NCBI RefSeq assembly: GCF_017355405.1
Contig: NZ_CP061177.1
Span: forward strand, 434,001-498,000
Length of the DNA stretch: 64,000 nt
Source of the DNA: Roseomonas haemaphysalidis
GTDB taxonomy: Bacteria > Pseudomonadota > Alphaproteobacteria > Acetobacterales > Acetobacteraceae
Reading direction: 5' to 3'
Position 1 is the first letter of the stretch. Each line of letters begins with the position of its first letter. Positions 1 through 64,000 of the stretch are shown here, piece after piece. The notes beneath the pieces were generated by a model that saw only the letters and a list, made by a program, of their open reading frames with translations, ran no database searches and was not told where the DNA came from. The position numbers were made by a program, and so were the translations under genes.

Positions 1-40
1 CCGTGACCGCGGAGCATTACGCCCGAATAGCCGCCGATGA

Positions 41-86
41 ATCAGAAAGAAGATAGGGGCCTTGGGAAATTCCGTCCCCCCGCCTT
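41..86 (-). repeat. family A hairpin repeat, copy A1 (degenerate)
   Basis: Read on the minus strand this follows the stop of the exporter gene at once. It has a G-run, a short AATTTCCC arm, a C-run and a T-rich CTTCTTTCTGA end. It matches the eight other family A copies in the window but its stem has decayed. Its inverted partner, if any, would lie before the window. Confidence 0.6.
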
Positions 87-829
87 CACTGCATCCCCTG
101 CCACAGCAGGTGCGCGCCCAATCCCAGCAGCCCCAGAAAGAAGCACCGCCGGAACACCGCTGGCGACACCTGCCCGCGCAGCCGTCCGCCCAGCCACATT
201 CCCGCCAGCGCCGGCAACACCGCCAGCGCCGAGCCGCCCAGGGTGTCCCCGCCGAAGCCGCCGCCCCAGCTCAGTGCCACGGCCAGGGCCAGGGTGGACA
301 CGGTGAAGGACAGGCCCAGCGCCTGCACCAGCCGGTCCCGCTCCAGCCCAAGCGCCTGCAGAAAGGGCACCGCCGGAAGCACGAAGACCCCGGTCGCCGC
401 CGTCACCACGCCGGTCAGCAGCCCGATCAGCGGACCGGCCCAGGGTTCGGCGCGCGGCGGCACCCGTGGCAGGCGCAACGGCAGCAGGCCGAAGGCCGCA
501 TAAGCCAGCAGCGCGGCGCCCAGCCCGACGGTGGCCGAGCCGCGTCCCGGCAGCAGACCGACCCCCGCACCCCCCAGCGTGCCCAGCACCACCGCGCCCA
601 GCAGCGGCGCCAGCCGGCGCAGCAACGCCCCGAGACGCGGGCCGTCCAGCACCTGCCAGGCATTGGTCAGCAGCGACGGCAGCACCAGCAGCGCCGCGGC
701 CTCGGCCGGCGACATCAAGGCGCCGAGCAGCCCCATGGCGACGGTCGGCAGGCCAAGGCCGATCACGCCCTTCACGAGCCCGGCGAAGAGAAAGGTGGCC
801 GCGACGGCCAGCAGGTCCAGGGATGTCAT
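86..829 (-). CDS. TauE/SafE-family membrane exporter
   Basis: A 247-residue, almost entirely hydrophobic protein with an N-terminal segment of the kind FLFAGLVKGVIGLGLPTVAM, the KG.xGxGxP hallmark of TauE/SafE (DUF81) anion exporters, and an internally repeated two-half layout with about seven or eight membrane spans. The family exports sulfite, sulfoacetate and related organosulfur anions across the inner membrane; the substrate here cannot be read from sequence. It is transcribed away from an ArsR-type regulator, with a 13-bp inverted repeat in the 95-bp gap, so that regulator probably controls it. A family A repeat follows the stop directly and may end transcription. Confidence 0.85.
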   Translation of the reverse strand: MTSLDLLAVAATFLFAGLVKGVIGLGLPTVAMGLLGALMSPAEAAALLVLPSLLTNAWQVLDGPRLGALLRRLAPLLGAVVLGTLGGAGVGLLPGRGSATVGLGAALLAYAAFGLLPLRLPRVPPRAEPWAGPLIGLLTGVVTAATGVFVLPAVPFLQALGLERDRLVQALGLSFTVSTLALAVALSWGGGFGGDTLGGSALAVLPALAGMWLGGRLRGQVSPAVFRRCFFLGLLGLGAHLLWQGMQ

Positions 830-854
830 GCGCCGCAGGCTGCGGCATCGGCGT

Positions 855-888
855 CGGCGATGCTACGCTCCGGGCCGTAGCATCGCCG
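855..888. promoter_or_regulatory. 13-bp inverted repeat, probable operator of the ArsR-type regulator
   Basis: CGGCGATGCTACG at 855-867 is perfectly inverted at 876-888 with an 8-nt spacer. It sits midway between the divergent starts at 829 (minus) and 925 (plus). Length and position fit a homodimeric winged-helix repressor site controlling both genes. Inference; no binding evidence. Confidence 0.6.
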
Positions 889-924
889 CCCGCCCGCGCG
901 GCAGGCTGCGGCAGGAGGCACGAC

Positions 925-1596
925 ATGGTTTCCACCACCGGACTGGCCGCCACCGCCGCCGCCATCGGCGACCCCGCCCGCGCCGGCATGCTGGCGGCGC
1001 TGATGGACGGCCGCGCCCTGACGGCGGGCGAGCTGGCGGGGGTGGCCGGCATCGCCCCCCAGACCGCCAGCGCCCATCTGGCGCGGCTGGCCGAGGCGGG
1101 GCTGATCCAGCAGGAGAAGCAGGGCCGCCATCGCTACCACCGCCTCGCCTCGGCCGAGGTGGCGGCACTGCTGGAAGGGCTGATGGCGCTGGCCGCCCGC
1201 CCGCGCCCCGCCACCGGCCCGCGCGAGCATGGCCTGCGCACCGCCCGCACCTGCTACGACCACATGGCCGGGCGCCTGGCCGTGGCGCTGGCCGATGCCC
1301 TGGTGGCGCGGGGACACCTGCTGCTGGACACCGAGGGCGCGGCGCTGACCGAGGGCGGGCTGGCTTTCCTGAACGATCTCGGCGTGCGCTCCGCACCGTC
1401 CCGCCGCCGCTTCTGCCGCCCCTGCCTGGATTGGAGCGAGCGCCGGCTGCACCTGGGCGGTGCCGTCGGCGCTGCGCTCTGCGCCCGCTGCGTGGAATTG
1501 GGCTGGGTGCGGCCGGTCGCCGGCAGCCGGGCCCTGACCATCACGCCGGCGGGGGAGCTGGGGTTCCGCTCGGCCTTCGGGGTGGCGATGGCGTAA
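925..1596 (+). CDS. ArsR-family winged-helix regulator with four paired cysteines
   Basis: A 223-residue protein. Residues 1-90 form an ArsR-type winged helix (recognition-helix region APQTASAHLARLAEAGLI, then the wing EKQGRHRYHRL). The C-terminal half carries CRPC at 164-167, the family-typical LDWSERR, and CARC at 186-189. The ATG at 925 is chosen because AGGAGG lies six bases upstream; the reading frame stays open far upstream but lacks homology there. The two CxxC pairs suggest zinc binding or redox sensing, which is inference. Divergent from the TauE/SafE exporter, which it probably represses together with itself through the inverted repeat at 855-888. Confidence 0.85.
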   Translation: MVSTTGLAATAAAIGDPARAGMLAALMDGRALTAGELAGVAGIAPQTASAHLARLAEAGLIQQEKQGRHRYHRLASAEVAALLEGLMALAARPRPATGPREHGLRTARTCYDHMAGRLAVALADALVARGHLLLDTEGAALTEGGLAFLNDLGVRSAPSRRRFCRPCLDWSERRLHLGGAVGAALCARCVELGWVRPVAGSRALTITPAGELGFRSAFGVAMA

Positions 1597-1673
1597 GAGC
1601 CGAAACCCTTGCCACGGGCGCCCCCCCGGCCTTAACCACCCCGCGCAAGCGAGACCGTCAGGAAGGAAGACCG

Positions 1674-2564
<891 letters not shown>

Positions 2565-2566
2565 AC

Positions 2567-3859
2567 ATGTCCGCCATGGGCCGTTCGGAAGCCATCATCG
2601 ACCGGCTGCACAGCCTGCACCCCAAGCTGATCGACCTCAGCCTGGAGCGGCTGCAGCGCCTCTTGGCCGACCTCGGCCACCCGGAGCGGCAGCTGCCGCC
2701 GGTGGTCCATGTGGCGGGCACCAACGGCAAGGGCTCCACCTGCGCCTTTCTGCGCGCCATCGCGGAAGCCGCCGGGCAGCGCGTGCACGTCTATACCTCG
2801 CCGCACCTGGTCCGCTTCCATGAGCGCTTCCGCCTGGCCGGCACGCTGGTGACCGAGGACGCTCTGGCCGAGGCGCTGGAGGAGATCGAGCGCGTCAACG
2901 CCGGCCAGCCGATTACGGTGTTCGAGGTCACCACCGCCGTGGGCATCCTGCTGTTCAGCCGCACCCCGGCCGACCTGCTGGTGCTGGAAGTGGGCCTCGG
3001 CGGCCGCTTCGACGCCACCAACGTGGTGGACCGCCCCGCCGCCTGCGCCATCGCCAGCATCTCCATGGATCACATGGACTTCCTGGGCGACAGCCTCGCC
3101 GCCATCGCGGGCGAGAAGGCCGGCATCATCAAGCCCGGCATTCCCGTGGTCACCGGGCGGCAGGCGCCGGAAGTGCTGGCCGTGCTGCAGGCGGAGGCCG
3201 ATTCGCTCGGCGCCCCCATCCTCGGCCGCGACCGCGACTGGAGCATCGAGCCTGCCGAGCCCGGCCTGCGCTACATGGATTCGCTGGGCACCCTACACCT
3301 GCCGCCGCCCGCCCTGCCCGGCCCGCACCAGGCGGACAACGCCGGCATCGCCATCGCCGCGCTGCGCGCCTGGAACCCGCATTGGCTGACCGACGCCGCC
3401 ATCGCCGCCGGGCTTTCCACCGCCACCTGGCCTGCCCGCCTGCAACGCCTGCATGGCGCCCTGGCCGGACTGCTGCCGGAAGGATGGGAACTGTGGCTGG
3501 ATGGCGGCCACAATGCCGGTGCCGGCCAGGCCCTGGCCGCCCAGCTGCCGCAATGGTCCGACCGGCCGCGCCACCTGGTGGTCGGCATGAAGCAGGGCAA
3601 GCAGTCGCACGAGTTCCTGCGCCCGCTGCTGCCGCTGGCGGAGTCGCTCTGGGCCGTGGCCGAGCCGGGGCAGCACCTGGCGATGCCGGTGCAGGACATC
3701 CTGGCCGCCAGCGACGGCGCCGCCATCCCCGGGCCCACGGTGGAAGCGGCCCTGCATGCCATCGCAGCACGCGGCGGCGAGCCCGGGCGGGTGCTGGTAT
3801 GCGGCAGCCTGTATCTGGCCGGAGAAGTGTTGAAGGCAGACGGCACGGCCGTGGACTGA
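2567..3859 (+). CDS. folC: bifunctional dihydrofolate synthase / folylpolyglutamate synthase
   Basis: A 430-residue Mur-ligase-type enzyme. The ATP-binding loop GTNGKGST is at residues 51-58, followed by the family segment VYTSPHLVRFHERF. It adds glutamate to dihydropteroate and then lengthens the folate glutamate tail, in the cytosol. Length matches the family. The ATG at 2567 lies two bases after the accD stop, indicating translational coupling. A stem-loop with flanking A and T tracts at 3966-3989 is the likely end of the transcript. Confidence 0.95.
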   Translation: MSAMGRSEAIIDRLHSLHPKLIDLSLERLQRLLADLGHPERQLPPVVHVAGTNGKGSTCAFLRAIAEAAGQRVHVYTSPHLVRFHERFRLAGTLVTEDALAEALEEIERVNAGQPITVFEVTTAVGILLFSRTPADLLVLEVGLGGRFDATNVVDRPAACAIASISMDHMDFLGDSLAAIAGEKAGIIKPGIPVVTGRQAPEVLAVLQAEADSLGAPILGRDRDWSIEPAEPGLRYMDSLGTLHLPPPALPGPHQADNAGIAIAALRAWNPHWLTDAAIAAGLSTATWPARLQRLHGALAGLLPEGWELWLDGGHNAGAGQALAAQLPQWSDRPRHLVVGMKQGKQSHEFLRPLLPLAESLWAVAEPGQHLAMPVQDILAASDGAAIPGPTVEAALHAIAARGGEPGRVLVCGSLYLAGEVLKADGTAVD

Positions 3860-3866
3860 GATGTCC

Positions 3867-3882
3867 GGCCAGGGGGCGCTGC
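3867..3882 (+). repeat. partial family B repeat arm
   Basis: GGCCAGGGGGCGCTGC matches the left arm and loop of the family B hairpins at 22779 and 22981, but the right arm has been replaced by TTCCCGG. It is a likely remnant just after folC. Confidence 0.35.
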
Positions 3883-3965
3883 TTCCCGGCTCCCGGCTGA
3901 TCTGGCTGCACCAACCCAGGCCCCCGCCTCAGGCAGCACGCCCGGCGAACAGGGATCTCCACAAA

Positions 3966-3992
3966 AAAGGCCCCGCGAACGGAGCCTTTGTT
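3966..3992. terminator. bidirectional intrinsic terminator after folC
   Basis: A stem AAAGGC-CCG / CGG-GCCTTT closes on the loop CGAA with one internal mismatch. It is preceded by an A-tract (3963-3968) and followed by TTTGTT. It lies 106 bases after the folC stop and could also act on the opposite strand. Confidence 0.7.
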
Positions 3993-4023
3993 GGCCAGAG
4001 CCATGGTCCCGACGCGCAACGTG

Positions 4024-4062
4024 AAAAAAGACCGCGGTCCAGAGGCAGCGCCCCTGGACCGC
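4024..4062 (-). terminator. intrinsic terminator of the lytic transglycosylase gene
   Basis: On the minus strand a perfect 9-bp stem GCGGTCCAG/CTGGACCGC (4054-4062 with 4034-4042) is followed by GGTCTTTTTTC, a six-T tract at 4024-4029. It starts eight bases beyond the gene end at 4070. Its loop resembles the family B loop. Confidence 0.75.
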
Positions 4063-4069
4063 CCCGCCG

Positions 4070-5656
4070 TTACTGGGCGTCCGGCGAAACGATGATGCAC
4101 GCCCCGCGCGTCCGCAGCTTCTCGCAAGCCGCATTCGCGGCCTCACGCGACAAGCCGCTGACCCGCGCCCGGTACAGCGTGGCGCGACCGGAAGCCACCG
4201 GCTCCACCATCGCACGGCCGGCGCGCAGGCCAGCCTGGTCGCGTGCCTGCTCGGACGCGCCGCGCGCCAGGTTGGCGCTGGCGAAGGCGCCCACCTGCAC
4301 GGCCCACTGGCCCGTGGCGGACGACATGGCAACGGGGGTGGCGATCCCGCCCCCGGTGCCGGCCTGCGGCGTCCGCAGGTTGCTCAGGGTCCCCGCCTGG
4401 GCGGAGGACACGAGGCGGAAGCCGGTTTGACGCGGCGGCGCCTCGGCCAGCACCGGCTCGCTGGTCGGACGCGGCGCCGGGCCACGCTGCGTCTCGTAGA
4501 CGGGCGAGGCGTTGGCGCGCAGCGAGGCCAGCGCGGCGGCGGCGGAACCCGAGGCGCTGCCGCGCGGCGCGGCGGCCGCCAGCGAGGAACCGGCCATGCT
4601 GGGCGCGGGCGCCGCCATGGGCGGCGGCACCGGCAACGACGCCATCATCACCGGCGCGGGGGCCGGCGGCGGCGGGGCGGGCGTGTTGGCGTAGGTGGAA
4701 CCATCCGGGATCGGTTCCATGCGCGACACCACGTTGGTCGGCGTGTAGGTCGAGCCATCGGGGATCGGCGCCATGCGGGCCACCACGTTGGTGGGCGCGT
4801 AGGTGGAGCCGTCCGGGATCGGCTCCATGCGCGACACGACGTTGGACAGGCTCGCCACCTGCACTGGCGCGCTGGCATAGGTGGAACCGTCCGGGATCGG
4901 CTCCATGCGGGTGATCGGGCCCGGCGGCAGGCTGGCCACGCGGATGCCGGGGTCGACCGCGTTGCGCTGCTCGCGCAGCGCCAGCATGGTCGAGGTATCA
5001 CCGCGGCGCGGGCCGGCGGGGATGTTCAGCGGGATCTCGGCCGCCGCGTAGACTTCCGGCGCCGCGCGGCGGTTCGGATGCGCGTCGATGATGCGCGGGC
5101 CGATGCGGGCCACGTAGTTGCGCGTCTCGGCCGGCAGGCCCTTGGACGCCCACAGGTAGTCTTCCAGGCGGCGGGGCCCGGCGTTGTAGGCCGCCAGAAA
5201 GCCCGGGCTGCCGTAGAGCTCGTACATTTCCCGCACATAGGCGGAGCCCGCCATGATGCTGTTCCACGGGTGGTACGGGTCGTCGCCGAAGCCGTAGCGG
5301 GCGCGCAGCTCGGCGTAAGTGCCGGGCATCACCTGCATCAGGCCCATGGCGCCCACCGGGCTGCGGGCCGTGGCGCGTCCGCCGCTTTCCTGGCGCATCA
5401 CCTCGCGGATCCAGCGCTCGGGCACGTCGAACCGCTTGGAGGCTTCCTTGATGTAAGGGCCCCACGGGTCGCTGGACGAGCCGGGCGGGTCGTAGCTGCT
5501 GGGCTGCGGGTGCGACGCGGCTTCCCGCGCGGCCTGGGCCGTCACGGGAAGGCTGCTCTGCTGGCTGGAGCCGCAGGCCGCGAGAAAAGTCAGAACCCCC
5601 ATGGTGGCCACGGCACGGACGTGCCTGCGGCTCGGGTAGTACCGGAACGGAGTCAT
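4070..5656 (-). CDS. lytic transglycosylase lipoprotein with SPOR domain
   Basis: A 528-residue protein. A lipoprotein signal ends in LAAC with C28. The SLT domain covers about 75-190: catalytic glutamate E91 in RQESGG, AMGLMQ at 104-109, AYNAG at 157-161. A linker holds four copies of an RMEPIPDGSTY motif (251-261, 277-287, 295-305, 313-323) and Pro/Ala-rich stretches. A SPOR domain (about 450-525) should bind denuded glycan strands at division septa. It cleaves peptidoglycan glycan chains to 1,6-anhydro ends at the outer-membrane face. The ATG at 5656 follows GGAGAACAGGGG; the frame is open further upstream without a signal peptide there. An own terminator lies at 4024-4062. Confidence 0.92.
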   Translation of the reverse strand: MTPFRYYPSRRHVRAVATMGVLTFLAACGSSQQSSLPVTAQAAREAASHPQPSSYDPPGSSSDPWGPYIKEASKRFDVPERWIREVMRQESGGRATARSPVGAMGLMQVMPGTYAELRARYGFGDDPYHPWNSIMAGSAYVREMYELYGSPGFLAAYNAGPRRLEDYLWASKGLPAETRNYVARIGPRIIDAHPNRRAAPEVYAAAEIPLNIPAGPRRGDTSTMLALREQRNAVDPGIRVASLPPGPITRMEPIPDGSTYASAPVQVASLSNVVSRMEPIPDGSTYAPTNVVARMAPIPDGSTYTPTNVVSRMEPIPDGSTYANTPAPPPPAPAPVMMASLPVPPPMAAPAPSMAGSSLAAAAPRGSASGSAAAALASLRANASPVYETQRGPAPRPTSEPVLAEAPPRQTGFRLVSSAQAGTLSNLRTPQAGTGGGIATPVAMSSATGQWAVQVGAFASANLARGASEQARDQAGLRAGRAMVEPVASGRATLYRARVSGLSREAANAACEKLRTRGACIIVSPDAQ

Positions 5657-6126
5657 CCCCTGTTCTCCGTCAGAGTAACGGGCCGACGCAGCGCTGTTCC
5701 ATGACCCCCGAGGGTTTCCCCCCCATTCCGGGCCAGGCGGTCGTTTCGCGCCCCCACGCGGCCCGACCGGGCGATTGCGGCGTCCCTGCCAGGATCGGCA
5801 GAACGTCAATGGCTCCTGGCCTACAGGAGGTTTCCGACGGATACAAGCCTGCAATCATGGCAGATTATGGTGGTCGCGGCCGTGGGCCCGCGGCCCGGTG
5901 GCCGGGGCCCGACCCCGGTCCTCACTCCTTCGTGACGGCCGGCATTGCTTCCCGCCCCGCCCCGGTGTTGCTGCAGGCGGGGCGCGGCCCTGGACTCGCG
6001 CCCGGCGCGTCGCCACCTGCGCCTTGTCGGACGGCCGCGCCGGGCCCTGCCTTGGCCGTGCCACCATCGCATCACACGCTGACCGGGCCGGCTATTCCGG
6101 TTCACATGGGCAGGAGCCAACACGCC
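5657..6126. other. 470-bp divergent intergenic region, no gene recognised
   Basis: It separates the minus-strand transglycosylase from the plus-strand glycine-zipper lipoprotein and should hold both promoters. Short reading frames cross it in both directions but show no domain or repeat. The only relatively AT-rich piece is near 5845-5872. No clear operator was found. Confidence 0.5.
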
Positions 6127-6777
6127 ATGACCTCTCGTCCCCCCGCCATCCGCGCCCGTGGCGCCCGATTCGCCGCCTGCCTGCTGTTGCTTGGCGGTTT
6201 GGCCGCCTGCGCGCCGACGCTGACCTCCACCACCTACACCACCGGCTCGATCGGCCGCGCCGCTTCCGTGTCCTATGGCACCATCGTCGGCCTGCGGCCG
6301 GTGACGCTGCAGGGGGGCAACAGCGGGCTCGGCACCGCCGCCGGCGCCGTGGCGGGCGGCGTCGCCGGCTCCTTTATCGGCGGCGACTGGCGCTCCAACC
6401 TGCTGGGCGGCCTGGGCGGCGCGGTGCTCGGCGGCGTGGTCGGCAACGCCGTGGAACGTGGCACCGGCAGCGGCCAGGGCGTCGAATTCTTTGTGCGCCA
6501 GGACGGCGGCGGCGACATCTCCGTGGTGCAAACCAACGAAGAGAACCTGCAATACAACGACCGCGTCGTGATCATCCGCGGTGACACCACCCGCATCAGC
6601 CGCGCCGGCGGCACCGCGCCGCCGCCGGGCTACGCGCCGCCCCCGGCCTATGCGCCGCCGCCGCAGCAGGGCTACGCCCCGCCCACCTACGCGCCGCCGA
6701 CCTACGCCCCCGGCGCCAACGGCCCGACCTACTACGACACGCCGAGCTATCCGCCGGCGGGCGCCAGCTACCGCTGA
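6127..6777 (+). CDS. glycine-zipper (17-kDa antigen/SlyB-like) outer-membrane lipoprotein
   Basis: A 216-residue protein with a lipoprotein signal ending LAAC (C28). A glycine-zipper segment at about 66-115 follows (GTAAGAVAGGVAGSFIGGDW, then GGLGGAVLGGVVGNAVERG), then a beta-rich stretch (VEFFVRQDGGGDISVVQ), and a tail of YAPP-type repeats. The family comprises small outer-membrane lipoproteins of the Rickettsia 17-kDa antigen type, thought to stabilise the envelope; precise function is unknown. The ATG at 6127 is taken because AGGAG is ten bases upstream and the signal peptide starts there; an in-frame ATG at 6106 is possible. Confidence 0.8.
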   Translation: MTSRPPAIRARGARFAACLLLLGGLAACAPTLTSTTYTTGSIGRAASVSYGTIVGLRPVTLQGGNSGLGTAAGAVAGGVAGSFIGGDWRSNLLGGLGGAVLGGVVGNAVERGTGSGQGVEFFVRQDGGGDISVVQTNEENLQYNDRVVIIRGDTTRISRAGGTAPPPGYAPPPAYAPPPQQGYAPPTYAPPTYAPGANGPTYYDTPSYPPAGASYR

Positions 6778-6783
6778 CGCCAT

Positions 6784-6810
6784 GGGCGGCGGGGCACGGC
6801 CCCGCCGCCC
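6784..6810 (+). terminator. GC-rich hairpin after the glycine-zipper gene
   Basis: A perfect 11-bp stem GGGCGGCGGGG/CCCCGCCGCCC with a 5-nt loop, seven bases after the stop. No T-tract follows, so it is a weak or Rho-assisted terminator candidate. Confidence 0.5.
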
Positions 6811-6886
6811 GAATCCGCCATCCCGTTCCGCGCGCCGGCCCCGGCGCTGGCGAAGTCGGCAATTCACGTAGTATAGAGCCGCCGCC

Positions 6887-7720
6887 ATGCAGACCGCAGC
6901 CCTCTCCACCTACCATACCGACGCCCGCAACCCGCAGCGCGGCGCCCGTGCGCTGGCGGACCTCGTCCGGGGCTTCTCGTCCTGGCGGCTGGCCTGGGCA
7001 CTGGCGCGGCTCGACCTCCGCAACCGCTACCGCGGCTCGGTGATCGGGCCCTTCTGGGTGACGCTGTCCACCGCCGTGATGGTGGTGGGCCTCGGCCTGC
7101 TCTACTCGCAGCTGCTGAAGCAGGACATCACCACCTACCTGCCCCACCTGGCAGTCAGCCTGATCGTGTGGAACACCATCGCGGCCCTGGTGCCGGATGC
7201 CACAACCTGCCTCAGCAGCGCGGAAGGCGTGATCCGCCAGCTCCCCCTGCCGCTCACCACCCATGCGCTGCGCTGCGTGTTCCGCAACGCGGTGGCCGCC
7301 GCCCACAGCCTGCCGCTGATCGTGGTGGTGTTCCTGGCCATGGGCCACATGCCGGGGGTCGAGGCCTTTCTGGCCATCCCCGGCCTGCTGCTGCTGGCGC
7401 TGAACGCCTTTGCCGCCAGCATCTTCCTGGGCATGATCTGCGCCCGCTTCCGCGACATCGGCCAGATCGTCACCAACGTCATGCAGCTCGCCTTCTTCAT
7501 GACGCCGGTCATCTGGCGCGTGGAGCTGCTGGGCGAGAACGCGTGGCGGCTGCTGCTCAACCCCTTCTACCCGATGCTGGAGGTGATCCGCGGCCCGCTG
7601 GTCGACGGCGGCGTCGGCGGCGATGTCTGGATCGCGGCGCTGGCCTATACCGCCGTCCATTGCGGCATCGCCCTCGCCTTCTTTATCCGCTTCCGCGCGC
7701 GCGTGGCATTCTGGGTCTGA
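6887..7720 (+). CDS. ABC-2 type polysaccharide export permease (Wzm/KpsM-like)
   Basis: A 277-residue membrane protein with about six spans and an N-terminal amphipathic segment containing LDLRNRYRGSVIGPFW, the hallmark of Wzm/TagG/KpsM permeases. The NPFYPMLEVIRGPL segment in the last third is also family-typical. With the next gene it should export an undecaprenyl-linked or lipid-linked polysaccharide across the inner membrane. The ATPase gene starts four bases after its stop. No glycosyltransferase or initiating enzyme is nearby, so the cargo is unknown. Confidence 0.9.
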   Translation: MQTAALSTYHTDARNPQRGARALADLVRGFSSWRLAWALARLDLRNRYRGSVIGPFWVTLSTAVMVVGLGLLYSQLLKQDITTYLPHLAVSLIVWNTIAALVPDATTCLSSAEGVIRQLPLPLTTHALRCVFRNAVAAAHSLPLIVVVFLAMGHMPGVEAFLAIPGLLLLALNAFAASIFLGMICARFRDIGQIVTNVMQLAFFMTPVIWRVELLGENAWRLLLNPFYPMLEVIRGPLVDGGVGGDVWIAALAYTAVHCGIALAFFIRFRARVAFWV

Positions 7721-7724
7721 TCAC

Positions 7725-8492
7725 ATGGCACGCATTGTCGCCGACCGGCTGACCATCGAGTTCCCGCTTTACCACATGGGCGCGCGCAGCCTGAAAAAGC
7801 GCCTGTTGTCCAAGGCCAGCGTGCGGGTGCAGACGGACGATTCCAACCGCGTGGTGGTGGCGGCGCTGCGCGACCTCGACTTCCGCATCGAGCGGGGCGA
7901 GCGCGTGGCGCTGGTCGGCTCCAACGGCGCCGGCAAGACCACCCTGCTGCGCACCATCGCCGGCATCTACGAGCCGGTGGGCGGCGAGCTGACGGTGGAA
8001 GGCGAGATCGGCTCGCTGATCGACCCGGGCGCCGGCATGGACGGCGACAGCACGGGGCGCGAGAACATCCGCCTGCGCGGCCTGTACCGCGGCATGGACG
8101 AGGCCGCCATCGCGGCGCTGGAAACCGACGTCGCCGCGTTTTCCGACCTTGGCGAGTTCCTCGAGGTGCCGACCCGCGGCTATTCCGCCGGCATGGGCAT
8201 CCGCCTGGCCTTTGCCATGGCCACCGCCATGGCACCCCAGATCCTGCTGATGGACGAGTGGTTCCTGGCCGGCGACGCCAACTTCATGCAGAAGGCCGAG
8301 GCCCGGCTGCACACCCTGGTCAACAATGCCGACATCCTGGTGATCGCCACCCACGACTTCGAGATCGCCCGGCGCTGGTGCACCCGTGCCATCCGCCTGA
8401 ACGCCGGCCGCATCATCGCGGACGGTCCGGTGGACGAGGTGCTGGCGGCCATGGAAGCGTCACCGGCCGCGGTTGAGGCACCGGCGGAGTGA
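7725..8492 (+). CDS. ABC polysaccharide export ATPase (Wzt/KpsT-like)
   Basis: A 255-residue nucleotide-binding subunit. Walker A is GSNGAGKT at 65-72. The signature is YSAGM, the divergent form typical of Wzt/TagH, in place of LSGGQ. Walker B is ILLMDEW and the switch histidine is in ATHD. It pairs with the permease just upstream to power polysaccharide export. It ends soon after the nucleotide-binding domain and lacks the C-terminal carbohydrate-binding domain of long Wzt proteins, so it is KpsT-like. The ATG at 7725 lies four bases after the permease stop; the frame is open upstream inside the permease. Confidence 0.92.
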   Translation: MARIVADRLTIEFPLYHMGARSLKKRLLSKASVRVQTDDSNRVVVAALRDLDFRIERGERVALVGSNGAGKTTLLRTIAGIYEPVGGELTVEGEIGSLIDPGAGMDGDSTGRENIRLRGLYRGMDEAAIAALETDVAAFSDLGEFLEVPTRGYSAGMGIRLAFAMATAMAPQILLMDEWFLAGDANFMQKAEARLHTLVNNADILVIATHDFEIARRWCTRAIRLNAGRIIADGPVDEVLAAMEASPAAVEAPAE

Positions 8493-8493
8493 A

Positions 8494-8519
8494 GGCCAGG
8501 GGGCGGCGCCCCCCTGGCC
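8494..8519. repeat. family B hairpin repeat, copy B1
   Basis: GGCCAGGGGG (8494-8503) is perfectly inverted at 8510-8519 with a 6-nt loop. It fills the 33-bp gap between the converging wzt-like and arfB genes and may end both transcripts. Same arms as B2 and B3. Confidence 0.65.
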
Positions 8520-8525
8520 ACCTTG

Positions 8526-8945
8526 TCAGTCCTCGCCCGGGCGCCCGCGCAGCTTCTTGACCCCTGCCGCGTGGCGCTTTTCCTCCACCCGCTTGCGCTT
8601 CTGGTTGCGCGACACCCGCGTGGCGATGCGGGGCACGGGCGGGATGGCGGCTTCCTTGAGAAGCTCCGCCAGCCTGTCCCGCGCGTCCTGGCGGTTCTGT
8701 TCAAGCGAGCGAAAGCGCTGCGCCGCGATGACCAGCACGCCGTCATTGCCCAGCCGCCGCCCCGCCAGCCGCACCGCGCGTTCCTTCAGCGCCGTGCCGA
8801 GGCTGGGCGACCCCAGCAGGTCGAAGGACAGGCGCACGGCGGAGGACACCTTGTTGACGTTCTGCCCGCCGGGGCCGGACGCGCGCACGAAGCTCTCGTG
8901 CAGTTCCTCGTCCGGGATGGCGATGCGGGGGGTGATCTGCAGCAT
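8526..8945 (-). CDS. arfB: alternative ribosome-rescue factor / peptidyl-tRNA hydrolase ArfB
   Basis: A 139-residue protein with the RF1-type catalytic GGQ at 26-28 in SGPGGQNVNK and a basic C-terminal tail (RNQKRKRVEEKRHAAGVKKL) that in ArfB (YaeJ) enters the empty mRNA channel of stalled ribosomes. It frees peptides from non-stop ribosomes when tmRNA fails. Length is normal. It lies nine bases after the stop of the AraC-type regulator on the same strand, so the two are probably cotranscribed. Confidence 0.93.
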   Translation of the reverse strand: MLQITPRIAIPDEELHESFVRASGPGGQNVNKVSSAVRLSFDLLGSPSLGTALKERAVRLAGRRLGNDGVLVIAAQRFRSLEQNRQDARDRLAELLKEAAIPPVPRIATRVSRNQKRKRVEEKRHAAGVKKLRGRPGED

Positions 8946-8954
8946 GGCGGCCGT

Positions 8955-9797
8955 TCATAGCATATCCACGCGCACCGGCGCGCGGACCGGCTGCGCCGTT
9001 GCCGCCCGGCCGGCGGGCGTGCTGCCGAAGGCCGCGCGCCATGCGGCGCCGAAGGCCGAGGCACTGGCATAGCCCACCGCCGCCGCCGCCCGCGCCGGCG
9101 TCATGCCCTGGGCCAGCAATGCCGCCGCCTCGGCCAGCCGGGTCTGCTGCCGCCACACGGCGAAGCCCAGCCCCGTTTCGGCACGGAAGCGGCGGGTCAG
9201 GGTGCGCGGGCTGGCGCCCACCTCGGGCGCCCAGTCCTCCAGGCTGCGGTGTGAGCCCAGGTCGGCGCGGAAGGCCTCGGCCAGCCGCCGCAGGCGCGGA
9301 TCGCGTGGCTGCGGCACGCCCAGCGGCAGGGCGGGCGCGTGGCTGATCTCGTCCAGGATCAGCGCCGCCAGGTGGCCGCCGCGCCCGGCCAGGTCCCATT
9401 CCAGCGGGTCGTCGCAGGCGGCCAGCACCAGCTCGCGCAGCAGTGCCGAAACGGCCAGCACGGCGACACCGGCCGGAAAGGCCCCCACCGCGTCGGCCCG
9501 CAGGAACAGCGCCCGCATGGCGACGCGGCCCTGCATGGTCACCGCGTGCAGCAGGCCGGCCGGCACCCACAGCGCCCGGCCCGGCGGCACCACGTGCAGG
9601 GCGCCCGCGGCCGAGATGCGCATCACGCCGGCGGTCGCGTAAAGCAGCTGCGCCCGCAGGTGGCTGTGCTCGCCGGTGGAAAGGCCATGCGGGTAATCAT
9701 GCGCGAAGGCGGCCAGCGGCCGGTCTACCCGCTCCGCCGAAACCGGCAGCGGCGGCAGGGAAGGATGACGCGGGGGAGGCTGGCCGATGATCGACAT
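8955..9797 (-). CDS. AraC-family regulator with N-terminal cupin
   Basis: A 280-residue protein. The N-terminal cupin-like domain (about 30-120, with HSHLRAQLLYATAGVMRI) probably senses a small ligand. The C-terminal double helix-turn-helix (about 185-265) includes GASPRTLTRRFRAETGLGF and a second HTH near AAAVGYASASAFGAAWRAAFG. This architecture is that of NimR/YdeC-type regulators that control adjacent efflux pumps. An MFS transporter gene is divergent, 68 bases away, and is the likely target. arfB follows on the same strand. Confidence 0.88.
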   Translation of the reverse strand: MSIIGQPPPRHPSLPPLPVSAERVDRPLAAFAHDYPHGLSTGEHSHLRAQLLYATAGVMRISAAGALHVVPPGRALWVPAGLLHAVTMQGRVAMRALFLRADAVGAFPAGVAVLAVSALLRELVLAACDDPLEWDLAGRGGHLAALILDEISHAPALPLGVPQPRDPRLRRLAEAFRADLGSHRSLEDWAPEVGASPRTLTRRFRAETGLGFAVWRQQTRLAEAAALLAQGMTPARAAAAVGYASASAFGAAWRAAFGSTPAGRAATAQPVRAPVRVDML

Positions 9798-9865
9798 GAT
9801 CTGTCCGGACGTCGCTGTTCCGCCAAGCTAGCTTCCAGGCCAAGGACACGCCAGGACCAAGAACC

Positions 9866-11077
9866 ATGTCGCCCGCGACCCGCCAGATCGCCTTCATCAA
9901 CGCCGCGCACACCGCCACGCATTACTGCCTGCTGATCCTGGCCACCGCCGTGCTCGGCATGGTGGCGCAGGACGGGGGCGCCTTCGGCCACGACTACGGG
10001 CCGGTGATGGCGCTGGGCACCGCCATGTTCGCGCTCTACGGCGTGGGTGCCCTGCCGATGGGATGGCTGGCCGCCCGCTTCGGCCGCAAGCGGATGATGG
10101 TGGCCTTTTTTCTCGGCACGGGTGCCGGCATGGCCGGGGCAGGCTTCGTGTCCTCGCCCTTCTGGCTCGCCGCCATGCTGGGGGCGATGGGTGCTTTTGC
10201 CGCCATCTACCACCCGATCGGCACCGCCATGCTGGTGGAGGCCGCGGGCGACAAGGTGGGCCGCGCGGTCGGGTTGAACGGAGTGTTCGGCAATCTCGGC
10301 GTCGCCACCGCGCCGGTCGCCACCGCCATGATCGCCCAGGCCGCCGGCTGGCGCTGGGCCTTTATCCTGCCCGGGGCGCTGTGCGTGCTGGTCGGGCTCG
10401 CCTATGCCCGGCTGCCGGAGGTCTCCACCGCGTCACATGCCGGCGCCCGCCCGTTTCCCGCCATCCCGCGCGCCGTGGTGCGCCGGGCGGTGGTGGTGCT
10501 GCTGGCCATCGCCGCCGCCTCCGGGCTGGTGTTCAACGCCTTCACCCTGCTGCTGCCCAAGCTGATGGAGGAACGCCTGGCCACCGCCCCCGGACTGCTG
10601 CCCGTGATCGGCGCCCTGGCCTTCGCCGCCACGCTGTGCGGCGGGCTGACGCAATTCACCGTGGGGCGGATGATCGACCGGCTGACCCTGCGGCGCGTGT
10701 TCCTGCCGCTGGCGGTGGCCCAGATGCCGCTGATGCTGGCGCTGTCCTTCGCGCAGGGGCCGGTCATCCTGCCGCTGGCCGCGGCGCTGGCAGCCTCGAT
10801 CTTCGGGCAGGTGACGGTGAACGAGACGATGACCGCGCGCTACATCGCGCCGCCGCTGCGGGTGAAGCTGTATTCCATCCGCTTCTTCATCGGCTTCATG
10901 GGCGCCGCCGCCGCCGCCCCGCTGGTGGGGCTGCTGCACGAGGCCACCGGCGGGCTGGCGGCGACCCTGGTGGTGCTGGGGCTGGTGTCCGCCGTCACCC
11001 TGGTATGCGCGCTGTTCTTTCCGGACCGGGAAGAAGAACTGAAGCCCGAGCTCTGGAACGTCGCGCCCGCGGAATAG
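9866..11077 (+). CDS. MFS transporter, Fsr-like
   Basis: A 403-residue protein with about 12 membrane spans. The loop 2-3 MFS motif is in GWLAARFGRKRMM, and the family-typical YHPIGTAML resembles the FYHP segment of fosmidomycin-resistance-type (Fsr) pumps. It probably exports a small toxic molecule by proton antiport; the substrate is not readable. Divergent from the AraC-family gene, its likely regulator. A family A repeat follows ten bases after the stop. Confidence 0.82.
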   Translation: MSPATRQIAFINAAHTATHYCLLILATAVLGMVAQDGGAFGHDYGPVMALGTAMFALYGVGALPMGWLAARFGRKRMMVAFFLGTGAGMAGAGFVSSPFWLAAMLGAMGAFAAIYHPIGTAMLVEAAGDKVGRAVGLNGVFGNLGVATAPVATAMIAQAAGWRWAFILPGALCVLVGLAYARLPEVSTASHAGARPFPAIPRAVVRRAVVVLLAIAAASGLVFNAFTLLLPKLMEERLATAPGLLPVIGALAFAATLCGGLTQFTVGRMIDRLTLRRVFLPLAVAQMPLMLALSFAQGPVILPLAAALAASIFGQVTVNETMTARYIAPPLRVKLYSIRFFIGFMGAAAAAPLVGLLHEATGGLAATLVVLGLVSAVTLVCALFFPDREEELKPELWNVAPAE

Positions 11078-11086
11078 GAAACGGAC

Positions 11087-11130
11087 AAGGCCGGGGGAAG
11101 GCGTTCCCCCGCCCCCCATCTTTATTTTGA
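11087..11130 (+). repeat. family A hairpin repeat, copy A2
   Basis: Stem CGGGGGAA/TTCCCCCG with loop GGCG, then CCCCCCATC and TTTATTTTGA. It directly follows the MFS gene and pairs in inverted orientation with A3, 58 bases away. Confidence 0.8.
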
Positions 11131-11188
11131 TCTGCTTCCGCGAGAAGGGCTGTAAGTCTGTCGCCCCGCTTCCGGCTCCGGCAACGAA

Positions 11189-11230
11189 CCAGAAAAGATG
11201 GGATTCGGGAAAATTGCTTCCCCCGACCTT
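11189..11230 (-). repeat. family A hairpin repeat, copy A3
   Basis: On the minus strand: stem TCGGGGGAA/TTTTCCCGA (two G-U pairs) with a GCAA loop, then ATCCCATCTTTTCTGG. It lies after the stop of the binding-protein gene ending at 11241 and is the inverted partner of A2. Confidence 0.75.
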
Positions 11231-11240
11231 CTTTGCCGCC

Positions 11241-12080
11241 TTAAGCGTTCGGATCGCCCGCGTTCGGGAAAAACAGCGACTGCCCGTCGATCTGATAGGC
11301 CGCGATGGCGTCCTGCCCGGCCTTGGACACCAGCCAGTCGATAAAGGCCTGCCCATCCGCCGTCTTCACATGCGGGTGCCGGGCCGGGTTCACCAGCATC
11401 ACGCCGTACTGGTTGAACAGGCGGGCATCGCCTTCGGTCAGCACCTGCAGGTCGCGGCGGTTGCGGAAGCTGAGCCAGGTGCCGCGGTCGCTGAGCAGAT
11501 AGGCCTCGGCGGCGGCGGCGGTGTTCAGCGCCGGGCCCATGCCCTGGCCGATCTCGCGGTACCAGCCCTGCCCCGTGGCGGCGGGGTCGATGCCGGCCAG
11601 CTTCCACAGCCGCAGCTCCGCCGCATGGGTGCCCGAGCGGTCGCCGCGAGAGACGAACGGCGCGTGCTTGGCCGCCACCGCCTGCAGCGCGGCGGTGATG
11701 TCGCGCCCCTTCGCGCCCGCCGGGTCCGCCGCCGGGCCCACCAGCACGAAGTCGTTGTACATGACGGGATAGCGGCGGGTGGCGAAGCCCTCGGCCAGGA
11801 AGTTCATCTCCGCCGCGCGGTCGTGCACGAAGACCACGTCGGCGTCGCCGCGCCGGGCGACATCCAGCGCCTGGCCGGTGCCCAGTGCCACCACGCGCAC
11901 GTTGATGCCGGTAACCTGGGTGAACAGCGGCAGGATATGGCCGAACAGGCCGGACTGCTCCGTGGAGGTGGTGGAGGCGACGGTGATGCTGCGCGGCGCC
12001 TGCGCCCGCGCGCCGGGCACGGCCCCCAGCAGCGCGAGGCTGCCGAGCGCGGCGAAAAGAAGACGGCGACCGAGGCGCAT
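11241..12080 (-). CDS. tungstate/molybdate-type ABC substrate-binding protein (TupA-like), orphan
   Basis: A 279-residue periplasmic protein with a signal peptide of about 26 residues (ending ARA). The ligand-pocket segment VASTTSTEQSGLF and the later FVSRGDRSGTHAAE are typical of TupA/PstS-like anion-binding proteins. TupA delivers tungstate to the TupBC transporter for molybdopterin-type enzymes. No permease or ATPase gene adjoins it, so partners must lie elsewhere. The ATG at 12080 has GGGAAG eight bases before it; an in-frame ATG at 12095 adds five residues. The next gene upstream, tsaB, is divergent. Confidence 0.82.
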   Translation of the reverse strand: MRLGRRLLFAALGSLALLGAVPGARAQAPRSITVASTTSTEQSGLFGHILPLFTQVTGINVRVVALGTGQALDVARRGDADVVFVHDRAAEMNFLAEGFATRRYPVMYNDFVLVGPAADPAGAKGRDITAALQAVAAKHAPFVSRGDRSGTHAAELRLWKLAGIDPAATGQGWYREIGQGMGPALNTAAAAEAYLLSDRGTWLSFRNRRDLQVLTEGDARLFNQYGVMLVNPARHPHVKTADGQAFIDWLVSKAGQDAIAAYQIDGQSLFFPNAGDPNA

Positions 12081-12294
12081 GAATAAGCTTCCCATGACTG
12101 GCGTGTTTCTTTCAACAAGCCGCAAGCCGGCCTCAAGGTCCAGGGGCGGCTTGATGTCGTTGCGCCACCATGGCCCCGGCGGCGCCAGAACGGCAGGCCG
12201 CGCCCGCAACAGCGCCAGGCAGGCCTGCCTTCCGGACTTTCTCCGAGCGAGATTGCGGATTTCGCCCCGGCCGATCCTGCTTTAAGGCCTGCGC

Positions 12295-12954
12295 ATGCGG
12301 ATTCTGGCAATGGATGGCGCCCTGGCGCGGGCTTCGGCGGCGGTATGGGCGGAAGGGCGCGTTATGGCGCAGGCCACGACCGATGGCGCGCGCGGCCAGC
12401 CCACGGCGTTGCCGCTGCTGGTGCAGCGGGTGCTGGCCGAGGCCGGGCTGGCCGCCACCGAGCTGGATGCCGTGGCGGCGGTGGTGGGCCCGGGTGGCTT
12501 CACCGGGCTGCGGGCGGCGCTGGCACTGGCGCAGGGCATCGCGCTGGCGGCAGGCCGGCCCGCGGTCGGCGTCACCACCGGGGAAGCCCTGGCGGCCGGC
12601 CTGCCGGCGGCGTGGCGCGCGGGGCGGGAAACCTGGTGCTGCATCGACACGCGGCGCGGCCGGCTGCTGCTGGAACGCTTCGCGCCCGGTTCGGCCGCGG
12701 CGCTGGGACCGCCCTTGTCGCTGGCGCCGGAGGAGTTGCCGGTTGTCGCAGCCCCGCCCCTGCTGGCGGGCGATGCCGCAGACATGGCGCTTGCGGCGCT
12801 GGCTTCGCGCGGCGTGGTGGCGGAAAACAGCGGCCATGCCTTGCCCCGGGCCGCCGATGCCGCCGCCGTGGCGGCGCTGCGGCTGGCCGGCCAGCTGCCA
12901 CCACTGGCCGCGCTGCCCCTTTACGTGGAGCCGCCGGCGGTGCGCGCGCCGTGA
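12295..12954 (+). CDS. tsaB: tRNA threonylcarbamoyladenosine synthesis protein TsaB
   Basis: A 219-residue ASKHA-fold protein. It shows the N-terminal ILAMDGALARASAAV strand pair and the VVGPGGFTGLR motif of TsaB/YeaZ. TsaB forms a complex with TsaD and TsaE that places the threonylcarbamoyl group on A37 of ANN-decoding tRNAs. It overlaps the next gene, rimI, by four bases (GTGA), a conserved pairing in alphaproteobacteria. Confidence 0.9.
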   Translation: MRILAMDGALARASAAVWAEGRVMAQATTDGARGQPTALPLLVQRVLAEAGLAATELDAVAAVVGPGGFTGLRAALALAQGIALAAGRPAVGVTTGEALAAGLPAAWRAGRETWCCIDTRRGRLLLERFAPGSAAALGPPLSLAPEELPVVAAPPLLAGDAADMALAALASRGVVAENSGHALPRAADAAAVAALRLAGQLPPLAALPLYVEPPAVRAP

Positions 12955-13385
12955 CACCGGCCTTGCTTGGCCAGGCCGACGCCGCGGCGCTGGCCGTGCT
13001 GCATGCCGGCGCCTTTCCGGCCGCCGAGGCCTGGGGGCCGGATGCCATCGCATTGATGCTGGGGCTGGACGGCGGCTTCGGGCTGGGGCTGGCCGGACAG
13101 GGCTTCGTGCTGGCGCGCGCGGTAGCCGGGGAGGCCGAGGTGCTGACCCTGGCCGTGGCACCGGCCGCGCGGCGGCGGGGCGTGGCCACGGCGCTGCTGC
13201 AGGCTGCGATGCGACAGGCAGCGGCACGGCAGGCGGAGGTGATGTTTCTGGAAGTCGCCGAAAGCAACGCCGCCGCGCAAGCGTTGTACATGGCGGCGGG
13301 CTTCGCCGAGGTCGGGCGCCGCCGCCATTACTATAGCGATGGCACCGATGCGCTGGTGCTCAGCCGTCGCCTCGGCGCAGCCTGA
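12951..13385 (+). CDS. rimI: ribosomal protein S18 alanine N-acetyltransferase RimI
   Basis: A 144-residue GNAT-fold protein. The acetyl-CoA-binding segment is APAARRRGVATALL; LEVAESNAAAQALYMAAGF and the end of HYYSDGTDALVLSR are typical of RimI. It acetylates the N-terminal alanine of ribosomal protein S18. The start is the GTG at 12951 overlapping the tsaB stop; the frame is open upstream only as a shadow of tsaB. Its 3' end overlaps the convergent TusA-like gene by 26 bases. Confidence 0.88.
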   Translation: MTPALLGQADAAALAVLHAGAFPAAEAWGPDAIALMLGLDGGFGLGLAGQGFVLARAVAGEAEVLTLAVAPAARRRGVATALLQAAMRQAAARQAEVMFLEVAESNAAAQALYMAAGFAEVGRRRHYYSDGTDALVLSRRLGAA

Positions 13386-13620
13386 GGCACAGCGCGCCGT
13401 CCGGCCGCTCCCGCTGCCCCAGCACCGCATGGCCTTGTTCCACAGCGGTGCGGGGGATGTTGCGGCGCGGTTCGTCGCCTTTCAACAGCACCTCCAGCAC
13501 CTGTCCGGGGGACAGCCGGTCCAGCGCCAGGCGGGTGCGCACAAAGGTCATCGGACAAGTCTCGGCGGTGATGTCGATGTAGCTGTCGGGACTGTCGTCC
13601 CACCACTGTTCTTGGTGCAT
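13360..13620 (-). CDS. TusA-family sulfurtransferase-like protein
   Basis: An 86-residue protein with the SirA/TusA fold signature AETCPMTFVRTRLAL; C22-P23 is the conserved CP pair, C22 being the sulfur-carrying residue in TusA. The sulfur trafficking role (tRNA thiolation, molybdopterin or other persulfide relay) is inferred from family only. Convergent with rimI and overlapping its last 26 bases. Confidence 0.82.
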   Translation of the reverse strand: MHQEQWWDDSPDSYIDITAETCPMTFVRTRLALDRLSPGQVLEVLLKGDEPRRNIPRTAVEQGHAVLGQRERPDGALCLRLRRGDG

Positions 13621-13760
13621 TCTGTAATGAATCCGGATTTATTCGCACCGCGCCAGAAAGGCGGTTGCGGGAAATGGATCAGGAAAGATATGCTGGCCGC
13701 AGACGGGGGCCGCAAGTCGCGAGCCGTCGTCGTTTAGAGAAATCATGAAAAGGCGCCTTT

Positions 13761-14204
13761 ATGGCCGAAGAACAGGCTGGGCAAGAACTGCTGGAGCTGA
13801 CGGCGCAGATCGTCGCCGCGCATGTGTCCAACAACGCGGTGTCGCTGCCCGAGGTGCCCTCGCTGATCGAGCAGGTGCACCGCACGCTGGCCGGGCTGGG
13901 CAACGCCGCCCCTGCCCCCGCCCCGGTGGCCGAGCGCCCGCAGCCCGCCGTGCCGGTCAAGAAGTCGGTGACGGACGAGTACCTGGTCTGCCTGGAAGAC
14001 GGCAAGAAGTTGAAGATGCTGAAGCGGCATCTGAAGACCGCCTACGACATGACGCCGGAACAGTATCGCGACCGCTGGGGCCTGCCGCCCGATTATCCGA
14101 TGGTGGCGCCCAACTACGCCAAGCACCGTTCGTCGCTGGCCAAGAAGATCGGCCTCGGCACCAAGCCGCGCGGCGGCCGCCAGAAGCGCCCCGCGGCGGC
14201 CTGA
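13761..14204 (+). CDS. mucR: MucR/Ros-family transcriptional regulator
   Basis: A 147-residue protein. The C-terminal half carries the MucR zinc-finger region: [18 protein letters not shown], then [15 protein letters not shown] and the basic DNA-binding end LAKKIGLG. MucR proteins are H-NS-like silencers that bind AT-rich DNA and control exopolysaccharide, motility and cell-cycle genes. The N-terminal part (10-50) forms the oligomerisation domain. A proline-rich linker (50-65) joins the two. Nearby hairpins at 14261 and 14314 separate it from fur. Confidence 0.92.
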
Positions 14205-14260
14205 CGGCCGGGGCGCCGCATCCGGCCCGCCGGGCGCGGCGCCTGCCACCGCCGGGGCCG

Positions 14261-14282
14261 CCACCAGCGCCGCCGCTGGTGG
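14261..14282 (+). terminator. hairpin after mucR
   Basis: A perfect 8-bp stem CCACCAGC/GCTGGTGG with a 6-nt loop, 56 bases after the mucR stop. No T-tract, so terminator activity is uncertain. Confidence 0.4.
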
Positions 14283-14303
14283 CGCGCCTTGCCTTGGCCG
14301 GGT

Positions 14304-14339
14304 TATGATGGCAAGGGCGGGTGCGTTGAGACCCGCCCT
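14304..14339 (+). promoter_or_regulatory. possible -10 box and leader hairpin before fur
   Basis: A TATGAT hexamer at 14304-14309 is followed by a perfect 9-bp inverted repeat AGGGCGGGT/ACCCGCCCT (14314-14322, 14331-14339, 8-nt loop). It is 66 bases before the fur start, so it may form a leader hairpin in the operon mRNA. No good -35 was found. Confidence 0.3.
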
Positions 14340-14404
14340 CGCCACCTGACACCGGCCACGCGGGGCCAGAGCCGGCCCCGGCGCAGGAGCTTCCGACGAC
14401 GCGC

Positions 14405-14974
14405 ATGGACACCCGCACCGCACCTCCCCGCCCCGCCGCGCCCGGTCCCGCCGCGTCCAGCCCCGGAGCCGCGCCCGACCCGATGCGGATCGAGCGGCTT
14501 TGCATCGAGCGCGGGCTGAAGATGACCGGCCAGCGCCGCACCATCGCGCGCGTGCTGTCCGAGGCGATCGACCACCCCGACGTCGAGGAACTGTACCGCC
14601 GGGCGCTGGCGCTCGACGCCCGCGTGTCCATTGCCACCGTGTACCGCACCGTGCGGCTGCTGGAGGAAAAGGGCATCCTGGAGCGGCATGACTTCGGCGG
14701 CGGCCGCGCCCGCTACGAGGCCACCGACCACGGCCACCACTACCACCTGATCGACATCGATTCCGGCAAGGTGATCGAATTCTCCGACGAACAGCACGAG
14801 GCGCTGGCCGCCGCCATCGCGGCGCGGCTCGGCTTCGCGCTGGTGGGCCACCGGCTGGAGCTGTTTGGCCGCCGCGCCGAGGATGCCGGTGCCGGCCCGG
14901 CCCGCGGCCGCCGCCGCAGCGTCGCCAAGCCCGGCCCCGGCCGGGCCCCCGACGAGGGCGGGAACGCCGCATGA
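14405..14974 (+). CDS. fur: Fur-family metal-responsive regulator
   Basis: A 189-residue Fur protein. The winged helix covers about 35-100 (KMTGQRRTIARVL, VSIATVYRTVRLLEEKG). The dimerisation domain has the metal-binding run DHGHHYHLIDIDSGKVIEF (H109-H114 region). It lacks the C-terminal CxxC zinc site, as do many alphaproteobacterial Fur/Mur proteins, so iron or manganese may be the signal. The first 25 residues are Pro/Ala-rich and the tail is basic; an in-frame ATG at 14483 would give a normal-length start. It overlaps olsB by four bases, so the regulator is cotranscribed with lipid synthesis genes. Confidence 0.9.
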   Translation: MDTRTAPPRPAAPGPAASSPGAAPDPMRIERLCIERGLKMTGQRRTIARVLSEAIDHPDVEELYRRALALDARVSIATVYRTVRLLEEKGILERHDFGGGRARYEATDHGHHYHLIDIDSGKVIEFSDEQHEALAAAIAARLGFALVGHRLELFGRRAEDAGAGPARGRRRSVAKPGPGRAPDEGGNAA

Positions 14975-15771
14975 TCGACCCCGAGGCCGGCTTCGGCGAG
15001 CTCCGGGCCGGCAATCTGGGGGTCCGCATCGCCATCTCGGCCGCCGAGGTCGATGCCGCCCAGGCACTGCGCTACCGCGTCTTCTACGACGAGATGGGCG
15101 CGCATCCCGATGCCGTCACCGCCGCCGCGGCACGCGACGCCGATAGCTTCGACCCCGTGGCCGACCACCTGCTGGTGCTGGACCACGACCTGGGCGAGGG
15201 TCCCGCCGCCGTGGTCGGCACCTACCGGCTGATCCGGCGCGAGGCGGCGGCGCGCGTCGGCGGCTTTTATTCCGCCAGCGAATACGACGTCAGCAAGCTC
15301 ACCGGCCGCCCCGGCCCGGTGCTGGAGCTGGGCCGCTCCTGCGTGGATGCCGCGTATCGCGGGCGGCCGTCCATGCAGCTGCTGTGGGCCGGCATCGCCG
15401 CCTATATCGCCAAGCACAACATCGAGGTGATGTTCGGCTGCGCCAGCCTGCCGGGCACGGACCTGGATACGCTGGCGGTGCCGCTGACCTACCTGCACCA
15501 CGCCCACCTGGCGCCGCCTGAGCTGCGCCCCGTGGCGGTGCGGGACCGCTTCGTGCGCATGGACCGGCTGGACCCGGCGCTGATCGACCACCGCGCCGCG
15601 CTGGCCGACCTGCCGCCGCTGGTGAAGGGCTATCTCCGCCTTGGTGGCTTCGTGGGTGATGGCGCGGTGATCGACCCGCAGTTCAACACCACCGACGTCT
15701 GCGTGGTGGTGATGACGGAACGGGTGACGGACAAGTACTTCCGGCATTTCGAACGGCAAAAGGCCGGCTGA
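14971..15771 (+). CDS. olsB: L-ornithine N(alpha)-acyltransferase OlsB
   Basis: A 266-residue GNAT-related acyltransferase. [12 protein letters not shown] near the N-terminus, VVGTYRLIR, and [16 protein letters not shown] are typical of the OlsB/hemolysin-like family. OlsB attaches a 3-hydroxyacyl chain from ACP to ornithine, giving lyso-ornithine lipid; the next gene encodes the matching O-acyltransferase. ATGA overlap with fur couples their translation. Ornithine lipids replace phospholipids under phosphate limitation in many alphaproteobacteria; a Fur link here is inference. Confidence 0.88.
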
Positions 15772-15833
15772 GCACCCGGCGGCGCCCCGGGCGCGCGATT
15801 GCCGCGCCGGGCCGCCTCCGGTATCGCTGCCCC

Positions 15834-16718
15834 ATGGCATCCCCTTCGGACGAGACCCGACGCCCCCTGCTGGTGGGCCCGCCCGACGATTCCCCCATCT
15901 CCGGCGGCAGCGCCCTGCGCGCCGCCGGGCGGCTGGCGCTGGTGACGCTCTGGACCCTCGGCTGCCTGCCGGTGCAGGCGGTGCTGGTGGCCTTGCCCGG
16001 GCGGGCCGACGTGCGCTTCGGCGGCCTGTACCACCGCGGCCTGTGCCGCATCCTGGGCCTGCGGCTGCGGGTGGTGGGGCAGCAGGCGGCGGGCGCCTCG
16101 GTGCTATACCTGTCCAACCACTCCTCCTGGCTCGACATCCCGGTGCTGGGCGGCACCCTGCGCGCGCCCTTCGTGTCCAAGGCCGAGGTGGGCACCTGGC
16201 CGGTCATCCGCCTGGTGGCCCGGCTGGGCCGCACCGTTTATGTGAGCCGCGCCCGCGGCCGCACCGGCGAGGAAGCCGCGGCGATGCGCGAGCGGCTGCA
16301 GGCCGGCGGCTCGCTGGTGCTGTTCCCCGAAGGCACCAGCGACGACGGCACCCGCGTGCTGCCGTTCCGCTCCTCCTTTCTGGCGGTGGCCGAGGCGGCG
16401 GCCGCCGTGCAGCCCGTCACGGTGGTGTACGACCGGCTGGGCCCGCTGCCCGCCACCCGCCGGGACCGCGCCATCTTCGCCTGGTATGGCGACATGGACA
16501 TCGGCAGCCACTTCTGGCGCCTGGCCCGGCGCACCGGCGGGCAGGCCACCGTGGTGCTGCACCCGCCGCTGGACCCGCGCGCCTTTGGCCACCGCAAGCA
16601 GCTGACGGCGGCGGTGGAGAAGGTGGTGGCGGACTGCGCCGCCACGTTGCGGCAAGGCCGGGCGGCGATGCCGCTGGCCGCGCAGGCGCCGCCGCCGGCC
16701 GCCACGAAGCCGGAATAG
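15834..16718 (+). CDS. olsA: lyso-ornithine lipid / 1-acylglycerol-3-phosphate O-acyltransferase (OlsA/PlsC)
   Basis: A 294-residue PlsC-domain protein with the catalytic HX4D box in NHSSWLD (95-101) and [10 protein letters not shown] hydrophobic N-terminal segment (30-55) anchors it to the membrane. Because it follows olsB on the same strand by 62 bases, it probably adds the second acyl chain to lyso-ornithine lipid; phosphatidic acid synthesis is the alternative or an extra role, since OlsA enzymes can do both. Confidence 0.85.
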
Positions 16719-16930
16719 CCGGGCGGTTCCGGCGCGCGGCGCCGGGCTGCCCTGACTTGGCGGCGCATGCCGGATTGCACGAAACGGTCACCACGCTTTG
16801 CCTTGACCCTGGCCCCCGGCATCCACAACTCTGTGGGGCATGGACCGGCTCGATTCGACCCTCATGGCTGGGCGGCGGTCTCCTGGGGCAGGCTTCGCTT
16901 GACCTTGGCCACCGTGCGCCGCACATCGCC

Positions 16931-16952
16931 CACCCGCCCTGCCGGGCGGGTG
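16931..16952 (+). terminator. hairpin in the olsA-miaB gap
   Basis: A perfect 9-bp stem CACCCGCCC/GGGCGGGTG with a 4-nt loop lies 33 bases before the miaB start. It could attenuate read-through or shape the miaB leader. The rest of the 266-bp gap shows no recognisable gene. Confidence 0.4.
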
Positions 16953-16984
16953 ACCCGCTTCGCCGCGCCAGGGCTTTTCAGCAC

Positions 16985-18361
16985 ATGACCGAGACCACCC
17001 CGCAGCCCCGCAAGCGGCTGTACATCCGCACCTTCGGCTGCCAGATGAACGTCTATGACAGCGACCGCATGGCCGATGTCCTGGCGCCGCTCGGCTATGG
17101 CCCCGCGCCATCGCCGGAGGAGGCCGACATGGTCATCCTCAACACCTGCCACATCCGCGAGCGGGCTTCGGAAAAGGTGTTTTCCGACCTCGGCCGCCTG
17201 CGGGTGCTGAAGGACGCCAAGGCCGAGCGGGGCGAGCAGATGGTGCTGGCCGTGGCCGGTTGCGTGGCGCAGGCGGAAGGCAAGGAGATCGTGTCCCGCG
17301 CGCCGTGGGTGGACATCGTGCTCGGCCCGCAGACCTACCACCGCCTGCCGGAGATGGTGGCGCGCGCCGCGCGCGCCGCCGGCGCGCAGATCGACACCGA
17401 CTTCCCCGTGGAACAGAAGTTCGACCTCCTGCCCGAGGTGCGGGCCAGCCAGGGGCCGATCGCCTTTCTGACCATCCAGGAAGGCTGCGACAAGTTCTGC
17501 TCCTTCTGCGTGGTGCCCTACACGCGTGGCGCCGAGTTCTCCCGCCCCGTGGCGGCCATCCTGGCCGAGGCCCGGCGGCTTGTGGCCAGCGGCGCGCGGG
17601 AGATCGCGCTGCTGGGGCAGAACGTGAATGCCTGGCACGGCGAGGCGCCGGACGGCGCCACCTGGGACCTGACCCGGCTGCTCTACGCCCTGGCGGAGAT
17701 CGATGGCCTGCCGCGCATCCGCTACACCACCAGCCACCCGCGCGACATGGATGCCGGGCTGATCCGCGCCCATGGCGCCATTCCGCAGCTGATGCCGTTC
17801 CTGCACCTGCCGGTGCAAAGCGGTTCGGACCGCGTGCTGGCCGCCATGAACCGCGGCCACAAGGCCGACCTGTTCCTGCGCATCTGCGACGAGCTGCGCG
17901 CGGCGCGGCCCGACATCGCCCTGTCGTCCGACTTCATCGTCGGCCACCCCGGCGAAACGGCGGCCGACCACGCGGCCACCATGGCGCTGGTGGAACGGGT
18001 GGGCTTCGCGCTGGCGTATTCCTTCACCTATTCGCAGCGCCCGGGCACGCCCGCCGCCGGCCAGCCCCTGCAGGTGGCCCAGGCCGAGAAGGACGCCCGG
18101 CTGCAGGAATTGCAGGCCCTGCTGCGCCAGCAGCAGGATGCCTTCAACGAGGCCTGCGTCGGCCAGGACTGCGCGGTGCTGTTCACCGGGCCCGGGCGCC
18201 ACCCCGGCCAGGTGATGGGCCGCACCCCGTGGCTGCAGCCGGTGCACGCGATGGGCCCGCTGTCGCTGGTCGGCCAGACCGCGCCGGTTCGCATCGCGGA
18301 GCGTTACCCCAATTCCTTGTCCGCCATCCTGCTGGACCAGAAGGAGCTTGCCTGCGCTTGA
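16985..18361 (+). CDS. miaB: tRNA-2-methylthio-N6-dimethylallyladenosine synthase MiaB
   Basis: A 458-residue radical-SAM methylthiotransferase. The N-terminal UPF0004 domain has C19 (FGCQMN) and C55 (NTCHIRE) for the auxiliary cluster. The radical-SAM cluster is CDKFCSFC, followed by PYTRG. A TRAM domain ends the protein. It adds the methylthio group at C2 of i6A37 in tRNAs reading UNN codons. The ATG at 16985 gives normal length; the open frame upstream is antisense-like shadow of olsA. Confidence 0.95.
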
Positions 18362-18414
18362 CCGTACCCCGCTCCGCGCCCATCGCCCTCCGCACCCGGC
18401 CCCCGGGTCCCTCC

Positions 18415-19485
18415 ATGGAACGTCCGCTGATGGCTGACACGGTTTCGGCCGCCCGCACCGTGACGCTGCAGTTCGACGACAACGCCCTGCTGCCGCTGCT
18501 CTACGGCGAGCACGACCGCCACCTGGCGCAGATCGAGCAGCGCATCGGCGTCCGCCTCGCCAGCCGCGGCAACCGGCTGACCATCACCGGCTCGGCCGAG
18601 GCCTCAGGCATCGCCGAGGCGGCGCTGCGCGCCTTGTGGAAACGGCTGGAACGGGGCGAGCCCACGGGCATCGCGGAGGTGGAGGCGGCGTTGCGGCTGT
18701 CGGAAAGCGCGGCCCGCGTCGCCGACGGGCCGGAGCCCCGCCTGCCCTTGTCCGACCTGCCGGCGATCCGCACCCGCAAGGGCGCCATCGCGCCGCGCAG
18801 CGCCGCGCAGACGGGCTACATGGACCTGCTGGGCAAGCATGAGATGGTCTTTGGCGTCGGCCCCGCCGGCACCGGCAAGACCTACCTCGCCGTCGCGCAG
18901 GGCGTGGCGCTGCTGATGGCCGGCCGCGTCGACCGCATCGTGCTGTCGCGCCCGGCGGTGGAAGCGGGCGAGCGGCTGGGCTTCCTGCCCGGCGACATGA
19001 AGGAGAAGGTCGATCCCTATCTCCGCCCGCTTTACGACGCGCTGCACGACATGATGCCGGCCGAGCAGGTGGCGCGCCGCATCACCTCCGGCGAGATCGA
19101 GATCGCGCCGCTGGCCTTCATGCGCGGCCGCACGCTGGCGCACTGCTTCGCCATCCTGGACGAGGCGCAGAACACCACGCCCGCCCAGATCAAGATGTTC
19201 CTGACCCGCATGGGCGAGGGCACGCGCATGGTGATCACCGGCGACCCGTCGCAGGTGGACCTGCCGCCGGGGCAGAAATCCGGGCTGGTGGAAGCGCTGT
19301 CGGTGCTGGACGGCGTGCCCGGCATCGGCGTCACCCGCTTCGCGGAACAGGACGTGGTGCGACATCCGCTGGTGGGGCGCATCGTCGCCGCGTATAACCG
19401 CGCCGACGAACAGGCGACCGCGGTCCGGCAGGACCGGGCCGCGCGCCGAGGCGGGGATCCCCTCGCCCGGCAGGAAGGGAATTGA
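18415..19485 (+). CDS. phoH: PhoH-like ATPase
   Basis: A 356-residue protein with Walker A GPAGTGKT, Walker B region CFAILDEAQNTTPAQ and VITGDPSQVDLP. The gene order miaB-phoH-ybeY-corC is conserved widely. PhoH couples ATP hydrolysis to RNA metabolism, often beside YbeY in rRNA maturation; exact function is unsettled. The ATG at 18415 is used; an ATG five codons on (18430) is equally possible. It overlaps ybeY at TGATG. Confidence 0.92.
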   Translation: MERPLMADTVSAARTVTLQFDDNALLPLLYGEHDRHLAQIEQRIGVRLASRGNRLTITGSAEASGIAEAALRALWKRLERGEPTGIAEVEAALRLSESAARVADGPEPRLPLSDLPAIRTRKGAIAPRSAAQTGYMDLLGKHEMVFGVGPAGTGKTYLAVAQGVALLMAGRVDRIVLSRPAVEAGERLGFLPGDMKEKVDPYLRPLYDALHDMMPAEQVARRITSGEIEIAPLAFMRGRTLAHCFAILDEAQNTTPAQIKMFLTRMGEGTRMVITGDPSQVDLPPGQKSGLVEALSVLDGVPGIGVTRFAEQDVVRHPLVGRIVAAYNRADEQATAVRQDRAARRGGDPLARQEGN

Positions 19486-20021
19486 TGGAACCGGGAAGTA
19501 GACCGCCCGGCCGCACCGTCGCGGCCGGGCTTTCTGAGGACGATCTGGACCGGGACGAGCCTTCCGGACCTGAGATCGAGGTCATCGTCGCCGCCCCCGG
19601 GTGGCGCGCCGCCGTGCCGCGCGTCGAGGCCATGGCCCGCCGCGCGGCGCTGGCCGCCTGGGCCGAGGCCGGGCTGGAGGCCGAGGGCGGCTTCACCGTG
19701 CTGCTGGCGGACGACGCCAGCATCAAGCGGCTGAACACCGACCACCGCGGCAAGGTGAAGCCCACCAACGTGCTGTCCTTTCCCGGCGAGATGCCCGGGC
19801 ACCTGGGCGACATCGCGCTGGCGCTCGGCGTCGTGCGGCGGGAGGCACGCGCCAACAAGCGCCGTGTCGCCGCCCATCTGGCGCATCTGGTGGCCCATGG
19901 CACGCTGCATCTGGCGGGCCATGACCACCTGCAAGCCGGCGAGGCCCGCCGGATGGAACAGGCCGAGGCGCGCATCATGCGCCGGCTGAACCTGCCCAAC
20001 CCCTGGCGAGGCATGACATGA
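19485..20021 (+). CDS. ybeY: endoribonuclease YbeY
   Basis: A 178-residue metalloenzyme with the zinc motif HGTLHLAGHDH near the C-terminus and NVLSFPGEM upstream of it. YbeY acts in 16S rRNA 3'-end maturation and ribosome quality control. The ATG at 19485 follows AGGAAGGGA and shares its A with the phoH stop; a TTG one codon earlier is unlikely. An acidic N-terminal extension of about 35 residues precedes the domain. It overlaps corC by four bases (ATGA). Confidence 0.94.
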   Translation: MEPGSRPPGRTVAAGLSEDDLDRDEPSGPEIEVIVAAPGWRAAVPRVEAMARRAALAAWAEAGLEAEGGFTVLLADDASIKRLNTDHRGKVKPTNVLSFPGEMPGHLGDIALALGVVRREARANKRRVAAHLAHLVAHGTLHLAGHDHLQAGEARRMEQAEARIMRRLNLPNPWRGMT

Positions 20022-20914
20022 GCGGCACCGAACCCCGCGACGGGTTGATGTGGCGGCTGCAAAGCCTGCTGCGCAAGAAAAGCGCGGACAGCGTGCGCGG
20101 CCAGATGGAAGCCCTGGTCGAGGGCCGCGAATACAACGGCGAGGAGGACGGCGACAGCCGCATCCCCGAGCTGGACGCGCAGGAACGCGCGCTGCTCACC
20201 AACGTGCTGAAGCTGCGCGGCAAGACCGCCGCCGACGTCATGGTGCCCCGCGCCGACATCGTGGCCATGCCAGAGGACCTGACGCTCGAACAGGCCATCC
20301 GCCTGATCCAGCGCGAAGGCCACAGCCGCTTTCCCGTCTACCGGGAGCAGCTGGACGAGGTGGTGGGCATGGTCCACATCAAGGACGTCTTCGCCAGCGT
20401 GGGCCGCGAGGCGCCCTTCTCCATGGCCGCCGTGCTGCGCCGGCCGCTGTTCGTCGTCCCCTCCATCCCGGTGCTGGACCTGCTCCTGCAGATGCGGCAG
20501 GCCCGCATGCACCTGGCGCTGGTGGTGGACGAGTACGGCGGCATCGACGGCCTCGTCACCATCGAGGACCTGGTCGAGACCATCGTCGGCGACATCTCCG
20601 ACGAGCACGACGAGGACCGCCCGGCACAGATCGTCGAGCGGCCTGACGGGTTGATCGACCTCGACGCCCGCACGCCCATCGAGCTGTTCGAGACCCGCCT
20701 CGGCACCGTGCTGACCGATGACGAGCGGGACCAGGACATCGACACCGTGGGCGGGCTGGTCTTCACCCTGGCCGGGCGCGTGCCGGCCAAGGGGGAGCTG
20801 GTGTCGCATTCCTCCGGCCTGGAATTCCGCGTGCTGGAAGCCGACCCGCGCCGCATCCGCCGGCTGCGGGTGCGGCGGCCGGGCGTGACGGCGGCCAAGG
20901 CGGCGGCGGAGTAA
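20018..20914 (+). CDS. CorC/HlyC-type protein with paired CBS and transporter-associated domains
   Basis: A 298-residue soluble protein. A CBS pair spans about 65-190 (VMVPRADIVAMPEDL; LVVDEYGGIDGLVTIEDLVE) and a CorC_HlyC domain the C-terminal 80 residues. It lacks the membrane DUF21 domain, as CorC does. CorC-type proteins are linked to Mg/Co efflux and envelope homeostasis. Overlaps ybeY. In many alphaproteobacteria lnt (apolipoprotein N-acyltransferase) follows; here a repeat pair and a converging gene follow. Confidence 0.9.
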   Translation: MSGTEPRDGLMWRLQSLLRKKSADSVRGQMEALVEGREYNGEEDGDSRIPELDAQERALLTNVLKLRGKTAADVMVPRADIVAMPEDLTLEQAIRLIQREGHSRFPVYREQLDEVVGMVHIKDVFASVGREAPFSMAAVLRRPLFVVPSIPVLDLLLQMRQARMHLALVVDEYGGIDGLVTIEDLVETIVGDISDEHDEDRPAQIVERPDGLIDLDARTPIELFETRLGTVLTDDERDQDIDTVGGLVFTLAGRVPAKGELVSHSSGLEFRVLEADPRRIRRLRVRRPGVTAAKAAAE

Positions 20915-20916
20915 GC

Positions 20917-20961
20917 AAGGCTGGGGGAAGGAATTCCCCCAGACCCCCATCTTTTTTCTGA
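20917..20961 (+). repeat. family A hairpin repeat, copy A4
   Basis: The clearest copy. Stem CTGGGGGAA/TTCCCCCAG (20921-20929, 20934-20942) with a GGAA tetraloop, then ACCCCCATC and CTTTTTTCTGA. It follows the corC-like stop by two bases and pairs inverted with A5, 69 bases away. Confidence 0.85.
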
Positions 20962-21030
20962 GTCATATGCAGTCCCGCGGGCGGCGCCGGTGCATTGCCA
21001 GCGGCAGCGTTCCACAGACGAACTCTTCCA

Positions 21031-21080
21031 GACGAAAACAAAAGAAGTGGGGGTCTGGGGGAGAATTCATTCTCCCCCGG
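21031..21080 (-). repeat. family A hairpin repeat, copy A5
   Basis: On the minus strand: stem GGGGGAGAA/TTCTCCCCC with loop TGAA, then CAGACCCCCACTTCTTTTG. The extra GA in one arm is matched by TC in the other. It overlaps the last codons and stop of the pseudouridine synthase gene. Confidence 0.85.
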
Positions 21081-21828
21081 TTCCACCCCCAGGCAGCACG
21101 GCACCCACCCGCCGGAACGCCGCCGCCATCGCCTCCGGCACCGCCGCCTCGGCCTCGACCGGCGGCGTCATCGGCAGTGACAGGGCGCGGGCCAGCAGAT
21201 GCAGCCCGCCCGGTGCGGCGGTGCCGTAGAAGGGGTCACCCAGGATGGGAAAGCCCAGCGCCGCGCAATGCACCCGCAGCTGGTGGGTGCGGCCGGTGCG
21301 GGGGCGCAGCTCCACCCAGCACAGCCCCCCGCCCCGTCCCAGCACCCGCCATTCGGTGAGCGCCGGCTGGCCGTCCGAATGGGGTTCCATGCGCCAGCCA
21401 GCGGCGGCGGTGCTGGTCTTGCGCAGCGGCAGGTCGATGCGCCCGCGCGCTTCCGCCGGCCCCGTGCCGCGAAGCACCGCCCAGTAAGTCTTGCGGGCGC
21501 GGTGCTGCGCGAAGATCGCGCCCAGCTCGGCCAGTGCCGGCTGGGTGCGGCCGAGGGCCAGGCAACCGGCGGTGTCGGTATCCAGGCGGTGGGCGGGCTG
21601 GGGCATGCGCTTCTTGCCGAAGGCGAGCAACGGCAGCCAGTCCTCCAGGCTCGCCCCGCCGCGTGGGCCGGCATGGACGGGCAGGCCGGCAGGCTTGTCC
21701 AGCACCAGCACGGCGTCGGTCTTCAGGATGATGCGGGCGGCGATCTCGGGCGGCGGCGCGGCCGCCAGCCGGGGCGGAGCGGGGCGCCGCGCGGCGGGCT
21801 GCGCCCGGCCGCGCGGCGGGGCCCTCAC
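21067..21828 (-). CDS. RluA-family pseudouridine synthase
   Basis: A 253-residue single-domain enzyme. The catalytic loop is HRLDTDTAGCLALG with the nucleophilic aspartate, and the later motif RTGRTHQLRVH is typical of RluA/RsuA-type synthases. There is no S4 domain. It isomerises uridines in rRNA or tRNA; the target is unknown. The GTG at 21828 overlaps the ilvE-like stop (GTGA). The last three codons and stop lie inside repeat A5, so the C-terminus GGE was probably supplied by the repeat. Confidence 0.85.
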   Translation of the reverse strand: MRAPPRGRAQPAARRPAPPRLAAAPPPEIAARIILKTDAVLVLDKPAGLPVHAGPRGGASLEDWLPLLAFGKKRMPQPAHRLDTDTAGCLALGRTQPALAELGAIFAQHRARKTYWAVLRGTGPAEARGRIDLPLRKTSTAAAGWRMEPHSDGQPALTEWRVLGRGGGLCWVELRPRTGRTHQLRVHCAALGFPILGDPFYGTAAPGGLHLLARALSLPMTPPVEAEAAVPEAMAAAFRRVGAVLPGGGTGGE

Positions 21829-22694
21829 GCCGCCTTCGGCAACAGGCGGGAAGTGCTTTCCGCCCAGGCGAAGTACAGGTCGCGCGCCTTGGTGCCAAGC
21901 GGGCCGATCGGCAGCGCCCGGCCCTCGAAGTTGGTGCAGAACTGCACCTTGCCGAAGTTGCCGGTCGCGAAGATCTCGTCCGCCCCGCGCAGCATCTCGG
22001 GCGTCACCTGGCATTCGCGAGCGTCGATGCCCGCCTCGCGCAGCAGGGTCAGCACGCGGGTGCGAGTGATGCCGGCGAGGAAGGTGTTGTTGGCCACCGG
22101 GGTCATCACCACCCCGTCCTTGACCATCATCAGGTTGGAGGTGGCGAATTCCGCCACGTTGCCCTCGAAGTCGCACAGCACGGCATTCTGGAAGCCCTTG
22201 TCCCGCGCGGCGCCGGCGGCGCGCGAGGAGTTGGGATACAGCGCCGAGGCCTTGGCGTTGGTCGGCGCCATGTCCGGCGCCGGTCGGCGCTGCGGCACCA
22301 GGCAGGCGGAGAAGCCCTGGCTGGCATCGGGCATCGGCGCGTCATAGATGGCGAGCACGAACTCGGTGCTGTCCGGGTCCGGGAAGGCGGCGCCGATACC
22401 ACGGCGGATAAAGAACTGCGGGCGGATGTAGAGCTCGGCATCGCCCGGCATCTTGCTCACGCCCTCGCGGCACAGCGCCTCGATGGCGCGGGCGTCGATG
22501 CCCGGCTGCATCATCATGTTCTTCGCGCTCTGGATCACGCGGTCGCAATGCAGGTCCAGATCCGGCACCAAGCCGCGAATGGCACGCGCCCCGTCGAACA
22601 CGATGGAGCCAAGCCAGAAGGCATGGTCCATCGGGCCCAGCAGCTTGGGCTCCTCAGTGGACCACTTGCCATCATACCAGAACACGCCGGCCAT
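21825..22694 (-). CDS. ilvE: branched-chain amino acid aminotransferase-type (class IV) enzyme
   Basis: A 289-residue fold-type IV PLP enzyme: MDHAFWLGSIVFDGARAI near the start, YIRPQFFIRRG, a lysine in NAKASALYPN at the PLP site, then EGNVAEFATSNLMMV and AGITRTRVLTLLREAGI. It should transfer amino groups between branched-chain amino acids and 2-oxoglutarate. The segment after the lysine departs from the usual GNY, so a different amino acid specificity is possible. The ATG at 22694 has AAGGAAGG seven bases upstream; a GTG at 22718 is less likely. It overlaps the pseudouridine synthase gene by four bases. Confidence 0.85.
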   Translation of the reverse strand: MAGVFWYDGKWSTEEPKLLGPMDHAFWLGSIVFDGARAIRGLVPDLDLHCDRVIQSAKNMMMQPGIDARAIEALCREGVSKMPGDAELYIRPQFFIRRGIGAAFPDPDSTEFVLAIYDAPMPDASQGFSACLVPQRRPAPDMAPTNAKASALYPNSSRAAGAARDKGFQNAVLCDFEGNVAEFATSNLMMVKDGVVMTPVANNTFLAGITRTRVLTLLREAGIDARECQVTPEMLRGADEIFATGNFGKVQFCTNFEGRALPIGPLGTKARDLYFAWAESTSRLLPKAA

Positions 22695-22778
22695 TCGCCG
22701 ATCCTTCCTTGTCGTCACGGTTCACCCAGCGTGACACGGGAAGGCGTGAAAATGAAGGGCGGCGCGCGCAGTGGTGAA

Positions 22779-22829
22779 GGCCAGGGGCGCTGCCCCTGGA
22801 CCCCGCCGGGGTGGCTGAGCCACCCCGGA
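22779..22829 (+). repeat. family B composite repeat, copy B2
   Basis: Two adjoining hairpins: CCAGGGGC/GCCCCTGG (loop GCT) and CCGGGGTGGC/GCCACCCCGG (loop TGA), joined by a GGACCCC segment. It is repeated in inverted orientation at 22981-23041. It lies upstream of the ilvE-like gene. Confidence 0.75.
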
Positions 22830-22861
22830 CCCCGGCATCTCCGGCTGTTGCGGGACCTGCG

Positions 22862-22887
22862 CGCCGGGGGTTTGGAAACTCCCGGCG
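22862..22887. repeat. 12-bp imperfect hairpin between the B2 and B3 repeats
   Basis: CGCCGGG and CCCGGCG arms with an inner GTTT/AAAC pair form one long stem with a single G-U step. It sits in the 354-bp gene-free gap between the ilvE-like start and the polA stop, which otherwise holds only repeats B2 and B3. Confidence 0.5.
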
Positions 22888-22980
22888 ACTGACACGCCGG
22901 TCCCTGCCGCTTTTCTATAAAAATTCCTCGCCTGCGGCCGGCACCGCTCCATGCCATGAGGGCCAAGGTCGCTTTCTGCC

Positions 22981-23041
22981 GGCGGGGTCTGGGGTGGCAC
23001 TGCCACCCCAGCGGGGGTCCAGGGGGCAGCGCCCCCTGGCC
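22981..23041 (-). repeat. family B composite repeat, copy B3
   Basis: On the minus strand: hairpin CCAGGGGGC/GCCCCCTGG (loop GCT), GGACCCCC, then CTGGGGTGGCA/TGCCACCCCAG. Arms differ from B2 at matched positions. It starts seven bases after the polA stop and may act as its terminator. Confidence 0.75.
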
Positions 23042-23048
23042 TGTCTCC

Positions 23049-25916
<2,868 letters not shown>

Positions 25917-25919
25917 CTC

Positions 25920-26144
25920 TTAGTGGTGCCCGTCGTCGCCGGCGCCCTCGGCCAGCACGTAGGTGCGCGAGCAGTAGGGGCAGGTGATCTGACGGTCCTC
26001 GATGCGCAGATAAACCAGCGGGTGGCCCAGGGCGCCGCCGCCGTTGTCGCAGCCGACCACGCGGGTGGAAACGGTGATGGTGTCGTCCGGGGTCACGCCG
26101 GGCGTGGCCTTGGGGGCATAGCCGGTCAGCTTGGCGTCGCGCAT
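25920..26144 (-). CDS. zf-CHCC zinc-finger protein (NDUFS6-like)
   Basis: A 74-residue protein with the C-H-C-C zinc pattern: C in VGCDNGGG, H in ALGHPLVYL, and the CPYC pair. This is the zf-CHCC domain of mitochondrial complex I subunit NDUFS6 and its small bacterial homologues, whose role is unproven. The ATG at 26144 is used; an in-frame ATG at 26183 would add 13 residues that coincide with a 12-bp inverted repeat and has no ribosome site. It is cotranscribed with polA. Confidence 0.8.
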
Positions 26145-26148
26145 GGGG

Positions 26149-26182
26149 TGTTCGGTCCTGGCCTTGAAGTCAGGACCGAACA
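26149..26182 (-). promoter_or_regulatory. 12-bp inverted repeat at the zf-CHCC start
   Basis: TGTTCGGTCCTG (26149-26160) is perfectly inverted at 26171-26182 with a 10-bp spacer. It ends four bases before the ATG at 26144. In mRNA it would form a strong hairpin covering the AGGA ribosome site; as DNA it could be an operator. Confidence 0.5.
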
Positions 26183-26252
26183 TAAGGGCTGGACGGGGGC
26201 CGGCAAAGGGGAGGGCGTGGCAGATGCCACGCCCCAGCCGGGCCCCGGCCGG

Positions 26253-27251
26253 TTACTTGCCCTGCTCGATCACCTTCGGGTGCTCTTCCACCACCGGCTC
26301 GCCGCGGGTCTTCCACAGCGACAGGGCGATGGAGCCGGCGATGATGCCGCCCGTGACCATCAGCGCATATTCCACCGGCACCGCCTTGCCGCCGAAGTAC
26401 CAGTTGGCCAGCATCTTCACACCCACGATCATCAGCACGATCGACAGGCCATGCTTCAGGTACTTGAAGCGGTGGATCACGCCGGCCAGCGCGAAATACA
26501 TCGCCCGCAGGCCCAGGATGGCGAAGACGTTGGCGGTGTAGACAATGAACGGGTCGGTCGAGACGGCGAAGATGGCCGGGATGCTGTCCAGCGCGAAGAA
26601 CAGGTCCGTCAGCTCGATCAGCACCAGCACCAGCAGCAGGGGCGTGACCATCAGCTTGCCCGCCTCGCGCACCGTGAAGGCATTGCCGCGGTAGCCGTCG
26701 GTCACCGGCAGGCGCTTCTTCATCCAGGCCAGGATCGGGCTTTCGCCCATGTCCTCTTCCTCGCCGGCCGAGCGCAGCATCTTGTAGCCGGACCAGATCA
26801 GGAAGGCGCCGAACAGCACCATCAGCCAGTCGAACTCGCGCATCAGCGCGGTGCCCACCAGGATCATGATGCCGCGCATCACCAGCGCGCCGATGATGCC
26901 CCAGAACAGCACCCGGTGCTGATAGGCGGCCGGCACGCCGAACTTGGCGAACAGCAGCACGAAGACGAAGATGTTGTCGACCGACAGCGACCACTCGATC
27001 ACGTAGCCGGTCAGGAACTCCAGGCTGTTCTCGGCCCGCTCCTCCGGCGTCGCGCCGTAATTGAAGCGCATCCACACGAAAAACGCGCCGGCCAGCGCGA
27101 TATAGGCGGCGGACTTGATCAGCGCGGTCTTGACCGGCACCTGCGCCGGCTCGCCATTCGGCAGCTTCTTGGCGAAGACGCCGAGGTCCAGCAGCAGCAG
27201 CGCCAGCACCGCCACGTTGAACACGACCCAGAAGGTCGGTGATGCCTCCAT
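26253..27251 (-). CDS. TerC/Alx-family integral membrane protein
   Basis: A 332-residue protein with about nine membrane spans and the TerC hallmark EWSLSVDNIFVF plus a second acidic motif LTDLFFALDSIPAIFA. The family is linked to tellurite resistance (TerC), alkaline induction and manganese export (Alx/MntX), and metal loading of secreted enzymes. Manganese export is the best guess. A long GC-rich leader with an 8-bp inverted repeat (27324-27352) precedes it; it does not look like a yybP-ykoY riboswitch. Confidence 0.88.
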   Translation of the reverse strand: MEASPTFWVVFNVAVLALLLLDLGVFAKKLPNGEPAQVPVKTALIKSAAYIALAGAFFVWMRFNYGATPEERAENSLEFLTGYVIEWSLSVDNIFVFVLLFAKFGVPAAYQHRVLFWGIIGALVMRGIMILVGTALMREFDWLMVLFGAFLIWSGYKMLRSAGEEEDMGESPILAWMKKRLPVTDGYRGNAFTVREAGKLMVTPLLLVLVLIELTDLFFALDSIPAIFAVSTDPFIVYTANVFAILGLRAMYFALAGVIHRFKYLKHGLSIVLMIVGVKMLANWYFGGKAVPVEYALMVTGGIIAGSIALSLWKTRGEPVVEEHPKVIEQGK

Positions 27252-27323
27252 GCCGGAAGGCTCCTCTCAATCGGGGGCCCGGCCACGCGGATGCCGCGAG
27301 GGGAGGAGGCGCGCCGGGCCCAG

Positions 27324-27352
27324 TTGCGCGAAAGTCATCCGACATCGCGCAA
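27324..27352. promoter_or_regulatory. 8-bp inverted repeat upstream of terC-like gene
   Basis: TTGCGCGA/TCGCGCAA with a 13-bp spacer, 73 bases before the minus-strand start. It could be an operator or leader hairpin. A perfect palindrome ATACGCGTAT lies further up at 27393-27402. Both are weak evidence. Confidence 0.3.
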
Positions 27353-27535
27353 GCGGGCCACGCGGGCCCGCCGGCGCCAGAGGGGCCCGGATACGCGTAT
27401 AAGATGAACATTCGGCCATGTTTGGCAAGCGGCAAGGCACAGATTTTCTGCGAAGCCCGGGAGAATCCTGCCAGCCTTCCCGGCTCCGCCTTTTTCGTGG
27501 ACCGCTGCGCCCCGCTGCCGCTATGCCGCCACGGC

Positions 27536-28600
27536 ATGCCGCACCGCACCCCGTGTTCCAGGATGCTGTTGCTCGCCGGTCTGGCCCTGCTGGCGGGCTG
27601 CGCGCCGCAGGTGGTGGCAACCGGCCGCGCCGCCCTGGGCTTCGGGCTGGACCCGGCGGACGTGGCCACCCCCGTGCCCCGGGGCGACGCGCCGGACCAG
27701 GCGGCCCCCCTGGCGGAACCCTTCCGTGCGGAAGACGGTGCCCTGCTGCCGCACCGCGCCTGGCCGGCGCAGGGCGGGCCGCCGCGCGCCCTGCTGCTGG
27801 CGCTGCATGGCTTCAACGAGCATTCCGGCAACTTCCTGCTGGACAGCGTGGGGCGCTTCACTGCCGCCGGCATCGCCGTGCATGCCTATGACCAGCGCGG
27901 CTTCGGGCTGGCGCCGGCGCGGGGCTATTGGGCCGGCACCGACCGCATGGTGGCCGACGCACGCGTGGCGGTGCGGGCGCTGCGCGCCGCCCACCCGGGC
28001 GTGCCGCTGTTCCTGATGGGCGAAAGCATGGGCGCCGCGGTCGCCCTGCTGGCCGCGACAGGCCCGGACCCCGCGCCGGTGGACGGGCTGGTGCTGCTGG
28101 CGCCGGCCTTCTGGTCGCGCGCCGCCATCGGGCCGGTGGGCGTCGGGCTGTTCTGGCTGGTGGCGCATGCCGTGCCGGCGCTGGGCTTTCCGGCCAGCGC
28201 CGGCGGCATCGCCGCCAGCGACAACATCGATGCCCTGCGCCGCAACGGCCGCGATCCGCTGGTGATCAAGGCCGGGCGGGTGGATGCCGCCTGGGGCCTG
28301 CTGGACCTCATGGACCGTGCCACCGCCGCCCTGCCCGGCTGCTGCGCGGTGCCGGTGCTGATCCTGCAGGGCGCGCAGGATGGCGTGGTGCCGCCGCGCG
28401 TGACACGCGGCGCTTTGCGCGGCATGCCACCGGGGCCGCGCCTGGCGCGTTACCCCGAGGGCCAGCACCTGCTGCTCCGCGACAACGTGCGGCAACAGGT
28501 GGCCGACGACATCCTGGCGTGGCTGGACGACCCGCGCGCGGCGCTGCCTTCGGGCGCCGACGCCACCGGGGCCGTCTGGCTGGCGCAACCAGACCCGTGA
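27536..28600 (+). CDS. alpha/beta hydrolase lipoprotein (monoacylglycerol-lipase-like)
   Basis: A 354-residue protein. A lipoprotein signal ends LLAGC. The Ser-hydrolase fold shows LLLALHGFNEHSGNF (oxyanion strand), YDQRGFG, nucleophile elbow GESMGAA, and late acid/base residues in LQGAQDGVVPP and EGQHLLL. This is the serine lysophospholipase/monoglyceride lipase group. It likely hydrolyses lipid esters at the envelope. The ATG at 27536 gives the signal peptide; an ATG at 27563 inside it is possible. The next hydrolase follows 14 bases after. Confidence 0.82.
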   Translation: MPHRTPCSRMLLLAGLALLAGCAPQVVATGRAALGFGLDPADVATPVPRGDAPDQAAPLAEPFRAEDGALLPHRAWPAQGGPPRALLLALHGFNEHSGNFLLDSVGRFTAAGIAVHAYDQRGFGLAPARGYWAGTDRMVADARVAVRALRAAHPGVPLFLMGESMGAAVALLAATGPDPAPVDGLVLLAPAFWSRAAIGPVGVGLFWLVAHAVPALGFPASAGGIAASDNIDALRRNGRDPLVIKAGRVDAAWGLLDLMDRATAALPGCCAVPVLILQGAQDGVVPPRVTRGALRGMPPGPRLARYPEGQHLLLRDNVRQQVADDILAWLDDPRAALPSGADATGAVWLAQPDP

Positions 28601-28614
28601 CGGAGGCGGCCTGC

Positions 28615-29505
28615 ATGCTGATACCCCCCTGGACCCGGCGCGGCGCCCTGGCCAGCCTTTTGGCGGCGCCGCTGCTGGCCGCCGGCGCCGCGCGGGCCGA
28701 GCCCGCCTGGCCGCGCGCCGCCTATGCCCCGCGCAACGAGGAGGAATGGCAGGTCACGCTGCGCGACGGCCGCCGCTACCGCGTGCTGCTGTCCTGGCCG
28801 CTGGGCGAGGTGCCGGAAGAAGGCTGGCCCTCGATCTTCGCGCTGGACGGCAACGCCATGTTCCCGCTGCTGAACGGCGCCTGCCGCCTGTTGCCGGACG
28901 GGCAGCAGGGCGTGGTGGTGGCGATCGACTTTCCGCTGGACGAGGCGGTGCCGGACCGCCGCGACTATGAATACACCCTGGCCGGCGGCGAAACCGCCGC
29001 CCGCCACGGCGGTGCCGACGCCCTGCTGGACGGCATCACCGGCGAGATCCGCCCGGCGGTCGAGGCCGCGCTGCGGCTGGACCCGGGGCGGCGCGCGCTG
29101 TTCGGCCATTCCTATGGCGGGCTGTTCACGCTGCATGCCCTGTTCGCGCGCGACAGCGGCTTTTCCACCTTTCTGGCCGCCAGCCCTTCCATCTGGTGGG
29201 GCAACGGCGTGCTGCTGCGCGAGGCCGACGCCTTTGCCGCCCGCGTTCCGGCGGCGGAGGCGCCGCGGCCGCGGCTGCTGATGACCTATGGCTCGCTGGA
29301 AGGCCGCCAGCCGCGCCCGCCCGGGCCGGAGCCCGAGGCGCCGCGCCGCGTCATGGGCGACAACGTGCGGGCCATGGGCGACCGGCTGGCGGCGCTGGAC
29401 AACCGCCTGGCGGCGCTGGAGGTGCAGGGCTTTCAGGGTGAGAACCACGGCAGCGTGCGCGCCGCCGCCGCCGGGCGGGCGGTGCCCTTCGCCTTCGCGC
29501 CATAG
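28615..29505 (+). CDS. secreted esterase of the Fes/IroE (esterase D-like) family
   Basis: A 296-residue protein. The N-terminus RRGALASLLAAPLLAAGAARA is a twin-arginine-type signal. The elbow GHSYGGLFTLHAL, the following ASPSIWWGN, and the GENHGS near the end (catalytic His) match the IroE/Fes putative esterase family, which cleaves trilactone siderophores or other esters. GGAGG lies eight bases before the ATG. It is the second hydrolase of a two-gene run; the substrate is unknown. Confidence 0.82.
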   Translation: MLIPPWTRRGALASLLAAPLLAAGAARAEPAWPRAAYAPRNEEEWQVTLRDGRRYRVLLSWPLGEVPEEGWPSIFALDGNAMFPLLNGACRLLPDGQQGVVVAIDFPLDEAVPDRRDYEYTLAGGETAARHGGADALLDGITGEIRPAVEAALRLDPGRRALFGHSYGGLFTLHALFARDSGFSTFLAASPSIWWGNGVLLREADAFAARVPAAEAPRPRLLMTYGSLEGRQPRPPGPEPEAPRRVMGDNVRAMGDRLAALDNRLAALEVQGFQGENHGSVRAAAAGRAVPFAFAP

Positions 29506-29609
29506 GCCGCCCCGCGGCGGGGCAGCCCTGCGCCGCAGCCGGTTGAGCGTCGGGGCCTGACGGTCTATCCCGGCGCCGAACGCGCCCTGGCCCGGAAGGT
29601 AATGCCGCC

Positions 29610-31187
29610 ATGACCGATTCCATCAAGATCCGCCGCGCCCTGATGTCGGTGCACGACAAATCCGGGCTGGTGGACTTCGCCCGCTTTCTGGCCGGCACGG
29701 GGGCCGAGATCCTGTCCACCGGCGGCTCGGCCAAGCTGCTGCGGGACGCCGGCATCCCCGTCACCGAGGTGTCCGACCACACCGGCTTCCCCGAGATCCT
29801 GGACGGCCGGGTGAAGACCCTGGTGCCGCAGATCCACGGCGGGCTGCTCGGCCGCCGCGACGACCCGAAGCACGTAGCGCAGATGGCCGAGCACAACATC
29901 GCGCCGATCGACCTGCTGGTGTCCAACCTCTACCCCTTCGAGGCCACGGTCGCGAAGCGCGCCTCCTACGAGGACACGGTGGAGGAGATCGACATCGGTG
30001 GCCCGGCGCTCACCCGCGCCGCCGCCAAGAACCACGCCGATGTCGCGGTGGTGACCGATGCCGCGCAGCTCGCCGAATTGCGGGCCGAGATCGAGAGCAC
30101 GGGGGGCACCAGCCTCGCCACCCGCAAGCGCCTGGCCGCCGCCGCCTTTGCGCGCACCGCGGCCTATGACGCCGCCATCTCCGCCTGGTTCGCGCAAAGC
30201 CTGGAGCAGGAGTTCCCGCCGCGCCTCAGCATGGCGGGCGTGCTGCGGCAAACGCTGCGCTACGGCGAGAACCCGCACCAGCGCGCCGCCTTCTACGCCG
30301 ACGGCACGCACCGCCCGGGCATCGCCACCGCCACGCAGGTGCAGGGCAAGGAACTGTCCTTCAACAACCTGAACGACACGGACGCGGCCTTCGAATGCGT
30401 GGCCGAGTTCGACCAGCCCGCCATCGTCATCGTCAAGCACGCCAACCCCTGCGGCGTCGCCAGCGGCGCCAGCATGGCCGAGGCCTGGGACCTGGCGCTG
30501 CGCTGCGACCCGGTGTCCGCCTTCGGCGGCATCGTCGCCGCCAACCGCACGCTGGACGCGGCGGCGGCCGAGCGCATCTCGGCCATCTTCACCGAGGTGG
30601 TGGTGGCCCCGGATGCGGACGAGGCAGCGCGCGCCATCTTCGCCCGCAAAAAGAACCTGCGCCTGTTGCTGACCGGCGGCCTGCCCGACCCGGCCTCGCC
30701 CGGCCAGATCATCCGCAGCGTGTCCGGCGGCTTCCTGGCGCAATCGCGCGACGCCGGCCGCGTGGCCGAGGCCGACCTCAAGGTGGTCACCAAGCGCGCG
30801 CCCACGCCGCAAGAGATGGCCGACCTGCTGTTCGCCTTCCGCGTGTGCAAGCACGTCAAGTCCAACGCCATCGTCTACGTCAAGGGCGGCGCCACGGTGG
30901 GCATCGGCGCCGGGCAGATGAGCCGGGTGGACAGCGCCCGCATCGCCGCCTGGAAGTCCGCCGAGGCCGCCAAGGCCGCCGGGCTCGGCGCCCCCCTGGC
31001 GCATGGCTCAGTGGTGGCGTCCGACGCCTTCTTCCCCTTCGCGGACGGCCTGCAGGCGGCGGCGGCGGCCGGCGCCACGGCCGTCATCCAGCCCGGCGGC
31101 TCGATGCGCGACAACGAGGTGATCGCGGCGGCGGACGAGGCCGGGCTGGCGATGGTGCTGACCGGGATGCGGCATTTCCGGCACTGA
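29610..31187 (+). CDS. purH: bifunctional AICAR formyltransferase / IMP cyclohydrolase
   Basis: A 525-residue PurH of normal length. The N-terminal MGS-like IMP cyclohydrolase domain begins [17 protein letters not shown]. The formyltransferase domain has [13 protein letters not shown] and [10 protein letters not shown]. It carries out the last two steps of de novo IMP synthesis using 10-formyltetrahydrofolate. It stands alone between the esterase gene and the A6/A7 repeat pair. Confidence 0.97.
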
Positions 31188-31197
31188 ACGTCAGAAA

Positions 31198-31242
31198 AAG
31201 GCTGGGGGAATGAATTCCCCCGGACCCCCTTCTTCTTTCTGA
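31198..31242 (+). repeat. family A hairpin repeat, copy A6
   Basis: Stem GGGGGAA/TTCCCCC with loop TGAA, then GGACCCCC, TTCTTCTTTCTGA. It starts ten bases after the purH stop and pairs inverted with A7, 148 bases away. Confidence 0.85.
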
Positions 31243-31318
31243 TTCACGGGCGTTCAGCCATCCGGTCCAGGCGCGGCACTTTATGATGTGAAAGGCCGCG
31301 TGAGCTGAACCCGCAGTC

Positions 31319-31341
31319 GCCGGAGGTCCATGACCTCCGGC
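31319..31341. repeat. 10-bp hairpin between the A6 and A7 repeats
   Basis: GCCGGAGGTC/GACCTCCGGC with a CAT loop, perfect. It lies in the middle of the spacer between A6 and A7. The 294-bp purH-rmuC gap holds no gene. Confidence 0.55.
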
Positions 31342-31390
31342 GCATCCCGTCGTGGCAAAGGCGCCACCACTCCACGGTCATTCCGGAAAA

Positions 31391-31440
31391 CAGAACAAAA
31401 AGAAGATGGGGGTCCGGGGGAATTCTTTCCCCCGGCCTTG
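31391..31440 (-). repeat. family A hairpin repeat, copy A7
   Basis: On the minus strand: stem CCGGGGGAA/TTCCCCCGG with loop AGAA, then ACCCCCATCTTCTTTTTGT. It lies upstream of plus-strand rmuC, so it is not at a minus-strand gene end. Confidence 0.85.
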
Positions 31441-31481
31441 CTTGCCGCCATAGGTCACAAAGAGAACGAAGAGGGACCGCG

Positions 31482-32693
31482 ATGACCACCGAATCGATGC
31501 TGCTGGCGGGTGCGGTGGTGCTGTTGCTTTTCGTGGTCGCCGTGCTCGCTTTGCGTCGCCCGTCATCCTCCGACGCCGGCGAGGCCTTTGCCCTGCTCGC
31601 TGGCAAGCTGGAATCGCTGGCTGCCACGCAGGAGCGGCTGGCGGACGGCACGCTGGACCGGCTGGAGCGGCAGGACCGTGCCCTGGCCGACCGGCTGGAC
31701 CGCAGCGCCCGGCGGCTGGACGAGGCGCTGGCCGCGCAGGACCGCCGCATGGCCGCCGAACGTCTGGCCGCCGCCGAGCGGCTGGCGGCGCAGGAAAAGG
31801 CGCTGGTGGAGGCGCTGGCACGGCAGAACGAGAAGCTGTCCCGCAGCCTGGCAGAATCCTCGCAGCGGCAACAGGACACGGCGGGGCAGATCCATGAGCG
31901 GCTGGCGGTGATCGACGCCGCGCGGCAGAACATGGAGGCGCTGGGCGGGCAGGTGGGCAACCTGGCCGCCATCCTGGGCAACAAGCAGTCGCGCGGCGCC
32001 TTTGGCGAGATGCAGCTGCGGCAGTTGATCGAGGACCGGCTGCCGCCGGAGGGCTTCGCCTGGCAGCACGTGCTGTCCAACGGCACGCGCTGCGACTGCC
32101 TGATCCGCCTGCCTTATCCGCCCGGCCCGGTGGTGGTGGACAGCAAGTTCCCGCTGGAGGCGTGGCAGGGGCTGCGCGAGGCGGGGGAGGACGTGGCCGC
32201 CCGCAAGGTGGCCGCCGCGCAGTTCGGCGGTGACATGCGCAAGCACGTGGACGACATCGCGAAGAAGTATCTGATCGCCGGCGAGACGGCCGAGGCCGCG
32301 ATCATGTTCGTGCCGTCCGAGGCGATCTTCGCGGAATTGCACACCGGCTTCGGGGCGGTGGTGGACGAGGCGCAGCGTCGGCGCGTCTACATCGCCTCCC
32401 CCACCACGCTTTGGGCGATGCTGTCCGCCATGCGTTCGCTGATGCAGGACGTGCGGATGCGTGCCCAGGCAGGGCGCATCCAGGAGGAGGTGGGCCGGCT
32501 GGTGGAGGACGTGACACGGCTGAACCAGCGCGTCGGCGGGCTGAAGCGGCATTTCGACCAGGCGCAGGACGACATCCGGCAGATCGACATCAGCACGGAC
32601 AAGATCGTCCGCCGCGGCAGCCGGATCGAGCAGGTGGAGCTGGAGGACCAGCCGGCCCTGCCCGCCTCGTCCGCGCCGGGCCTGACGGGGTGA
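31482..32693 (+). CDS. rmuC: DNA recombination protein RmuC
   Basis: A 403-residue protein. An N-terminal membrane anchor (ESMLLAGAVVLLLFVVAVLAL) is followed by a long coiled coil (about 40-165) and the RmuC nuclease-like domain with RGAFGEMQLRQLIEDRL, VVDSKFPLEAW and the FVPSEAIFAEL segment. RmuC limits recombination between short inverted repeats, which is notable beside inverted repeat pairs. It is normal in length. Confidence 0.93.
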   Translation: MTTESMLLAGAVVLLLFVVAVLALRRPSSSDAGEAFALLAGKLESLAATQERLADGTLDRLERQDRALADRLDRSARRLDEALAAQDRRMAAERLAAAERLAAQEKALVEALARQNEKLSRSLAESSQRQQDTAGQIHERLAVIDAARQNMEALGGQVGNLAAILGNKQSRGAFGEMQLRQLIEDRLPPEGFAWQHVLSNGTRCDCLIRLPYPPGPVVVDSKFPLEAWQGLREAGEDVAARKVAAAQFGGDMRKHVDDIAKKYLIAGETAEAAIMFVPSEAIFAELHTGFGAVVDEAQRRRVYIASPTTLWAMLSAMRSLMQDVRMRAQAGRIQEEVGRLVEDVTRLNQRVGGLKRHFDQAQDDIRQIDISTDKIVRRGSRIEQVELEDQPALPASSAPGLTG

Positions 32694-32740
32694 CGAGCCG
32701 CCCGCATCCCTCGCCGCCGCGCGGCGTTGACCCGGCATCC

Positions 32741-32761
32741 GTCCCGCTCAGACTGCGGGAC
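32741..32761 (+). promoter_or_regulatory. hairpin just before ohr
   Basis: A perfect 7-bp inverted repeat GTCCCGC/GCGGGAC with a 7-nt loop, 20 bases before the ohr start, with TTGACC upstream at 32727. It may be an operator (OhrR-like repressors are typical for ohr) or the end of rmuC transcription. Confidence 0.35.
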
Positions 32762-32781
32762 GCAAGCAGGAGAACACGCAG

Positions 32782-33210
32782 ATGACCGTTGACGTGAAGT
32801 ACACGACGACCGCGACCGCGACGGGTGGCCGCGACGGCCGCGCCACCACCAAGGACGGGGCGCTGGACGTGAAGCTGGGCGTGCCCAAGGAGATGGGCGG
32901 CAACGGCCAGGGCAACAATCCGGAGCAGCTGTTCGCGGCCGGCTACTCGGCCTGCTTTCTGGGTGCCATCAAGGCCGTGGCGGCCAGCGACAAGACCGGC
33001 CCCAAGGTGCCGCAGGACGCGACGGTGACGGCGACGGTGGGCATTGGCCCGCGCTCGGAAGGCGGCTTCGGCATCACCGCGGCGCTGGACGTGGCGCTGC
33101 CCGGGCTGGACCGCGCGCAGGCCCAGGCGCTGGTCGACAAGGCCCACCAGGTGTGCCCGTATTCCAACGCCACCCGCAACAACGTCGACGTGCAGATCAC
33201 CCTCGTCTGA
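32782..33210 (+). CDS. ohr: organic hydroperoxide resistance protein (Ohr)
   Basis: A 142-residue OsmC-fold peroxidase with the two redox cysteines in FAAGYSACFLGAI and HQVCPYSNATRNNVDV. Ohr reduces organic and fatty-acid hydroperoxides using dihydrolipoyl proteins. RBS AGGAG precedes the ATG. No ohrR gene adjoins it. It ends 14 bases before a converging gene. Confidence 0.94.
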   Translation: MTVDVKYTTTATATGGRDGRATTKDGALDVKLGVPKEMGGNGQGNNPEQLFAAGYSACFLGAIKAVAASDKTGPKVPQDATVTATVGIGPRSEGGFGITAALDVALPGLDRAQAQALVDKAHQVCPYSNATRNNVDVQITLV

Positions 33211-33224
33211 CGCAGCGGCGCCGC

Positions 33225-34184
33225 TCAATCCAGCTGGATGTCGAGCGGCCCCGCCACTTTTTCCCACCGCTGCAGGTCGGCCCGCAGCATGGCCCCGAAG
33301 GCCGCGCCGTCAGCACCATTGGGCGTCACGCCCAGGGTGCCGAAGCGCGAGGTCAGCAGGTCGCTCCGCAGCGCGGCGGCGAAGGCGGCCCGCAGCCGGT
33401 CCACGACCGGCGCGGGCGTGCGCGCCGGGGCGGACAGCCCGGTCCAGATGCTGGCCTCGAAGCCCGGGACGCCGGACTCCGCCAGCGTCGGCACATCCGG
33501 CGTTGCCGGAAACCGCTGGGGCGAGGTGACGGCCAGCACCTTGAACTGCCCGCCCGAGGCCGCCAGCACCGAGGGCACGGACACCAGCATCAGCTTCACC
33601 CGCCCCGCCTGCAGGTCGTTGAAGGCCGCCGCGGCGCCACGGTAGGGCACATGCTCCAGCTTCAGCCCTTCCCGCGCCTTCAGCTCCTCCATGATCAGGT
33701 GCGTGTTGGTGCCGATGCCGGTGGAGGCATAGGGCAGCGGCGCGGGGGTGGTGCGCGCCAGCGCCAGCAGCGCCTGCGCGCTGTCCACCGCGAGGTCCGG
33801 TGCCGCCAGCAGCGCCACGGGGCTGTCGGTCAGGTAGATGACAGGCGTGAAGTCGGCGATCGGGTCGTAGCTCAGCTTGCGGCCGATCGCCTTGGCGATG
33901 GTCAGCTGCCCGGCGGTGGCCAGCAGCAGCGTGGTGCCGTCCGGTGCCGCGCGCGCCACCGTCTCGGCCCCCAGCACGCCACCGGCGCCGGCGCGGTTTT
34001 CCACCACCACCTGCTGCCCGAGCTCCGCCGCCGCGGCCTGCGCCAGCAGCCGCCCCTGCACGTCCTGCGAGCCGCCGGGCGCGAAGGGCACGATCAGCCG
34101 GAGCGGCCGGTCGGGCGACCAGCCCTGGGCCCGGGCGGACAGCGGCGCGAGGGCGGCGAGGGCGAGAAGGTGGCGGCGGTTCAT
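33225..34184 (-). CDS. Bug/TctC-type tripartite tricarboxylate transporter substrate-binding protein
   Basis: A 319-residue periplasmic protein. A twin-arginine-like signal (MNRRHLLALAALAPLSARA) precedes the Bug-fold domain: RLIVPFAPGGSQDVQGR, VVENRAGAGGVLG, YPTxT-like YASTGIGTNTHL and VPYRGAAAAFNDL. Such proteins bind carboxylates such as citrate or aromatic acids. TctA and TctB membrane subunits are not in the window, as is common for the large orphan Bug families. The start at 34184 gives the signal. Repeats A8 and A9 lie upstream. Confidence 0.9.
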   Translation of the reverse strand: MNRRHLLALAALAPLSARAQGWSPDRPLRLIVPFAPGGSQDVQGRLLAQAAAAELGQQVVVENRAGAGGVLGAETVARAAPDGTTLLLATAGQLTIAKAIGRKLSYDPIADFTPVIYLTDSPVALLAAPDLAVDSAQALLALARTTPAPLPYASTGIGTNTHLIMEELKAREGLKLEHVPYRGAAAAFNDLQAGRVKLMLVSVPSVLAASGGQFKVLAVTSPQRFPATPDVPTLAESGVPGFEASIWTGLSAPARTPAPVVDRLRAAFAAALRSDLLTSRFGTLGVTPNGADGAAFGAMLRADLQRWEKVAGPLDIQLD

Positions 34185-34240
34185 GGGGCGGGCCGATCGG
34201 ATGTTGCCTGCGCAGCGCATCATGGATCGGGTGGAAGAAA

Positions 34241-34286
34241 AAGGCCGGGGGGAAGGAAATCCCCCCGGACCCCCATCTTTTTCTGG
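34241..34286 (+). repeat. family A hairpin repeat, copy A8
   Basis: Stem CCGGGGGGA/TCCCCCCGG around AGGAAA, then ACCCCCATC and TTTTTCTGG. The extra G-C pair in the stem is matched on both arms. It lies upstream of the minus-strand TctC-type gene. Confidence 0.8.
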
Positions 34287-34351
34287 TCTGCCCTGCGGCT
34301 GCGGCTGATGCGTCACGAGGCTTCACGTCGCAGCAGCCGCAACCGGAAAGC

Positions 34352-34398
34352 TGACAAAAGAAAGATGGGAGCTCGGGGGAATGCCTTCCCCCGACCTT
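34352..34398 (-). repeat. family A hairpin repeat, copy A9
   Basis: On the minus strand: stem TCGGGGGAA/TTCCCCCGA with loop GGCA, then GCTCCCATCTTTCTTTTGTC. It follows the stop of the AhpD-like gene and is the inverted partner of A8. The spacer has its own TGCGGCTG/CAGCCGCA repeat. Confidence 0.8.
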
Positions 34399-34400
34399 GC

Positions 34401-34976
34401 TTACTCCACTTCCGCCGGCACCACCGACTTGCCCAAGGACTGCATCAGCCGGTTGGCATTGGCGAACATCGCGATGGCGTGGATCAGGTCCAGCACCTCC
34501 AGGTCCGTCAGCCCCGCGGCGCGCAGCGGCGCCAGGTCGGCGGCGGTGGCCTCGCCCGGCGCCGCGGTCATCTTGGCCGCGAAGTCGACGATGGCGCGGG
34601 GGCGCGGATCCAGCGGCGTGTCCAGGCCTTCTTCCAGCAGTCGGCGCATGGCGTCCTCCTGCTTGGTCAGCTCCACGTAGCGGCGGGCGTGCACGGAGGT
34701 GCAGTAGACGCAGCCGTTGACGATGGAGACGGCGGCGGTTGCAAGCTCCCGCTCGGCGCGCGGCAGGCCGCGCGGCGCGTACATGACGCTGGTGAACAGC
34801 GCGCCGCGCTCGCCCAGCGAGGCCGGGTCGTGCACCAGCGTGCGGAAATAGGTGCTGCGGCGCTGCGCCGGCGGGCAGGCTTCCAGCGCCGCGAGCTGCG
34901 CGGGGGTGGCGGTTTCGGCATCGACCGGCGGCAGGCGGGGTTCCCAGCCGACCTCCTGCATGGTGAAGCGGCTCAC
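34401..34976 (-). CDS. AhpD-like peroxidase-related protein (Avi_7169-type)
   Basis: A 191-residue carboxymuconolactone-decarboxylase fold protein with the AhpD redox motif GCVYCTSVHARR (CxxC and His) and LLEEGLDTPLDPRPRAIVDF. It should reduce peroxides or act as a disulfide reductase. From memory, families named for Avi_7169 and Avi_7170 co-occur with a peptide-type ABC binding protein and a flavin-linked monooxygenase; that matches this operon. The GTG at 34976 overlaps the previous stop (GTGA). Last gene of the operon. Confidence 0.82.
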   Translation of the reverse strand: MSRFTMQEVGWEPRLPPVDAETATPAQLAALEACPPAQRRSTYFRTLVHDPASLGERGALFTSVMYAPRGLPRAERELATAAVSIVNGCVYCTSVHARRYVELTKQEDAMRRLLEEGLDTPLDPRPRAIVDFAAKMTAAPGEATAADLAPLRAAGLTDLEVLDLIHAIAMFANANRLMQSLGKSVVPAEVE

Positions 34977-35458
34977 GCGGCATGCTCCTGCTGCATCAGG
35001 CGCAGGCCGGCGAGCAGCCGCGTCTGAAAGGGGACGAAGGACACCAGCTGCGTCAGCGCCACGATTTCCTGCGCGCCGAGGCCGAGCGCCGAAAGGCGGT
35101 CGATGTCGGCCTGGGTGCAGCGCTCCGGCTCGCGCGCCACCATGTCGGCGTAGCGGAACAGCACGGCGGTGCGGCCTTCGCCGGCGGGTGCGGGAAAGAG
35201 GCGGGCCTCGGCGCGCTCCGCCTCGGGCACCAGCGCCTCGAAGCGCGCGGCCAGCGCGGCATCGCCTTCGATCAGCGCGCCGCGGAGCGCCAGCGCCGCG
35301 CGCTCGGCGTGGCTCAGCGCGCCGGGCTCGGCGGGGGTGACCAGCTCGCGGAAGGCGCCTTCCGTGTGGCGCAGGATGTCGGCGCGCTGGCGGCGCAGCG
35401 CGCCCAGCCTGTCGTCGGGCGCGATGCTGAGGATGTCCTCGACGAGGTCTGCGGGCAT
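34973..35458 (-). CDS. CMD-domain protein (Avi_7170-type), cysteine-poor
   Basis: A 161-residue AhpD-fold protein: LSHAERAALALRGALIEGD, then ALGLGAQEIVALTQLVSFVPFQTRLLAGL. It lacks the CxxC redox pair of its neighbour; its only cysteine is in PERCTQAD. It may be a non-catalytic partner. The ATG at 35458 is chosen because AAGGAG lies six bases upstream; a TTG at 35473 precedes that ribosome site. It begins 11 bases after the binding-protein stop and overlaps the AhpD-like gene. Confidence 0.82.
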   Translation of the reverse strand: MPADLVEDILSIAPDDRLGALRRQRADILRHTEGAFRELVTPAEPGALSHAERAALALRGALIEGDAALAARFEALVPEAERAEARLFPAPAGEGRTAVLFRYADMVAREPERCTQADIDRLSALGLGAQEIVALTQLVSFVPFQTRLLAGLRLMQQEHAA

Positions 35459-35469
35459 GGGCAGCTCCT

Positions 35470-37062
35470 TCAAGCGGGGGAAACCATCATGGCGACGGTG
35501 CGGTCGCTCGACAGCGGCTCGACCTTGAGCGCGCGGCGCGAGGCCCAGACGTTCTGGTAGTGCAGCAGCGGGATGATGCCGACGTCGCGGGCGGCGGTGA
35601 CGACCGCGCCCTTGACGATGGCCTCGCGCTTGGTGTCGTCGAATTCCTGCATCGCCGCGTCCAGCGCCGCGTCCATCTCGTCGCTCTTGTAGCGGCCCCA
35701 GTTGGACACGCCGCGCCCGAGCTTGGCGTCGAAGCTGCCCAGCACATTGGTCATGGCATAGGTGCCCTCACCGGTGCCGTTGCCCCAGGCGAGGGTGGAC
35801 ATGGCGTATTCGTTCTTGGTGACGGCGGCGGCGTAGACCGCCCAGGGCTGCGCCTCCACGCTGGTCCTGACGCCGATGCGGCTCCACATCTGGCCGATCG
35901 CCTGGATGGTCTGCGGGCCCAGGATGTAGCGGTCGTTGGGCACATGGACCGTGATCTGGAAGCCGTTGGGGAAGCCGGCCTCGGCCAGCAGCTTCTTCGC
36001 GCCGTCCGGATCGTAGCCGGGCACGGGAACGTCGGGGTTGTAGCCGAAGGTGCCTTCCGGCATCCATTGCCCAGTCGGGTTGGCGGTGCCCAAAAGCAGC
36101 CGCTCGCACAGCGCCTGCCGGTTGATGGCGACCGACAGCGCCTGCCGCACCCGCTGGTCCGTGAGCGGGCTTTTCTCGAAGGTCTTGCCGTCGTTGTCGG
36201 TGATGAAACGGTTCGGCCCGGGCGCGAAGCTCGGCTGCAGCAGCAGCATGCGCAGGCCGGGATAGGCGTGCACCGCCACCTCCGGCCGCGCGCGCAGCTG
36301 CGCCAGGTCGGACACCGAGACCTTGTCGATCACGTCCACGTCGCCGGCCAGCAGCGCCGCGGTACGCGACGCGGCGTTGGCCACGTAGCGGTAGTCCACC
36401 TCCGTCCAATAGGGCGCGCCGTCCCAGTAGTCGGGGTTGGCGCGCAACAGGGTGCGCTCACCCTGGGTGTAGGACACCATGCGATAGGGGCCGGTGCCGA
36501 TCAGCGCCTTGCCGGTGTTGAAGTCGTTGCTGGTGGCGCCTTCCGTGCCGTGGCGGCTGACGATGTGGACCGAGGCGAGGTTCAGCGGCAGCAGCGGGTT
36601 GGGCTCGCGCGTCTTGACCCGCAGTTGCAGCGGCCCCAGCGCCTCGACGCTGGCCACCGTGCGCAGGTAGCCGCCGAAATTGGCGACGCTGCCGGGCACG
36701 CTGGGCGCGCGGGCGTAGGAGAACACGACGTCGTCCGCCGTGAAGGGGCGCCCGTCGCTCCATTTGACATCGGGGCGCAGCACGAAGTCCCAGGTGGTGG
36801 GGTCCACCAGCGTCCAGCTCAGCGCCAGCCCCGGCTGCAGCTCGTTGTACTGGTTGCGCACCAGCAGGTCGAAGAAGTGGAGATCGGAGGAACGGTCGCC
36901 CGGCAGGTTGTTGAGCTGCGGGTCCAGCGACGACACCAGGTCGCCGAAGGCGATGGTCAGCTTGCGGTTGCCCGCCGGGGCCGCCTGGCCATGGCTTGCG
37001 GCGGGCAGCAGGGCGGGCAGGCCAAGGGCCGCCGCGCCGGCGAGCAGGTCACGACGCTTCAT
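35470..37062 (-). CDS. family-5 (peptide/nickel-type) ABC substrate-binding protein
   Basis: A 530-residue SBP_bac_5 protein with a twin-arginine-like signal (MKRRDLLAGAAALGLPALL). Family motifs include DGRPFTADDVVFSYARA, GTGPYRMVSYTQGE, and VRQALSVAINRQALCERLL. It should bind a peptide or other oligo-compound in the periplasm. No permease or ATPase genes are in the operon. It overlaps the monooxygenase gene by 14 bases and precedes two AhpD-fold genes, which suggests that its ligand is oxidised after uptake. Confidence 0.9.
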   Translation of the reverse strand: MKRRDLLAGAAALGLPALLPAASHGQAAPAGNRKLTIAFGDLVSSLDPQLNNLPGDRSSDLHFFDLLVRNQYNELQPGLALSWTLVDPTTWDFVLRPDVKWSDGRPFTADDVVFSYARAPSVPGSVANFGGYLRTVASVEALGPLQLRVKTREPNPLLPLNLASVHIVSRHGTEGATSNDFNTGKALIGTGPYRMVSYTQGERTLLRANPDYWDGAPYWTEVDYRYVANAASRTAALLAGDVDVIDKVSVSDLAQLRARPEVAVHAYPGLRMLLLQPSFAPGPNRFITDNDGKTFEKSPLTDQRVRQALSVAINRQALCERLLLGTANPTGQWMPEGTFGYNPDVPVPGYDPDGAKKLLAEAGFPNGFQITVHVPNDRYILGPQTIQAIGQMWSRIGVRTSVEAQPWAVYAAAVTKNEYAMSTLAWGNGTGEGTYAMTNVLGSFDAKLGRGVSNWGRYKSDEMDAALDAAMQEFDDTKREAIVKGAVVTAARDVGIIPLLHYQNVWASRRALKVEPLSSDRTVAMMVSPA

Positions 37063-38500
37063 GCAGGAACTCCGGAACAGGGGTGGTGGCGGGCCATTCG
37101 TCGCCCAGCAGCTCGGGCGTGTCGAAGGCCTTCAGGCGCTCGAAATGGGTTTCCTTGTCCGCCACGAACAGGTGGCGCGCGATGGAGCGCGTCAGGCGCT
37201 GCGCCCCGGCGCTGACGGCGGGGATGTCGCCGGTCAGCTTGCCGTGGCTGAGCGTCGAGGGATAGTTGAAGCTGTGGATGCGGGCCAGCGCCGGGCAGGC
37301 GCCGGGCACCTTCTCTTGGAAGGCGAAGTCGGGCGCGAGGTCGGGGGAGGATGCCAGTTCCTCATTGTCCTCGCCCGGCGGGGTGGGAAAGCGGTCGCGC
37401 CAGAAGCGGATGTGCTCCGCCACCAGCGCGAGTTCCGGCCGCAGCGACAGGTCCACCCGGAAGCCGGTGCCGAAGATGATGAAATCCACCTCGTAGCTGC
37501 CGTGCGGCGTTTGCACGCGCAGCGCATCCCCCACCGGCTCCAGCGCCCGGATGGGGCTGGACAGGTGCAGCCGCGCGCCGGGGTGGCGCGCCACGCGCAG
37601 CGTGCTGTCGCGCGGCGGCGGCGTCTGCACGCTCAGCGCATGATGCAGGAAGCGCCACTTCCAGGCGTCCGGCAGCGCCTGGAAGCCGTGCACCACGCCC
37701 TGGGAACCAATGCCGGTGAAGGCGTTGACGCGCGGCAGGCTGGCGCGGCGGACAAACATGTCCAGGCTGGCGGCCCCGGCTTCCAGCGCCGTGGCCGCGT
37801 TGTCCATGGCGGAAGCGCCCGCCCCCACCACCGCCACCCGCTTGCCACGCAACGCCGCGAAGTCGATGTCGTCGCGCGAATGCGCCCACAGGTGGCGGGG
37901 CAGCGCCGCCGCCATCTCCGGCGCCCAGGCGCCGCCCAGCCCGTCTCGCCCGCTGGCCAGCACCACGTGGCGGGCCAGGATCGCGCCCTCGCCGGTTTCC
38001 ACCGCCAGCAGGCCGTCCCCGCGCGGGCGCAGCAGTTCCACCGCCACGCCGTTCTCCACCGGCACGGCCATGACGCGGCGAAACCAGACCAGGTATTCCA
38101 TCCATTGCGCGCGCGGGATCTTGCCCAGCCGCTCCCACGCCTGCGCACCGAACTGCGCCTGGAACCAGGCGCGGAAGGTCAGCGCCGGCAGGCCCAGCGC
38201 CGGGCCGGCCAGGGTCTTGGGCGAGCGCAGGGTTTCCATGCGCGCGAAGGTGACCCACGGCCCTTCCTGCCCGGCGGGGGCGCGGTCCAGCACGCGGATG
38301 TTGCTGATGCCGTGCAGCCGCAGGCAGGCGGCGGCGGCCAGCCCGCACATGCCGGCGCCGACCACCACCACGTCTGTCACCGGCTGGCCGTCCGCCTGAT
38401 GCGGCGGCACCCAGGGCTTGGCCGGCAGTTCCAGGAAGTCCAGGTCTTCTCGCAGCCGGGCTTCCAGAGCCGCGAGGCCGGGGGGATTCATGGCGTTCAT
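37049..38500 (-). CDS. flavin-containing monooxygenase-type oxidoreductase
   Basis: A 483-residue two-dinucleotide-fold enzyme. The FAD site is VVVVGAGMCGLAAA (GAGMCG at 48-53). The NADPH site is VAVVGAGASAMDNAA. DFIIFGTGFRVDL is the ATG-like motif of the FMO/BVMO superfamily. It probably oxygenates a soft nucleophile or ketone. The ATG at 38500 has GGAAG nine bases upstream; an ATG at 38530 is also in frame. It leads the operon with a binding protein and two AhpD-fold proteins. Confidence 0.87.
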   Translation of the reverse strand: MNAMNPPGLAALEARLREDLDFLELPAKPWVPPHQADGQPVTDVVVVGAGMCGLAAAACLRLHGISNIRVLDRAPAGQEGPWVTFARMETLRSPKTLAGPALGLPALTFRAWFQAQFGAQAWERLGKIPRAQWMEYLVWFRRVMAVPVENGVAVELLRPRGDGLLAVETGEGAILARHVVLASGRDGLGGAWAPEMAAALPRHLWAHSRDDIDFAALRGKRVAVVGAGASAMDNAATALEAGAASLDMFVRRASLPRVNAFTGIGSQGVVHGFQALPDAWKWRFLHHALSVQTPPPRDSTLRVARHPGARLHLSSPIRALEPVGDALRVQTPHGSYEVDFIIFGTGFRVDLSLRPELALVAEHIRFWRDRFPTPPGEDNEELASSPDLAPDFAFQEKVPGACPALARIHSFNYPSTLSHGKLTGDIPAVSAGAQRLTRSIARHLFVADKETHFERLKAFDTPELLGDEWPATTPVPEFLHEAS

Positions 38501-38597
38501 GGAGGGGGCTTCCGCGCGTCGATCATGCATTCACCGCATGATGAGCCTGTTTTGTTGCGAATCAAGGAAAATCGATGTCCCCTTCCCGCGACCATGC

Positions 38598-38628
38598 CTT
38601 GAAACAAACGCCCAATCGCGCCCACCTG
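38598..38628 (+). promoter_or_regulatory. possible heat-shock (RpoH-type) promoter before the DnaJ-like gene
   Basis: CTTGAAA at 38598-38604 matches the sigma-32 -35 core, with CGCCCACCT about 14 bases later as a poor -10. It is 70 bases before the DnaJ-like start. Weak evidence. Confidence 0.25.
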
Positions 38629-38674
38629 TGGGGCGCCGGCCAAGCGGAGCCGGTGCAAGGAGCGGCGGATACGG

Positions 38675-39580
38675 ATGGCAAGGGACCCCTACGAGGCTTT
38701 GGGACTGGCGCGCGGCGCCAGCGAGGCGGAGATCCGCAGCGCCTACCGCAAGCTCGCCAAGCGCGACCACCCCGACCGCAACCCGGGTGACGCGGCGGCC
38801 GAGGAACGCTTCAAGGAAGCGTCCGCCGCCCACAGCCTCCTGTCCGACCCCGAGAAGCGCGCCCGCTTCGACCGCGGCGAGATCGATGCCGGCGGGCAAG
38901 AGCAGTCGCCCTTCGGCTTCGGCACGCGCGGCAGCGGCAGCAACGCGCGCTACAGCTACGACAGCCGCAGCGCCGGCGGCGGGGCCGAGGACTTTTCCGA
39001 CATCTTCTCCGAGTTGTTCGGCCGGGCCCGTGCGGGCGGCGAGCCGCGCCGCGCGCGCGGCCAGGACCAGAACTTCCGCCTGGCGGTGGACTTCGTGGAC
39101 GCCGTGCGCGGCGCCACCCAGCGCCTGACCCTGCCGGACGGCCGCAACCTGGAGGTCAAGGTGCCGCCCGGCATCGAGGATGGCCAGACCATGCGGCTGA
39201 AGGGCCAGGGCGGGGCCGGGCTGAACGGCGGCCCGGCCGGCGACGCGCTGATCGAGATCCAGGTCCGGCCCCATCCGCAGTTCCGCCGCGACGGCGACGA
39301 CATCCTGGTGGAAGTGCCGGTGACGCTGGCCGAGGCGGTGCTGGGCGCCAAGATCCCCGTGCCCACCGTGACCGGCGCCGTGACCGTGACGGTACCCAAG
39401 CACGCCGACAGCGGCACCCGGCTGCGGCTGCGCGGCAAGGGCGTCGCCGCGCATGGCGGCCGGCCGGCGGGCGATGCCTATGTGACGCTGCGCCTGGTGT
39501 CCGGACCGGTGGACGCGGAGCTGGAAGCGGCGCTCACGGCATGGCGCGGCCGGCATCCGGATTTCGACCCGCGCGCCTGA
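38675..39580 (+). CDS. CbpA-type DnaJ co-chaperone
   Basis: A 301-residue protein. A J-domain (1-70) has HPD in LAKRDHPDRNPGD, a Gly/Ser-rich linker (70-130) follows, and DnaJ C-terminal substrate-binding domains fill the rest (VKVPPGIEDGQTMRLKGQGG; PTVTGAVTVTVP). It lacks the cysteine-rich zinc domain, so it is CbpA/DjlB-type. It should stimulate DnaK ATPase. Divergent from the monooxygenase operon. Confidence 0.92.
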   Translation: MARDPYEALGLARGASEAEIRSAYRKLAKRDHPDRNPGDAAAEERFKEASAAHSLLSDPEKRARFDRGEIDAGGQEQSPFGFGTRGSGSNARYSYDSRSAGGGAEDFSDIFSELFGRARAGGEPRRARGQDQNFRLAVDFVDAVRGATQRLTLPDGRNLEVKVPPGIEDGQTMRLKGQGGAGLNGGPAGDALIEIQVRPHPQFRRDGDDILVEVPVTLAEAVLGAKIPVPTVTGAVTVTVPKHADSGTRLRLRGKGVAAHGGRPAGDAYVTLRLVSGPVDAELEAALTAWRGRHPDFDPRA

Positions 39581-39771
39581 CGCGCGGTTCCGGCGAACGT
39601 CCTTTCGCCCCGTCCTGGCCGGGGCCGGAAGCGGGCTGGAAAAGGCAGGCCCTGCCCCTGCTCGGCGGCGGGGTTTCAAAACATCCTTTGGCATCGCGCG
39701 GGAATTCGGCGGCAACCGCGAAACGGAATGGCCCGGCCCATGTTCTCCCTGACGCTCCAGGGAAGGCCTTG

Positions 39772-42180
39772 ATGATGGACGGACAGTTCGCGATGCCGGC
39801 GCCGCGGGTGATGCGCCGTGCCCGCATCCGGGAAGGACAGAACTTCCCCCTCGGCGCGACGTGGGACGGGACGGGCGTCAACTTCGCGCTGTTTTCCGCC
39901 AATGCCACGAAGGTGGAGCTGTGCCTGTTCGACGAAGCCGGCGAGCGGGAGCTGGAGCGGATCGAGCTTCCGGAATACTCGGACGAGGTCTGGCACGGCT
40001 ACCTGCCGGACGCCGGGCCAGGCACCATCTACGGTTACCGGGTGCATGGTCCCTACGAGCCGCTGGCCGGCCACCGCTTCAATCCCAACAAGCTCCTGCT
40101 CGACCCCTATGCCCGCACGGTGGTGGGCGATCTGACCTGGGGCCCCGAGGTCTTCGGCTACAAGCTGGAAACCGGCGACGACCTGACCTTCGATACGCGC
40201 GACAGCGCGCGGTTGATGCCCAAGTGCCGGGTGATCGACCCCGCCTTTACCTGGGGCCGCGACCGACCGCCGGCCGTGCCCTGGGACCGCACCGTGATCT
40301 ACGAGGCGCATGTGAAGGGCTTCACCCAGCGCCATCCCGACCTGCCGGACGCGATGCGCGGCACCTATTCCGGCATGGCCTCGCCGGAGGCGATCGCCTA
40401 TCTGCGCGGCCTCGGCATCACCTCGGTCGAGCTGCTGCCGGTGCATACCTTCGTCAACGACGACTTCCTGCTGCAAAAGGGCCTGACCAACTACTGGGGG
40501 TACAACAGCATCTCCTTCTTCTCGCCCGCGCGGCGCTATGCGCGCAACCCGGGCAACGCCACGGCGGAATTCAAGGAGATGGTCGCCCGCCTGCACGAGG
40601 CCGGGCTGGAGGTGATCCTCGACGTCGTCTACAACCACACCGCCGAAGGCAACGAGCGCGGACCTACCCTGTCCTTCAAGGGCATCGACAACAGCAGCTA
40701 CTACCGCCTGCTGCCGGACCAGCCGCGTTACTTCATCAACGACACCGGCACCGGCAACACGCTGAACATTTCCCACCCCCGCGTGCTGCAGATGGTCACC
40801 GACAGCCTGCGCTACTGGGCCACTGAGATGCGGGTGGACGGGTTCCGCTTCGACCTCGCCACCATTCTGGGCCGCGAGCCCTACGGCTTCGACGAAGGCG
40901 GCGGCTTTCTGGATTCCTGCCGGCAGGACCCCGTGCTGTCGCGCGCCAAGCTGCTGGCCGAACCCTGGGACTGCGGCCCCGGCGGCTATCAGGTGGGCGG
41001 CTTTCCGCCCGGCTGGGCGGAATGGAACGACCGCTTCCGCGACACGGTGCGTGCCTTCTGGCGCGGCGACGCGGGGCAGGCGGCGGAGCTCGCCACGCGG
41101 CTGACCGGCTCGGGCGACAAGTTCAACCGCCGTGGCCGCAAGCCCTGGGCCAGCGTCAACTTCGTCACCGCGCATGACGGCTTCACGCTCAACGACCTCG
41201 TATCCTACGACAACAAGCACAACGAGGCGAATGGCGAGGGCAACCGCGACGGCCATTCCCACAACCTGTCGTGGAACCACGGCGCCGAGGGTCGCACCGC
41301 CGACCCCGCCATCACCGCGCTGCGCGAGCGGCAGAAGCGCAACATGATGGCCATGCTGCTGCTGTCCCAGGGCACGCCGATGATCCTGGGCGGTGACGAG
41401 ATCGGCCGCACGCAGCACGGCAACAACAACACCTATTGCCAGGACAACGAGATCAACTGGCTGGACTGGCCCGGCATCGACGAGGACGGCGAGGCGCTGG
41501 CCGCCTTCACCCGCAAGATGATCGCGCTGCGCCAGTCCTTTCCCGTCCTGCGCCGCAACCGCTTCTTCACGGGCGAATGGAACGAGGCGATCGGCGTGCG
41601 GGATGTGTCCTGGCTGACGCCGGCCGGGCAGCCGATGGAGCCGGTGCACTGGCAGGACCCGGGCACCCGCTGCTTCGGCATGCTGCTGGACGGCCGCGCG
41701 CAGACCAGTGGCATCCGCCGCCCCGCCGCCGACGCCACGCTGCTGATCGTCGCCAACGCGCATCACGACGCCGTGCCCTTCTCGCTGCCCAAGGCGACCG
41801 GCGGGCGGCACTGGCTGCTGCTGGTGGATACCAACAGGCCGGACCTGGACGAGCCGGAGAACTTCGCGCTCGGCCACGCCTATCTGGTGACCGGCCGCTC
41901 GCTCCTGTTGTTCGTGCTGGTGCCGGAGCAGGAAAGCAACGCGATCCTGGCCGCGGCCCATTCGGCGCTGCTTGCCGGCATGGAGCCGCCCCCGATGCCG
42001 GGCGACGACCTGGAGGACCATCCCCTGGTCCGGCCGGCGGCGGCGGAATGGCAGGCCGGCGACCGCGCCACGTCCTTCCAGCCGGAAGGTCCCGCCGCGA
42101 TGCGCCCGCGGTCGCGCACGGCGGCATCCATCAAGCGTGCCTGGCAGCGCCTGACGCGGCGCCGCCCGCCGCAGAACTGA
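39772..42180 (+). CDS. glgX: glycogen debranching enzyme GlgX
   Basis: An 802-residue GH13 isoamylase-type enzyme. An N-terminal CBM48 (FPLGATWDGTGVNFALFSA) precedes the barrel with the catalytic Asp in MRVDGFRFDLA, the Glu in LLAEPWDCGPGGYQ, and the Asp in VTAHDGFTLNDLV. It cleaves alpha-1,6 links of phosphorylase-limited glycogen. A basic tail of about 50 residues extends past the fold. The ATG at 39772 follows AGGGAAGG; the next codon is also ATG. No other glycogen gene is nearby. Confidence 0.93.
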   Translation: MMDGQFAMPAPRVMRRARIREGQNFPLGATWDGTGVNFALFSANATKVELCLFDEAGERELERIELPEYSDEVWHGYLPDAGPGTIYGYRVHGPYEPLAGHRFNPNKLLLDPYARTVVGDLTWGPEVFGYKLETGDDLTFDTRDSARLMPKCRVIDPAFTWGRDRPPAVPWDRTVIYEAHVKGFTQRHPDLPDAMRGTYSGMASPEAIAYLRGLGITSVELLPVHTFVNDDFLLQKGLTNYWGYNSISFFSPARRYARNPGNATAEFKEMVARLHEAGLEVILDVVYNHTAEGNERGPTLSFKGIDNSSYYRLLPDQPRYFINDTGTGNTLNISHPRVLQMVTDSLRYWATEMRVDGFRFDLATILGREPYGFDEGGGFLDSCRQDPVLSRAKLLAEPWDCGPGGYQVGGFPPGWAEWNDRFRDTVRAFWRGDAGQAAELATRLTGSGDKFNRRGRKPWASVNFVTAHDGFTLNDLVSYDNKHNEANGEGNRDGHSHNLSWNHGAEGRTADPAITALRERQKRNMMAMLLLSQGTPMILGGDEIGRTQHGNNNTYCQDNEINWLDWPGIDEDGEALAAFTRKMIALRQSFPVLRRNRFFTGEWNEAIGVRDVSWLTPAGQPMEPVHWQDPGTRCFGMLLDGRAQTSGIRRPAADATLLIVANAHHDAVPFSLPKATGGRHWLLLVDTNRPDLDEPENFALGHAYLVTGRSLLLFVLVPEQESNAILAAAHSALLAGMEPPPMPGDDLEDHPLVRPAAAEWQAGDRATSFQPEGPAAMRPRSRTAASIKRAWQRLTRRRPPQN

Positions 42181-42189
42181 CTGGCGCCG

Positions 42190-42223
42190 GCGGGCAATGG
42201 ACCCGGAAGGGTCCATCGCCCGC
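42190..42223. terminator. 15-bp hairpin with GGAA loop after glgX
   Basis: Arms at 42190-42204 and 42209-42223 pair over 15 bp with a single A-C mismatch and a GGAA tetraloop, nine bases after the glgX stop. No T-tract. The GGAA loop recalls family A but the arms differ. Confidence 0.55.
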
Positions 42224-42250
42224 CCGGGCATTCCCCGGCGAATGGGTTGT

Positions 42251-42276
42251 CGCGCGGCGGCCGGAACCGCCGCGCG
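42251..42276. terminator. 10-bp hairpin after the PspA-like gene
   Basis: CGCGCGGCGG/CCGCCGCGCG with loop CCGGAA, 24 bases beyond the PspA stop. With the 42190 hairpin it separates two convergent genes. Confidence 0.5.
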
Positions 42277-42300
42277 GCTTCGTGTTCTGTCAGGCGGGCT

Positions 42301-43101
42301 TCAGTTGGGGCCGGCCAGCCGCTTGGGCGCCGCGCTCTTGTCCCGCAGCGCGTTGAGGCGGTCGCTCAGGCTCGCCTGCGCGGAGGGGCCGCCCGACACC
42401 TGCGCCATGGCGGCGGCGATGTTGGCATCATCCTGCTCCGGCTGCGTGGGCTTCAACAGCCGGGCCTTGGCGTTGGCCGCCTCGGCATGCGCCAGATCCT
42501 TGGCCGCGGCGTCCTGCATCGCCTTCAGTGCGACGCTGAGACCGCTGGTGGCGCCGGTCAGGCCGGCGGCCTGGCGCGCGGCCTCGGCGCGCTGCTCGGC
42601 CACCTGGCGCTGCTGGTCGGCGCGCGTCATGTCGCGCTGCGCGCGTTGCAGCGCCTCGCGCGCCGTGCGCAGCTTCTGCCCGGCCTGGTCGTAGGCGTCC
42701 TGCAGCATGGTCACGAAGTCCTGCGCGTCCACCGCGTCCTGCTTTTCGCGCTCCAGCTCCGGCGCCATCTGCTCCAGCATGGTCACCAGCGTGCCGAGCG
42801 AGCGCTCCAGTTCCGCCTTCCTGGCGGGGTCGGGCTGCGCATCGAGCTGTTTCTGCAGCATCTCGGCGGCGGCCATGCGCTGCATGGACAGCTTCTGGAT
42901 CGCCTCGGCCTCCTGCGCTTCCTTGTTGTAGGCTTGGCGCGCCTGGGCCACCTGCATCCCGACCTTGTCGAGGTGCTGCTCCATGGTGCGCAGCTCCGCC
43001 TCGGTCGCGGATTTGGGGTCCCAGCGGACGATGGCCTCGACGGCATTGTTGACGGCTTGGTCGGCCTTCACGCCGGCGAGGTTCCTGATAAAGGCAAGCA
43101 T
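42301..43101 (-). CDS. PspA/IM30-family protein (YjfJ-like)
   Basis: A 266-residue protein, mostly coiled coil (about 30-210), with the N-terminal helix MLAFIRNLAGVKADQAVNNA in place of the classic amphipathic helix. PspA/Vipp1 proteins are ESCRT-III-like and coat damaged membranes. Its neighbours DUF350 and DUF2491 correspond to YjfL and YjfK of the enterobacterial yjfIJKL cluster, where YjfJ is the PspA homologue. The ATG at 43101 follows GGGAG; last gene of the operon. Confidence 0.87.
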   Translation of the reverse strand: MLAFIRNLAGVKADQAVNNAVEAIVRWDPKSATEAELRTMEQHLDKVGMQVAQARQAYNKEAQEAEAIQKLSMQRMAAAEMLQKQLDAQPDPARKAELERSLGTLVTMLEQMAPELEREKQDAVDAQDFVTMLQDAYDQAGQKLRTAREALQRAQRDMTRADQQRQVAEQRAEAARQAAGLTGATSGLSVALKAMQDAAAKDLAHAEAANAKARLLKPTQPEQDDANIAAAMAQVSGGPSAQASLSDRLNALRDKSAAPKRLAGPN

Positions 43102-43127
43102 GGTCGTTCTCCCGAATGAATCGTGGT

Positions 43128-43541
43128 TCAGCCGCCCATCGCGCCGGCATTCAGCATCGCGACGGCGAGCTGCGCGCCCACCAGGGCGATGGCGGCGGAC
43201 AGGTTGCCGTTCTCGATCGCCTTCCGCAGGTCGCGGAACAGGGCCGAAACGGCGACAAAGCACAACAGCTGCAGCACGAGTGCCACCAGCCCCCAGACCA
43301 GGATGTCGAGCGTCACCCGGCTGGTGGCCAGCGTCGCCGCCAGCGGCATCGCCAGCGCCACCAGCGTGCCGCCCAGCACCACGCCCGCGGCGGTGTTGCC
43401 GGCGCGGATCATGGTGATCTCGCGGAACGGCGTCAGCGCCATGTAACAGGCGGCGCCGACCGCCAGCAGGATCAGCGTCAGGCCCAGCTGCACCACCAGC
43501 ACGGGCAGGCCGGTGCCCAGGGTGCTCAGGATCGCGTCCAT
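43128..43541 (-). CDS. DUF350 (YjfL/UPF0719) membrane protein
   Basis: A 137-residue protein with four predicted membrane spans and the family features LTPFREITMIRAGNTAAGVVLGG and FRDLRKAIENGNLSAAI. Function is unknown; it is commonly next to PspA-like and DUF2491 genes. AAGGAGG is seven bases before the ATG. It lies between those genes with gaps of 26 and 40 bases. Confidence 0.88.
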   Translation of the reverse strand: MDAILSTLGTGLPVLVVQLGLTLILLAVGAACYMALTPFREITMIRAGNTAAGVVLGGTLVALAMPLAATLATSRVTLDILVWGLVALVLQLLCFVAVSALFRDLRKAIENGNLSAAIALVGAQLAVAMLNAGAMGG

Positions 43542-43581
43542 GCGCGCCCTCCTTCTCGATCAGCGTCTGTCATGGGGTTTC

Positions 43582-45243
43582 CTAGCCGTTCAACCCGAGC
43601 GAGGCCGGGTTCAGGTCGATGCCCGCCCAGACCTCGACCCAGGCGCGGCTGCCGTCCTCGGTGGTCTGCACCAGCACGTATTCCGTGGCCGGCGCCGGGT
43701 CGGCGGCGCCGGTCGGCGCGGCGTAGAGCATGGCCTCGTGCCGCAGTTCGCGCACGGTGCCGCCTTCGTCCAGCTGCTCCAGCATCACCCGAGGCGGGAC
43801 CTTGCCGCTGCCGGGCGACCAGACGCGGGCATAGGTCTTGCCATCCCGCGTCTGGAACTCGGGCCAGCCGATCATGCCCTCGGCCGGGTGCAGCCAGGCG
43901 TCCCATTCCGCCTCGTCGGCGGGGTTGACCTCGTCCAGGCGCGAAAAGTAGCGGCATTCCGCCGGCACAGAGGAGGCACCGTCGCCTTCGCCCGCGCCGG
44001 GATGCACCTGCAGCATGGCATCGCCCGGAAGGTACAACCGCACCAGCCGCGCCGCGCTGCCGCCCGCGCCGTCCGCCACGCGTCCCAGCGCCGCAACGCT
44101 GACCCGCTCGGCACCGGCCGCCAGCGTCGCCTTGCCGGCGCCACCGAGCAGCAGAAACGGCGTGGGGTCCAGCGTCACGCTCATGCCGACGCGAAACCGC
44201 TCCGGCGCGTAGCCTTCGCCGGATGCCTTGTGGCGCAGCATCGCCCCGGCGGAGGCCAGCGTGCCGCCCGTGCCTGTGTGCATGCTTCCCGTCCTCGCCG
44301 TGTTGCGCCGCATCCGCCGCCACGCCAGCAACCCCAGCAGGCCGCCGCCGACCACCACAACGCCGCCGACCATCCCGGCCGATGCGCCGCCCGCCGCCGG
44401 CGCCTGCGAAGCCTCGGCACGGTCGGCCACAGCGATGTCGGGCGGCACGTCGGGCGGCAGGTAGTTGGGATCGCGCGGTTGGTCGGCGCGGCTGGCCAGC
44501 TCGCGGTCCAGCTGATCGAGCTGCTGCTGCACGGCCGGGTCGCTGCGCGCCGTGTCCTGCACCTGCGCGCGCCACGCGCCGAAGCCGGGGTCGTTGGCGT
44601 GGTTGTGAAAGAAGTCGCCATGGCCTGGCCGGTTCAAGGTGGACAGCATGAACCAGAGAAAGGCCGCGTCCCACACGCCGAAGCCCCGCGCGCCGTTCAG
44701 CACGGAACCCGGCGGGTTCCAGCCGCGCTGGCGGTACCAGTCCGGCCCGCCGGCGCTGCGCCCGCCGATCCGCCCGGTGTTCCAGTTGCCGCCCCAGGAA
44801 CCGCCCCAGCCCCCGCCGGACTGCGCCGGCGCGCCGAAGCCGCCACCTGCGGACGGCGTTTCCGCCTGGCGGCGCAGAGCGGCATCGCGTTCCCGCACGC
44901 GCCGCAGCGCATCGCCCGAGGCTTCGCGGTTGAAGGCACGGTCGGACCCCGTGGCGACCGACGGGCTGCGGCCGTAGGTGGCGCCCGAGGACGGAAAGCC
45001 GGGCCGCGCGTAGCCGCCGCTGGACGGCGTGCGGACCGGCGGCGCGCTGGGCCGGATGGAAGGCGTGCGGGAATAGCCGCCGCTGCTTGGCCGCGAATAG
45101 CCGCCGGACGAACTGCGGGGCCGCGCCTCCGCCTCCATCGCCGGCAGGGCCGTGAACAGGGTGACGGTGACGCAGGCCAGGGCAAAGCCGACGCGACGCG
45201 TGGCCGCGTGCCATGGCGCGCGACGCTCGGGCACCACCGTCAT
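43582..45243 (-). CDS. membrane-anchored DUF2491 (YjfK) protein
   Basis: A 553-residue protein. A signal-like N-terminus (VGFALACVTVTLFTALPAM) is followed by a low-complexity Ser/Gly/Tyr region with SSGGYSR/SSGGYAR repeats (about 40-80), a Trp/Gly-rich part, and a membrane helix (GMVGGVVVVGGGLLGLLAW). The C-terminal DUF2491 domain (about 340-553) has FRVGMSVTLDPTPFLLL, WPEFQTRDGKTYARVW and the ending GIDLNPASLGLNG. E. coli YjfK is mainly the C-terminal part; the long secreted front end is extra. The ATG at 45243 or 45255 may start it. Confidence 0.8.
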   Translation of the reverse strand: MTVVPERRAPWHAATRRVGFALACVTVTLFTALPAMEAEARPRSSSGGYSRPSSGGYSRTPSIRPSAPPVRTPSSGGYARPGFPSSGATYGRSPSVATGSDRAFNREASGDALRRVRERDAALRRQAETPSAGGGFGAPAQSGGGWGGSWGGNWNTGRIGGRSAGGPDWYRQRGWNPPGSVLNGARGFGVWDAAFLWFMLSTLNRPGHGDFFHNHANDPGFGAWRAQVQDTARSDPAVQQQLDQLDRELASRADQPRDPNYLPPDVPPDIAVADRAEASQAPAAGGASAGMVGGVVVVGGGLLGLLAWRRMRRNTARTGSMHTGTGGTLASAGAMLRHKASGEGYAPERFRVGMSVTLDPTPFLLLGGAGKATLAAGAERVSVAALGRVADGAGGSAARLVRLYLPGDAMLQVHPGAGEGDGASSVPAECRYFSRLDEVNPADEAEWDAWLHPAEGMIGWPEFQTRDGKTYARVWSPGSGKVPPRVMLEQLDEGGTVRELRHEAMLYAAPTGAADPAPATEYVLVQTTEDGSRAWVEVWAGIDLNPASLGLNG

Positions 45244-45398
45244 GGCAGGCCGCATGAGCCGGCGCGGACAAGCCGGACGAAAGGTTGCAACCGCTGCTCC
45301 ATCGCTCACGAAACGCCGGCCACGGTGCCTTGTGCGCCCCGTGCCGGAACGACAACTCGCCGCCCGGGGCAAAGTTACGGCAACGCCCACGGCGGGGG

Positions 45399-45422
45399 CC
45401 GGGGCGGAACGGCCCGCCCCGG
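45399..45422. terminator. hairpin after the DUF892 gene
   Basis: CCGGGGCG/CGCCCCGG with an 8-nt loop, seven bases beyond the minus-strand stop at 45429. No T-tract. It separates the DUF892 gene from the DUF2491 gene. Confidence 0.4.
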
Positions 45423-45428
45423 TCGCGG

Positions 45429-45944
45429 TTACTTTTTGCGCGCGCGGGGGGCCGGCGCGGCGTCCGCCGCCACTGCGCCACCTCCGGCAAGCTGCGTCAG
45501 CAGCGTGTCCGTGCGCTTTTCCTCGTCCAGCGTTTGGCCGAGCAGCTCCGCCGCCTCGGTGTAGCCCAGCTTCTGCGCCCAGGACTTCAAGGTGCCGTAG
45601 CGTGCGATCTCGTAATGCTCGATCGCCTGCGCGCAGCCGATCAGCACGTCGTCGGACGCTTCCGTGCCGCCAAAGTCCTCCAGGTCCTCTTCCATCTCGC
45701 TGGTGAGGCCCTGCATGGCCTCGCAGGTCTTGCCACGCGCCGTCTTCTCGATGCTTTCGAAGACCTGCACCAGGCGCTCCACCTGGGTGGCGCTTTCCTC
45801 GGCATGGGTGGTGAAGGCCGATTTCAGCTCCGGTGCCTGGGCCGCGCGGGCGGATTTCTTGAGGGCCTGCACCGATTTCTTTTCGGCGTAGTACACGTCC
45901 TTCAAGGTCTCGTAGAACGCGTCCTTGAGCGTCTTTTCCGCCAT
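45429..45944 (-). CDS. DUF892 ferritin-like (YciE/YciF-type) protein
   Basis: A 171-residue four-helix protein: LKDAFYETLKDVYYAEKKS with the Glu/Asp pattern, FTTHAEESATQVERL, and AIEHYEIARYGTLKSWA. This is the DUF892 ferritin-like family of YciE/YciF, induced by osmotic and envelope stress. The ATG at 45944 follows AGGAG by eight bases. A basic RARKK tail ends it. It precedes DUF2491-DUF350-pspA on the same strand with a 185-bp gap, so it may share regulation. Confidence 0.9.
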   Translation of the reverse strand: MAEKTLKDAFYETLKDVYYAEKKSVQALKKSARAAQAPELKSAFTTHAEESATQVERLVQVFESIEKTARGKTCEAMQGLTSEMEEDLEDFGGTEASDDVLIGCAQAIEHYEIARYGTLKSWAQKLGYTEAAELLGQTLDEEKRTDTLLTQLAGGGAVAADAAPAPRARKK

Positions 45945-46169
45945 GGCGATGTCTCCTGCCCATGCTACCTGGTGGCACGTCCACGGGGGCAACGCCCCGG
46001 CCGCAGGCTCGGTCGGTCCGGAGCGGATGAATTCTTCGCGGATGCCCCCCCCCACCCCGCCCGGACCCGGCCGGCGCTTTACCCACCCCGTCGCTTTACC
46101 CGCCCCGCCGCGGGCGGGTATGCCAGGGCGGGCACGCTTCGCCATTCCCGCACCGGAGCCCCGCAACGC

Positions 46170-47438
46170 TTGAGCAGCTTCCGCTTTCTCCACGCCGCCG
46201 ACCTGCACCTGGACAGTCCCTTGCGCGGACTGGGCGCGGATGCGCCCGCCGCCCGCATCCGGCAGGCCACGCGCGACGCCCTGGGCAACCTGGTCGACCT
46301 CGCGATCCGTGAGCGGGTGGATTTCATGGTGGTCGCCGGCGACCTGTATGACGGCGACTGGCAGGACTTCCGCACCGGCCAGGCCCTGGTCGCGGCCTTT
46401 GCGCGGCTGACCCGCGCGGGCATCCGCGTTGTCGCCATCCGCGGCAACCACGACGCGGAAAGCGTGCTGACCCGGTCGCTGCGCCTGCCCGACGGTGCCG
46501 CGCTGCTGCGCGCCGACCGGCCGGACAGCCTGGACTGGCCCGAGCTTTCCGTCACCCTGCACGGGCAAAGCTTCGGCACGCGCGACGTGCAGCAGAACCT
46601 GGCGCAGGGCTATCCGGCGCCGCTGTCCAACCGCTTCAACATCGGCCTGCTGCACACCGCCGCCACCGGCCGCCCGGGCCATGCCGCCTATGCACCCTGC
46701 ACGGTGGGGCAGCTCGCCGCACATGGCTACGACTACTGGGCGCTGGGCCACATCCATGCGCGCGAGGAACTGCTGCGAAACCCCTGGATCGTGTTTCCCG
46801 GCAACCTGCAGGGCCGCCACGTGAACGAGGCCGGGGCCAAGGGCGCCAGCCTGGTCACGGTGCAACACGGCCGGGTGGCGGCGGTGGAGCACCGGGCGGT
46901 CGATGCCGTGCGCTGGGCGCGCGCCACGGTGGACTGCGGCGGCGCGGCCGACGAGGCGGCGGTGCTGGACCGCGCCCGCCGCGCCATCGGCACGGCGGTG
47001 GACGCGGCGGAAGGCCGGCTGCTGGCATTGCGGCTGCGCCTTGAAGGCGACTGCGCCGCGCATGACGCCCTGGCGCGCGACCCCGCCGCGCTGCGCCAGA
47101 AGCTGCTGTCCGCCATGCTGGAAGTCGCGGACGCCGATGCCGTCTGGCTGGAGGACCTGCGCCTGGCCACCCGACCTGCGGGCGACGACGCCGGCCCGCT
47201 GCGCCTGCGCGACGACGCGGTGGGCCGCCTGGCGCGGGCGATCGACAGCCTGGCCGAGCAACCGGCGGCCATGCCGGCGGTGGAAAGCTATGCGGCCACC
47301 CTGCTGGACCGCGCCGGCGGGCTGCGCCAGCTGCTCGGGCCCGACCACCCCGCCGTGCGCGCCGCCGCCGGCGACCTGCCGCCCGAATTGCTGCTGCGGG
47401 CGCGCGACCTGCTGCTTGCCCGCCTGGCGCAGCGGTGA
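46170..47438 (+). CDS. SbcD/YhaO-like metallophosphoesterase
   Basis: A 422-residue calcineurin-fold nuclease: LHAADLHLDSPLRG, VVAGDLYDGDW, IRGNHDAES and WALGHIHARE, the full metal-binding set of SbcD/Mre11. It would cut DNA ends or hairpins with the ATPase encoded four bases on. The start is the TTG at 46170, before the first conserved strand; no ATG or GTG fits better, and GGAG lies 12 bases upstream. The frame is open far upstream with no homology. Confidence 0.85.
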   Translation: MSSFRFLHAADLHLDSPLRGLGADAPAARIRQATRDALGNLVDLAIRERVDFMVVAGDLYDGDWQDFRTGQALVAAFARLTRAGIRVVAIRGNHDAESVLTRSLRLPDGAALLRADRPDSLDWPELSVTLHGQSFGTRDVQQNLAQGYPAPLSNRFNIGLLHTAATGRPGHAAYAPCTVGQLAAHGYDYWALGHIHAREELLRNPWIVFPGNLQGRHVNEAGAKGASLVTVQHGRVAAVEHRAVDAVRWARATVDCGGAADEAAVLDRARRAIGTAVDAAEGRLLALRLRLEGDCAAHDALARDPAALRQKLLSAMLEVADADAVWLEDLRLATRPAGDDAGPLRLRDDAVGRLARAIDSLAEQPAAMPAVESYAATLLDRAGGLRQLLGPDHPAVRAAAGDLPPELLLRARDLLLARLAQR

Positions 47439-47442
47439 CGCC

Positions 47443-50400
47443 ATGCGGCTGACCGGCCTGACCCTGCGGCGCTACGGCCCGTTCCAGGACGCCGCCTTGC
47501 GCTTCGACCCGGCGCCGGGGCGGATCAACCTGGTGCTGGCGCCCAACGGCGCCGGCAAGTCAGTGCTGCGCCATGCCTTCAGCGAGCTGTTGTTCGGCAT
47601 CGCGGGGCAAACGCCCATGGGGTTCCGCCATGGCTACAGCGGCATGCAGCTGTCCGCCACCGGGCTGGCGGCCGATGGCACCGCCTTTGCCGTCACCCGC
47701 CGCAAGGGCCTGCGCAACACCCTGACCGGCGCGGACGACGTGGCACTGGATGCCGCCTGGATGGACCGCCTGCTGGGCCGCGCCGATGCACGCCTGTTGC
47801 AGCAGCTTTTCGCGCTGGACACGGACCGGCTGCGGCAAGGCGGGCGCGACCTGCTGTCTTCCGGCGGCGCGCTGGCCGACGCGCTGTTGGCCGCGGCCGG
47901 CGGGCTGCGCGAGGCCTCGGCCCTGCGGCGGGAGCTGGAAGAGGAGCGCGACCGGCTGGCACCGCCCCGCCGCGTGGCGGCCCGGCCGTTTCACGCGGCG
48001 CTGGACCGCTGGACCGACAGCCGCCGCGCGCTGCGGCAAAGCCTGGTGCGCCCGCAGGAATGGGCGGGGCGCGAGCAGGCGCTGCGCGACGCCGCCCTGG
48101 CGCGAGACGCCAGCGGCCAGGCGGCGGCCGAGGCGGCCACGGCCCTACGCCGGCTGGAACGCATCCGCCGCACCCGCCCGCAGTTGCTGCGCCATGCCGC
48201 CGCCGCCGGCTGGCTGGCCGCGCATCCGCAGGCGCCACACCTGCCACCCGGCCTGGCCGCGCGCCTGCCCGCCGCGCGCGGCGCCGTTGCCCTGGCGGCG
48301 CATGGCGTGGGCACCCTGCAAGGCGCCCTGCACCGCCTGGACGCCGACATCGCCGCCATCAGCACGGACGACGCCCTGCTGGCCCACGCCGGCGCGATCG
48401 CCGCGCTGACCAGGGAAACCGGGCTGGTGGAACAGGCGGACGCGGCGCTGCCGGAGGTGGAGGCGGCCCTGGCGGCGGCGCAAGCCCGCGTCGCGGCCGC
48501 GCTGGCGGCGCTGGGCCAGCCGCCCGGGGCCGCCGAGCCGGATGCCCCGCTGCCTTCCGCCGCCTTGCGCGGCGAGTTGCGCCGGTTGCTGGCCGAGCAC
48601 ACGGCGGGGCAGGACACGCGCGCCCGCCTGCCCCGCCGCCTGGCGGAAGGCGCCGCGCGGCTGCGGCACGCCGAGGCGGCGCTGGCCGCGCTGCCGCCTT
48701 CCGCCGATGCCCCGCGGCTGGACGAGCTGCTGGCCGCCATCCGCCGGGACGGCGACCCCGCCGCCGCGCTGGCCGCCGCCCGGCGCGGCGTGGCCGAAGC
48801 GGAGGCGCGCCTGGCCAGTCTGGTGGCGACGCTGCCCGCCCCGCTGCGCGACCCCGCCGTGCTGGCGGCGCTGGACCCGCACCCGGCGCCAAACCGACTG
48901 GCCGATGCCCGCGATGCCGCCGGAGCCGCGCTGGCCCGGGCCGAGGACATGCTGGCACGCGCCGCCGAGGCGCTGCAAAGCCTGCGGCAACAACGATCGG
49001 CGCTGCTGGCCGCCGGCGTGCCACCGACGCGGGAAGCCCTGGCCGCCGCCCGCGCCCGGCGAGACAGCGGCTGGGCACTGTTGTTCCGCCGGCTGACCGG
49101 CGAGCCGGATGGCGCCGGGGAAGCCGCCCATGCCGGCGGCCAGCCGCTGCCGCTGGCTTATGCCGAGGCCGTCGCCACCGCCGACCGGCTGGCGGACGCC
49201 CGCTGGAGCGAGGCCGAGCGCGCCGCGACTGCGGAGCGGCTGGCGCGCGACCTGCCCAGCCAGGAAGCCGCCCATGCCGCCGCACTGGACGGGCACGCCG
49301 CCGCCGCCCGGGCGCTGGACGCCGCCCAGCAGCATTGGGACGCGGCGCTGCGCCCGCTCGGGCTCGCGGCCGGCAGCGGGCTGGCCGAGGCGCAGCGCGT
49401 GCTGGCCACGCGCGACGCCGCGCTGGCGGCGGCCGAGGCCCTGGCCCGGCTGCGGGCAGGGTTGGACGAACTGCAAGCACGGCAGGAGACGGCGGCGGCA
49501 CGGCTGGCCCAGGCGCTGGGCGAGGCCACCGCGGCGCTGCCGCTGCTGCTGGACCGGGCAGAAGAGCGGCTGCGGGACCTGCGTTTGGCGGACAACCGGC
49601 GGCAAAGCTGCGAGGCAGCCCTTGCCGCCGCCCGCGATGCCCAGCGCGAAGCCACCGGGGAACAGGCCGAGGCAACCGACCGCCACGCCCGCTGGCAACG
49701 AGCCTGGGATGCCGCGCTGGCACGGCTGGGCCTGGCACCGGGCCTGCCGCCGGACGCGCTGGAGGAACGGCTGCGGCTGTGCGACGCCCTGGGCGACGCG
49801 CTGCGCGAGGTGGCGGCGCTGCAAAGCCAGGCGGCCGGCTGGCAGGCGGCGGTCGCGCGCTTCCGCGCCGGCTACGACGACCTTTGCCGGGCGCTGGGGC
49901 TGGCCCCGGATGCGGTGCCGCTGGCCGGGCTGCGGGCGCTGGACCGGCGCCAGCGAGGCGAGGCCGCGCTGGCCGAGCGCCGCGCCGCGTTGCGCGACGG
50001 CCGGGCGCGGGACGCCACCGCGCTGCGCGATGCCGAGACGGCGCTGGCCGGAGCCGAGGCGGCGTTGCAGACCGTGCTGGCCGAGGCCGGCGCCGACACG
50101 CCCGAGCAGGCCGAGGCGCGCATCGCCCTGGGTACCGAGCGGGCGCGGCAGGAGGCTTCCCGCGCGGTGGCCGAGGACGCGCTGCTCGCCGGCGGCGATG
50201 GCCTCGGCCTGGATGCGCTGCGCGCCGAGGCCGGGGAAGCACCGGACGACCTGGAACCGGCGCTGGCAGAGGCGGAAGCCACCCGGGCCCGACATGCCGC
50301 CGACGCCGAGCGAGGCGTCGCCCTGGTGGCGCGGCTGGAACTGGAAATGCAGCAGCTGGCCGGCGACGACGCGGCGCTGCGCGCCGCGGCCGAGGAAGCC

Positions 50401-50925
50401 GCCGCCGCAGGAATGCTGGGGCAGACACTCGACGACGCCCTCTTGCTGCAGGTGGCGGCCGGCCTGCTGGACGCGGCGCTGGCCACGGTGCAGGACGGCG
50501 CGGATGACCGCCTGCTGCGGCGCATCGGCGACGCCTTCGCCATGCTGACCGACGGCGGCTACACCGGAGTGTCCTCGCAGCCGGACGAACGCGGCACGGC
50601 GCGGCTGGTGCTCCGTTCACGGGCCTTTCCGGACGAGGAATGCGGCGTGGACGGGCTGTCGGAAGGCACGCGCGACGCGCTGTTCCTGGCGCTGCGGCTG
50701 GTGGCGATCGAGGACCAGGCCGCCTCTGGCACCGTGCTGCCGTTTCTTGGCGACGACATCCTGCAAAGCTTCGACGACCACCGCGCCGCCGCCGCCTTCC
50801 GGGCGCTGCTGGCGCTCAGCCAGACCGCCCAGGTGATCCTGCTGAGCCACCACGAGCACCTGCTGCCGGTGCTGCGGGCGGCGGTGCCGGACACCGCCGT
50901 GCATGTGCAGCGGCTGGACGGCTGA
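47443..50925 (+). CDS. SbcC/YhaN-like AAA ATPase
   Basis: A 1160-residue SMC-type protein. Walker A is APNGAGKS near residue 33. Long Ala-rich coiled coils fill about 150-1020. The C-terminal half-site has the signature LSEGTRDALFLALR, Walker B GDDILQSFDD and the His switch LLSHHEHLL. There is no CxxC zinc hook, so it is YhaN-type and not classical SbcC. With the upstream nuclease it should process DNA ends or hairpins. The ATG is at 47443. Confidence 0.88.
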   Translation: MRLTGLTLRRYGPFQDAALRFDPAPGRINLVLAPNGAGKSVLRHAFSELLFGIAGQTPMGFRHGYSGMQLSATGLAADGTAFAVTRRKGLRNTLTGADDVALDAAWMDRLLGRADARLLQQLFALDTDRLRQGGRDLLSSGGALADALLAAAGGLREASALRRELEEERDRLAPPRRVAARPFHAALDRWTDSRRALRQSLVRPQEWAGREQALRDAALARDASGQAAAEAATALRRLERIRRTRPQLLRHAAAAGWLAAHPQAPHLPPGLAARLPAARGAVALAAHGVGTLQGALHRLDADIAAISTDDALLAHAGAIAALTRETGLVEQADAALPEVEAALAAAQARVAAALAALGQPPGAAEPDAPLPSAALRGELRRLLAEHTAGQDTRARLPRRLAEGAARLRHAEAALAALPPSADAPRLDELLAAIRRDGDPAAALAAARRGVAEAEARLASLVATLPAPLRDPAVLAALDPHPAPNRLADARDAAGAALARAEDMLARAAEALQSLRQQRSALLAAGVPPTREALAAARARRDSGWALLFRRLTGEPDGAGEAAHAGGQPLPLAYAEAVATADRLADARWSEAERAATAERLARDLPSQEAAHAAALDGHAAAARALDAAQQHWDAALRPLGLAAGSGLAEAQRVLATRDAALAAAEALARLRAGLDELQARQETAAARLAQALGEATAALPLLLDRAEERLRDLRLADNRRQSCEAALAAARDAQREATGEQAEATDRHARWQRAWDAALARLGLAPGLPPDALEERLRLCDALGDALREVAALQSQAAGWQAAVARFRAGYDDLCRALGLAPDAVPLAGLRALDRRQRGEAALAERRAALRDGRARDATALRDAETALAGAEAALQTVLAEAGADTPEQAEARIALGTERARQEASRAVAEDALLAGGDGLGLDALRAEAGEAPDDLEPALAEAEATRARHAADAERGVALVARLELEMQQLAGDDAALRAAAEEAAAAGMLGQTLDDALLLQVAAGLLDAALATVQDGADDRLLRRIGDAFAMLTDGGYTGVSSQPDERGTARLVLRSRAFPDEECGVDGLSEGTRDALFLALRLVAIEDQAASGTVLPFLGDDILQSFDDHRAAAAFRALLALSQTAQVILLSHHEHLLPVLRAAVPDTAVHVQRLDG

Positions 50926-50987
50926 CGCACGGCGAACCAGCGGCCGCCACGCGCGTTGAAGCATTGTCCAGCCCAGGGAGACACGCG

Positions 50988-51845
50988 ATGGCCGACCTCA
51001 ACAGCATGCCAGGCGCGGTGGCCGTGGTGACGGGCGGTGCTTCCGGCATCGGCCTGGCGGCGGCCACGCGCTTCGCCGCCATGGGCCTCAAGGTCTGCAT
51101 AGCCGACTTGGCCGGGGAAGGGCTGGAACAGGCCGGGACGGCGCTGGCCGCCGTGGCGCCGGGCGGCGCCGCGGACATCCTGGCCGCCGCCGTGAACGTC
51201 AGCCGGCCGGAAGAGATGGAACGGCTGGAAGCCGCCGTCACCACGCATTTCGGCGGCACCGACATCCTGATGAACAATGCCGGCATCCAGCCCGGCAGCG
51301 CCATCTTCGGCCCGCGCGAGAACTGGGAACGGGTGATGGGCGTCAACCTGTGGGGCCCGATCAACGGCACCCGCGCCTTTGGACCCAACATGGTGGCGCG
51401 CGGCCGGCCGGGCATGATCATCAACACCGGCTCCAAGCAGGGCATCACCACGCCGCCGGGCGACCCGGCCTACAACATGTCCAAGGCGGGGCTGAAGGCC
51501 TTCACGGAAGCGCTGGCCCATGAGCTGCGCAACACGCCGGGGTGCCGCGTCACGGCGCATCTGCTGATCCCGGGCTTCGTGTTCACGCCGCTGGCCGCCG
51601 GCGGCCGCACCAGCAAGCCGGATGCTGCCTGGACGGCCGAGCAGACCGTGGACTTCATGCTGCAACGCTTGGCGGCCGGCGATTTCTATATCCTGTGCCC
51701 GGACAACGACGTTCCGCGCGCGCTGGACGAGCGGCGCATCCTGTGGGCAGCGGGCGATATCGTGGAGAACCGCCCTGCCCTGTCACGCTGGCACCCCGAC
51801 CATGCCGAGGCCTTCACGGCCTTCGCGGCGCAGCCGAAGGATTAA
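50988..51845 (+). CDS. short-chain dehydrogenase/reductase
   Basis: A 285-residue classical SDR. The cofactor motif is VVTGGASGIGLA; NNAG follows; the catalytic Ser is in INTGSKQG and Tyr-Lys in YNMSKAG. It reduces or oxidises a carbonyl/alcohol with NAD(P)H. The substrate is unknown. AGGGAG precedes the ATG at 50988. It stands alone between the ATPase gene and the converging signalling gene. Confidence 0.9.
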   Translation: MADLNSMPGAVAVVTGGASGIGLAAATRFAAMGLKVCIADLAGEGLEQAGTALAAVAPGGAADILAAAVNVSRPEEMERLEAAVTTHFGGTDILMNNAGIQPGSAIFGPRENWERVMGVNLWGPINGTRAFGPNMVARGRPGMIINTGSKQGITTPPGDPAYNMSKAGLKAFTEALAHELRNTPGCRVTAHLLIPGFVFTPLAAGGRTSKPDAAWTAEQTVDFMLQRLAAGDFYILCPDNDVPRALDERRILWAAGDIVENRPALSRWHPDHAEAFTAFAAQPKD

Positions 51846-51889
51846 GGCCGCCGCCGTAGCATAGGGAGACGATCCCGCCGCGCCACGTT

Positions 51890-54319
51890 TCACATTTCGC
51901 CAGCACGCCGCTGCCGCCCCTTGGCGAACAGCGCGGACACCCTGGCGCGGTTCAACTCGGTGAAGGCGCCCATCGGGGCGGGACGGGCCACAAGAAAGCC
52001 CTGGATCTGATCGCACCCGAGCGTTTGCAGCATATCGAGCTGCGTCTGTGTTTCGACGCCTTCCGCCGTGACGTGCAGGCCCAGGTTGTGTCCAAGATTG
52101 ACGATGGCTCTGGTCAGTGTCAGCGCATCCTCGTTCTGACCCAGCTTCCTGATGAAGGATTTGTCGATCTTGATCTTGTCGAAGCGAAAAAGCTGCAGGT
52201 AGCTTAGGCTCGAGTATCCGGTCCCGAAATCATCCAGCGCGATGCGAACGCCAAGGTCACGCAGCCGGTTCAATGTCATCACCGCCTTGGCCGTGTCTTC
52301 GATCAGCACGCCCTCCGTCACCTCCACGACGATCCGTTCCGGATTGAGCGCGTTGACGCGAAGGCCGTTCGCGATGATGCCGGTGAGATCCGAGCGGCGG
52401 AACTGCGAGGGCGAAACGTTCAAGGACACCCGCCACGGCTGTTCCCAGGCAGCCGCGTCCCGGCAGGCCTGCTCGACAACCCAGCGCCCGATGCCGTCGA
52501 TGAGCCCCGTCCCTTCCGCCAAGGGAATAAAGTCGGAGGGTGGGATCATGCCGCGCGAGGGATGCTGCCAGCGGATCAAGGCCTCAAAGGTCTCGACTTC
52601 GCCAGTGATGCCATTCACCAGGGGCTGATAATGCAGGATGAGCTCGCCTCGCTCGATCGCACCGGCGAGTTCCTGTTCGAGCTGGAGCCTGAGCTGCAAC
52701 GAGGCGTTCATTGATGCCTCATAGAAGCGCAGCCCGCAGCGGCCCTCCTGCTTCACCCGATACATCGCCGCGTCGGCAGCGCGCAGCAGTGTATCCCGGG
52801 TGGCGCCGTCGTCAGGGTAGAAGGCGATCCCGATCGATGCGCCGATCTCGATCCGGTGCCCCTCGATCTGAAACGCGCGGCCAAGCGCCTCAACGATCCG
52901 ATTGGCTACGGCTGACACCCTTTCGGGCTGCGGGTCGCCCGTCAGGATAAGGGCGAACTCATCCCCGCCGATGCGTGCGAAGGTGTCGGACGGCCCGATC
53001 TCGGCGAGCACGCGCTTGGATGCCTGTATCAGGAGGGCGTCGCCGGCGGCATGCCCATAAAGGTCGTTGACCACCTTGAACCGGTCGAGGTCGATATAGG
53101 CAATGGCGACGGACCCCCGGTGCTGCGCCGCGCTATCGAGCGCGATGTCGAGGCGTTCCAGGAGGGTGTGGCGGTTCGGCAGGTCCGTCAGCGTGTCGAC
53201 ACGCGCCAGGTAACGCATCCGCGCTTCGTCACGCTTGGCCTCGCTCAAATCGCGCAGGGCCACCGCGATGGCGGCACTGCCCAGATACTGAATGGGCTGG
53301 CACGACAGCTCCGCGGGGCCCTGGGTCCCGTCGACGGCCTGGAACGTCACCTCCTCGGGCTCCCGTTCCTGCAGCGGGCAGCGGCTGCGGCGGACCAGGA
53401 GTGGGGTGGTCTGCTCGGTGAAGAGGCTCAGTACGGGGCGGCCGATCAATTCGCCTGCCGAAGCCTTGAACAGGCGCTCGCCGGCACGGTTGACCTCGAG
53501 CACTATGCCATCGCGATGGATGAACAGAACCTCTTTGGCCAGGTTGCTGAGCAGGCGCATGCGATCGAGATCCTGCAGCGCCTGTTGCGTCAAGCGCCGC
53601 TCCACCATGATCGCCGCCAGGCTTGCGAGCAGGATGATGACGCTGACGCTGCCGACCGCTATCGCCAGGGTGGTTGTGCCGAGCACCGTTCCGGCACTCG
53701 CCTGCGTGTTCGCGAAGCCGGGAACCACGGTGATCGCCGTCATGCCGGTGAAATGCAGGCCGCAGATCGCCAGCGACAGCCAGCCCGCAACCTCGAGGCG
53801 GCGGGGCAGGGAGTCCAGGCGGTCGGCCCGGGCCAGGGCGAAGGTCGCGAAGACGACGCTGACAGCCACGGACGCCGCGACGTAGTTCCAGTCGAGGAGC
53901 AGAAAGCCGGCAAAGCTCATCGCTGCCACGCCGATATAGTGCATCCCCGTGATGGCGAGGCCAATCAGCAGGCCGCCCAGGGCAATGCGCTTCGGACCTG
54001 CCAGGAGGTGCCACGCCATCAGGGCGAGCATCGTGCCGCCGGCGGCGACAACGATCGATATGGACGTCAGCCCGAGATCATAAGCCATCTCCTGAGCCGG
54101 CTCGAAGGCCAGCATGGCCACGAAGTGCAACGACCAGATGCTGCAGCCGAAGATGACCGCCGCAAAAGCGATCCAGCGGCGCCGATGCGTTGTGTCGACA
54201 TCCCGCACCCTTGCCAGGAGCATGGTTTTTGTCACGCACCCCAAAAGACAGATGAACGCGGAGACGGCGACCAGCCAGAGATTGTGGTCGTACGTGATAC
54301 AACTCAGCACATTCATCAT
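51890..54319 (-). CDS. MHYT-PAS-GGDEF-EAL cyclic-di-GMP signalling protein
   Basis: An 809-residue membrane protein. The MHYT sensor (1-240) has repeated HFVAM, MHYIGVAAM and LHFTGM motifs, thought to bind copper and sense oxygen, CO or NO. A PAS-like region (250-360) follows. The GGDEF motif at 451-455 is intact; the upstream RxxD inhibitory site is absent. The EAL motif at 579-581 with DDFGTGYSSLSYL is intact. It may both make and degrade c-di-GMP. Its DNA is less GC-rich than its neighbours, and an AT-rich stretch lies before its start. Confidence 0.93.
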   Translation of the reverse strand: MMNVLSCITYDHNLWLVAVSAFICLLGCVTKTMLLARVRDVDTTHRRRWIAFAAVIFGCSIWSLHFVAMLAFEPAQEMAYDLGLTSISIVVAAGGTMLALMAWHLLAGPKRIALGGLLIGLAITGMHYIGVAAMSFAGFLLLDWNYVAASVAVSVVFATFALARADRLDSLPRRLEVAGWLSLAICGLHFTGMTAITVVPGFANTQASAGTVLGTTTLAIAVGSVSVIILLASLAAIMVERRLTQQALQDLDRMRLLSNLAKEVLFIHRDGIVLEVNRAGERLFKASAGELIGRPVLSLFTEQTTPLLVRRSRCPLQEREPEEVTFQAVDGTQGPAELSCQPIQYLGSAAIAVALRDLSEAKRDEARMRYLARVDTLTDLPNRHTLLERLDIALDSAAQHRGSVAIAYIDLDRFKVVNDLYGHAAGDALLIQASKRVLAEIGPSDTFARIGGDEFALILTGDPQPERVSAVANRIVEALGRAFQIEGHRIEIGASIGIAFYPDDGATRDTLLRAADAAMYRVKQEGRCGLRFYEASMNASLQLRLQLEQELAGAIERGELILHYQPLVNGITGEVETFEALIRWQHPSRGMIPPSDFIPLAEGTGLIDGIGRWVVEQACRDAAAWEQPWRVSLNVSPSQFRRSDLTGIIANGLRVNALNPERIVVEVTEGVLIEDTAKAVMTLNRLRDLGVRIALDDFGTGYSSLSYLQLFRFDKIKIDKSFIRKLGQNEDALTLTRAIVNLGHNLGLHVTAEGVETQTQLDMLQTLGCDQIQGFLVARPAPMGAFTELNRARVSALFAKGRQRRAGEM

Positions 54320-54758
54320 GGCGTCTGCCTGACCGCAAAGAGATCAATCTATCAGTCAATAAAACAGCAGAAAGTAATAATATTATATAAATATAGTTTT
54401 AGAAATTACTAAACTTGGGCAATTTAATCTATGAGCCAAGGACAGGTGTCGCTTCCACAGGCAAGCATTGGTCTGGCGATACAGATCTCAATATGGCTCC
54501 CAGGCTCCGTCGCAAGAGCACCCCCGGCGCTCCCCTGAAGTCCGACAACCCAGGCAGTCTTTGATATGCGCCAGCTTGAGTATCGCTCTTTCTGGTAGCG
54601 GCTGGCTGCACCGGCGTTCGCGAACACGCGGCCCACTGACTGAATAGGCCAAGTCCCTGAACCATGGTGGCGCTTAGCCCGGTTGTAATTGGCGGTTCCT
54701 GGCTGTGCGCCGGTCGGCTCGCTCTCAGCGCCGACCAGCTGGCTTGGCGGCGCTTGCT
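54320..54758. other. 439-bp gene-free region with an AT-rich island
   Basis: 54350-54430 is strikingly AT-rich (for example TAATATTATATAAATATAG) in an otherwise GC-rich window. It probably holds the promoter of the MHYT-GGDEF-EAL gene and is a plausible MucR/H-NS-type target. From 54430 to 54758 base use is intermediate; short frames exist but I recognise no product. It may be transferred DNA or a degraded gene. Confidence 0.55.
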
Positions 54759-55556
54759 TCATCCCGTTTGGCGGGCCGCCTCACATGCGACCTCAAGCGC
54801 ATCGCGTGGTCTGGCCACAAGCTGGGCAAGATCGCTGGCCCGCGTGCTCAGAAAGCCGGCCATGGTGGCCGAGGAGATCGACAAGAGCATGGCCGGTTGA
54901 AATGGCAGAAGAGACAGCGCGGACAGTCGCTCGCGCTCCTCGCGCAGACTGGCCGGCTCGTAGGCGACGCCCAGACGCGCCGCGAGGTCGGGGATCGAGA
55001 AGGAGCTCGTGCCCGACAGTTCGTAGACGCAGCCGCGGTGAGATGCCGGATCACCGAGGACCACCATGGCGGCATCGGCCAGGTCGGCCCGGGCCACCGC
55101 CGAAATCGGCTGGGTGCCGAATGGCGCTGTGATGCGCTTGCCACGCGGGGCGGCCAGCGCCCCAATCAGCTCGGCGTAGAGACCGTTGCGCAAGATCGTC
55201 CAGGCAAGGCCGGTGTCCCGAATGGCCCGCTCGGTCCAGCGATGGGCCAGCGCGAAGCCCAGATGATCGCTGGCTGCCAACAGGCTCGTGTAGATCACAT
55301 GGGCAACCCCCTGCCGGCGGGCGGCTTCCAGCACCGCGCCATGCCGCCGTATCACGACATCGTCTTCCGCATAGCCCGCCGACAGGAGGAACAGCGTCGA
55401 GATACCGGAGAAGTTCAGCGTCTCGGGCTGGTCGAAGTCCATCGGCCGGTCCGCCGCGGCCGAGCGGCTGGCGGTCAGGAACGAGAGTCCCGCAGCGCGC
55501 GCCCTGGCAGCCACGAGCGAGGACAGGTGGCCCGAAGCACCGGTGATCAGGATCAT
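54759..55556 (-). CDS. NmrA/QorB-like NAD(P)H-binding oxidoreductase
   Basis: A 265-residue atypical SDR. It begins MILITGASGHLSSLV (Rossmann loop TGASGHLS), has VAHVIYTSLLAA and TGLAWTILRNGLYAE, as in QorB/YtfG NAD(P)H:quinone oxidoreductases and NmrA-like redox sensors. The ATG at 55556 with AAGGGG eight bases before it is used. Divergent from an HxlR regulator, a standard pairing for electrophile/quinone responses. Confidence 0.87.
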   Translation of the reverse strand: MILITGASGHLSSLVAARARAAGLSFLTASRSAAADRPMDFDQPETLNFSGISTLFLLSAGYAEDDVVIRRHGAVLEAARRQGVAHVIYTSLLAASDHLGFALAHRWTERAIRDTGLAWTILRNGLYAELIGALAAPRGKRITAPFGTQPISAVARADLADAAMVVLGDPASHRGCVYELSGTSSFSIPDLAARLGVAYEPASLREERERLSALSLLPFQPAMLLSISSATMAGFLSTRASDLAQLVARPRDALEVACEAARQTG

Positions 55557-55627
55557 GATACGCCCCTTTTCGTCAGGATCGCTCACGGCCTAGAAGGATC
55601 GCCGGGTCCGCGGAAGGAGGCACAACC

Positions 55628-56035
55628 GTGTCGGAAACGCACATCGATGTTCGCGACGCCGGGGTACTGGAGCCTTGCGGCATGCCGGATCATGAGGATT
55701 GCGGCCTGCGTCTCGCACTGGACCGGCTGGGCGAGCAGTGGACCGTCATGGCCCTCGCCGGACTTGTGCCCGGACCACGCCGCTACCGGGAACTGGAACG
55801 CTCGCTCACCGGCATCTCGCAGCGCATGATGACGCTGACGCTGCGCCGGCTGGAACGCGACGGTCACGTTCGGCGTCATGTCGAGCCGACGGTGCCGCCG
55901 AGCGTGACCTACGAACTGACCGAGCTGGGCCGCTCCTTCGCGGACCAGGTGGCGGCGCTGGTCGCCTGGACCCGCGTTCGAAAGCAAGAGATCGAAGCCT
56001 CGCAGGCGCGCTTCGACGCCGAAACGCGACGCTGA
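55628..56035 (+). CDS. HxlR-family regulator
   Basis: A 135-residue winged-helix protein: LRLALDRLGEQWTVMALAGL, RYRELERSLTGISQRMMTLT and TYELTELGRSFADQ are the HxlR/YodB pattern. YodB/HypR-type members sense electrophiles with an N-terminal cysteine; here C17 and C25 (EPCGMPDHEDCG) are candidates. The start is the GTG at 55628 with AAGGAGG eight bases before. It probably controls itself and the divergent QorB-like gene. Confidence 0.9.
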   Translation: MSETHIDVRDAGVLEPCGMPDHEDCGLRLALDRLGEQWTVMALAGLVPGPRRYRELERSLTGISQRMMTLTLRRLERDGHVRRHVEPTVPPSVTYELTELGRSFADQVAALVAWTRVRKQEIEASQARFDAETRR

Positions 56036-56279
56036 CCGGCAAAGCTTCGCCGCTTATCACGATCGACCGCCGCCACCTGCCGGCTTTCCACTTGAGGCGC
56101 CCATCTTTCGACAGGCGGCGGAGCGCCTGAAGCCACCCTCCCCGGCCGCGACAAGGAAGATGTCCCCTACTGGAGCCGGCAGGCAGATGCCCCCATCTTC
56201 TCCGGACCGCCGGGATGTTCCCCGCGGGGACAGTCGCAAATCCACGAATTGCTGAAAGCAGCTTTTCCCGATGCTTCCA

Positions 56280-57875
56280 TCAGGGCGTGGGCCGGATCGT
56301 ATCGGCGAAGGTGAAGGAATCGGCGCGCGGGGTCAGCGTCAGATTGCGGCGTAGTCCCCAGATCGCCTTGGTGAAGTACACCGGGACCACGGGGGCATCC
56401 CCGATGGCCATTCGCGTCGCCTCGCGCACCAACGCGCTGCGGCGCGCGGCATCCGAATCGGTTTCCGCGGAGTCGATCAGCAGATCCAGCTTTGCATTGG
56501 AATAGCCGGTGAAGTTGTTGCCGCCGCGCCCCCGGTCCCGGTCCATGGTCTGCACCAGCGAGGACAGCGCCGAGGTCGCCAGCCCGTTGGGTGCGCCATA
56601 GCCCAGCATGAAGGCCGCCATGTCCGGCCCGCCATCAGCGCCCGCACTCCGCCGGCGGAACAGGATCGAGATCGGCACCGTATCCACCTTGGTCTGGATG
56701 CCGACCACCCCCAGCATCTGCCCCAACGCCTGGCAGACCCGCGCATCGCCCGGATAACGGTCGTTCGAGCAGGCCAGCGTCATTCCGAAGCCGCGGGGAT
56801 AGCCGGCCTCCGCGAGCAGAGCGCGGGCTTTCGCGGGGTCATAGGCGAGCGGCTGCAGCGTCGCGTCGTGATTGTCGAGGCCCGGGGCCATGAACTGCCC
56901 GGCGGGCTCGGCCGCGCCTTCCATCGCACGCTCCGCGATGCCGGCCCGGTTGATGGCATGGCTCAGCGCCTGCCGCACGCGCAGGTCGCGGAACGGATTG
57001 CGCGGCAGGGGCTGCCCCTCCGGGCCGGTGACGTAGGGGGACTGCTCCCGCGCCGTATCAAGCTGCAGGTAGAGCATCATGATCGCGGTGGTCGAGAGCA
57101 GGTGGGCGTTGGGGGCGGCCTGGATGCGCTGCGTGAGCCCCGGCGGCACCGCGTCGATCACGTCGAGGTCGCCAGCCAGCAGGGATGCGACCCGGGCGCT
57201 GTCATTCGATACGAAGCGGAATTCCACGTTCTGCCAATGCGGCGCGGTGCCCCAGTAATTCGGGTTGCGCGTCAATGTCACACCTTGCCCCGGCGTCCAT
57301 TGTCCCCAGCGATAGGGACCGGTGCCGATAGCCGCCCGGCCCCCACGAAACTCGTCCGGCGTCGCACCCCGGGTGGCGCGTGCCGAGACGATGCCGAAGG
57401 TGGCCAGGCTGAAGGGGAGTTGCGGCGAGGGGCCCCGCGTGCGGATGACGACGGTGCGCGACCCCTCAGCCTCGACCGACGTGACCTCGCGCAGGTCGGA
57501 CTTGTAGGTCAACGGCGTTTCGGTCGCCATGTTGCGGGCAATGGTGCTGGCAATGTCCTCCGCCCCCAGGGGCGACCCGTCATGGAACGTCACCCCCTCG
57601 CGCAGGGTGAATTCCCAGGTGGTGGCATCGCGCATCCGCCAGGCCGTCGCCAGCCCCGCCACCGGCTTCAGCGCCTCATCCTGCCGCAGCAGCGGTTCGT
57701 AGATCTGCAGCGTGATGTTTCGGTTCGGAGAATAGGAGCTGGCGGGATCGGCCACGTCCAGGGCGGCGCGCACCCCGATCCGCAGGTCCTGAGCATTCGC
57801 AGGCGGCGCCGGCGCCGTGCCGGCAGCCAGAATGGCGGACAATCCGACGAGCGGGCCAAGGGTGCTGCGGTTCAT
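56280..57875 (-). CDS. family-5 ABC substrate-binding protein, orphan
   Basis: A 531-residue SBP_bac_5 protein with a signal peptide of about 30 residues (MNRSTLGPLVGLSAILAAG). It has TFHDGSPLGAEDIASTIARN, GTGPYRWGQWTPGQGVTLTR, and VRQALSHAINRAGIAERAM. No transporter genes follow on its strand. It is divergent from the complete importer operon at 58754, whose own binding protein differs, so it may feed the same permease. The ATG at 57875 begins the signal. Confidence 0.88.
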   Translation of the reverse strand: MNRSTLGPLVGLSAILAAGTAPAPPANAQDLRIGVRAALDVADPASSYSPNRNITLQIYEPLLRQDEALKPVAGLATAWRMRDATTWEFTLREGVTFHDGSPLGAEDIASTIARNMATETPLTYKSDLREVTSVEAEGSRTVVIRTRGPSPQLPFSLATFGIVSARATRGATPDEFRGGRAAIGTGPYRWGQWTPGQGVTLTRNPNYWGTAPHWQNVEFRFVSNDSARVASLLAGDLDVIDAVPPGLTQRIQAAPNAHLLSTTAIMMLYLQLDTAREQSPYVTGPEGQPLPRNPFRDLRVRQALSHAINRAGIAERAMEGAAEPAGQFMAPGLDNHDATLQPLAYDPAKARALLAEAGYPRGFGMTLACSNDRYPGDARVCQALGQMLGVVGIQTKVDTVPISILFRRRSAGADGGPDMAAFMLGYGAPNGLATSALSSLVQTMDRDRGRGGNNFTGYSNAKLDLLIDSAETDSDAARRSALVREATRMAIGDAPVVPVYFTKAIWGLRRNLTLTPRADSFTFADTIRPTP

Positions 57876-58147
57876 GACGAACACCCAATCACGCGTCTCG
57901 CCGCTCCACAAGCCGCCGAACGAGCAATCCGGGTTCAACGCCCCAGCCATCGACGTATGGCAAGGCGAGGGGATCGTCGTAGATTTCCACGACCTTGTCG
58001 TTCCTCACTGCCTGCGAACATATTGTCTGACCAAGCCTCATGCTGATCCCGGGCTGGCGCAGCACCTGCGGTGGCACCCGTGGCCAGACAGGCGTTCCGG
58101 ACGGTGCCCGCGATGCAGGTGGTATGCAGCTTGCATACGCCTTTTGT
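57876..58147. other. intergenic control region between two peptide-transport units
   Basis: It holds the three TATGCA-type half-sites at 58122-58152 and probably the promoter of the minus-strand binding protein. No gene seen. Confidence 0.45.
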
Positions 58148-58152
58148 ATGCA
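58122..58152. promoter_or_regulatory. three GTATGCA half-sites, likely GntR/FCD operator
   Basis: GTATGCA at 58122-58128, its inverse TGCATAC at 58132-58138 (3-bp spacer), and GTATGCA again at 58146-58152 (7-bp spacer). The alternating orientation gives two overlapping dyads. It lies just before the decayed GntR reading frame and upstream of both transport units. Assignment to a GntR protein is inference. Confidence 0.5.
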
Positions 58153-58747
58153 TGACGCTCTCGACCTCTTGTCCAGCATGGCGGTTCCCGTGTCTTCGGG
58201 CATCGACGGGAAGATCATGGATGCCGTGCCGGCAGGGTGGCTCCGGCCGGGCGGCGGGCTTGGCAAGCATCACCCCGCGACGCTCTTTGCTGTTTCGTGC
58301 AGCTTGGTCTGGAAAGCGTCGCCGGCGGAGGCGCGCGGAAGCCCGAAGGTTCGCTGCGCGACGGAACGCGGCATGCCGGCGGGGTCCGCAGGCATGGCCG
58401 GTTTGCGTGACCACCTGCGCCATGAGCAACGTCTTCTGGACATGGCAAATGCCGCGGAGCGCGGCGTCCGGCTTGGCAATTTCCCTGGGCATCCCGCCGA
58501 GATCTTGGGCAATCCGGCCACGGCGGCAATGCTGCGCGATCCGGCCGCCCGCACCCTGCTCCATCGCAGCCCGAGGCCAGCCCCCGCGCGACGCTGCCGC
58601 TTCCGCTCAGGAACATGTACTGGTTGTCGAGGCCCTGGCCGCCGGCGAGATGCGGAAGGCGGCCGCGACCATCCGCGCCATGCCGCCGTCATGCCGCATG
58701 CTCCCGGCGCGACGGCGCCGTCGATGTCCCTCACCCCGCAGGAATAG
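58148..58747 (+). pseudogene. decayed GntR-family regulator (FCD subfamily)
   Basis: Frame 2 from 58148 reads GKIMDAVPAGWLRPGGGLGK then LFAVSCSLVWKA, which lines up with the GntR winged helix (usual form: RILDAVLAGRLRPG...LFGVSRTPVREA). It then goes straight to LRDHLRHEQRLLD and EILGNPATAAMLRDPAARTL, the FCD ligand domain, omitting about 25 residues. The FCD tail EHVLVVEALAAGEMRKAAATI is in another frame (shift near 58580). Key consensus residues are lost. Inferred dead regulator of the adjacent operon. Confidence 0.6.
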
Positions 58748-58753
58748 ACCGCC

Positions 58754-60346
58754 ATGCATCGCCGCAGCCTCCTGGCCAGCGCCCTGGCCGCGCCCTTCGT
58801 GCCCAAGCCAGCCGCCGCGCAGACCGCGGCGCCGAGCCGCCGCGAGACCCTGCTGCTGGTGCAGGAATACGGCCCCAACAGCCTGGACATGCAGGGCATC
58901 GGCTCGGCGCAGCCGGTGAACGGCGTTTCGGTCAACTGCTACGACCGGCTGCTGCGCTTCAAGCCAGTGCCGCTGCCGGGCGGTGACGGCAGCACCTTCC
59001 GGATCGACCAGCTGGAGGGCGAGCTGGCGGAAAGCTGGCAGGTGGCCAGCGACGGCATGAGCGCCACCTTCCGCCTGCGGGATGCGAAGTTCCACAGCGG
59101 CCGCGCGGTGGGCGCGAAGGACGTGAAGTGGTCGCTCGACCGCGCCGTCAGCATCGGCGGCTTCGCGACAACGCAGATGGCGGCCGGATCGCTGGAAAAG
59201 GCCGAGCAGTTCGTGGTGGTGGACGACCGCACCTTCCGCATCGACTTCCTGCGGAAGGACAAGATGACGATGCCGAACCTGGCCGTCACCATCCCCTTCG
59301 TGTTCGACAGCGAGCTGGCGCAGCGCAACGGCGGCGGCGATCCCTGGGCCAAGGAATGGCTGAAGAACAATGTCGCCGGCTCCGGCGCCTTCCGCGTGGA
59401 AAGCTGGAAGCCGGGCGTCGAGACCATCTACACCCGCAACGACGACTGGACCTCCGGCCCGTTGCCGACGCTGCGCCGGGTCATCACGCGCGACATCCCC
59501 TCCCCCAGCACGCGCCGCGCATTGATCGAGCGCGGGGACGCCGACATCTCCTACGGCCTGCCGCCCAAGGACTTCAAGGACCTGGCCGAGGGCGGCAAGG
59601 TCAAGGTGGTGGGCGTGCCGGTGCCGAACGCGCTGTGGTCCGTGGCGCTGAACGCCGCGACCGGTCCCTTCACGGACGTCCGGTTGCGTCAGGCGGTGGC
59701 CTGGGCGATGCCGTACGAGAAAATCATGCAGGCCTCGCTGTTCGGCCGCGGCGTGCCGATGTGGGGCGCGACCGGGGAGGCCACCACCGCCTGGCCGCAG
59801 CCCTATCCCTATGATACCGACATCGCCCGCGCGCGCGCCCTGGTGCAGCAGGCGGCCCCGGGCGGCTTGACCACCACGCTGATTTTCGACGCCGGCGCCG
59901 CCACCATCGCGGAGCCGATGGCCGTGTTGATCAAGGAGGCGCTGGCGCCGATCGGCATCACGGTCGAGCTGCAGAAGATCCCGGGCGCCAACTTCCGCGG
60001 CGAGCTGAACAAGAAGACCGCACCCATGGCCATCAACCGCTTCGGTGGCTGGCTGGACTACCCGGACTACTACTTCTTCTGGAACTATCACGGCAACAAC
60101 TCGATCTTCAACATCTCCTCCTACCAGAACCCGGAGATGGACAAGCTGATCGACGCCGCCCGCTTCACCGCCGACCCGGCGGCCTACAAGCGGGACGTGG
60201 AGGCCTTCATCGGCATGGCCATGCGCGAGGTGCCGGCCATTCCGCTGGCGCAGCCGCTGCACGACGTGGCAATGCAGAAGAACATCGGTGGCTATCAGTT
60301 CCTGCCGAGCCGCGAGCCCGACTTCCGCAGCCTGACCAAGGGCTGA
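58754..60346 (+). CDS. family-5 (peptide-type) ABC substrate-binding protein
   Basis: A 530-residue SBP_bac_5 protein with a twin-arginine-like signal (MHRRSLLASALAAP). It has KFHSGRAVGAKDVKWSLDRA, GSGAFRVESWKPG, VRLRQAVAWAMPYEKIM and a Trp/Tyr-rich pocket stretch WLDYPDYYFFWNYHG. First gene of a five-domain importer operon. It captures its ligand in the periplasm; peptides are typical, but other compounds are possible. Confidence 0.92.
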   Translation: MHRRSLLASALAAPFVPKPAAAQTAAPSRRETLLLVQEYGPNSLDMQGIGSAQPVNGVSVNCYDRLLRFKPVPLPGGDGSTFRIDQLEGELAESWQVASDGMSATFRLRDAKFHSGRAVGAKDVKWSLDRAVSIGGFATTQMAAGSLEKAEQFVVVDDRTFRIDFLRKDKMTMPNLAVTIPFVFDSELAQRNGGGDPWAKEWLKNNVAGSGAFRVESWKPGVETIYTRNDDWTSGPLPTLRRVITRDIPSPSTRRALIERGDADISYGLPPKDFKDLAEGGKVKVVGVPVPNALWSVALNAATGPFTDVRLRQAVAWAMPYEKIMQASLFGRGVPMWGATGEATTAWPQPYPYDTDIARARALVQQAAPGGLTTTLIFDAGAATIAEPMAVLIKEALAPIGITVELQKIPGANFRGELNKKTAPMAINRFGGWLDYPDYYFFWNYHGNNSIFNISSYQNPEMDKLIDAARFTADPAAYKRDVEAFIGMAMREVPAIPLAQPLHDVAMQKNIGGYQFLPSREPDFRSLTKG

Positions 60347-60409
60347 CGCGCCCGGCGGCGCCCGGGCCGGGCGCCGCCGTCCTGTTCCGTCCTGGGGGAG
60401 GCCACGGCC

Positions 60410-61420
60410 ATGCGTACCGTTCTGCTGCGGCTGCTGGGTGCCCTGCCGGCGCTGGCCGGGGTGATCCTGGTCACCTTTCTGCTGACCCGCGTGCTGCCCG
60501 GGGATACCGCCAGCTACTTCGCCGGCCCCACCGCCAGCGCCGAAAGCATCGCGCAGATCCGCGCCGAGCTGGGGCTGGACCGGCCGCTGCCGGAGCAGTT
60601 CTTCCGCTACGTCACGGCGCTGGTGCAGGGCGACCTCGGCATGTCCCTGACCACCGGCCAGCCGGTGCTGCGGGACCTCGCGGCGCGGCTGCCGGCCAGC
60701 GTGGAGCTGACCCTGGCGGCGCTGCTGCTGGCCATGGGCGTCGCCATCCCGCTCGGCATCCTGGCCGCCGTGCGGCAGGGCAGTTGGGCGGACCATCTGT
60801 GCCGCATCGTGGTCACCGCCGGCGTCAGCCTGCCGGTGTTCTTCACCGGGCTGCTGCTGGTCTACGTCTTCTACTTCATCCTCGGCTGGTTCCCGGCACC
60901 GCTGGGCCGGCTGGACGCTTTTGCGAGTGCCCCGCCCACCGTGACCGGCCTCTATCTGGCCGACAGCCTGCTGGCGGGGGATATGGAAACCTTTCGCGCC
61001 TCGCTGGCGCAAATGGCGCTGCCGGTGGCCACGCTGGGACTGTTCGCCCTGGCGCCGATCGCCCGCATCAGCCGCGGCAGCATGCTGGCGGTGCTGTCGG
61101 CCGACTTCGTGCGCACGGCACGCGCCAGCGGCCTGTCGCCGCGCCGCGTCATCCTCACCTACGCCTTCCGCAACGCCATGCTGCCGGTGCTGACCACGCT
61201 TGGCATGGTGTTCTCCTTTCTGCTCGGCGCCAACGTGCTGGTGGAAAAAGTCTTCGCCTGGCCCGGCGTCGGCTCCTACGCGGTGGAGGCGCTGATCGCC
61301 TCGGACTTCGCGCCGGTGCAGGGCTTCGTGCTGACGATGGCCATCCTCTACGTGCTGCTCAACCTGATGATCGACCTGCTCTACGGCCTGATCGATCCGC
61401 GCGCGAGGATGGACGCATGA
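60410..61420 (+). CDS. DppB-type ABC permease
   Basis: A 336-residue inner-membrane permease with six spans. The N-terminus LVTFLLTRVLPGDTASYF, and the EAA loop in FVRTARASGLSPRRVILTYAFRNAMLP, are typical of DppB/OppB. It forms the import channel with the next gene, which overlaps its stop by four bases (ATGA). Confidence 0.94.
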   Translation: MRTVLLRLLGALPALAGVILVTFLLTRVLPGDTASYFAGPTASAESIAQIRAELGLDRPLPEQFFRYVTALVQGDLGMSLTTGQPVLRDLAARLPASVELTLAALLLAMGVAIPLGILAAVRQGSWADHLCRIVVTAGVSLPVFFTGLLLVYVFYFILGWFPAPLGRLDAFASAPPTVTGLYLADSLLAGDMETFRASLAQMALPVATLGLFALAPIARISRGSMLAVLSADFVRTARASGLSPRRVILTYAFRNAMLPVLTTLGMVFSFLLGANVLVEKVFAWPGVGSYAVEALIASDFAPVQGFVLTMAILYVLLNLMIDLLYGLIDPRARMDA

Positions 61421-62301
61421 GCGCCGCCCAGGCCGCCGCCCCCCGCCCGCGAGAAGGCGCGGCGGCGTGGCGCCACGCCCGCCACGTGGTCACCGGCAAC
61501 CCGGTCACGGCGCTGGCCTTCGCGCTGTTCTTTCTGCTGCTGCTTTGCGCCCTGCTGGGGCCCGCCCTGGTGCCTTACGATCCACTGGCCAGCGACACGG
61601 CCAACGCGCTGCAGGCGCCCTCCTGGGCGCATCCCTTCGGCACCGACCAGCTGGGGCGGGACATCCTGAGCCGCGTCGTCGTCGCCACGCGGCTGGACAT
61701 GACGGTGGCCATCGCCTCGGTCGTGCTGGTCTTCGCGCTGGGCGGGCTGGCCGGCGTCGCCGCCGGGTATTTCGGCGGCTGGACGGACCGCGTGGTCGGC
61801 CGCATCGCCGACACCATCATGGCCTTTCCGCTGTTCGTGCTGGCCATGGGCATCGTTGCCGCGCTGGGCAACACCGTCACCAACATCGTCATCGCGACCG
61901 CCATCGTGAACTTCCCGCTCTACGCCCGGCTGGCGCGGGCGGAAGCGCGGGTGCGGCGGGACGCCGGCTTCGTGCAGGCGGCGCGGCTGACCGGCAACGG
62001 CGAGTGGCGCATCCTGCTGACGCAGATCCTGCCCAACATCCTGCCGATCATGGCGGTGCAGGTCTCGCTCACCATGGGCTACGCCATCCTCAACGCGGCG
62101 GGCCTGTCCTTTATCGGCCTCGGCGTGCGGCCACCGATGCCGGAATGGGGCATCATGGTCGCGGAGGGCGCCAGCTTCATCGTGTCCGGCGAATGGTGGG
62201 TCGCGCTGTTTCCCGGCCTCGCGCTGATGCTGGCCGTGTTCTGCTTCAACCTGCTGGGGGACGGGCTGCGCGACATCGTCGACCCGCAGCGGCGTGGCTG
62301 A
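61417..62301 (+). CDS. DppC-type ABC permease
   Basis: A 294-residue permease. The OppC N-terminal segment includes DPLASDTANALQAPSWAHPF then GTDQLGRDILSRVV, and the EAA loop FVQAARLTGNGEWRILLTQILPNILP. Partner of the DppB-type permease. The ATG at 61417 overlaps the previous stop; the frame open further upstream is a shadow. The ATPase gene starts seven bases after its stop. Confidence 0.94.
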   Translation: MSAAQAAAPRPREGAAAWRHARHVVTGNPVTALAFALFFLLLLCALLGPALVPYDPLASDTANALQAPSWAHPFGTDQLGRDILSRVVVATRLDMTVAIASVVLVFALGGLAGVAAGYFGGWTDRVVGRIADTIMAFPLFVLAMGIVAALGNTVTNIVIATAIVNFPLYARLARAEARVRRDAGFVQAARLTGNGEWRILLTQILPNILPIMAVQVSLTMGYAILNAAGLSFIGLGVRPPMPEWGIMVAEGASFIVSGEWWVALFPGLALMLAVFCFNLLGDGLRDIVDPQRRG

Positions 62302-62308
62302 AGGCCTC

Positions 62309-63997
62309 ATGAGCATGGCCCAGGACGCTCCCCGCGTGCCCTTGCTGGACGTGCGGGACCTGACGGTGGAATTCGCGACGCGCGCCGGCCCGGTGCGGGC
62401 GGTGCGCCAGGTCTCGCTGCGCCTGATGAAGGGCGAGACGGTCGGCATCGTCGGTGAATCCGGCTCCGGCAAGTCCGTCACCTCCTATGCCGTCATGCGC
62501 ATCCTCGACCGCGCGGGACGGATCGCGGAAGGCAGCATCGTCTTTTCCGGCATGCCGTTGCAGGCGGCGGCGGAAGGGGCGATGCGCGACCTGCGCGGGC
62601 GGGAGATCTCGATGATCTTCCAGAACCCCCGCGCGGCGCTGAACCCGATCCGCCCGGTGGGCCGGCAGATCGAGGACGTGATGCTGCGCCACGGCCAGGC
62701 GACGCGGCAGACCGCGCGCGGGCGGGCCATCGAGATGCTGGAGCAGGTGCGCATTTCCCGCGCCGCCGAGCGCTACCACGCCTATCCCTTCGAGCTGTCG
62801 GGCGGCATGTGCCAGCGCATCGTCATCGCGCTGGCACTCGCCTGCCGGCCGCAACTATTGATCGCCGACGAGCCGACCACCGGGCTCGACGTCACCACCC
62901 AGAAGACGGTGATGGAGCTGGTTTCCGAGCTGACGCGGGCGCGCGGCATGTCGACGCTGCTGATCACCCACGACCTCGGCCTTGCCGCCGCCTATTGCGA
63001 CCGGGTGGTGGTGATGCAGCAGGGGCGCGTGGTGGAGGACGCGGCCTCCGCCAGCATCTTCCGCGCGCCCGCCCACCCCTATACCCGCCGCCTGCTGCGT
63101 GCCACGCCCCGCCCCGGCGCCGGGCTGCGCGACCTGCTGCCGGAAGGTGCCCCCGCCGGCGAGCCGGTGCGCCCGCCGCCGCCCGATGCGCCACCGCTGC
63201 TGGAAGTGACCCGGCTGGTGAAGGCCTATCCACGCCCGCTGGCGGCCGGCTGGTGGAAGCGTGGCGCGGCAGCGCCGCCGGTGCGCGCGGTGGATGGCAT
63301 CTCCTTCAGCATCCGGCGCGGCGAAAGCGTCGGGCTGGTGGGGGAATCCGGCTGCGGCAAGTCCACCACCTCCACCATGCTGATGCGGCTGATCGACAGG
63401 ACGGAAGGCAGCATCCGCTTCGACGGGCAGGAGATCGGCGACATTTCGCCGCGCGCCTTCACCCGCTCGCCGCTGCGTGCCCGCATCCAGATGGTGTTCC
63501 AGGACCCCACCGACAGCCTGAACCCGCGCTACACGGCCGAACGCGCCATCGCCGACCCGATCCTGCGGCTCGGCGGCCGCGCCGCGCGGGCCGGGCTGCG
63601 CGCGCGCTGCGAGGAACTGGCGGGGCTGGTCGGCCTGCCGGTGGAACTGCTCGGCCGGCTGCCGCACCAGCTGTCCGGCGGGCAGAAGGCGCGCGTCGGC
63701 ATCGCCCGCGCCATCGCGCTGAACCCGGACCTGGTGGTGCTGGATGAGCCGACGGCGGCGCTGGACGTGTCCGTGCAGGCGGTGGTGCTGAACCTGTTGC
63801 AGGACCTCAAGGCCCGGCTGGGGATGAGCTATCTGTTTGTCAGCCACGACCTGCACGTGGTGCGGCTGCTGTGCGACCGCGTGATCGTCATGCGCGCCGG
63901 CCGCATCGTGGAGCAGGGGCCGACGGCCGAGGTGATGCAGCGCCCGCAACACGACTACACGCGCGAGCTGCTGGCCGCCGCGCCGGAACCGCCGTGA
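62309..63997 (+). CDS. fused DppD-DppF ABC ATPase
   Basis: A 562-residue protein with two nucleotide-binding domains in one chain. Domain 1 (about 5-265): Walker A GESGSGKS, signature LSGGM, Walker B LLIADEPT. Domain 2 (about 295-560): Walker A GESGCGKS, signature LSGGQ, Walker B LVVLDEPT. Both have a switch histidine. It powers import through DppB/DppC. The ATG at 62309 follows GAAGG. It is complete and ends three bases before the window edge. Confidence 0.93.
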
Positions 63998-64000
63998 CCA

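Follow-up and report, generated by a model that had tools for sequence, protein, structure and literature searches.

The dispersed repeat named here family A, found in a window of 64,000 nucleotides of the Roseomonas haemaphysalidis genome (the whole stretch of DNA analysed), is a genuine repeat family, as the initial annotation had observed. We give about an even chance to a joint explanation in which it is a non-autonomous mosaic element inserted at stop codons, with arms that would fold as triplexes and pairs that would act as barriers at gene ends. The sequences themselves establish its copy number, pairing, position, compensatory stem changes, mirrored tail and presence or absence among relatives.

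All nine copies claimed by the initial annotation were recovered in their places (table 1) with an arm model, hereafter R1, built from six of them; their scores range from 71.9 down to 25.1 bits, and the strongest match below them, with 21 bits, is a shadow of A5 on the opposite strand. When up to two mismatches are allowed, the window contains 8 occurrences of the motif GGGGGAANNNNTTCCCCC versus 0.42 expected, and the genome has 106 of its exact form versus 0 for a reversed-pattern control. The four inward pairs also hold, with spacers of 57, 76, 152 and 66 bp by R1 (previously about 58-148 bp), as do the gene contexts assigned to them (purH/rmuC; TctC-type/AhpD-like), where RmuC, TctC and a CMD (AhpD-like) protein are found. 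The ninth copy, A9, is separated by a 59-bp spacer from a plus-strand partner outside the window (L062, 2396-2441). A1 begins 9 nt past the stop of the gene at 9866-11077, A2 maintains its stem through G-U pairs, and A4, in which the called stop of the adjacent gene lies, has a lengthened stem GGGGGAGAA/TTCTCCCCC with the matching tail CCCCCACTT (L064, 2622). At the gathering score, Rfam yields only terC in the window, located elsewhere than family A, and three matches in five element-bearing stretches are all sub-threshold.

Table 1. Repeat arms and related modules in the window
Feature	Position	Strand	Description	Evidence
A9	42..86	-	family A right arm, left partner outside the window	R1 59.5 bits
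A1	11087..11130	+	family A left arm of pair 1, convergent genes	R1 62.2 bits
A2	11188..11230	-	family A right arm of pair 1	R1 32.3 bits
A3	20917..20961	+	family A left arm of pair 2, convergent genes	R1 71.4 bits
A4	21038..21082	-	family A right arm of pair 2	R1 25.1 bits
Family B composite	22779..23041		two inverted arms, each of two hairpin-plus-tail units	read from sequence
Core hairpin module	22856..22914	-	within family B element	R2 27.7 bits
A5	31198..31242	+	family A left arm of pair 3, purH/rmuC	R1 67.7 bits
Core hairpin module	31291..31348	+	central, between A5 and A6	R2 78.1 bits (copy included in model); covariation
A6	31395..31439	-	family A right arm of pair 3	R1 71.9 bits
A7	34241..34287	+	family A left, start-side arm of pair 4	R1 48.8 bits
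A8	34354..34398	-	family A right, stop-side arm of pair 4	R1 64.7 bits

Genome-wide, the six-copy model detects at least 150 arms, and arms occur in related species as well. Clusters of two arms are oriented inward in 41 of 41 cases among the genome matches listed. When weak partners are counted, the 127 clusters in 85 genome stretches comprise 110 inward pairs, one +-- cluster and 16 single arms, with no pair oriented ++, -- or -+, which amounts to an absolute excess of inward pairing. The same holds in three related species, in which all 22 pairs within 600 bp face inward (counted on 70 of 71 matches, one overlapping shadow being left out). Paired arms are separated by spacers of 30 to 156, and an entire gene can also be enclosed by arms. 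Among the titles listed in a literature search, none concerns repeats of this genus.

The stem of the arms shows compensatory change, as previously proposed, but its length had been underestimated: because pairs 5:26 and 6:25 compensate, it extends to 9 bp, two beyond the 7 bp first described. Of the 212 arms scoring above 30 bits, the 111 with a length of exactly 45 nt were compared: at pair 5:26, 50 have C-G and 50 have T-A (92% paired vs 71% shuffled), and at pair 6:25, 68 have C-G and 27 have T-A (88% vs 72%). At one orthologous site, two close species differ by a C-G to T-A change in the stem. Two outer G-C pairs beyond a bulged A have a mean pairing probability of about 0.4. A long hairpin between arms, maintained by selection, was considered and rejected, since similarity between partners does not exceed that between other arms (compared position by position in 27 of the 110 pairs, and by flanks in all 110), position 42 being even less alike between partners.

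Behind each hairpin lies a C/T tail whose sequence mirrors that of the stem, a relation that the initial annotation had missed, as in the matched examples GGGGAAGAA with CCCCATCTT, GAGAGGGG with CTCTCCCC and GAAAGGGG with CTTTCCCC. The tail tracks the purine strand of the stem in parallel register, which is the third-strand rule of an intrastrand triplex; the sequences follow such a third-block rule (Hoogsteen or reverse-Hoogsteen) statistically, and triplex formation in the arms is predicted on this ground. In 36 stem classes the parallel match is 178/271 versus 148.6 in permutations (0/5000 as high), and the best-offset match in 28 classes is 0.798 versus 0.692 (0/2000 as high), permutations which overstate independence because the classes share ancestry. 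An earlier version in shifted register, with a pattern taking in the first C, gave 142/5000 as high and is superseded by the 0/5000 result. In the own genome, stem G-run length correlates with that of the tail C-run (rho 0.62, from the 143 arms that could be parsed out of 225). Opposite the first A of the stem, the consensus of family A carries A instead of T, a substitution that the purine motif permits. Antiparallel pairing between tail and stem was rejected: it gave no signal in the 36-class test, where it fell below its permutations, nor in the 28-class test, and weak signals in a first cruder test mixing the readings of both strands (0.612 vs 0.597 shuffled) and in 45 family B hairpins (longest complement 5.31 vs 4.99 shuffled; 2/500 as high).

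The same logic of stem and tail, together with a central hairpin, is present in the family B element, also overlooked at first, to which at least eight stretches elsewhere in the genome are similar. Family B elements have this core hairpin, likewise missed at first, in common with pairs of family A, the arrangement of a BIME-like mosaic.

That selection keeps a real three-stranded fold, in which changes in the tail accompany those in the two stem strands and which would be used at more than 100 gene ends per genome, we propose tentatively and at less than even probability. The mirrored tail might instead be a by-product of few ancestors whose G and C runs changed length together, the triplex never being formed. 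Most stem classes do fall in three families, run-length changes dominate and run lengths alone yield some antiparallel signal too, while 14 distant Acetobacteraceae purH loci show no stem-tail signal (6 vs 6); yet in each of the families A, B and C the tail matches changes within the stem in parallel order, and duplication or slippage would yield direct rather than mirror copies, so that we regard this origin as somewhat unlikely. Another possibility is that the pairs are ordinary intrinsic terminators, alike in sequence by convergence. Arms are indeed placed behind stops, 134 of 143 stop-side arms lying within 16 nt of a stop codon or overlapping it (in one gene the hairpin loop supplies the stop codon), and the purH gene ends of relatives carry various hairpins as judged by eye. 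In G121, of 10 arms sampled, 8 stand alone and occupy the interval between convergent stops. The 110 pairs occupy 43 convergent, 57 codirectional and 10 divergent gaps, against 20, 62 and 47 for the available gaps of 100 bp or longer (p 3e-14); the divergent gaps contain no gene end at all. Against convergence stand a 45-nt consensus that extends to non-structural bases, presence or absence of the element as a whole unit, and start-side arms that are kept as well as stop-side arms in codirectional pairs (55.8 vs 51.0 bits, p 0.37, n=57); an outward A-tract on start-side arms, considered as a hidden terminator, showed no difference. Moreover, family A arms lack the layout of intrinsic terminators, with the T-tract directly behind the stem as read from the gene. 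Their T-tract starts 6-9 nt beyond the stem, after ACCCCCATC, and for this reason the earlier suggestion of a paired-terminator family is weak. Terminator-like predictions number 7 in 20850-34500 versus 5.8 expected, four of them on A5 and A7 and all four reading outward, and none in 11000-11300. We thus find ordinary terminators improbable, consistent with the earlier view that the pairs are more than simple gene-end terminators; a function of the arms at gene ends nevertheless appears plausible from their position.

The pairs may also be purely selfish miniature elements, in which hairpins and tails serve a transposase and the place beside stops is that of least harm. Several observations fit: empty sites exist in relatives (one site lacks the element in 5/5 relatives with both flanks alignable), copy number varies from 0 up to at least 150 among 17 genus genomes, spacers are homologous among copies in 178 of 5995 comparisons versus 5-14 in five mononucleotide-shuffled controls (99 when every second spacer was reversed, a control in which roughly half of the comparisons are unaffected), and 4 of 125 contig-1 clusters fall in 2.0-3.25 Mb. 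GC skew was uninformative on the placement of origin and terminus. On the other side, a close species carries the element at all seven sites that could be located there, with a compensatory change at one of them, stop-side arms lie close to stops, and no candidate transposase was found. (Sites L090b, with gaps of 729-810 not read, L090c, L130d, L065b and L064 had no readable orthologous gap.) Target-site duplication directly at the ends of the 110 pairs was rejected, with 1 observed versus 4.3 expected for k=2, 2 versus 0.24 for k=3 and none for k=4 to 9, that is, nothing beyond two 3-mers. A purely selfish nature therefore seems rather unlikely to us. The initial annotation had compared the family to REPINs, and the layout, inverted hairpin doublets at high copy number, is that by which REPINs are defined (PMC3116915), with inward pairs in excess; what fails is the expected RAYT transposase. 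Its domain Y1_Tnp (PF01797) has 0 matches in the own genome, one short fragment in one of 16 genus genomes and none in six genomes searched further (G121, G028, G115 and G011 new; G120 and G131 re-examined). Also, among the 20 top-scoring sites of G121 and G123, chosen by score, 19 hold a single arm near consensus. Since the gene is missing, we reject RAYT mobilisation, and consider a REPIN population moved by this enzyme very improbable. Family A looks like a mobile BIME/REPIN-like mosaic element even so, and the interpretation first given to it is partly supported.

Under the joint explanation, the non-autonomous mosaic element occurring across the genus would be built from arms of about 45-55 nt, each having a purine-rich strand, a 4-nt loop, the complement and a pyrimidine tail mirroring the stem. 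Two such arms face inward around a short variable spacer, which in part of the copies includes a central hairpin that is conserved; insertion of new copies as units beside stop codons would once have been the work of a putative mobiliser. Each arm may fold as a hairpin with the tail in the major groove as third strand, the opposite strand adopting a purine-motif, class I arrangement. An inward pair behind stops could then form a two-way structural barrier that stops or trims transcripts from both sides, and neighbouring genes would thus be insulated. The inward pairing, the placement at stops, the empty sites, the tail rule and the stem change at an orthologous site speak for this explanation. 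Against it stand the displaced T-tract, the start-side arms kept as well as stop-side ones, the 10 pairs in divergent gaps, the shared ancestry of the stem classes, the weak antiparallel signals and the reported lack of promoter or terminator activity in related E. coli motifs (PMC4666352).

Intrastrand triplex motifs have already been catalogued in bacteria, and we know of no earlier evolutionary evidence, by triple covariation, for such a triplex working in bacterial cells. If true, the present reading would supply the first, in a modular system that exchanges arm families and a common core hairpin. Hundreds of natural variants with co-changing stem and tail would offer a direct test of triplex use, and the genus a natural experiment on the effect of such repeats at gene ends, since the same gene end carries a pair in one related species and a lone arm, arms of another family or no repeat in others.

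Among known systems, MITEs are short, have inverted ends and vary in presence between relatives. Family A shares with them terminal inverted repeats and empty sites, but differs in that neither a clear duplication of the target nor a matching transposon was found. Alphaproteobacterial palindromic repeats such as RIME are intergenic and made of two palindromes, features also of family A, which is likened to them by description and not by sequence. With REPINs, REP and BIME it has in common inverted hairpin doublets, high copy number, extragenic location and a mosaic with extra modules, and part of the E. coli REPs are described as lying within 15 nt of stop codons (PMC3116915, PMC12306157, PMC3733652); unlike REPINs as described there, it combines variable spacers, near-consensus single arms in some species and a mirrored tail, without RAYT. 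The closest known kind is that of the intrastrand triplex motifs TMECO/BoxC/PIT (Holder et al. 2015, PMC4666352), G/C-rich three-block motifs on one strand that are intergenic and present in many copies. According to the main text of that study, the 23 copies of TMECO in E. coli MG1655 include five inverted pairs of close neighbours, the motif is patchy between relatives and lacks transposase linkage, and related E. coli motifs are reported to lack promoter or terminator activity; the same main text contains neither 'covari' nor 'compensat'. The three-block G/C-rich composition, intergenic position, multiple copies, inverted pairs, patchiness and want of a linked transposase are common to TMECO and family A. 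However, TMECO as described there is class II (pyrimidine, purine, third strand), whereas the purine-rich strand of family A reads third strand, purine, pyrimidine, which is class I, and family A occurs in this genome mostly as inward pairs directly behind stops whereas TMECO shows no preferred distance (PMC4666352).

The results of our covariance-model search confirm family A, the dispersed hairpin-plus-tail repeat, as a genuine and abundant feature of the Roseomonas haemaphysalidis genome (4.90 Mb, the window being 434001-498000 of contig 1). Among plasmids, the top match to one stretch carrying the element comes from Pseudoroseomonas cervicalis (80.6% identity over 68%), and the best matches of PurH in named genomes belong to Acetobacteraceae. 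The model, built from six of the nine window copies, recovered all nine and found at least 150 arms genome-wide, and the core motif of the family occurs 106 times in the genome as against none for its reversed control. Twenty evenly spaced 20-kb stretches contained 42 arm matches, with 16 inward pairs by our own count. Within this sample the region 2.095-3.41 Mb held a single arm match of 20 bits, and approximately 2.0-3.25 Mb, a third of contig 1, held four of the 125 contig-1 clusters found.

The inward pairing noted in the window holds for the genome as well. All 41 two-arm clusters among the arms listed show plus then minus order, and a more permissive search, restricted to 85 stretches around the listed arms, yielded 239 non-overlapping arms in 127 clusters: 110 inward pairs (spacer 30-156, median 66), one cluster of order +--, 16 singles and no other order. 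Inward orientation is likewise found in 22 of 22 pairs of three related species (G131, G120 and G123). By contrast, 19 of 20 sampled sites of G121 and G123 have one arm only; these sites were drawn from those with the top scores in either genome and are thus not random. The single arms of G123 in the fetched stretches L244, L249, L250 and L252 are directly followed by a different GC-rich hairpin starting CAGGGCCGG or CAGGGCCGGG. In L068 (6050-6263 and 4327-4551), one arm per pair retains a tail resembling CCCCTTCTTTTTCTG, its stem being apparently replaced by CGCAAACGTATACGTTTGCG.

Our own gene caller gave a genic setting for 110 of 111 pairs. Convergent genes flank 43 of them, codirectional genes 57 and divergent genes 10, a distribution strongly different (p 3e-14) from that of the available gaps in the sampled stretches that measure 100 bp or more (20, 62 and 47, respectively). 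In 134 of 143 cases the stop-side arm overlaps the stop or is no more than 16 nt away from it, and 93 of the 110 pairs have at least one arm this close. Codirectional pairs have their stop-side arm at a median of 6 nt from the stop and the partner arm at a median of 39 nt from the next start, the two being conserved equally well. Eight of ten sampled arms of G121 are solitary between convergent genes, ending no more than 7 nt from the opposite stop. E. coli REPs near stops can stall ribosomes, according to PMC12306157, and ribosome stalling is another possible effect of arms situated so near to stops.

The tail of each arm, the pyrimidine stretch 3' of its hairpin, mirrors the stem. First hairpins of family B, the second composite repeat, combine CCAGGGGG, CCAGGGGGG, CCAGAAGGGG and CCAAGGGGG with the tails CCCCC, CCCCCC, CTTCCCC and TCCCCC, respectively; in family A, stem GGGGGAGAA is followed by CCCCCACTT or CCCCCTCTT in four of five host copies and stem GGGGAAGAA by CCCCATCTT; in a third arm type the stems GAGAGGGG and GAAAGGGG carry the tails CTCTCCCC and CTTTCCCC, respectively. 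All these tails are the complement of the stem purine strand in the same, not reversed, direction. The opposite direction would be expected of a tail that pairs in the usual manner and of a duplicate of a stem strand. We compared the two orders in every hairpin whose 5' strand consists of purines throughout, using all fetched loci other than those of distant purH; the strand was picked from its pyrimidine content and nothing else, and the register was anchored at the first run of pyrimidines (371 hairpins, 363 with asymmetric stems, in 36 classes with one representative each). The parallel order matched at 178 of 271 positions versus 148.6 (sd 6.9) for permuted tails, none of 5000 permutations being as high, and the antiparallel match fell below nearly all of its own permutations. 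At the best offset (28 classes), the parallel match was 0.798 versus 0.692, with 0 of 2000 permutations as high, and the antiparallel match was equalled by 997 of 2000. A cruder test mixing the readings of both strands placed both orders above all shuffles (parallel 0.657 versus 0.625, antiparallel 0.612 versus 0.597), a variant of the parallel test with a register error was weaker (142 of 5000 permutations as high), and the longest antiparallel complement in 45 family B hairpins was 5.31 versus 4.99 (2 of 500 shuffles as high). Among the host family A arms that could be parsed (143 of 225), stem G-run and tail C-run correlate with rho 0.62, and the 118 arms with perfect stem runs have lengths of 5/5 in 73 cases and 4/4 in 26. 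At the distant purH loci, which served as control, the two orders were equal or nearly so: 6 versus 6 of 19 hairpins at 14 Acetobacteraceae loci, 6 versus 5 of 23 at 66 other loci.

Tail bases facing stem A are 407 T, 143 A, 187 C and 15 G, and those facing stem G are 1440 C, 265 T, 33 G and 21 A. In terms of bases, the rule is that of an intrastrand triplex, a hairpin plus a third strand, and it is this stem/tail covariation that suggests such a fold. Since tail C, T or A corresponds to G, A or T on the other strand, the pattern conforms to the rule that PMC4666352 gives for the purine motif, A(T)AT and GGC. According to the same paper, RNA is unable to form triplexes of the purine motif, and a fold at the DNA level, for example on single-stranded DNA, would therefore be favoured; a pyrimidine-motif triplex in RNA would in principle be possible from the gene strand.

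Nine long family A pairs have in common a core hairpin between their arms, flanked by CTGAACCCTCAGTCGCC or similar, which is also present in G107 and, in degenerate form, in G120. Four pairs of its 11-bp stem show two-sided changes, with 98% pairing over the nine host copies and that of G107. A model of this hairpin gave at least 50 matches in the host genome, at 37 distinct places by our own count (150 candidates scored). Many of the places outside family A belong to family B, each arm of which consists of two hairpin-plus-ACCCC units: inspection by eye assigned 20 of the 21 loci listed to family B, and the remaining one, L432, bears arms of family A. At least eight further host stretches resemble the family B element of the window. 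Elsewhere in the window, 32763-33257 is part of a recent duplication: its 495 bp, which include an OsmC-like gene, share 99% identity with C1:957890-958383 on contig 1.

Positions of repeat elements and other features (window coordinates unless a fetched stretch, L, is named)
Feature	Position	Strand	Remark
Family B composite element, with core hairpin	22779-23041		7 nt from stop of gene 23049-25916
terC RNA (RF03067)	27330-27398	-	exceeds gathering score
Third arm type, examples	L085 3439, L099 3355, L264 3761, L269 3826		
Gene-enclosing inward family A arms, purH-rmuC	L215 291-1556, L216 443-1556		G126, G133

Comparison of orthologous sites shows that the elements come and go between species and afterwards persist with their stems maintained. 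At C1 1115685, a codirectional site, the element is absent in all five relatives with both flanks alignable, the gap measuring 13-114 bp as against 180-194 in the host, where the upstream gene stops at a TGA within the hairpin loop; the two genes apparently overlap by ATGA in G130. Of three other sites, judged by eye, one has a pair in one of ten relatives (G120), one in none of three and one in none of four, three of these four carrying other gene-length sequence in the gap. Four species were sampled at 40 sites altogether, and at nine of these the flank matches the host within 400 bp of a host arm (L269 and L271 were left out, their match being the element itself). Of eight queried sites of G123, seven were located in the close species G122 and all seven are occupied there, one with a C-G to T-A change of a stem pair, and the eighth is a place without a listed match. 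The purH gene end, read in 13 relatives, has a short-spacer family A pair in four (G107, G120, G124 and G131) and a left arm alone in G127. G126 and G133 have a left arm behind purH and an inward partner before rmuC, with 1178 and 1026 bp between them, and the enclosed gene encodes a transporter of EamA type in one species and a pump of MntP type in the other; arms can thus bracket a whole gene, a different one each time. In G126, G133 and G127 the left arm is followed by a hairpin of conventional form that ends in a run of T. The stretch read in the six other relatives contains no family A arm, and two of these, G122 and G123, have family B-type hairpins there.

We favour, with about even confidence, a two-way structural barrier at gene ends that the family A pair would form and a mobile mosaic element would carry. 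Of the two halves of this reading the mobile history has the stronger support, as empty sites and patchy counts point to it; a function at gene ends is suggested by the position of the arms and by stems kept in place. Mobilization as REPINs, which the initial annotation had considered together with a RAYT-type transposase, finds little encouragement in the host and genus genomes examined, where Y1 transposases are absent except for one fragment; target duplication is not evident at the ends of host family A pairs.

The nearest known likeness is TMECO (BoxC, PIT), described in PMC4666352 as a class II triplex motif of more than 260 genomes, with five close inverted pairs among its 23 copies in E. 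coli, no preferred gene distance and an association with genomic instability. By its sequence rule family A is of the same kind as TMECO so described, from which it differs in the order of its blocks, in being mostly paired in the host genome and in its placement at stop codons.
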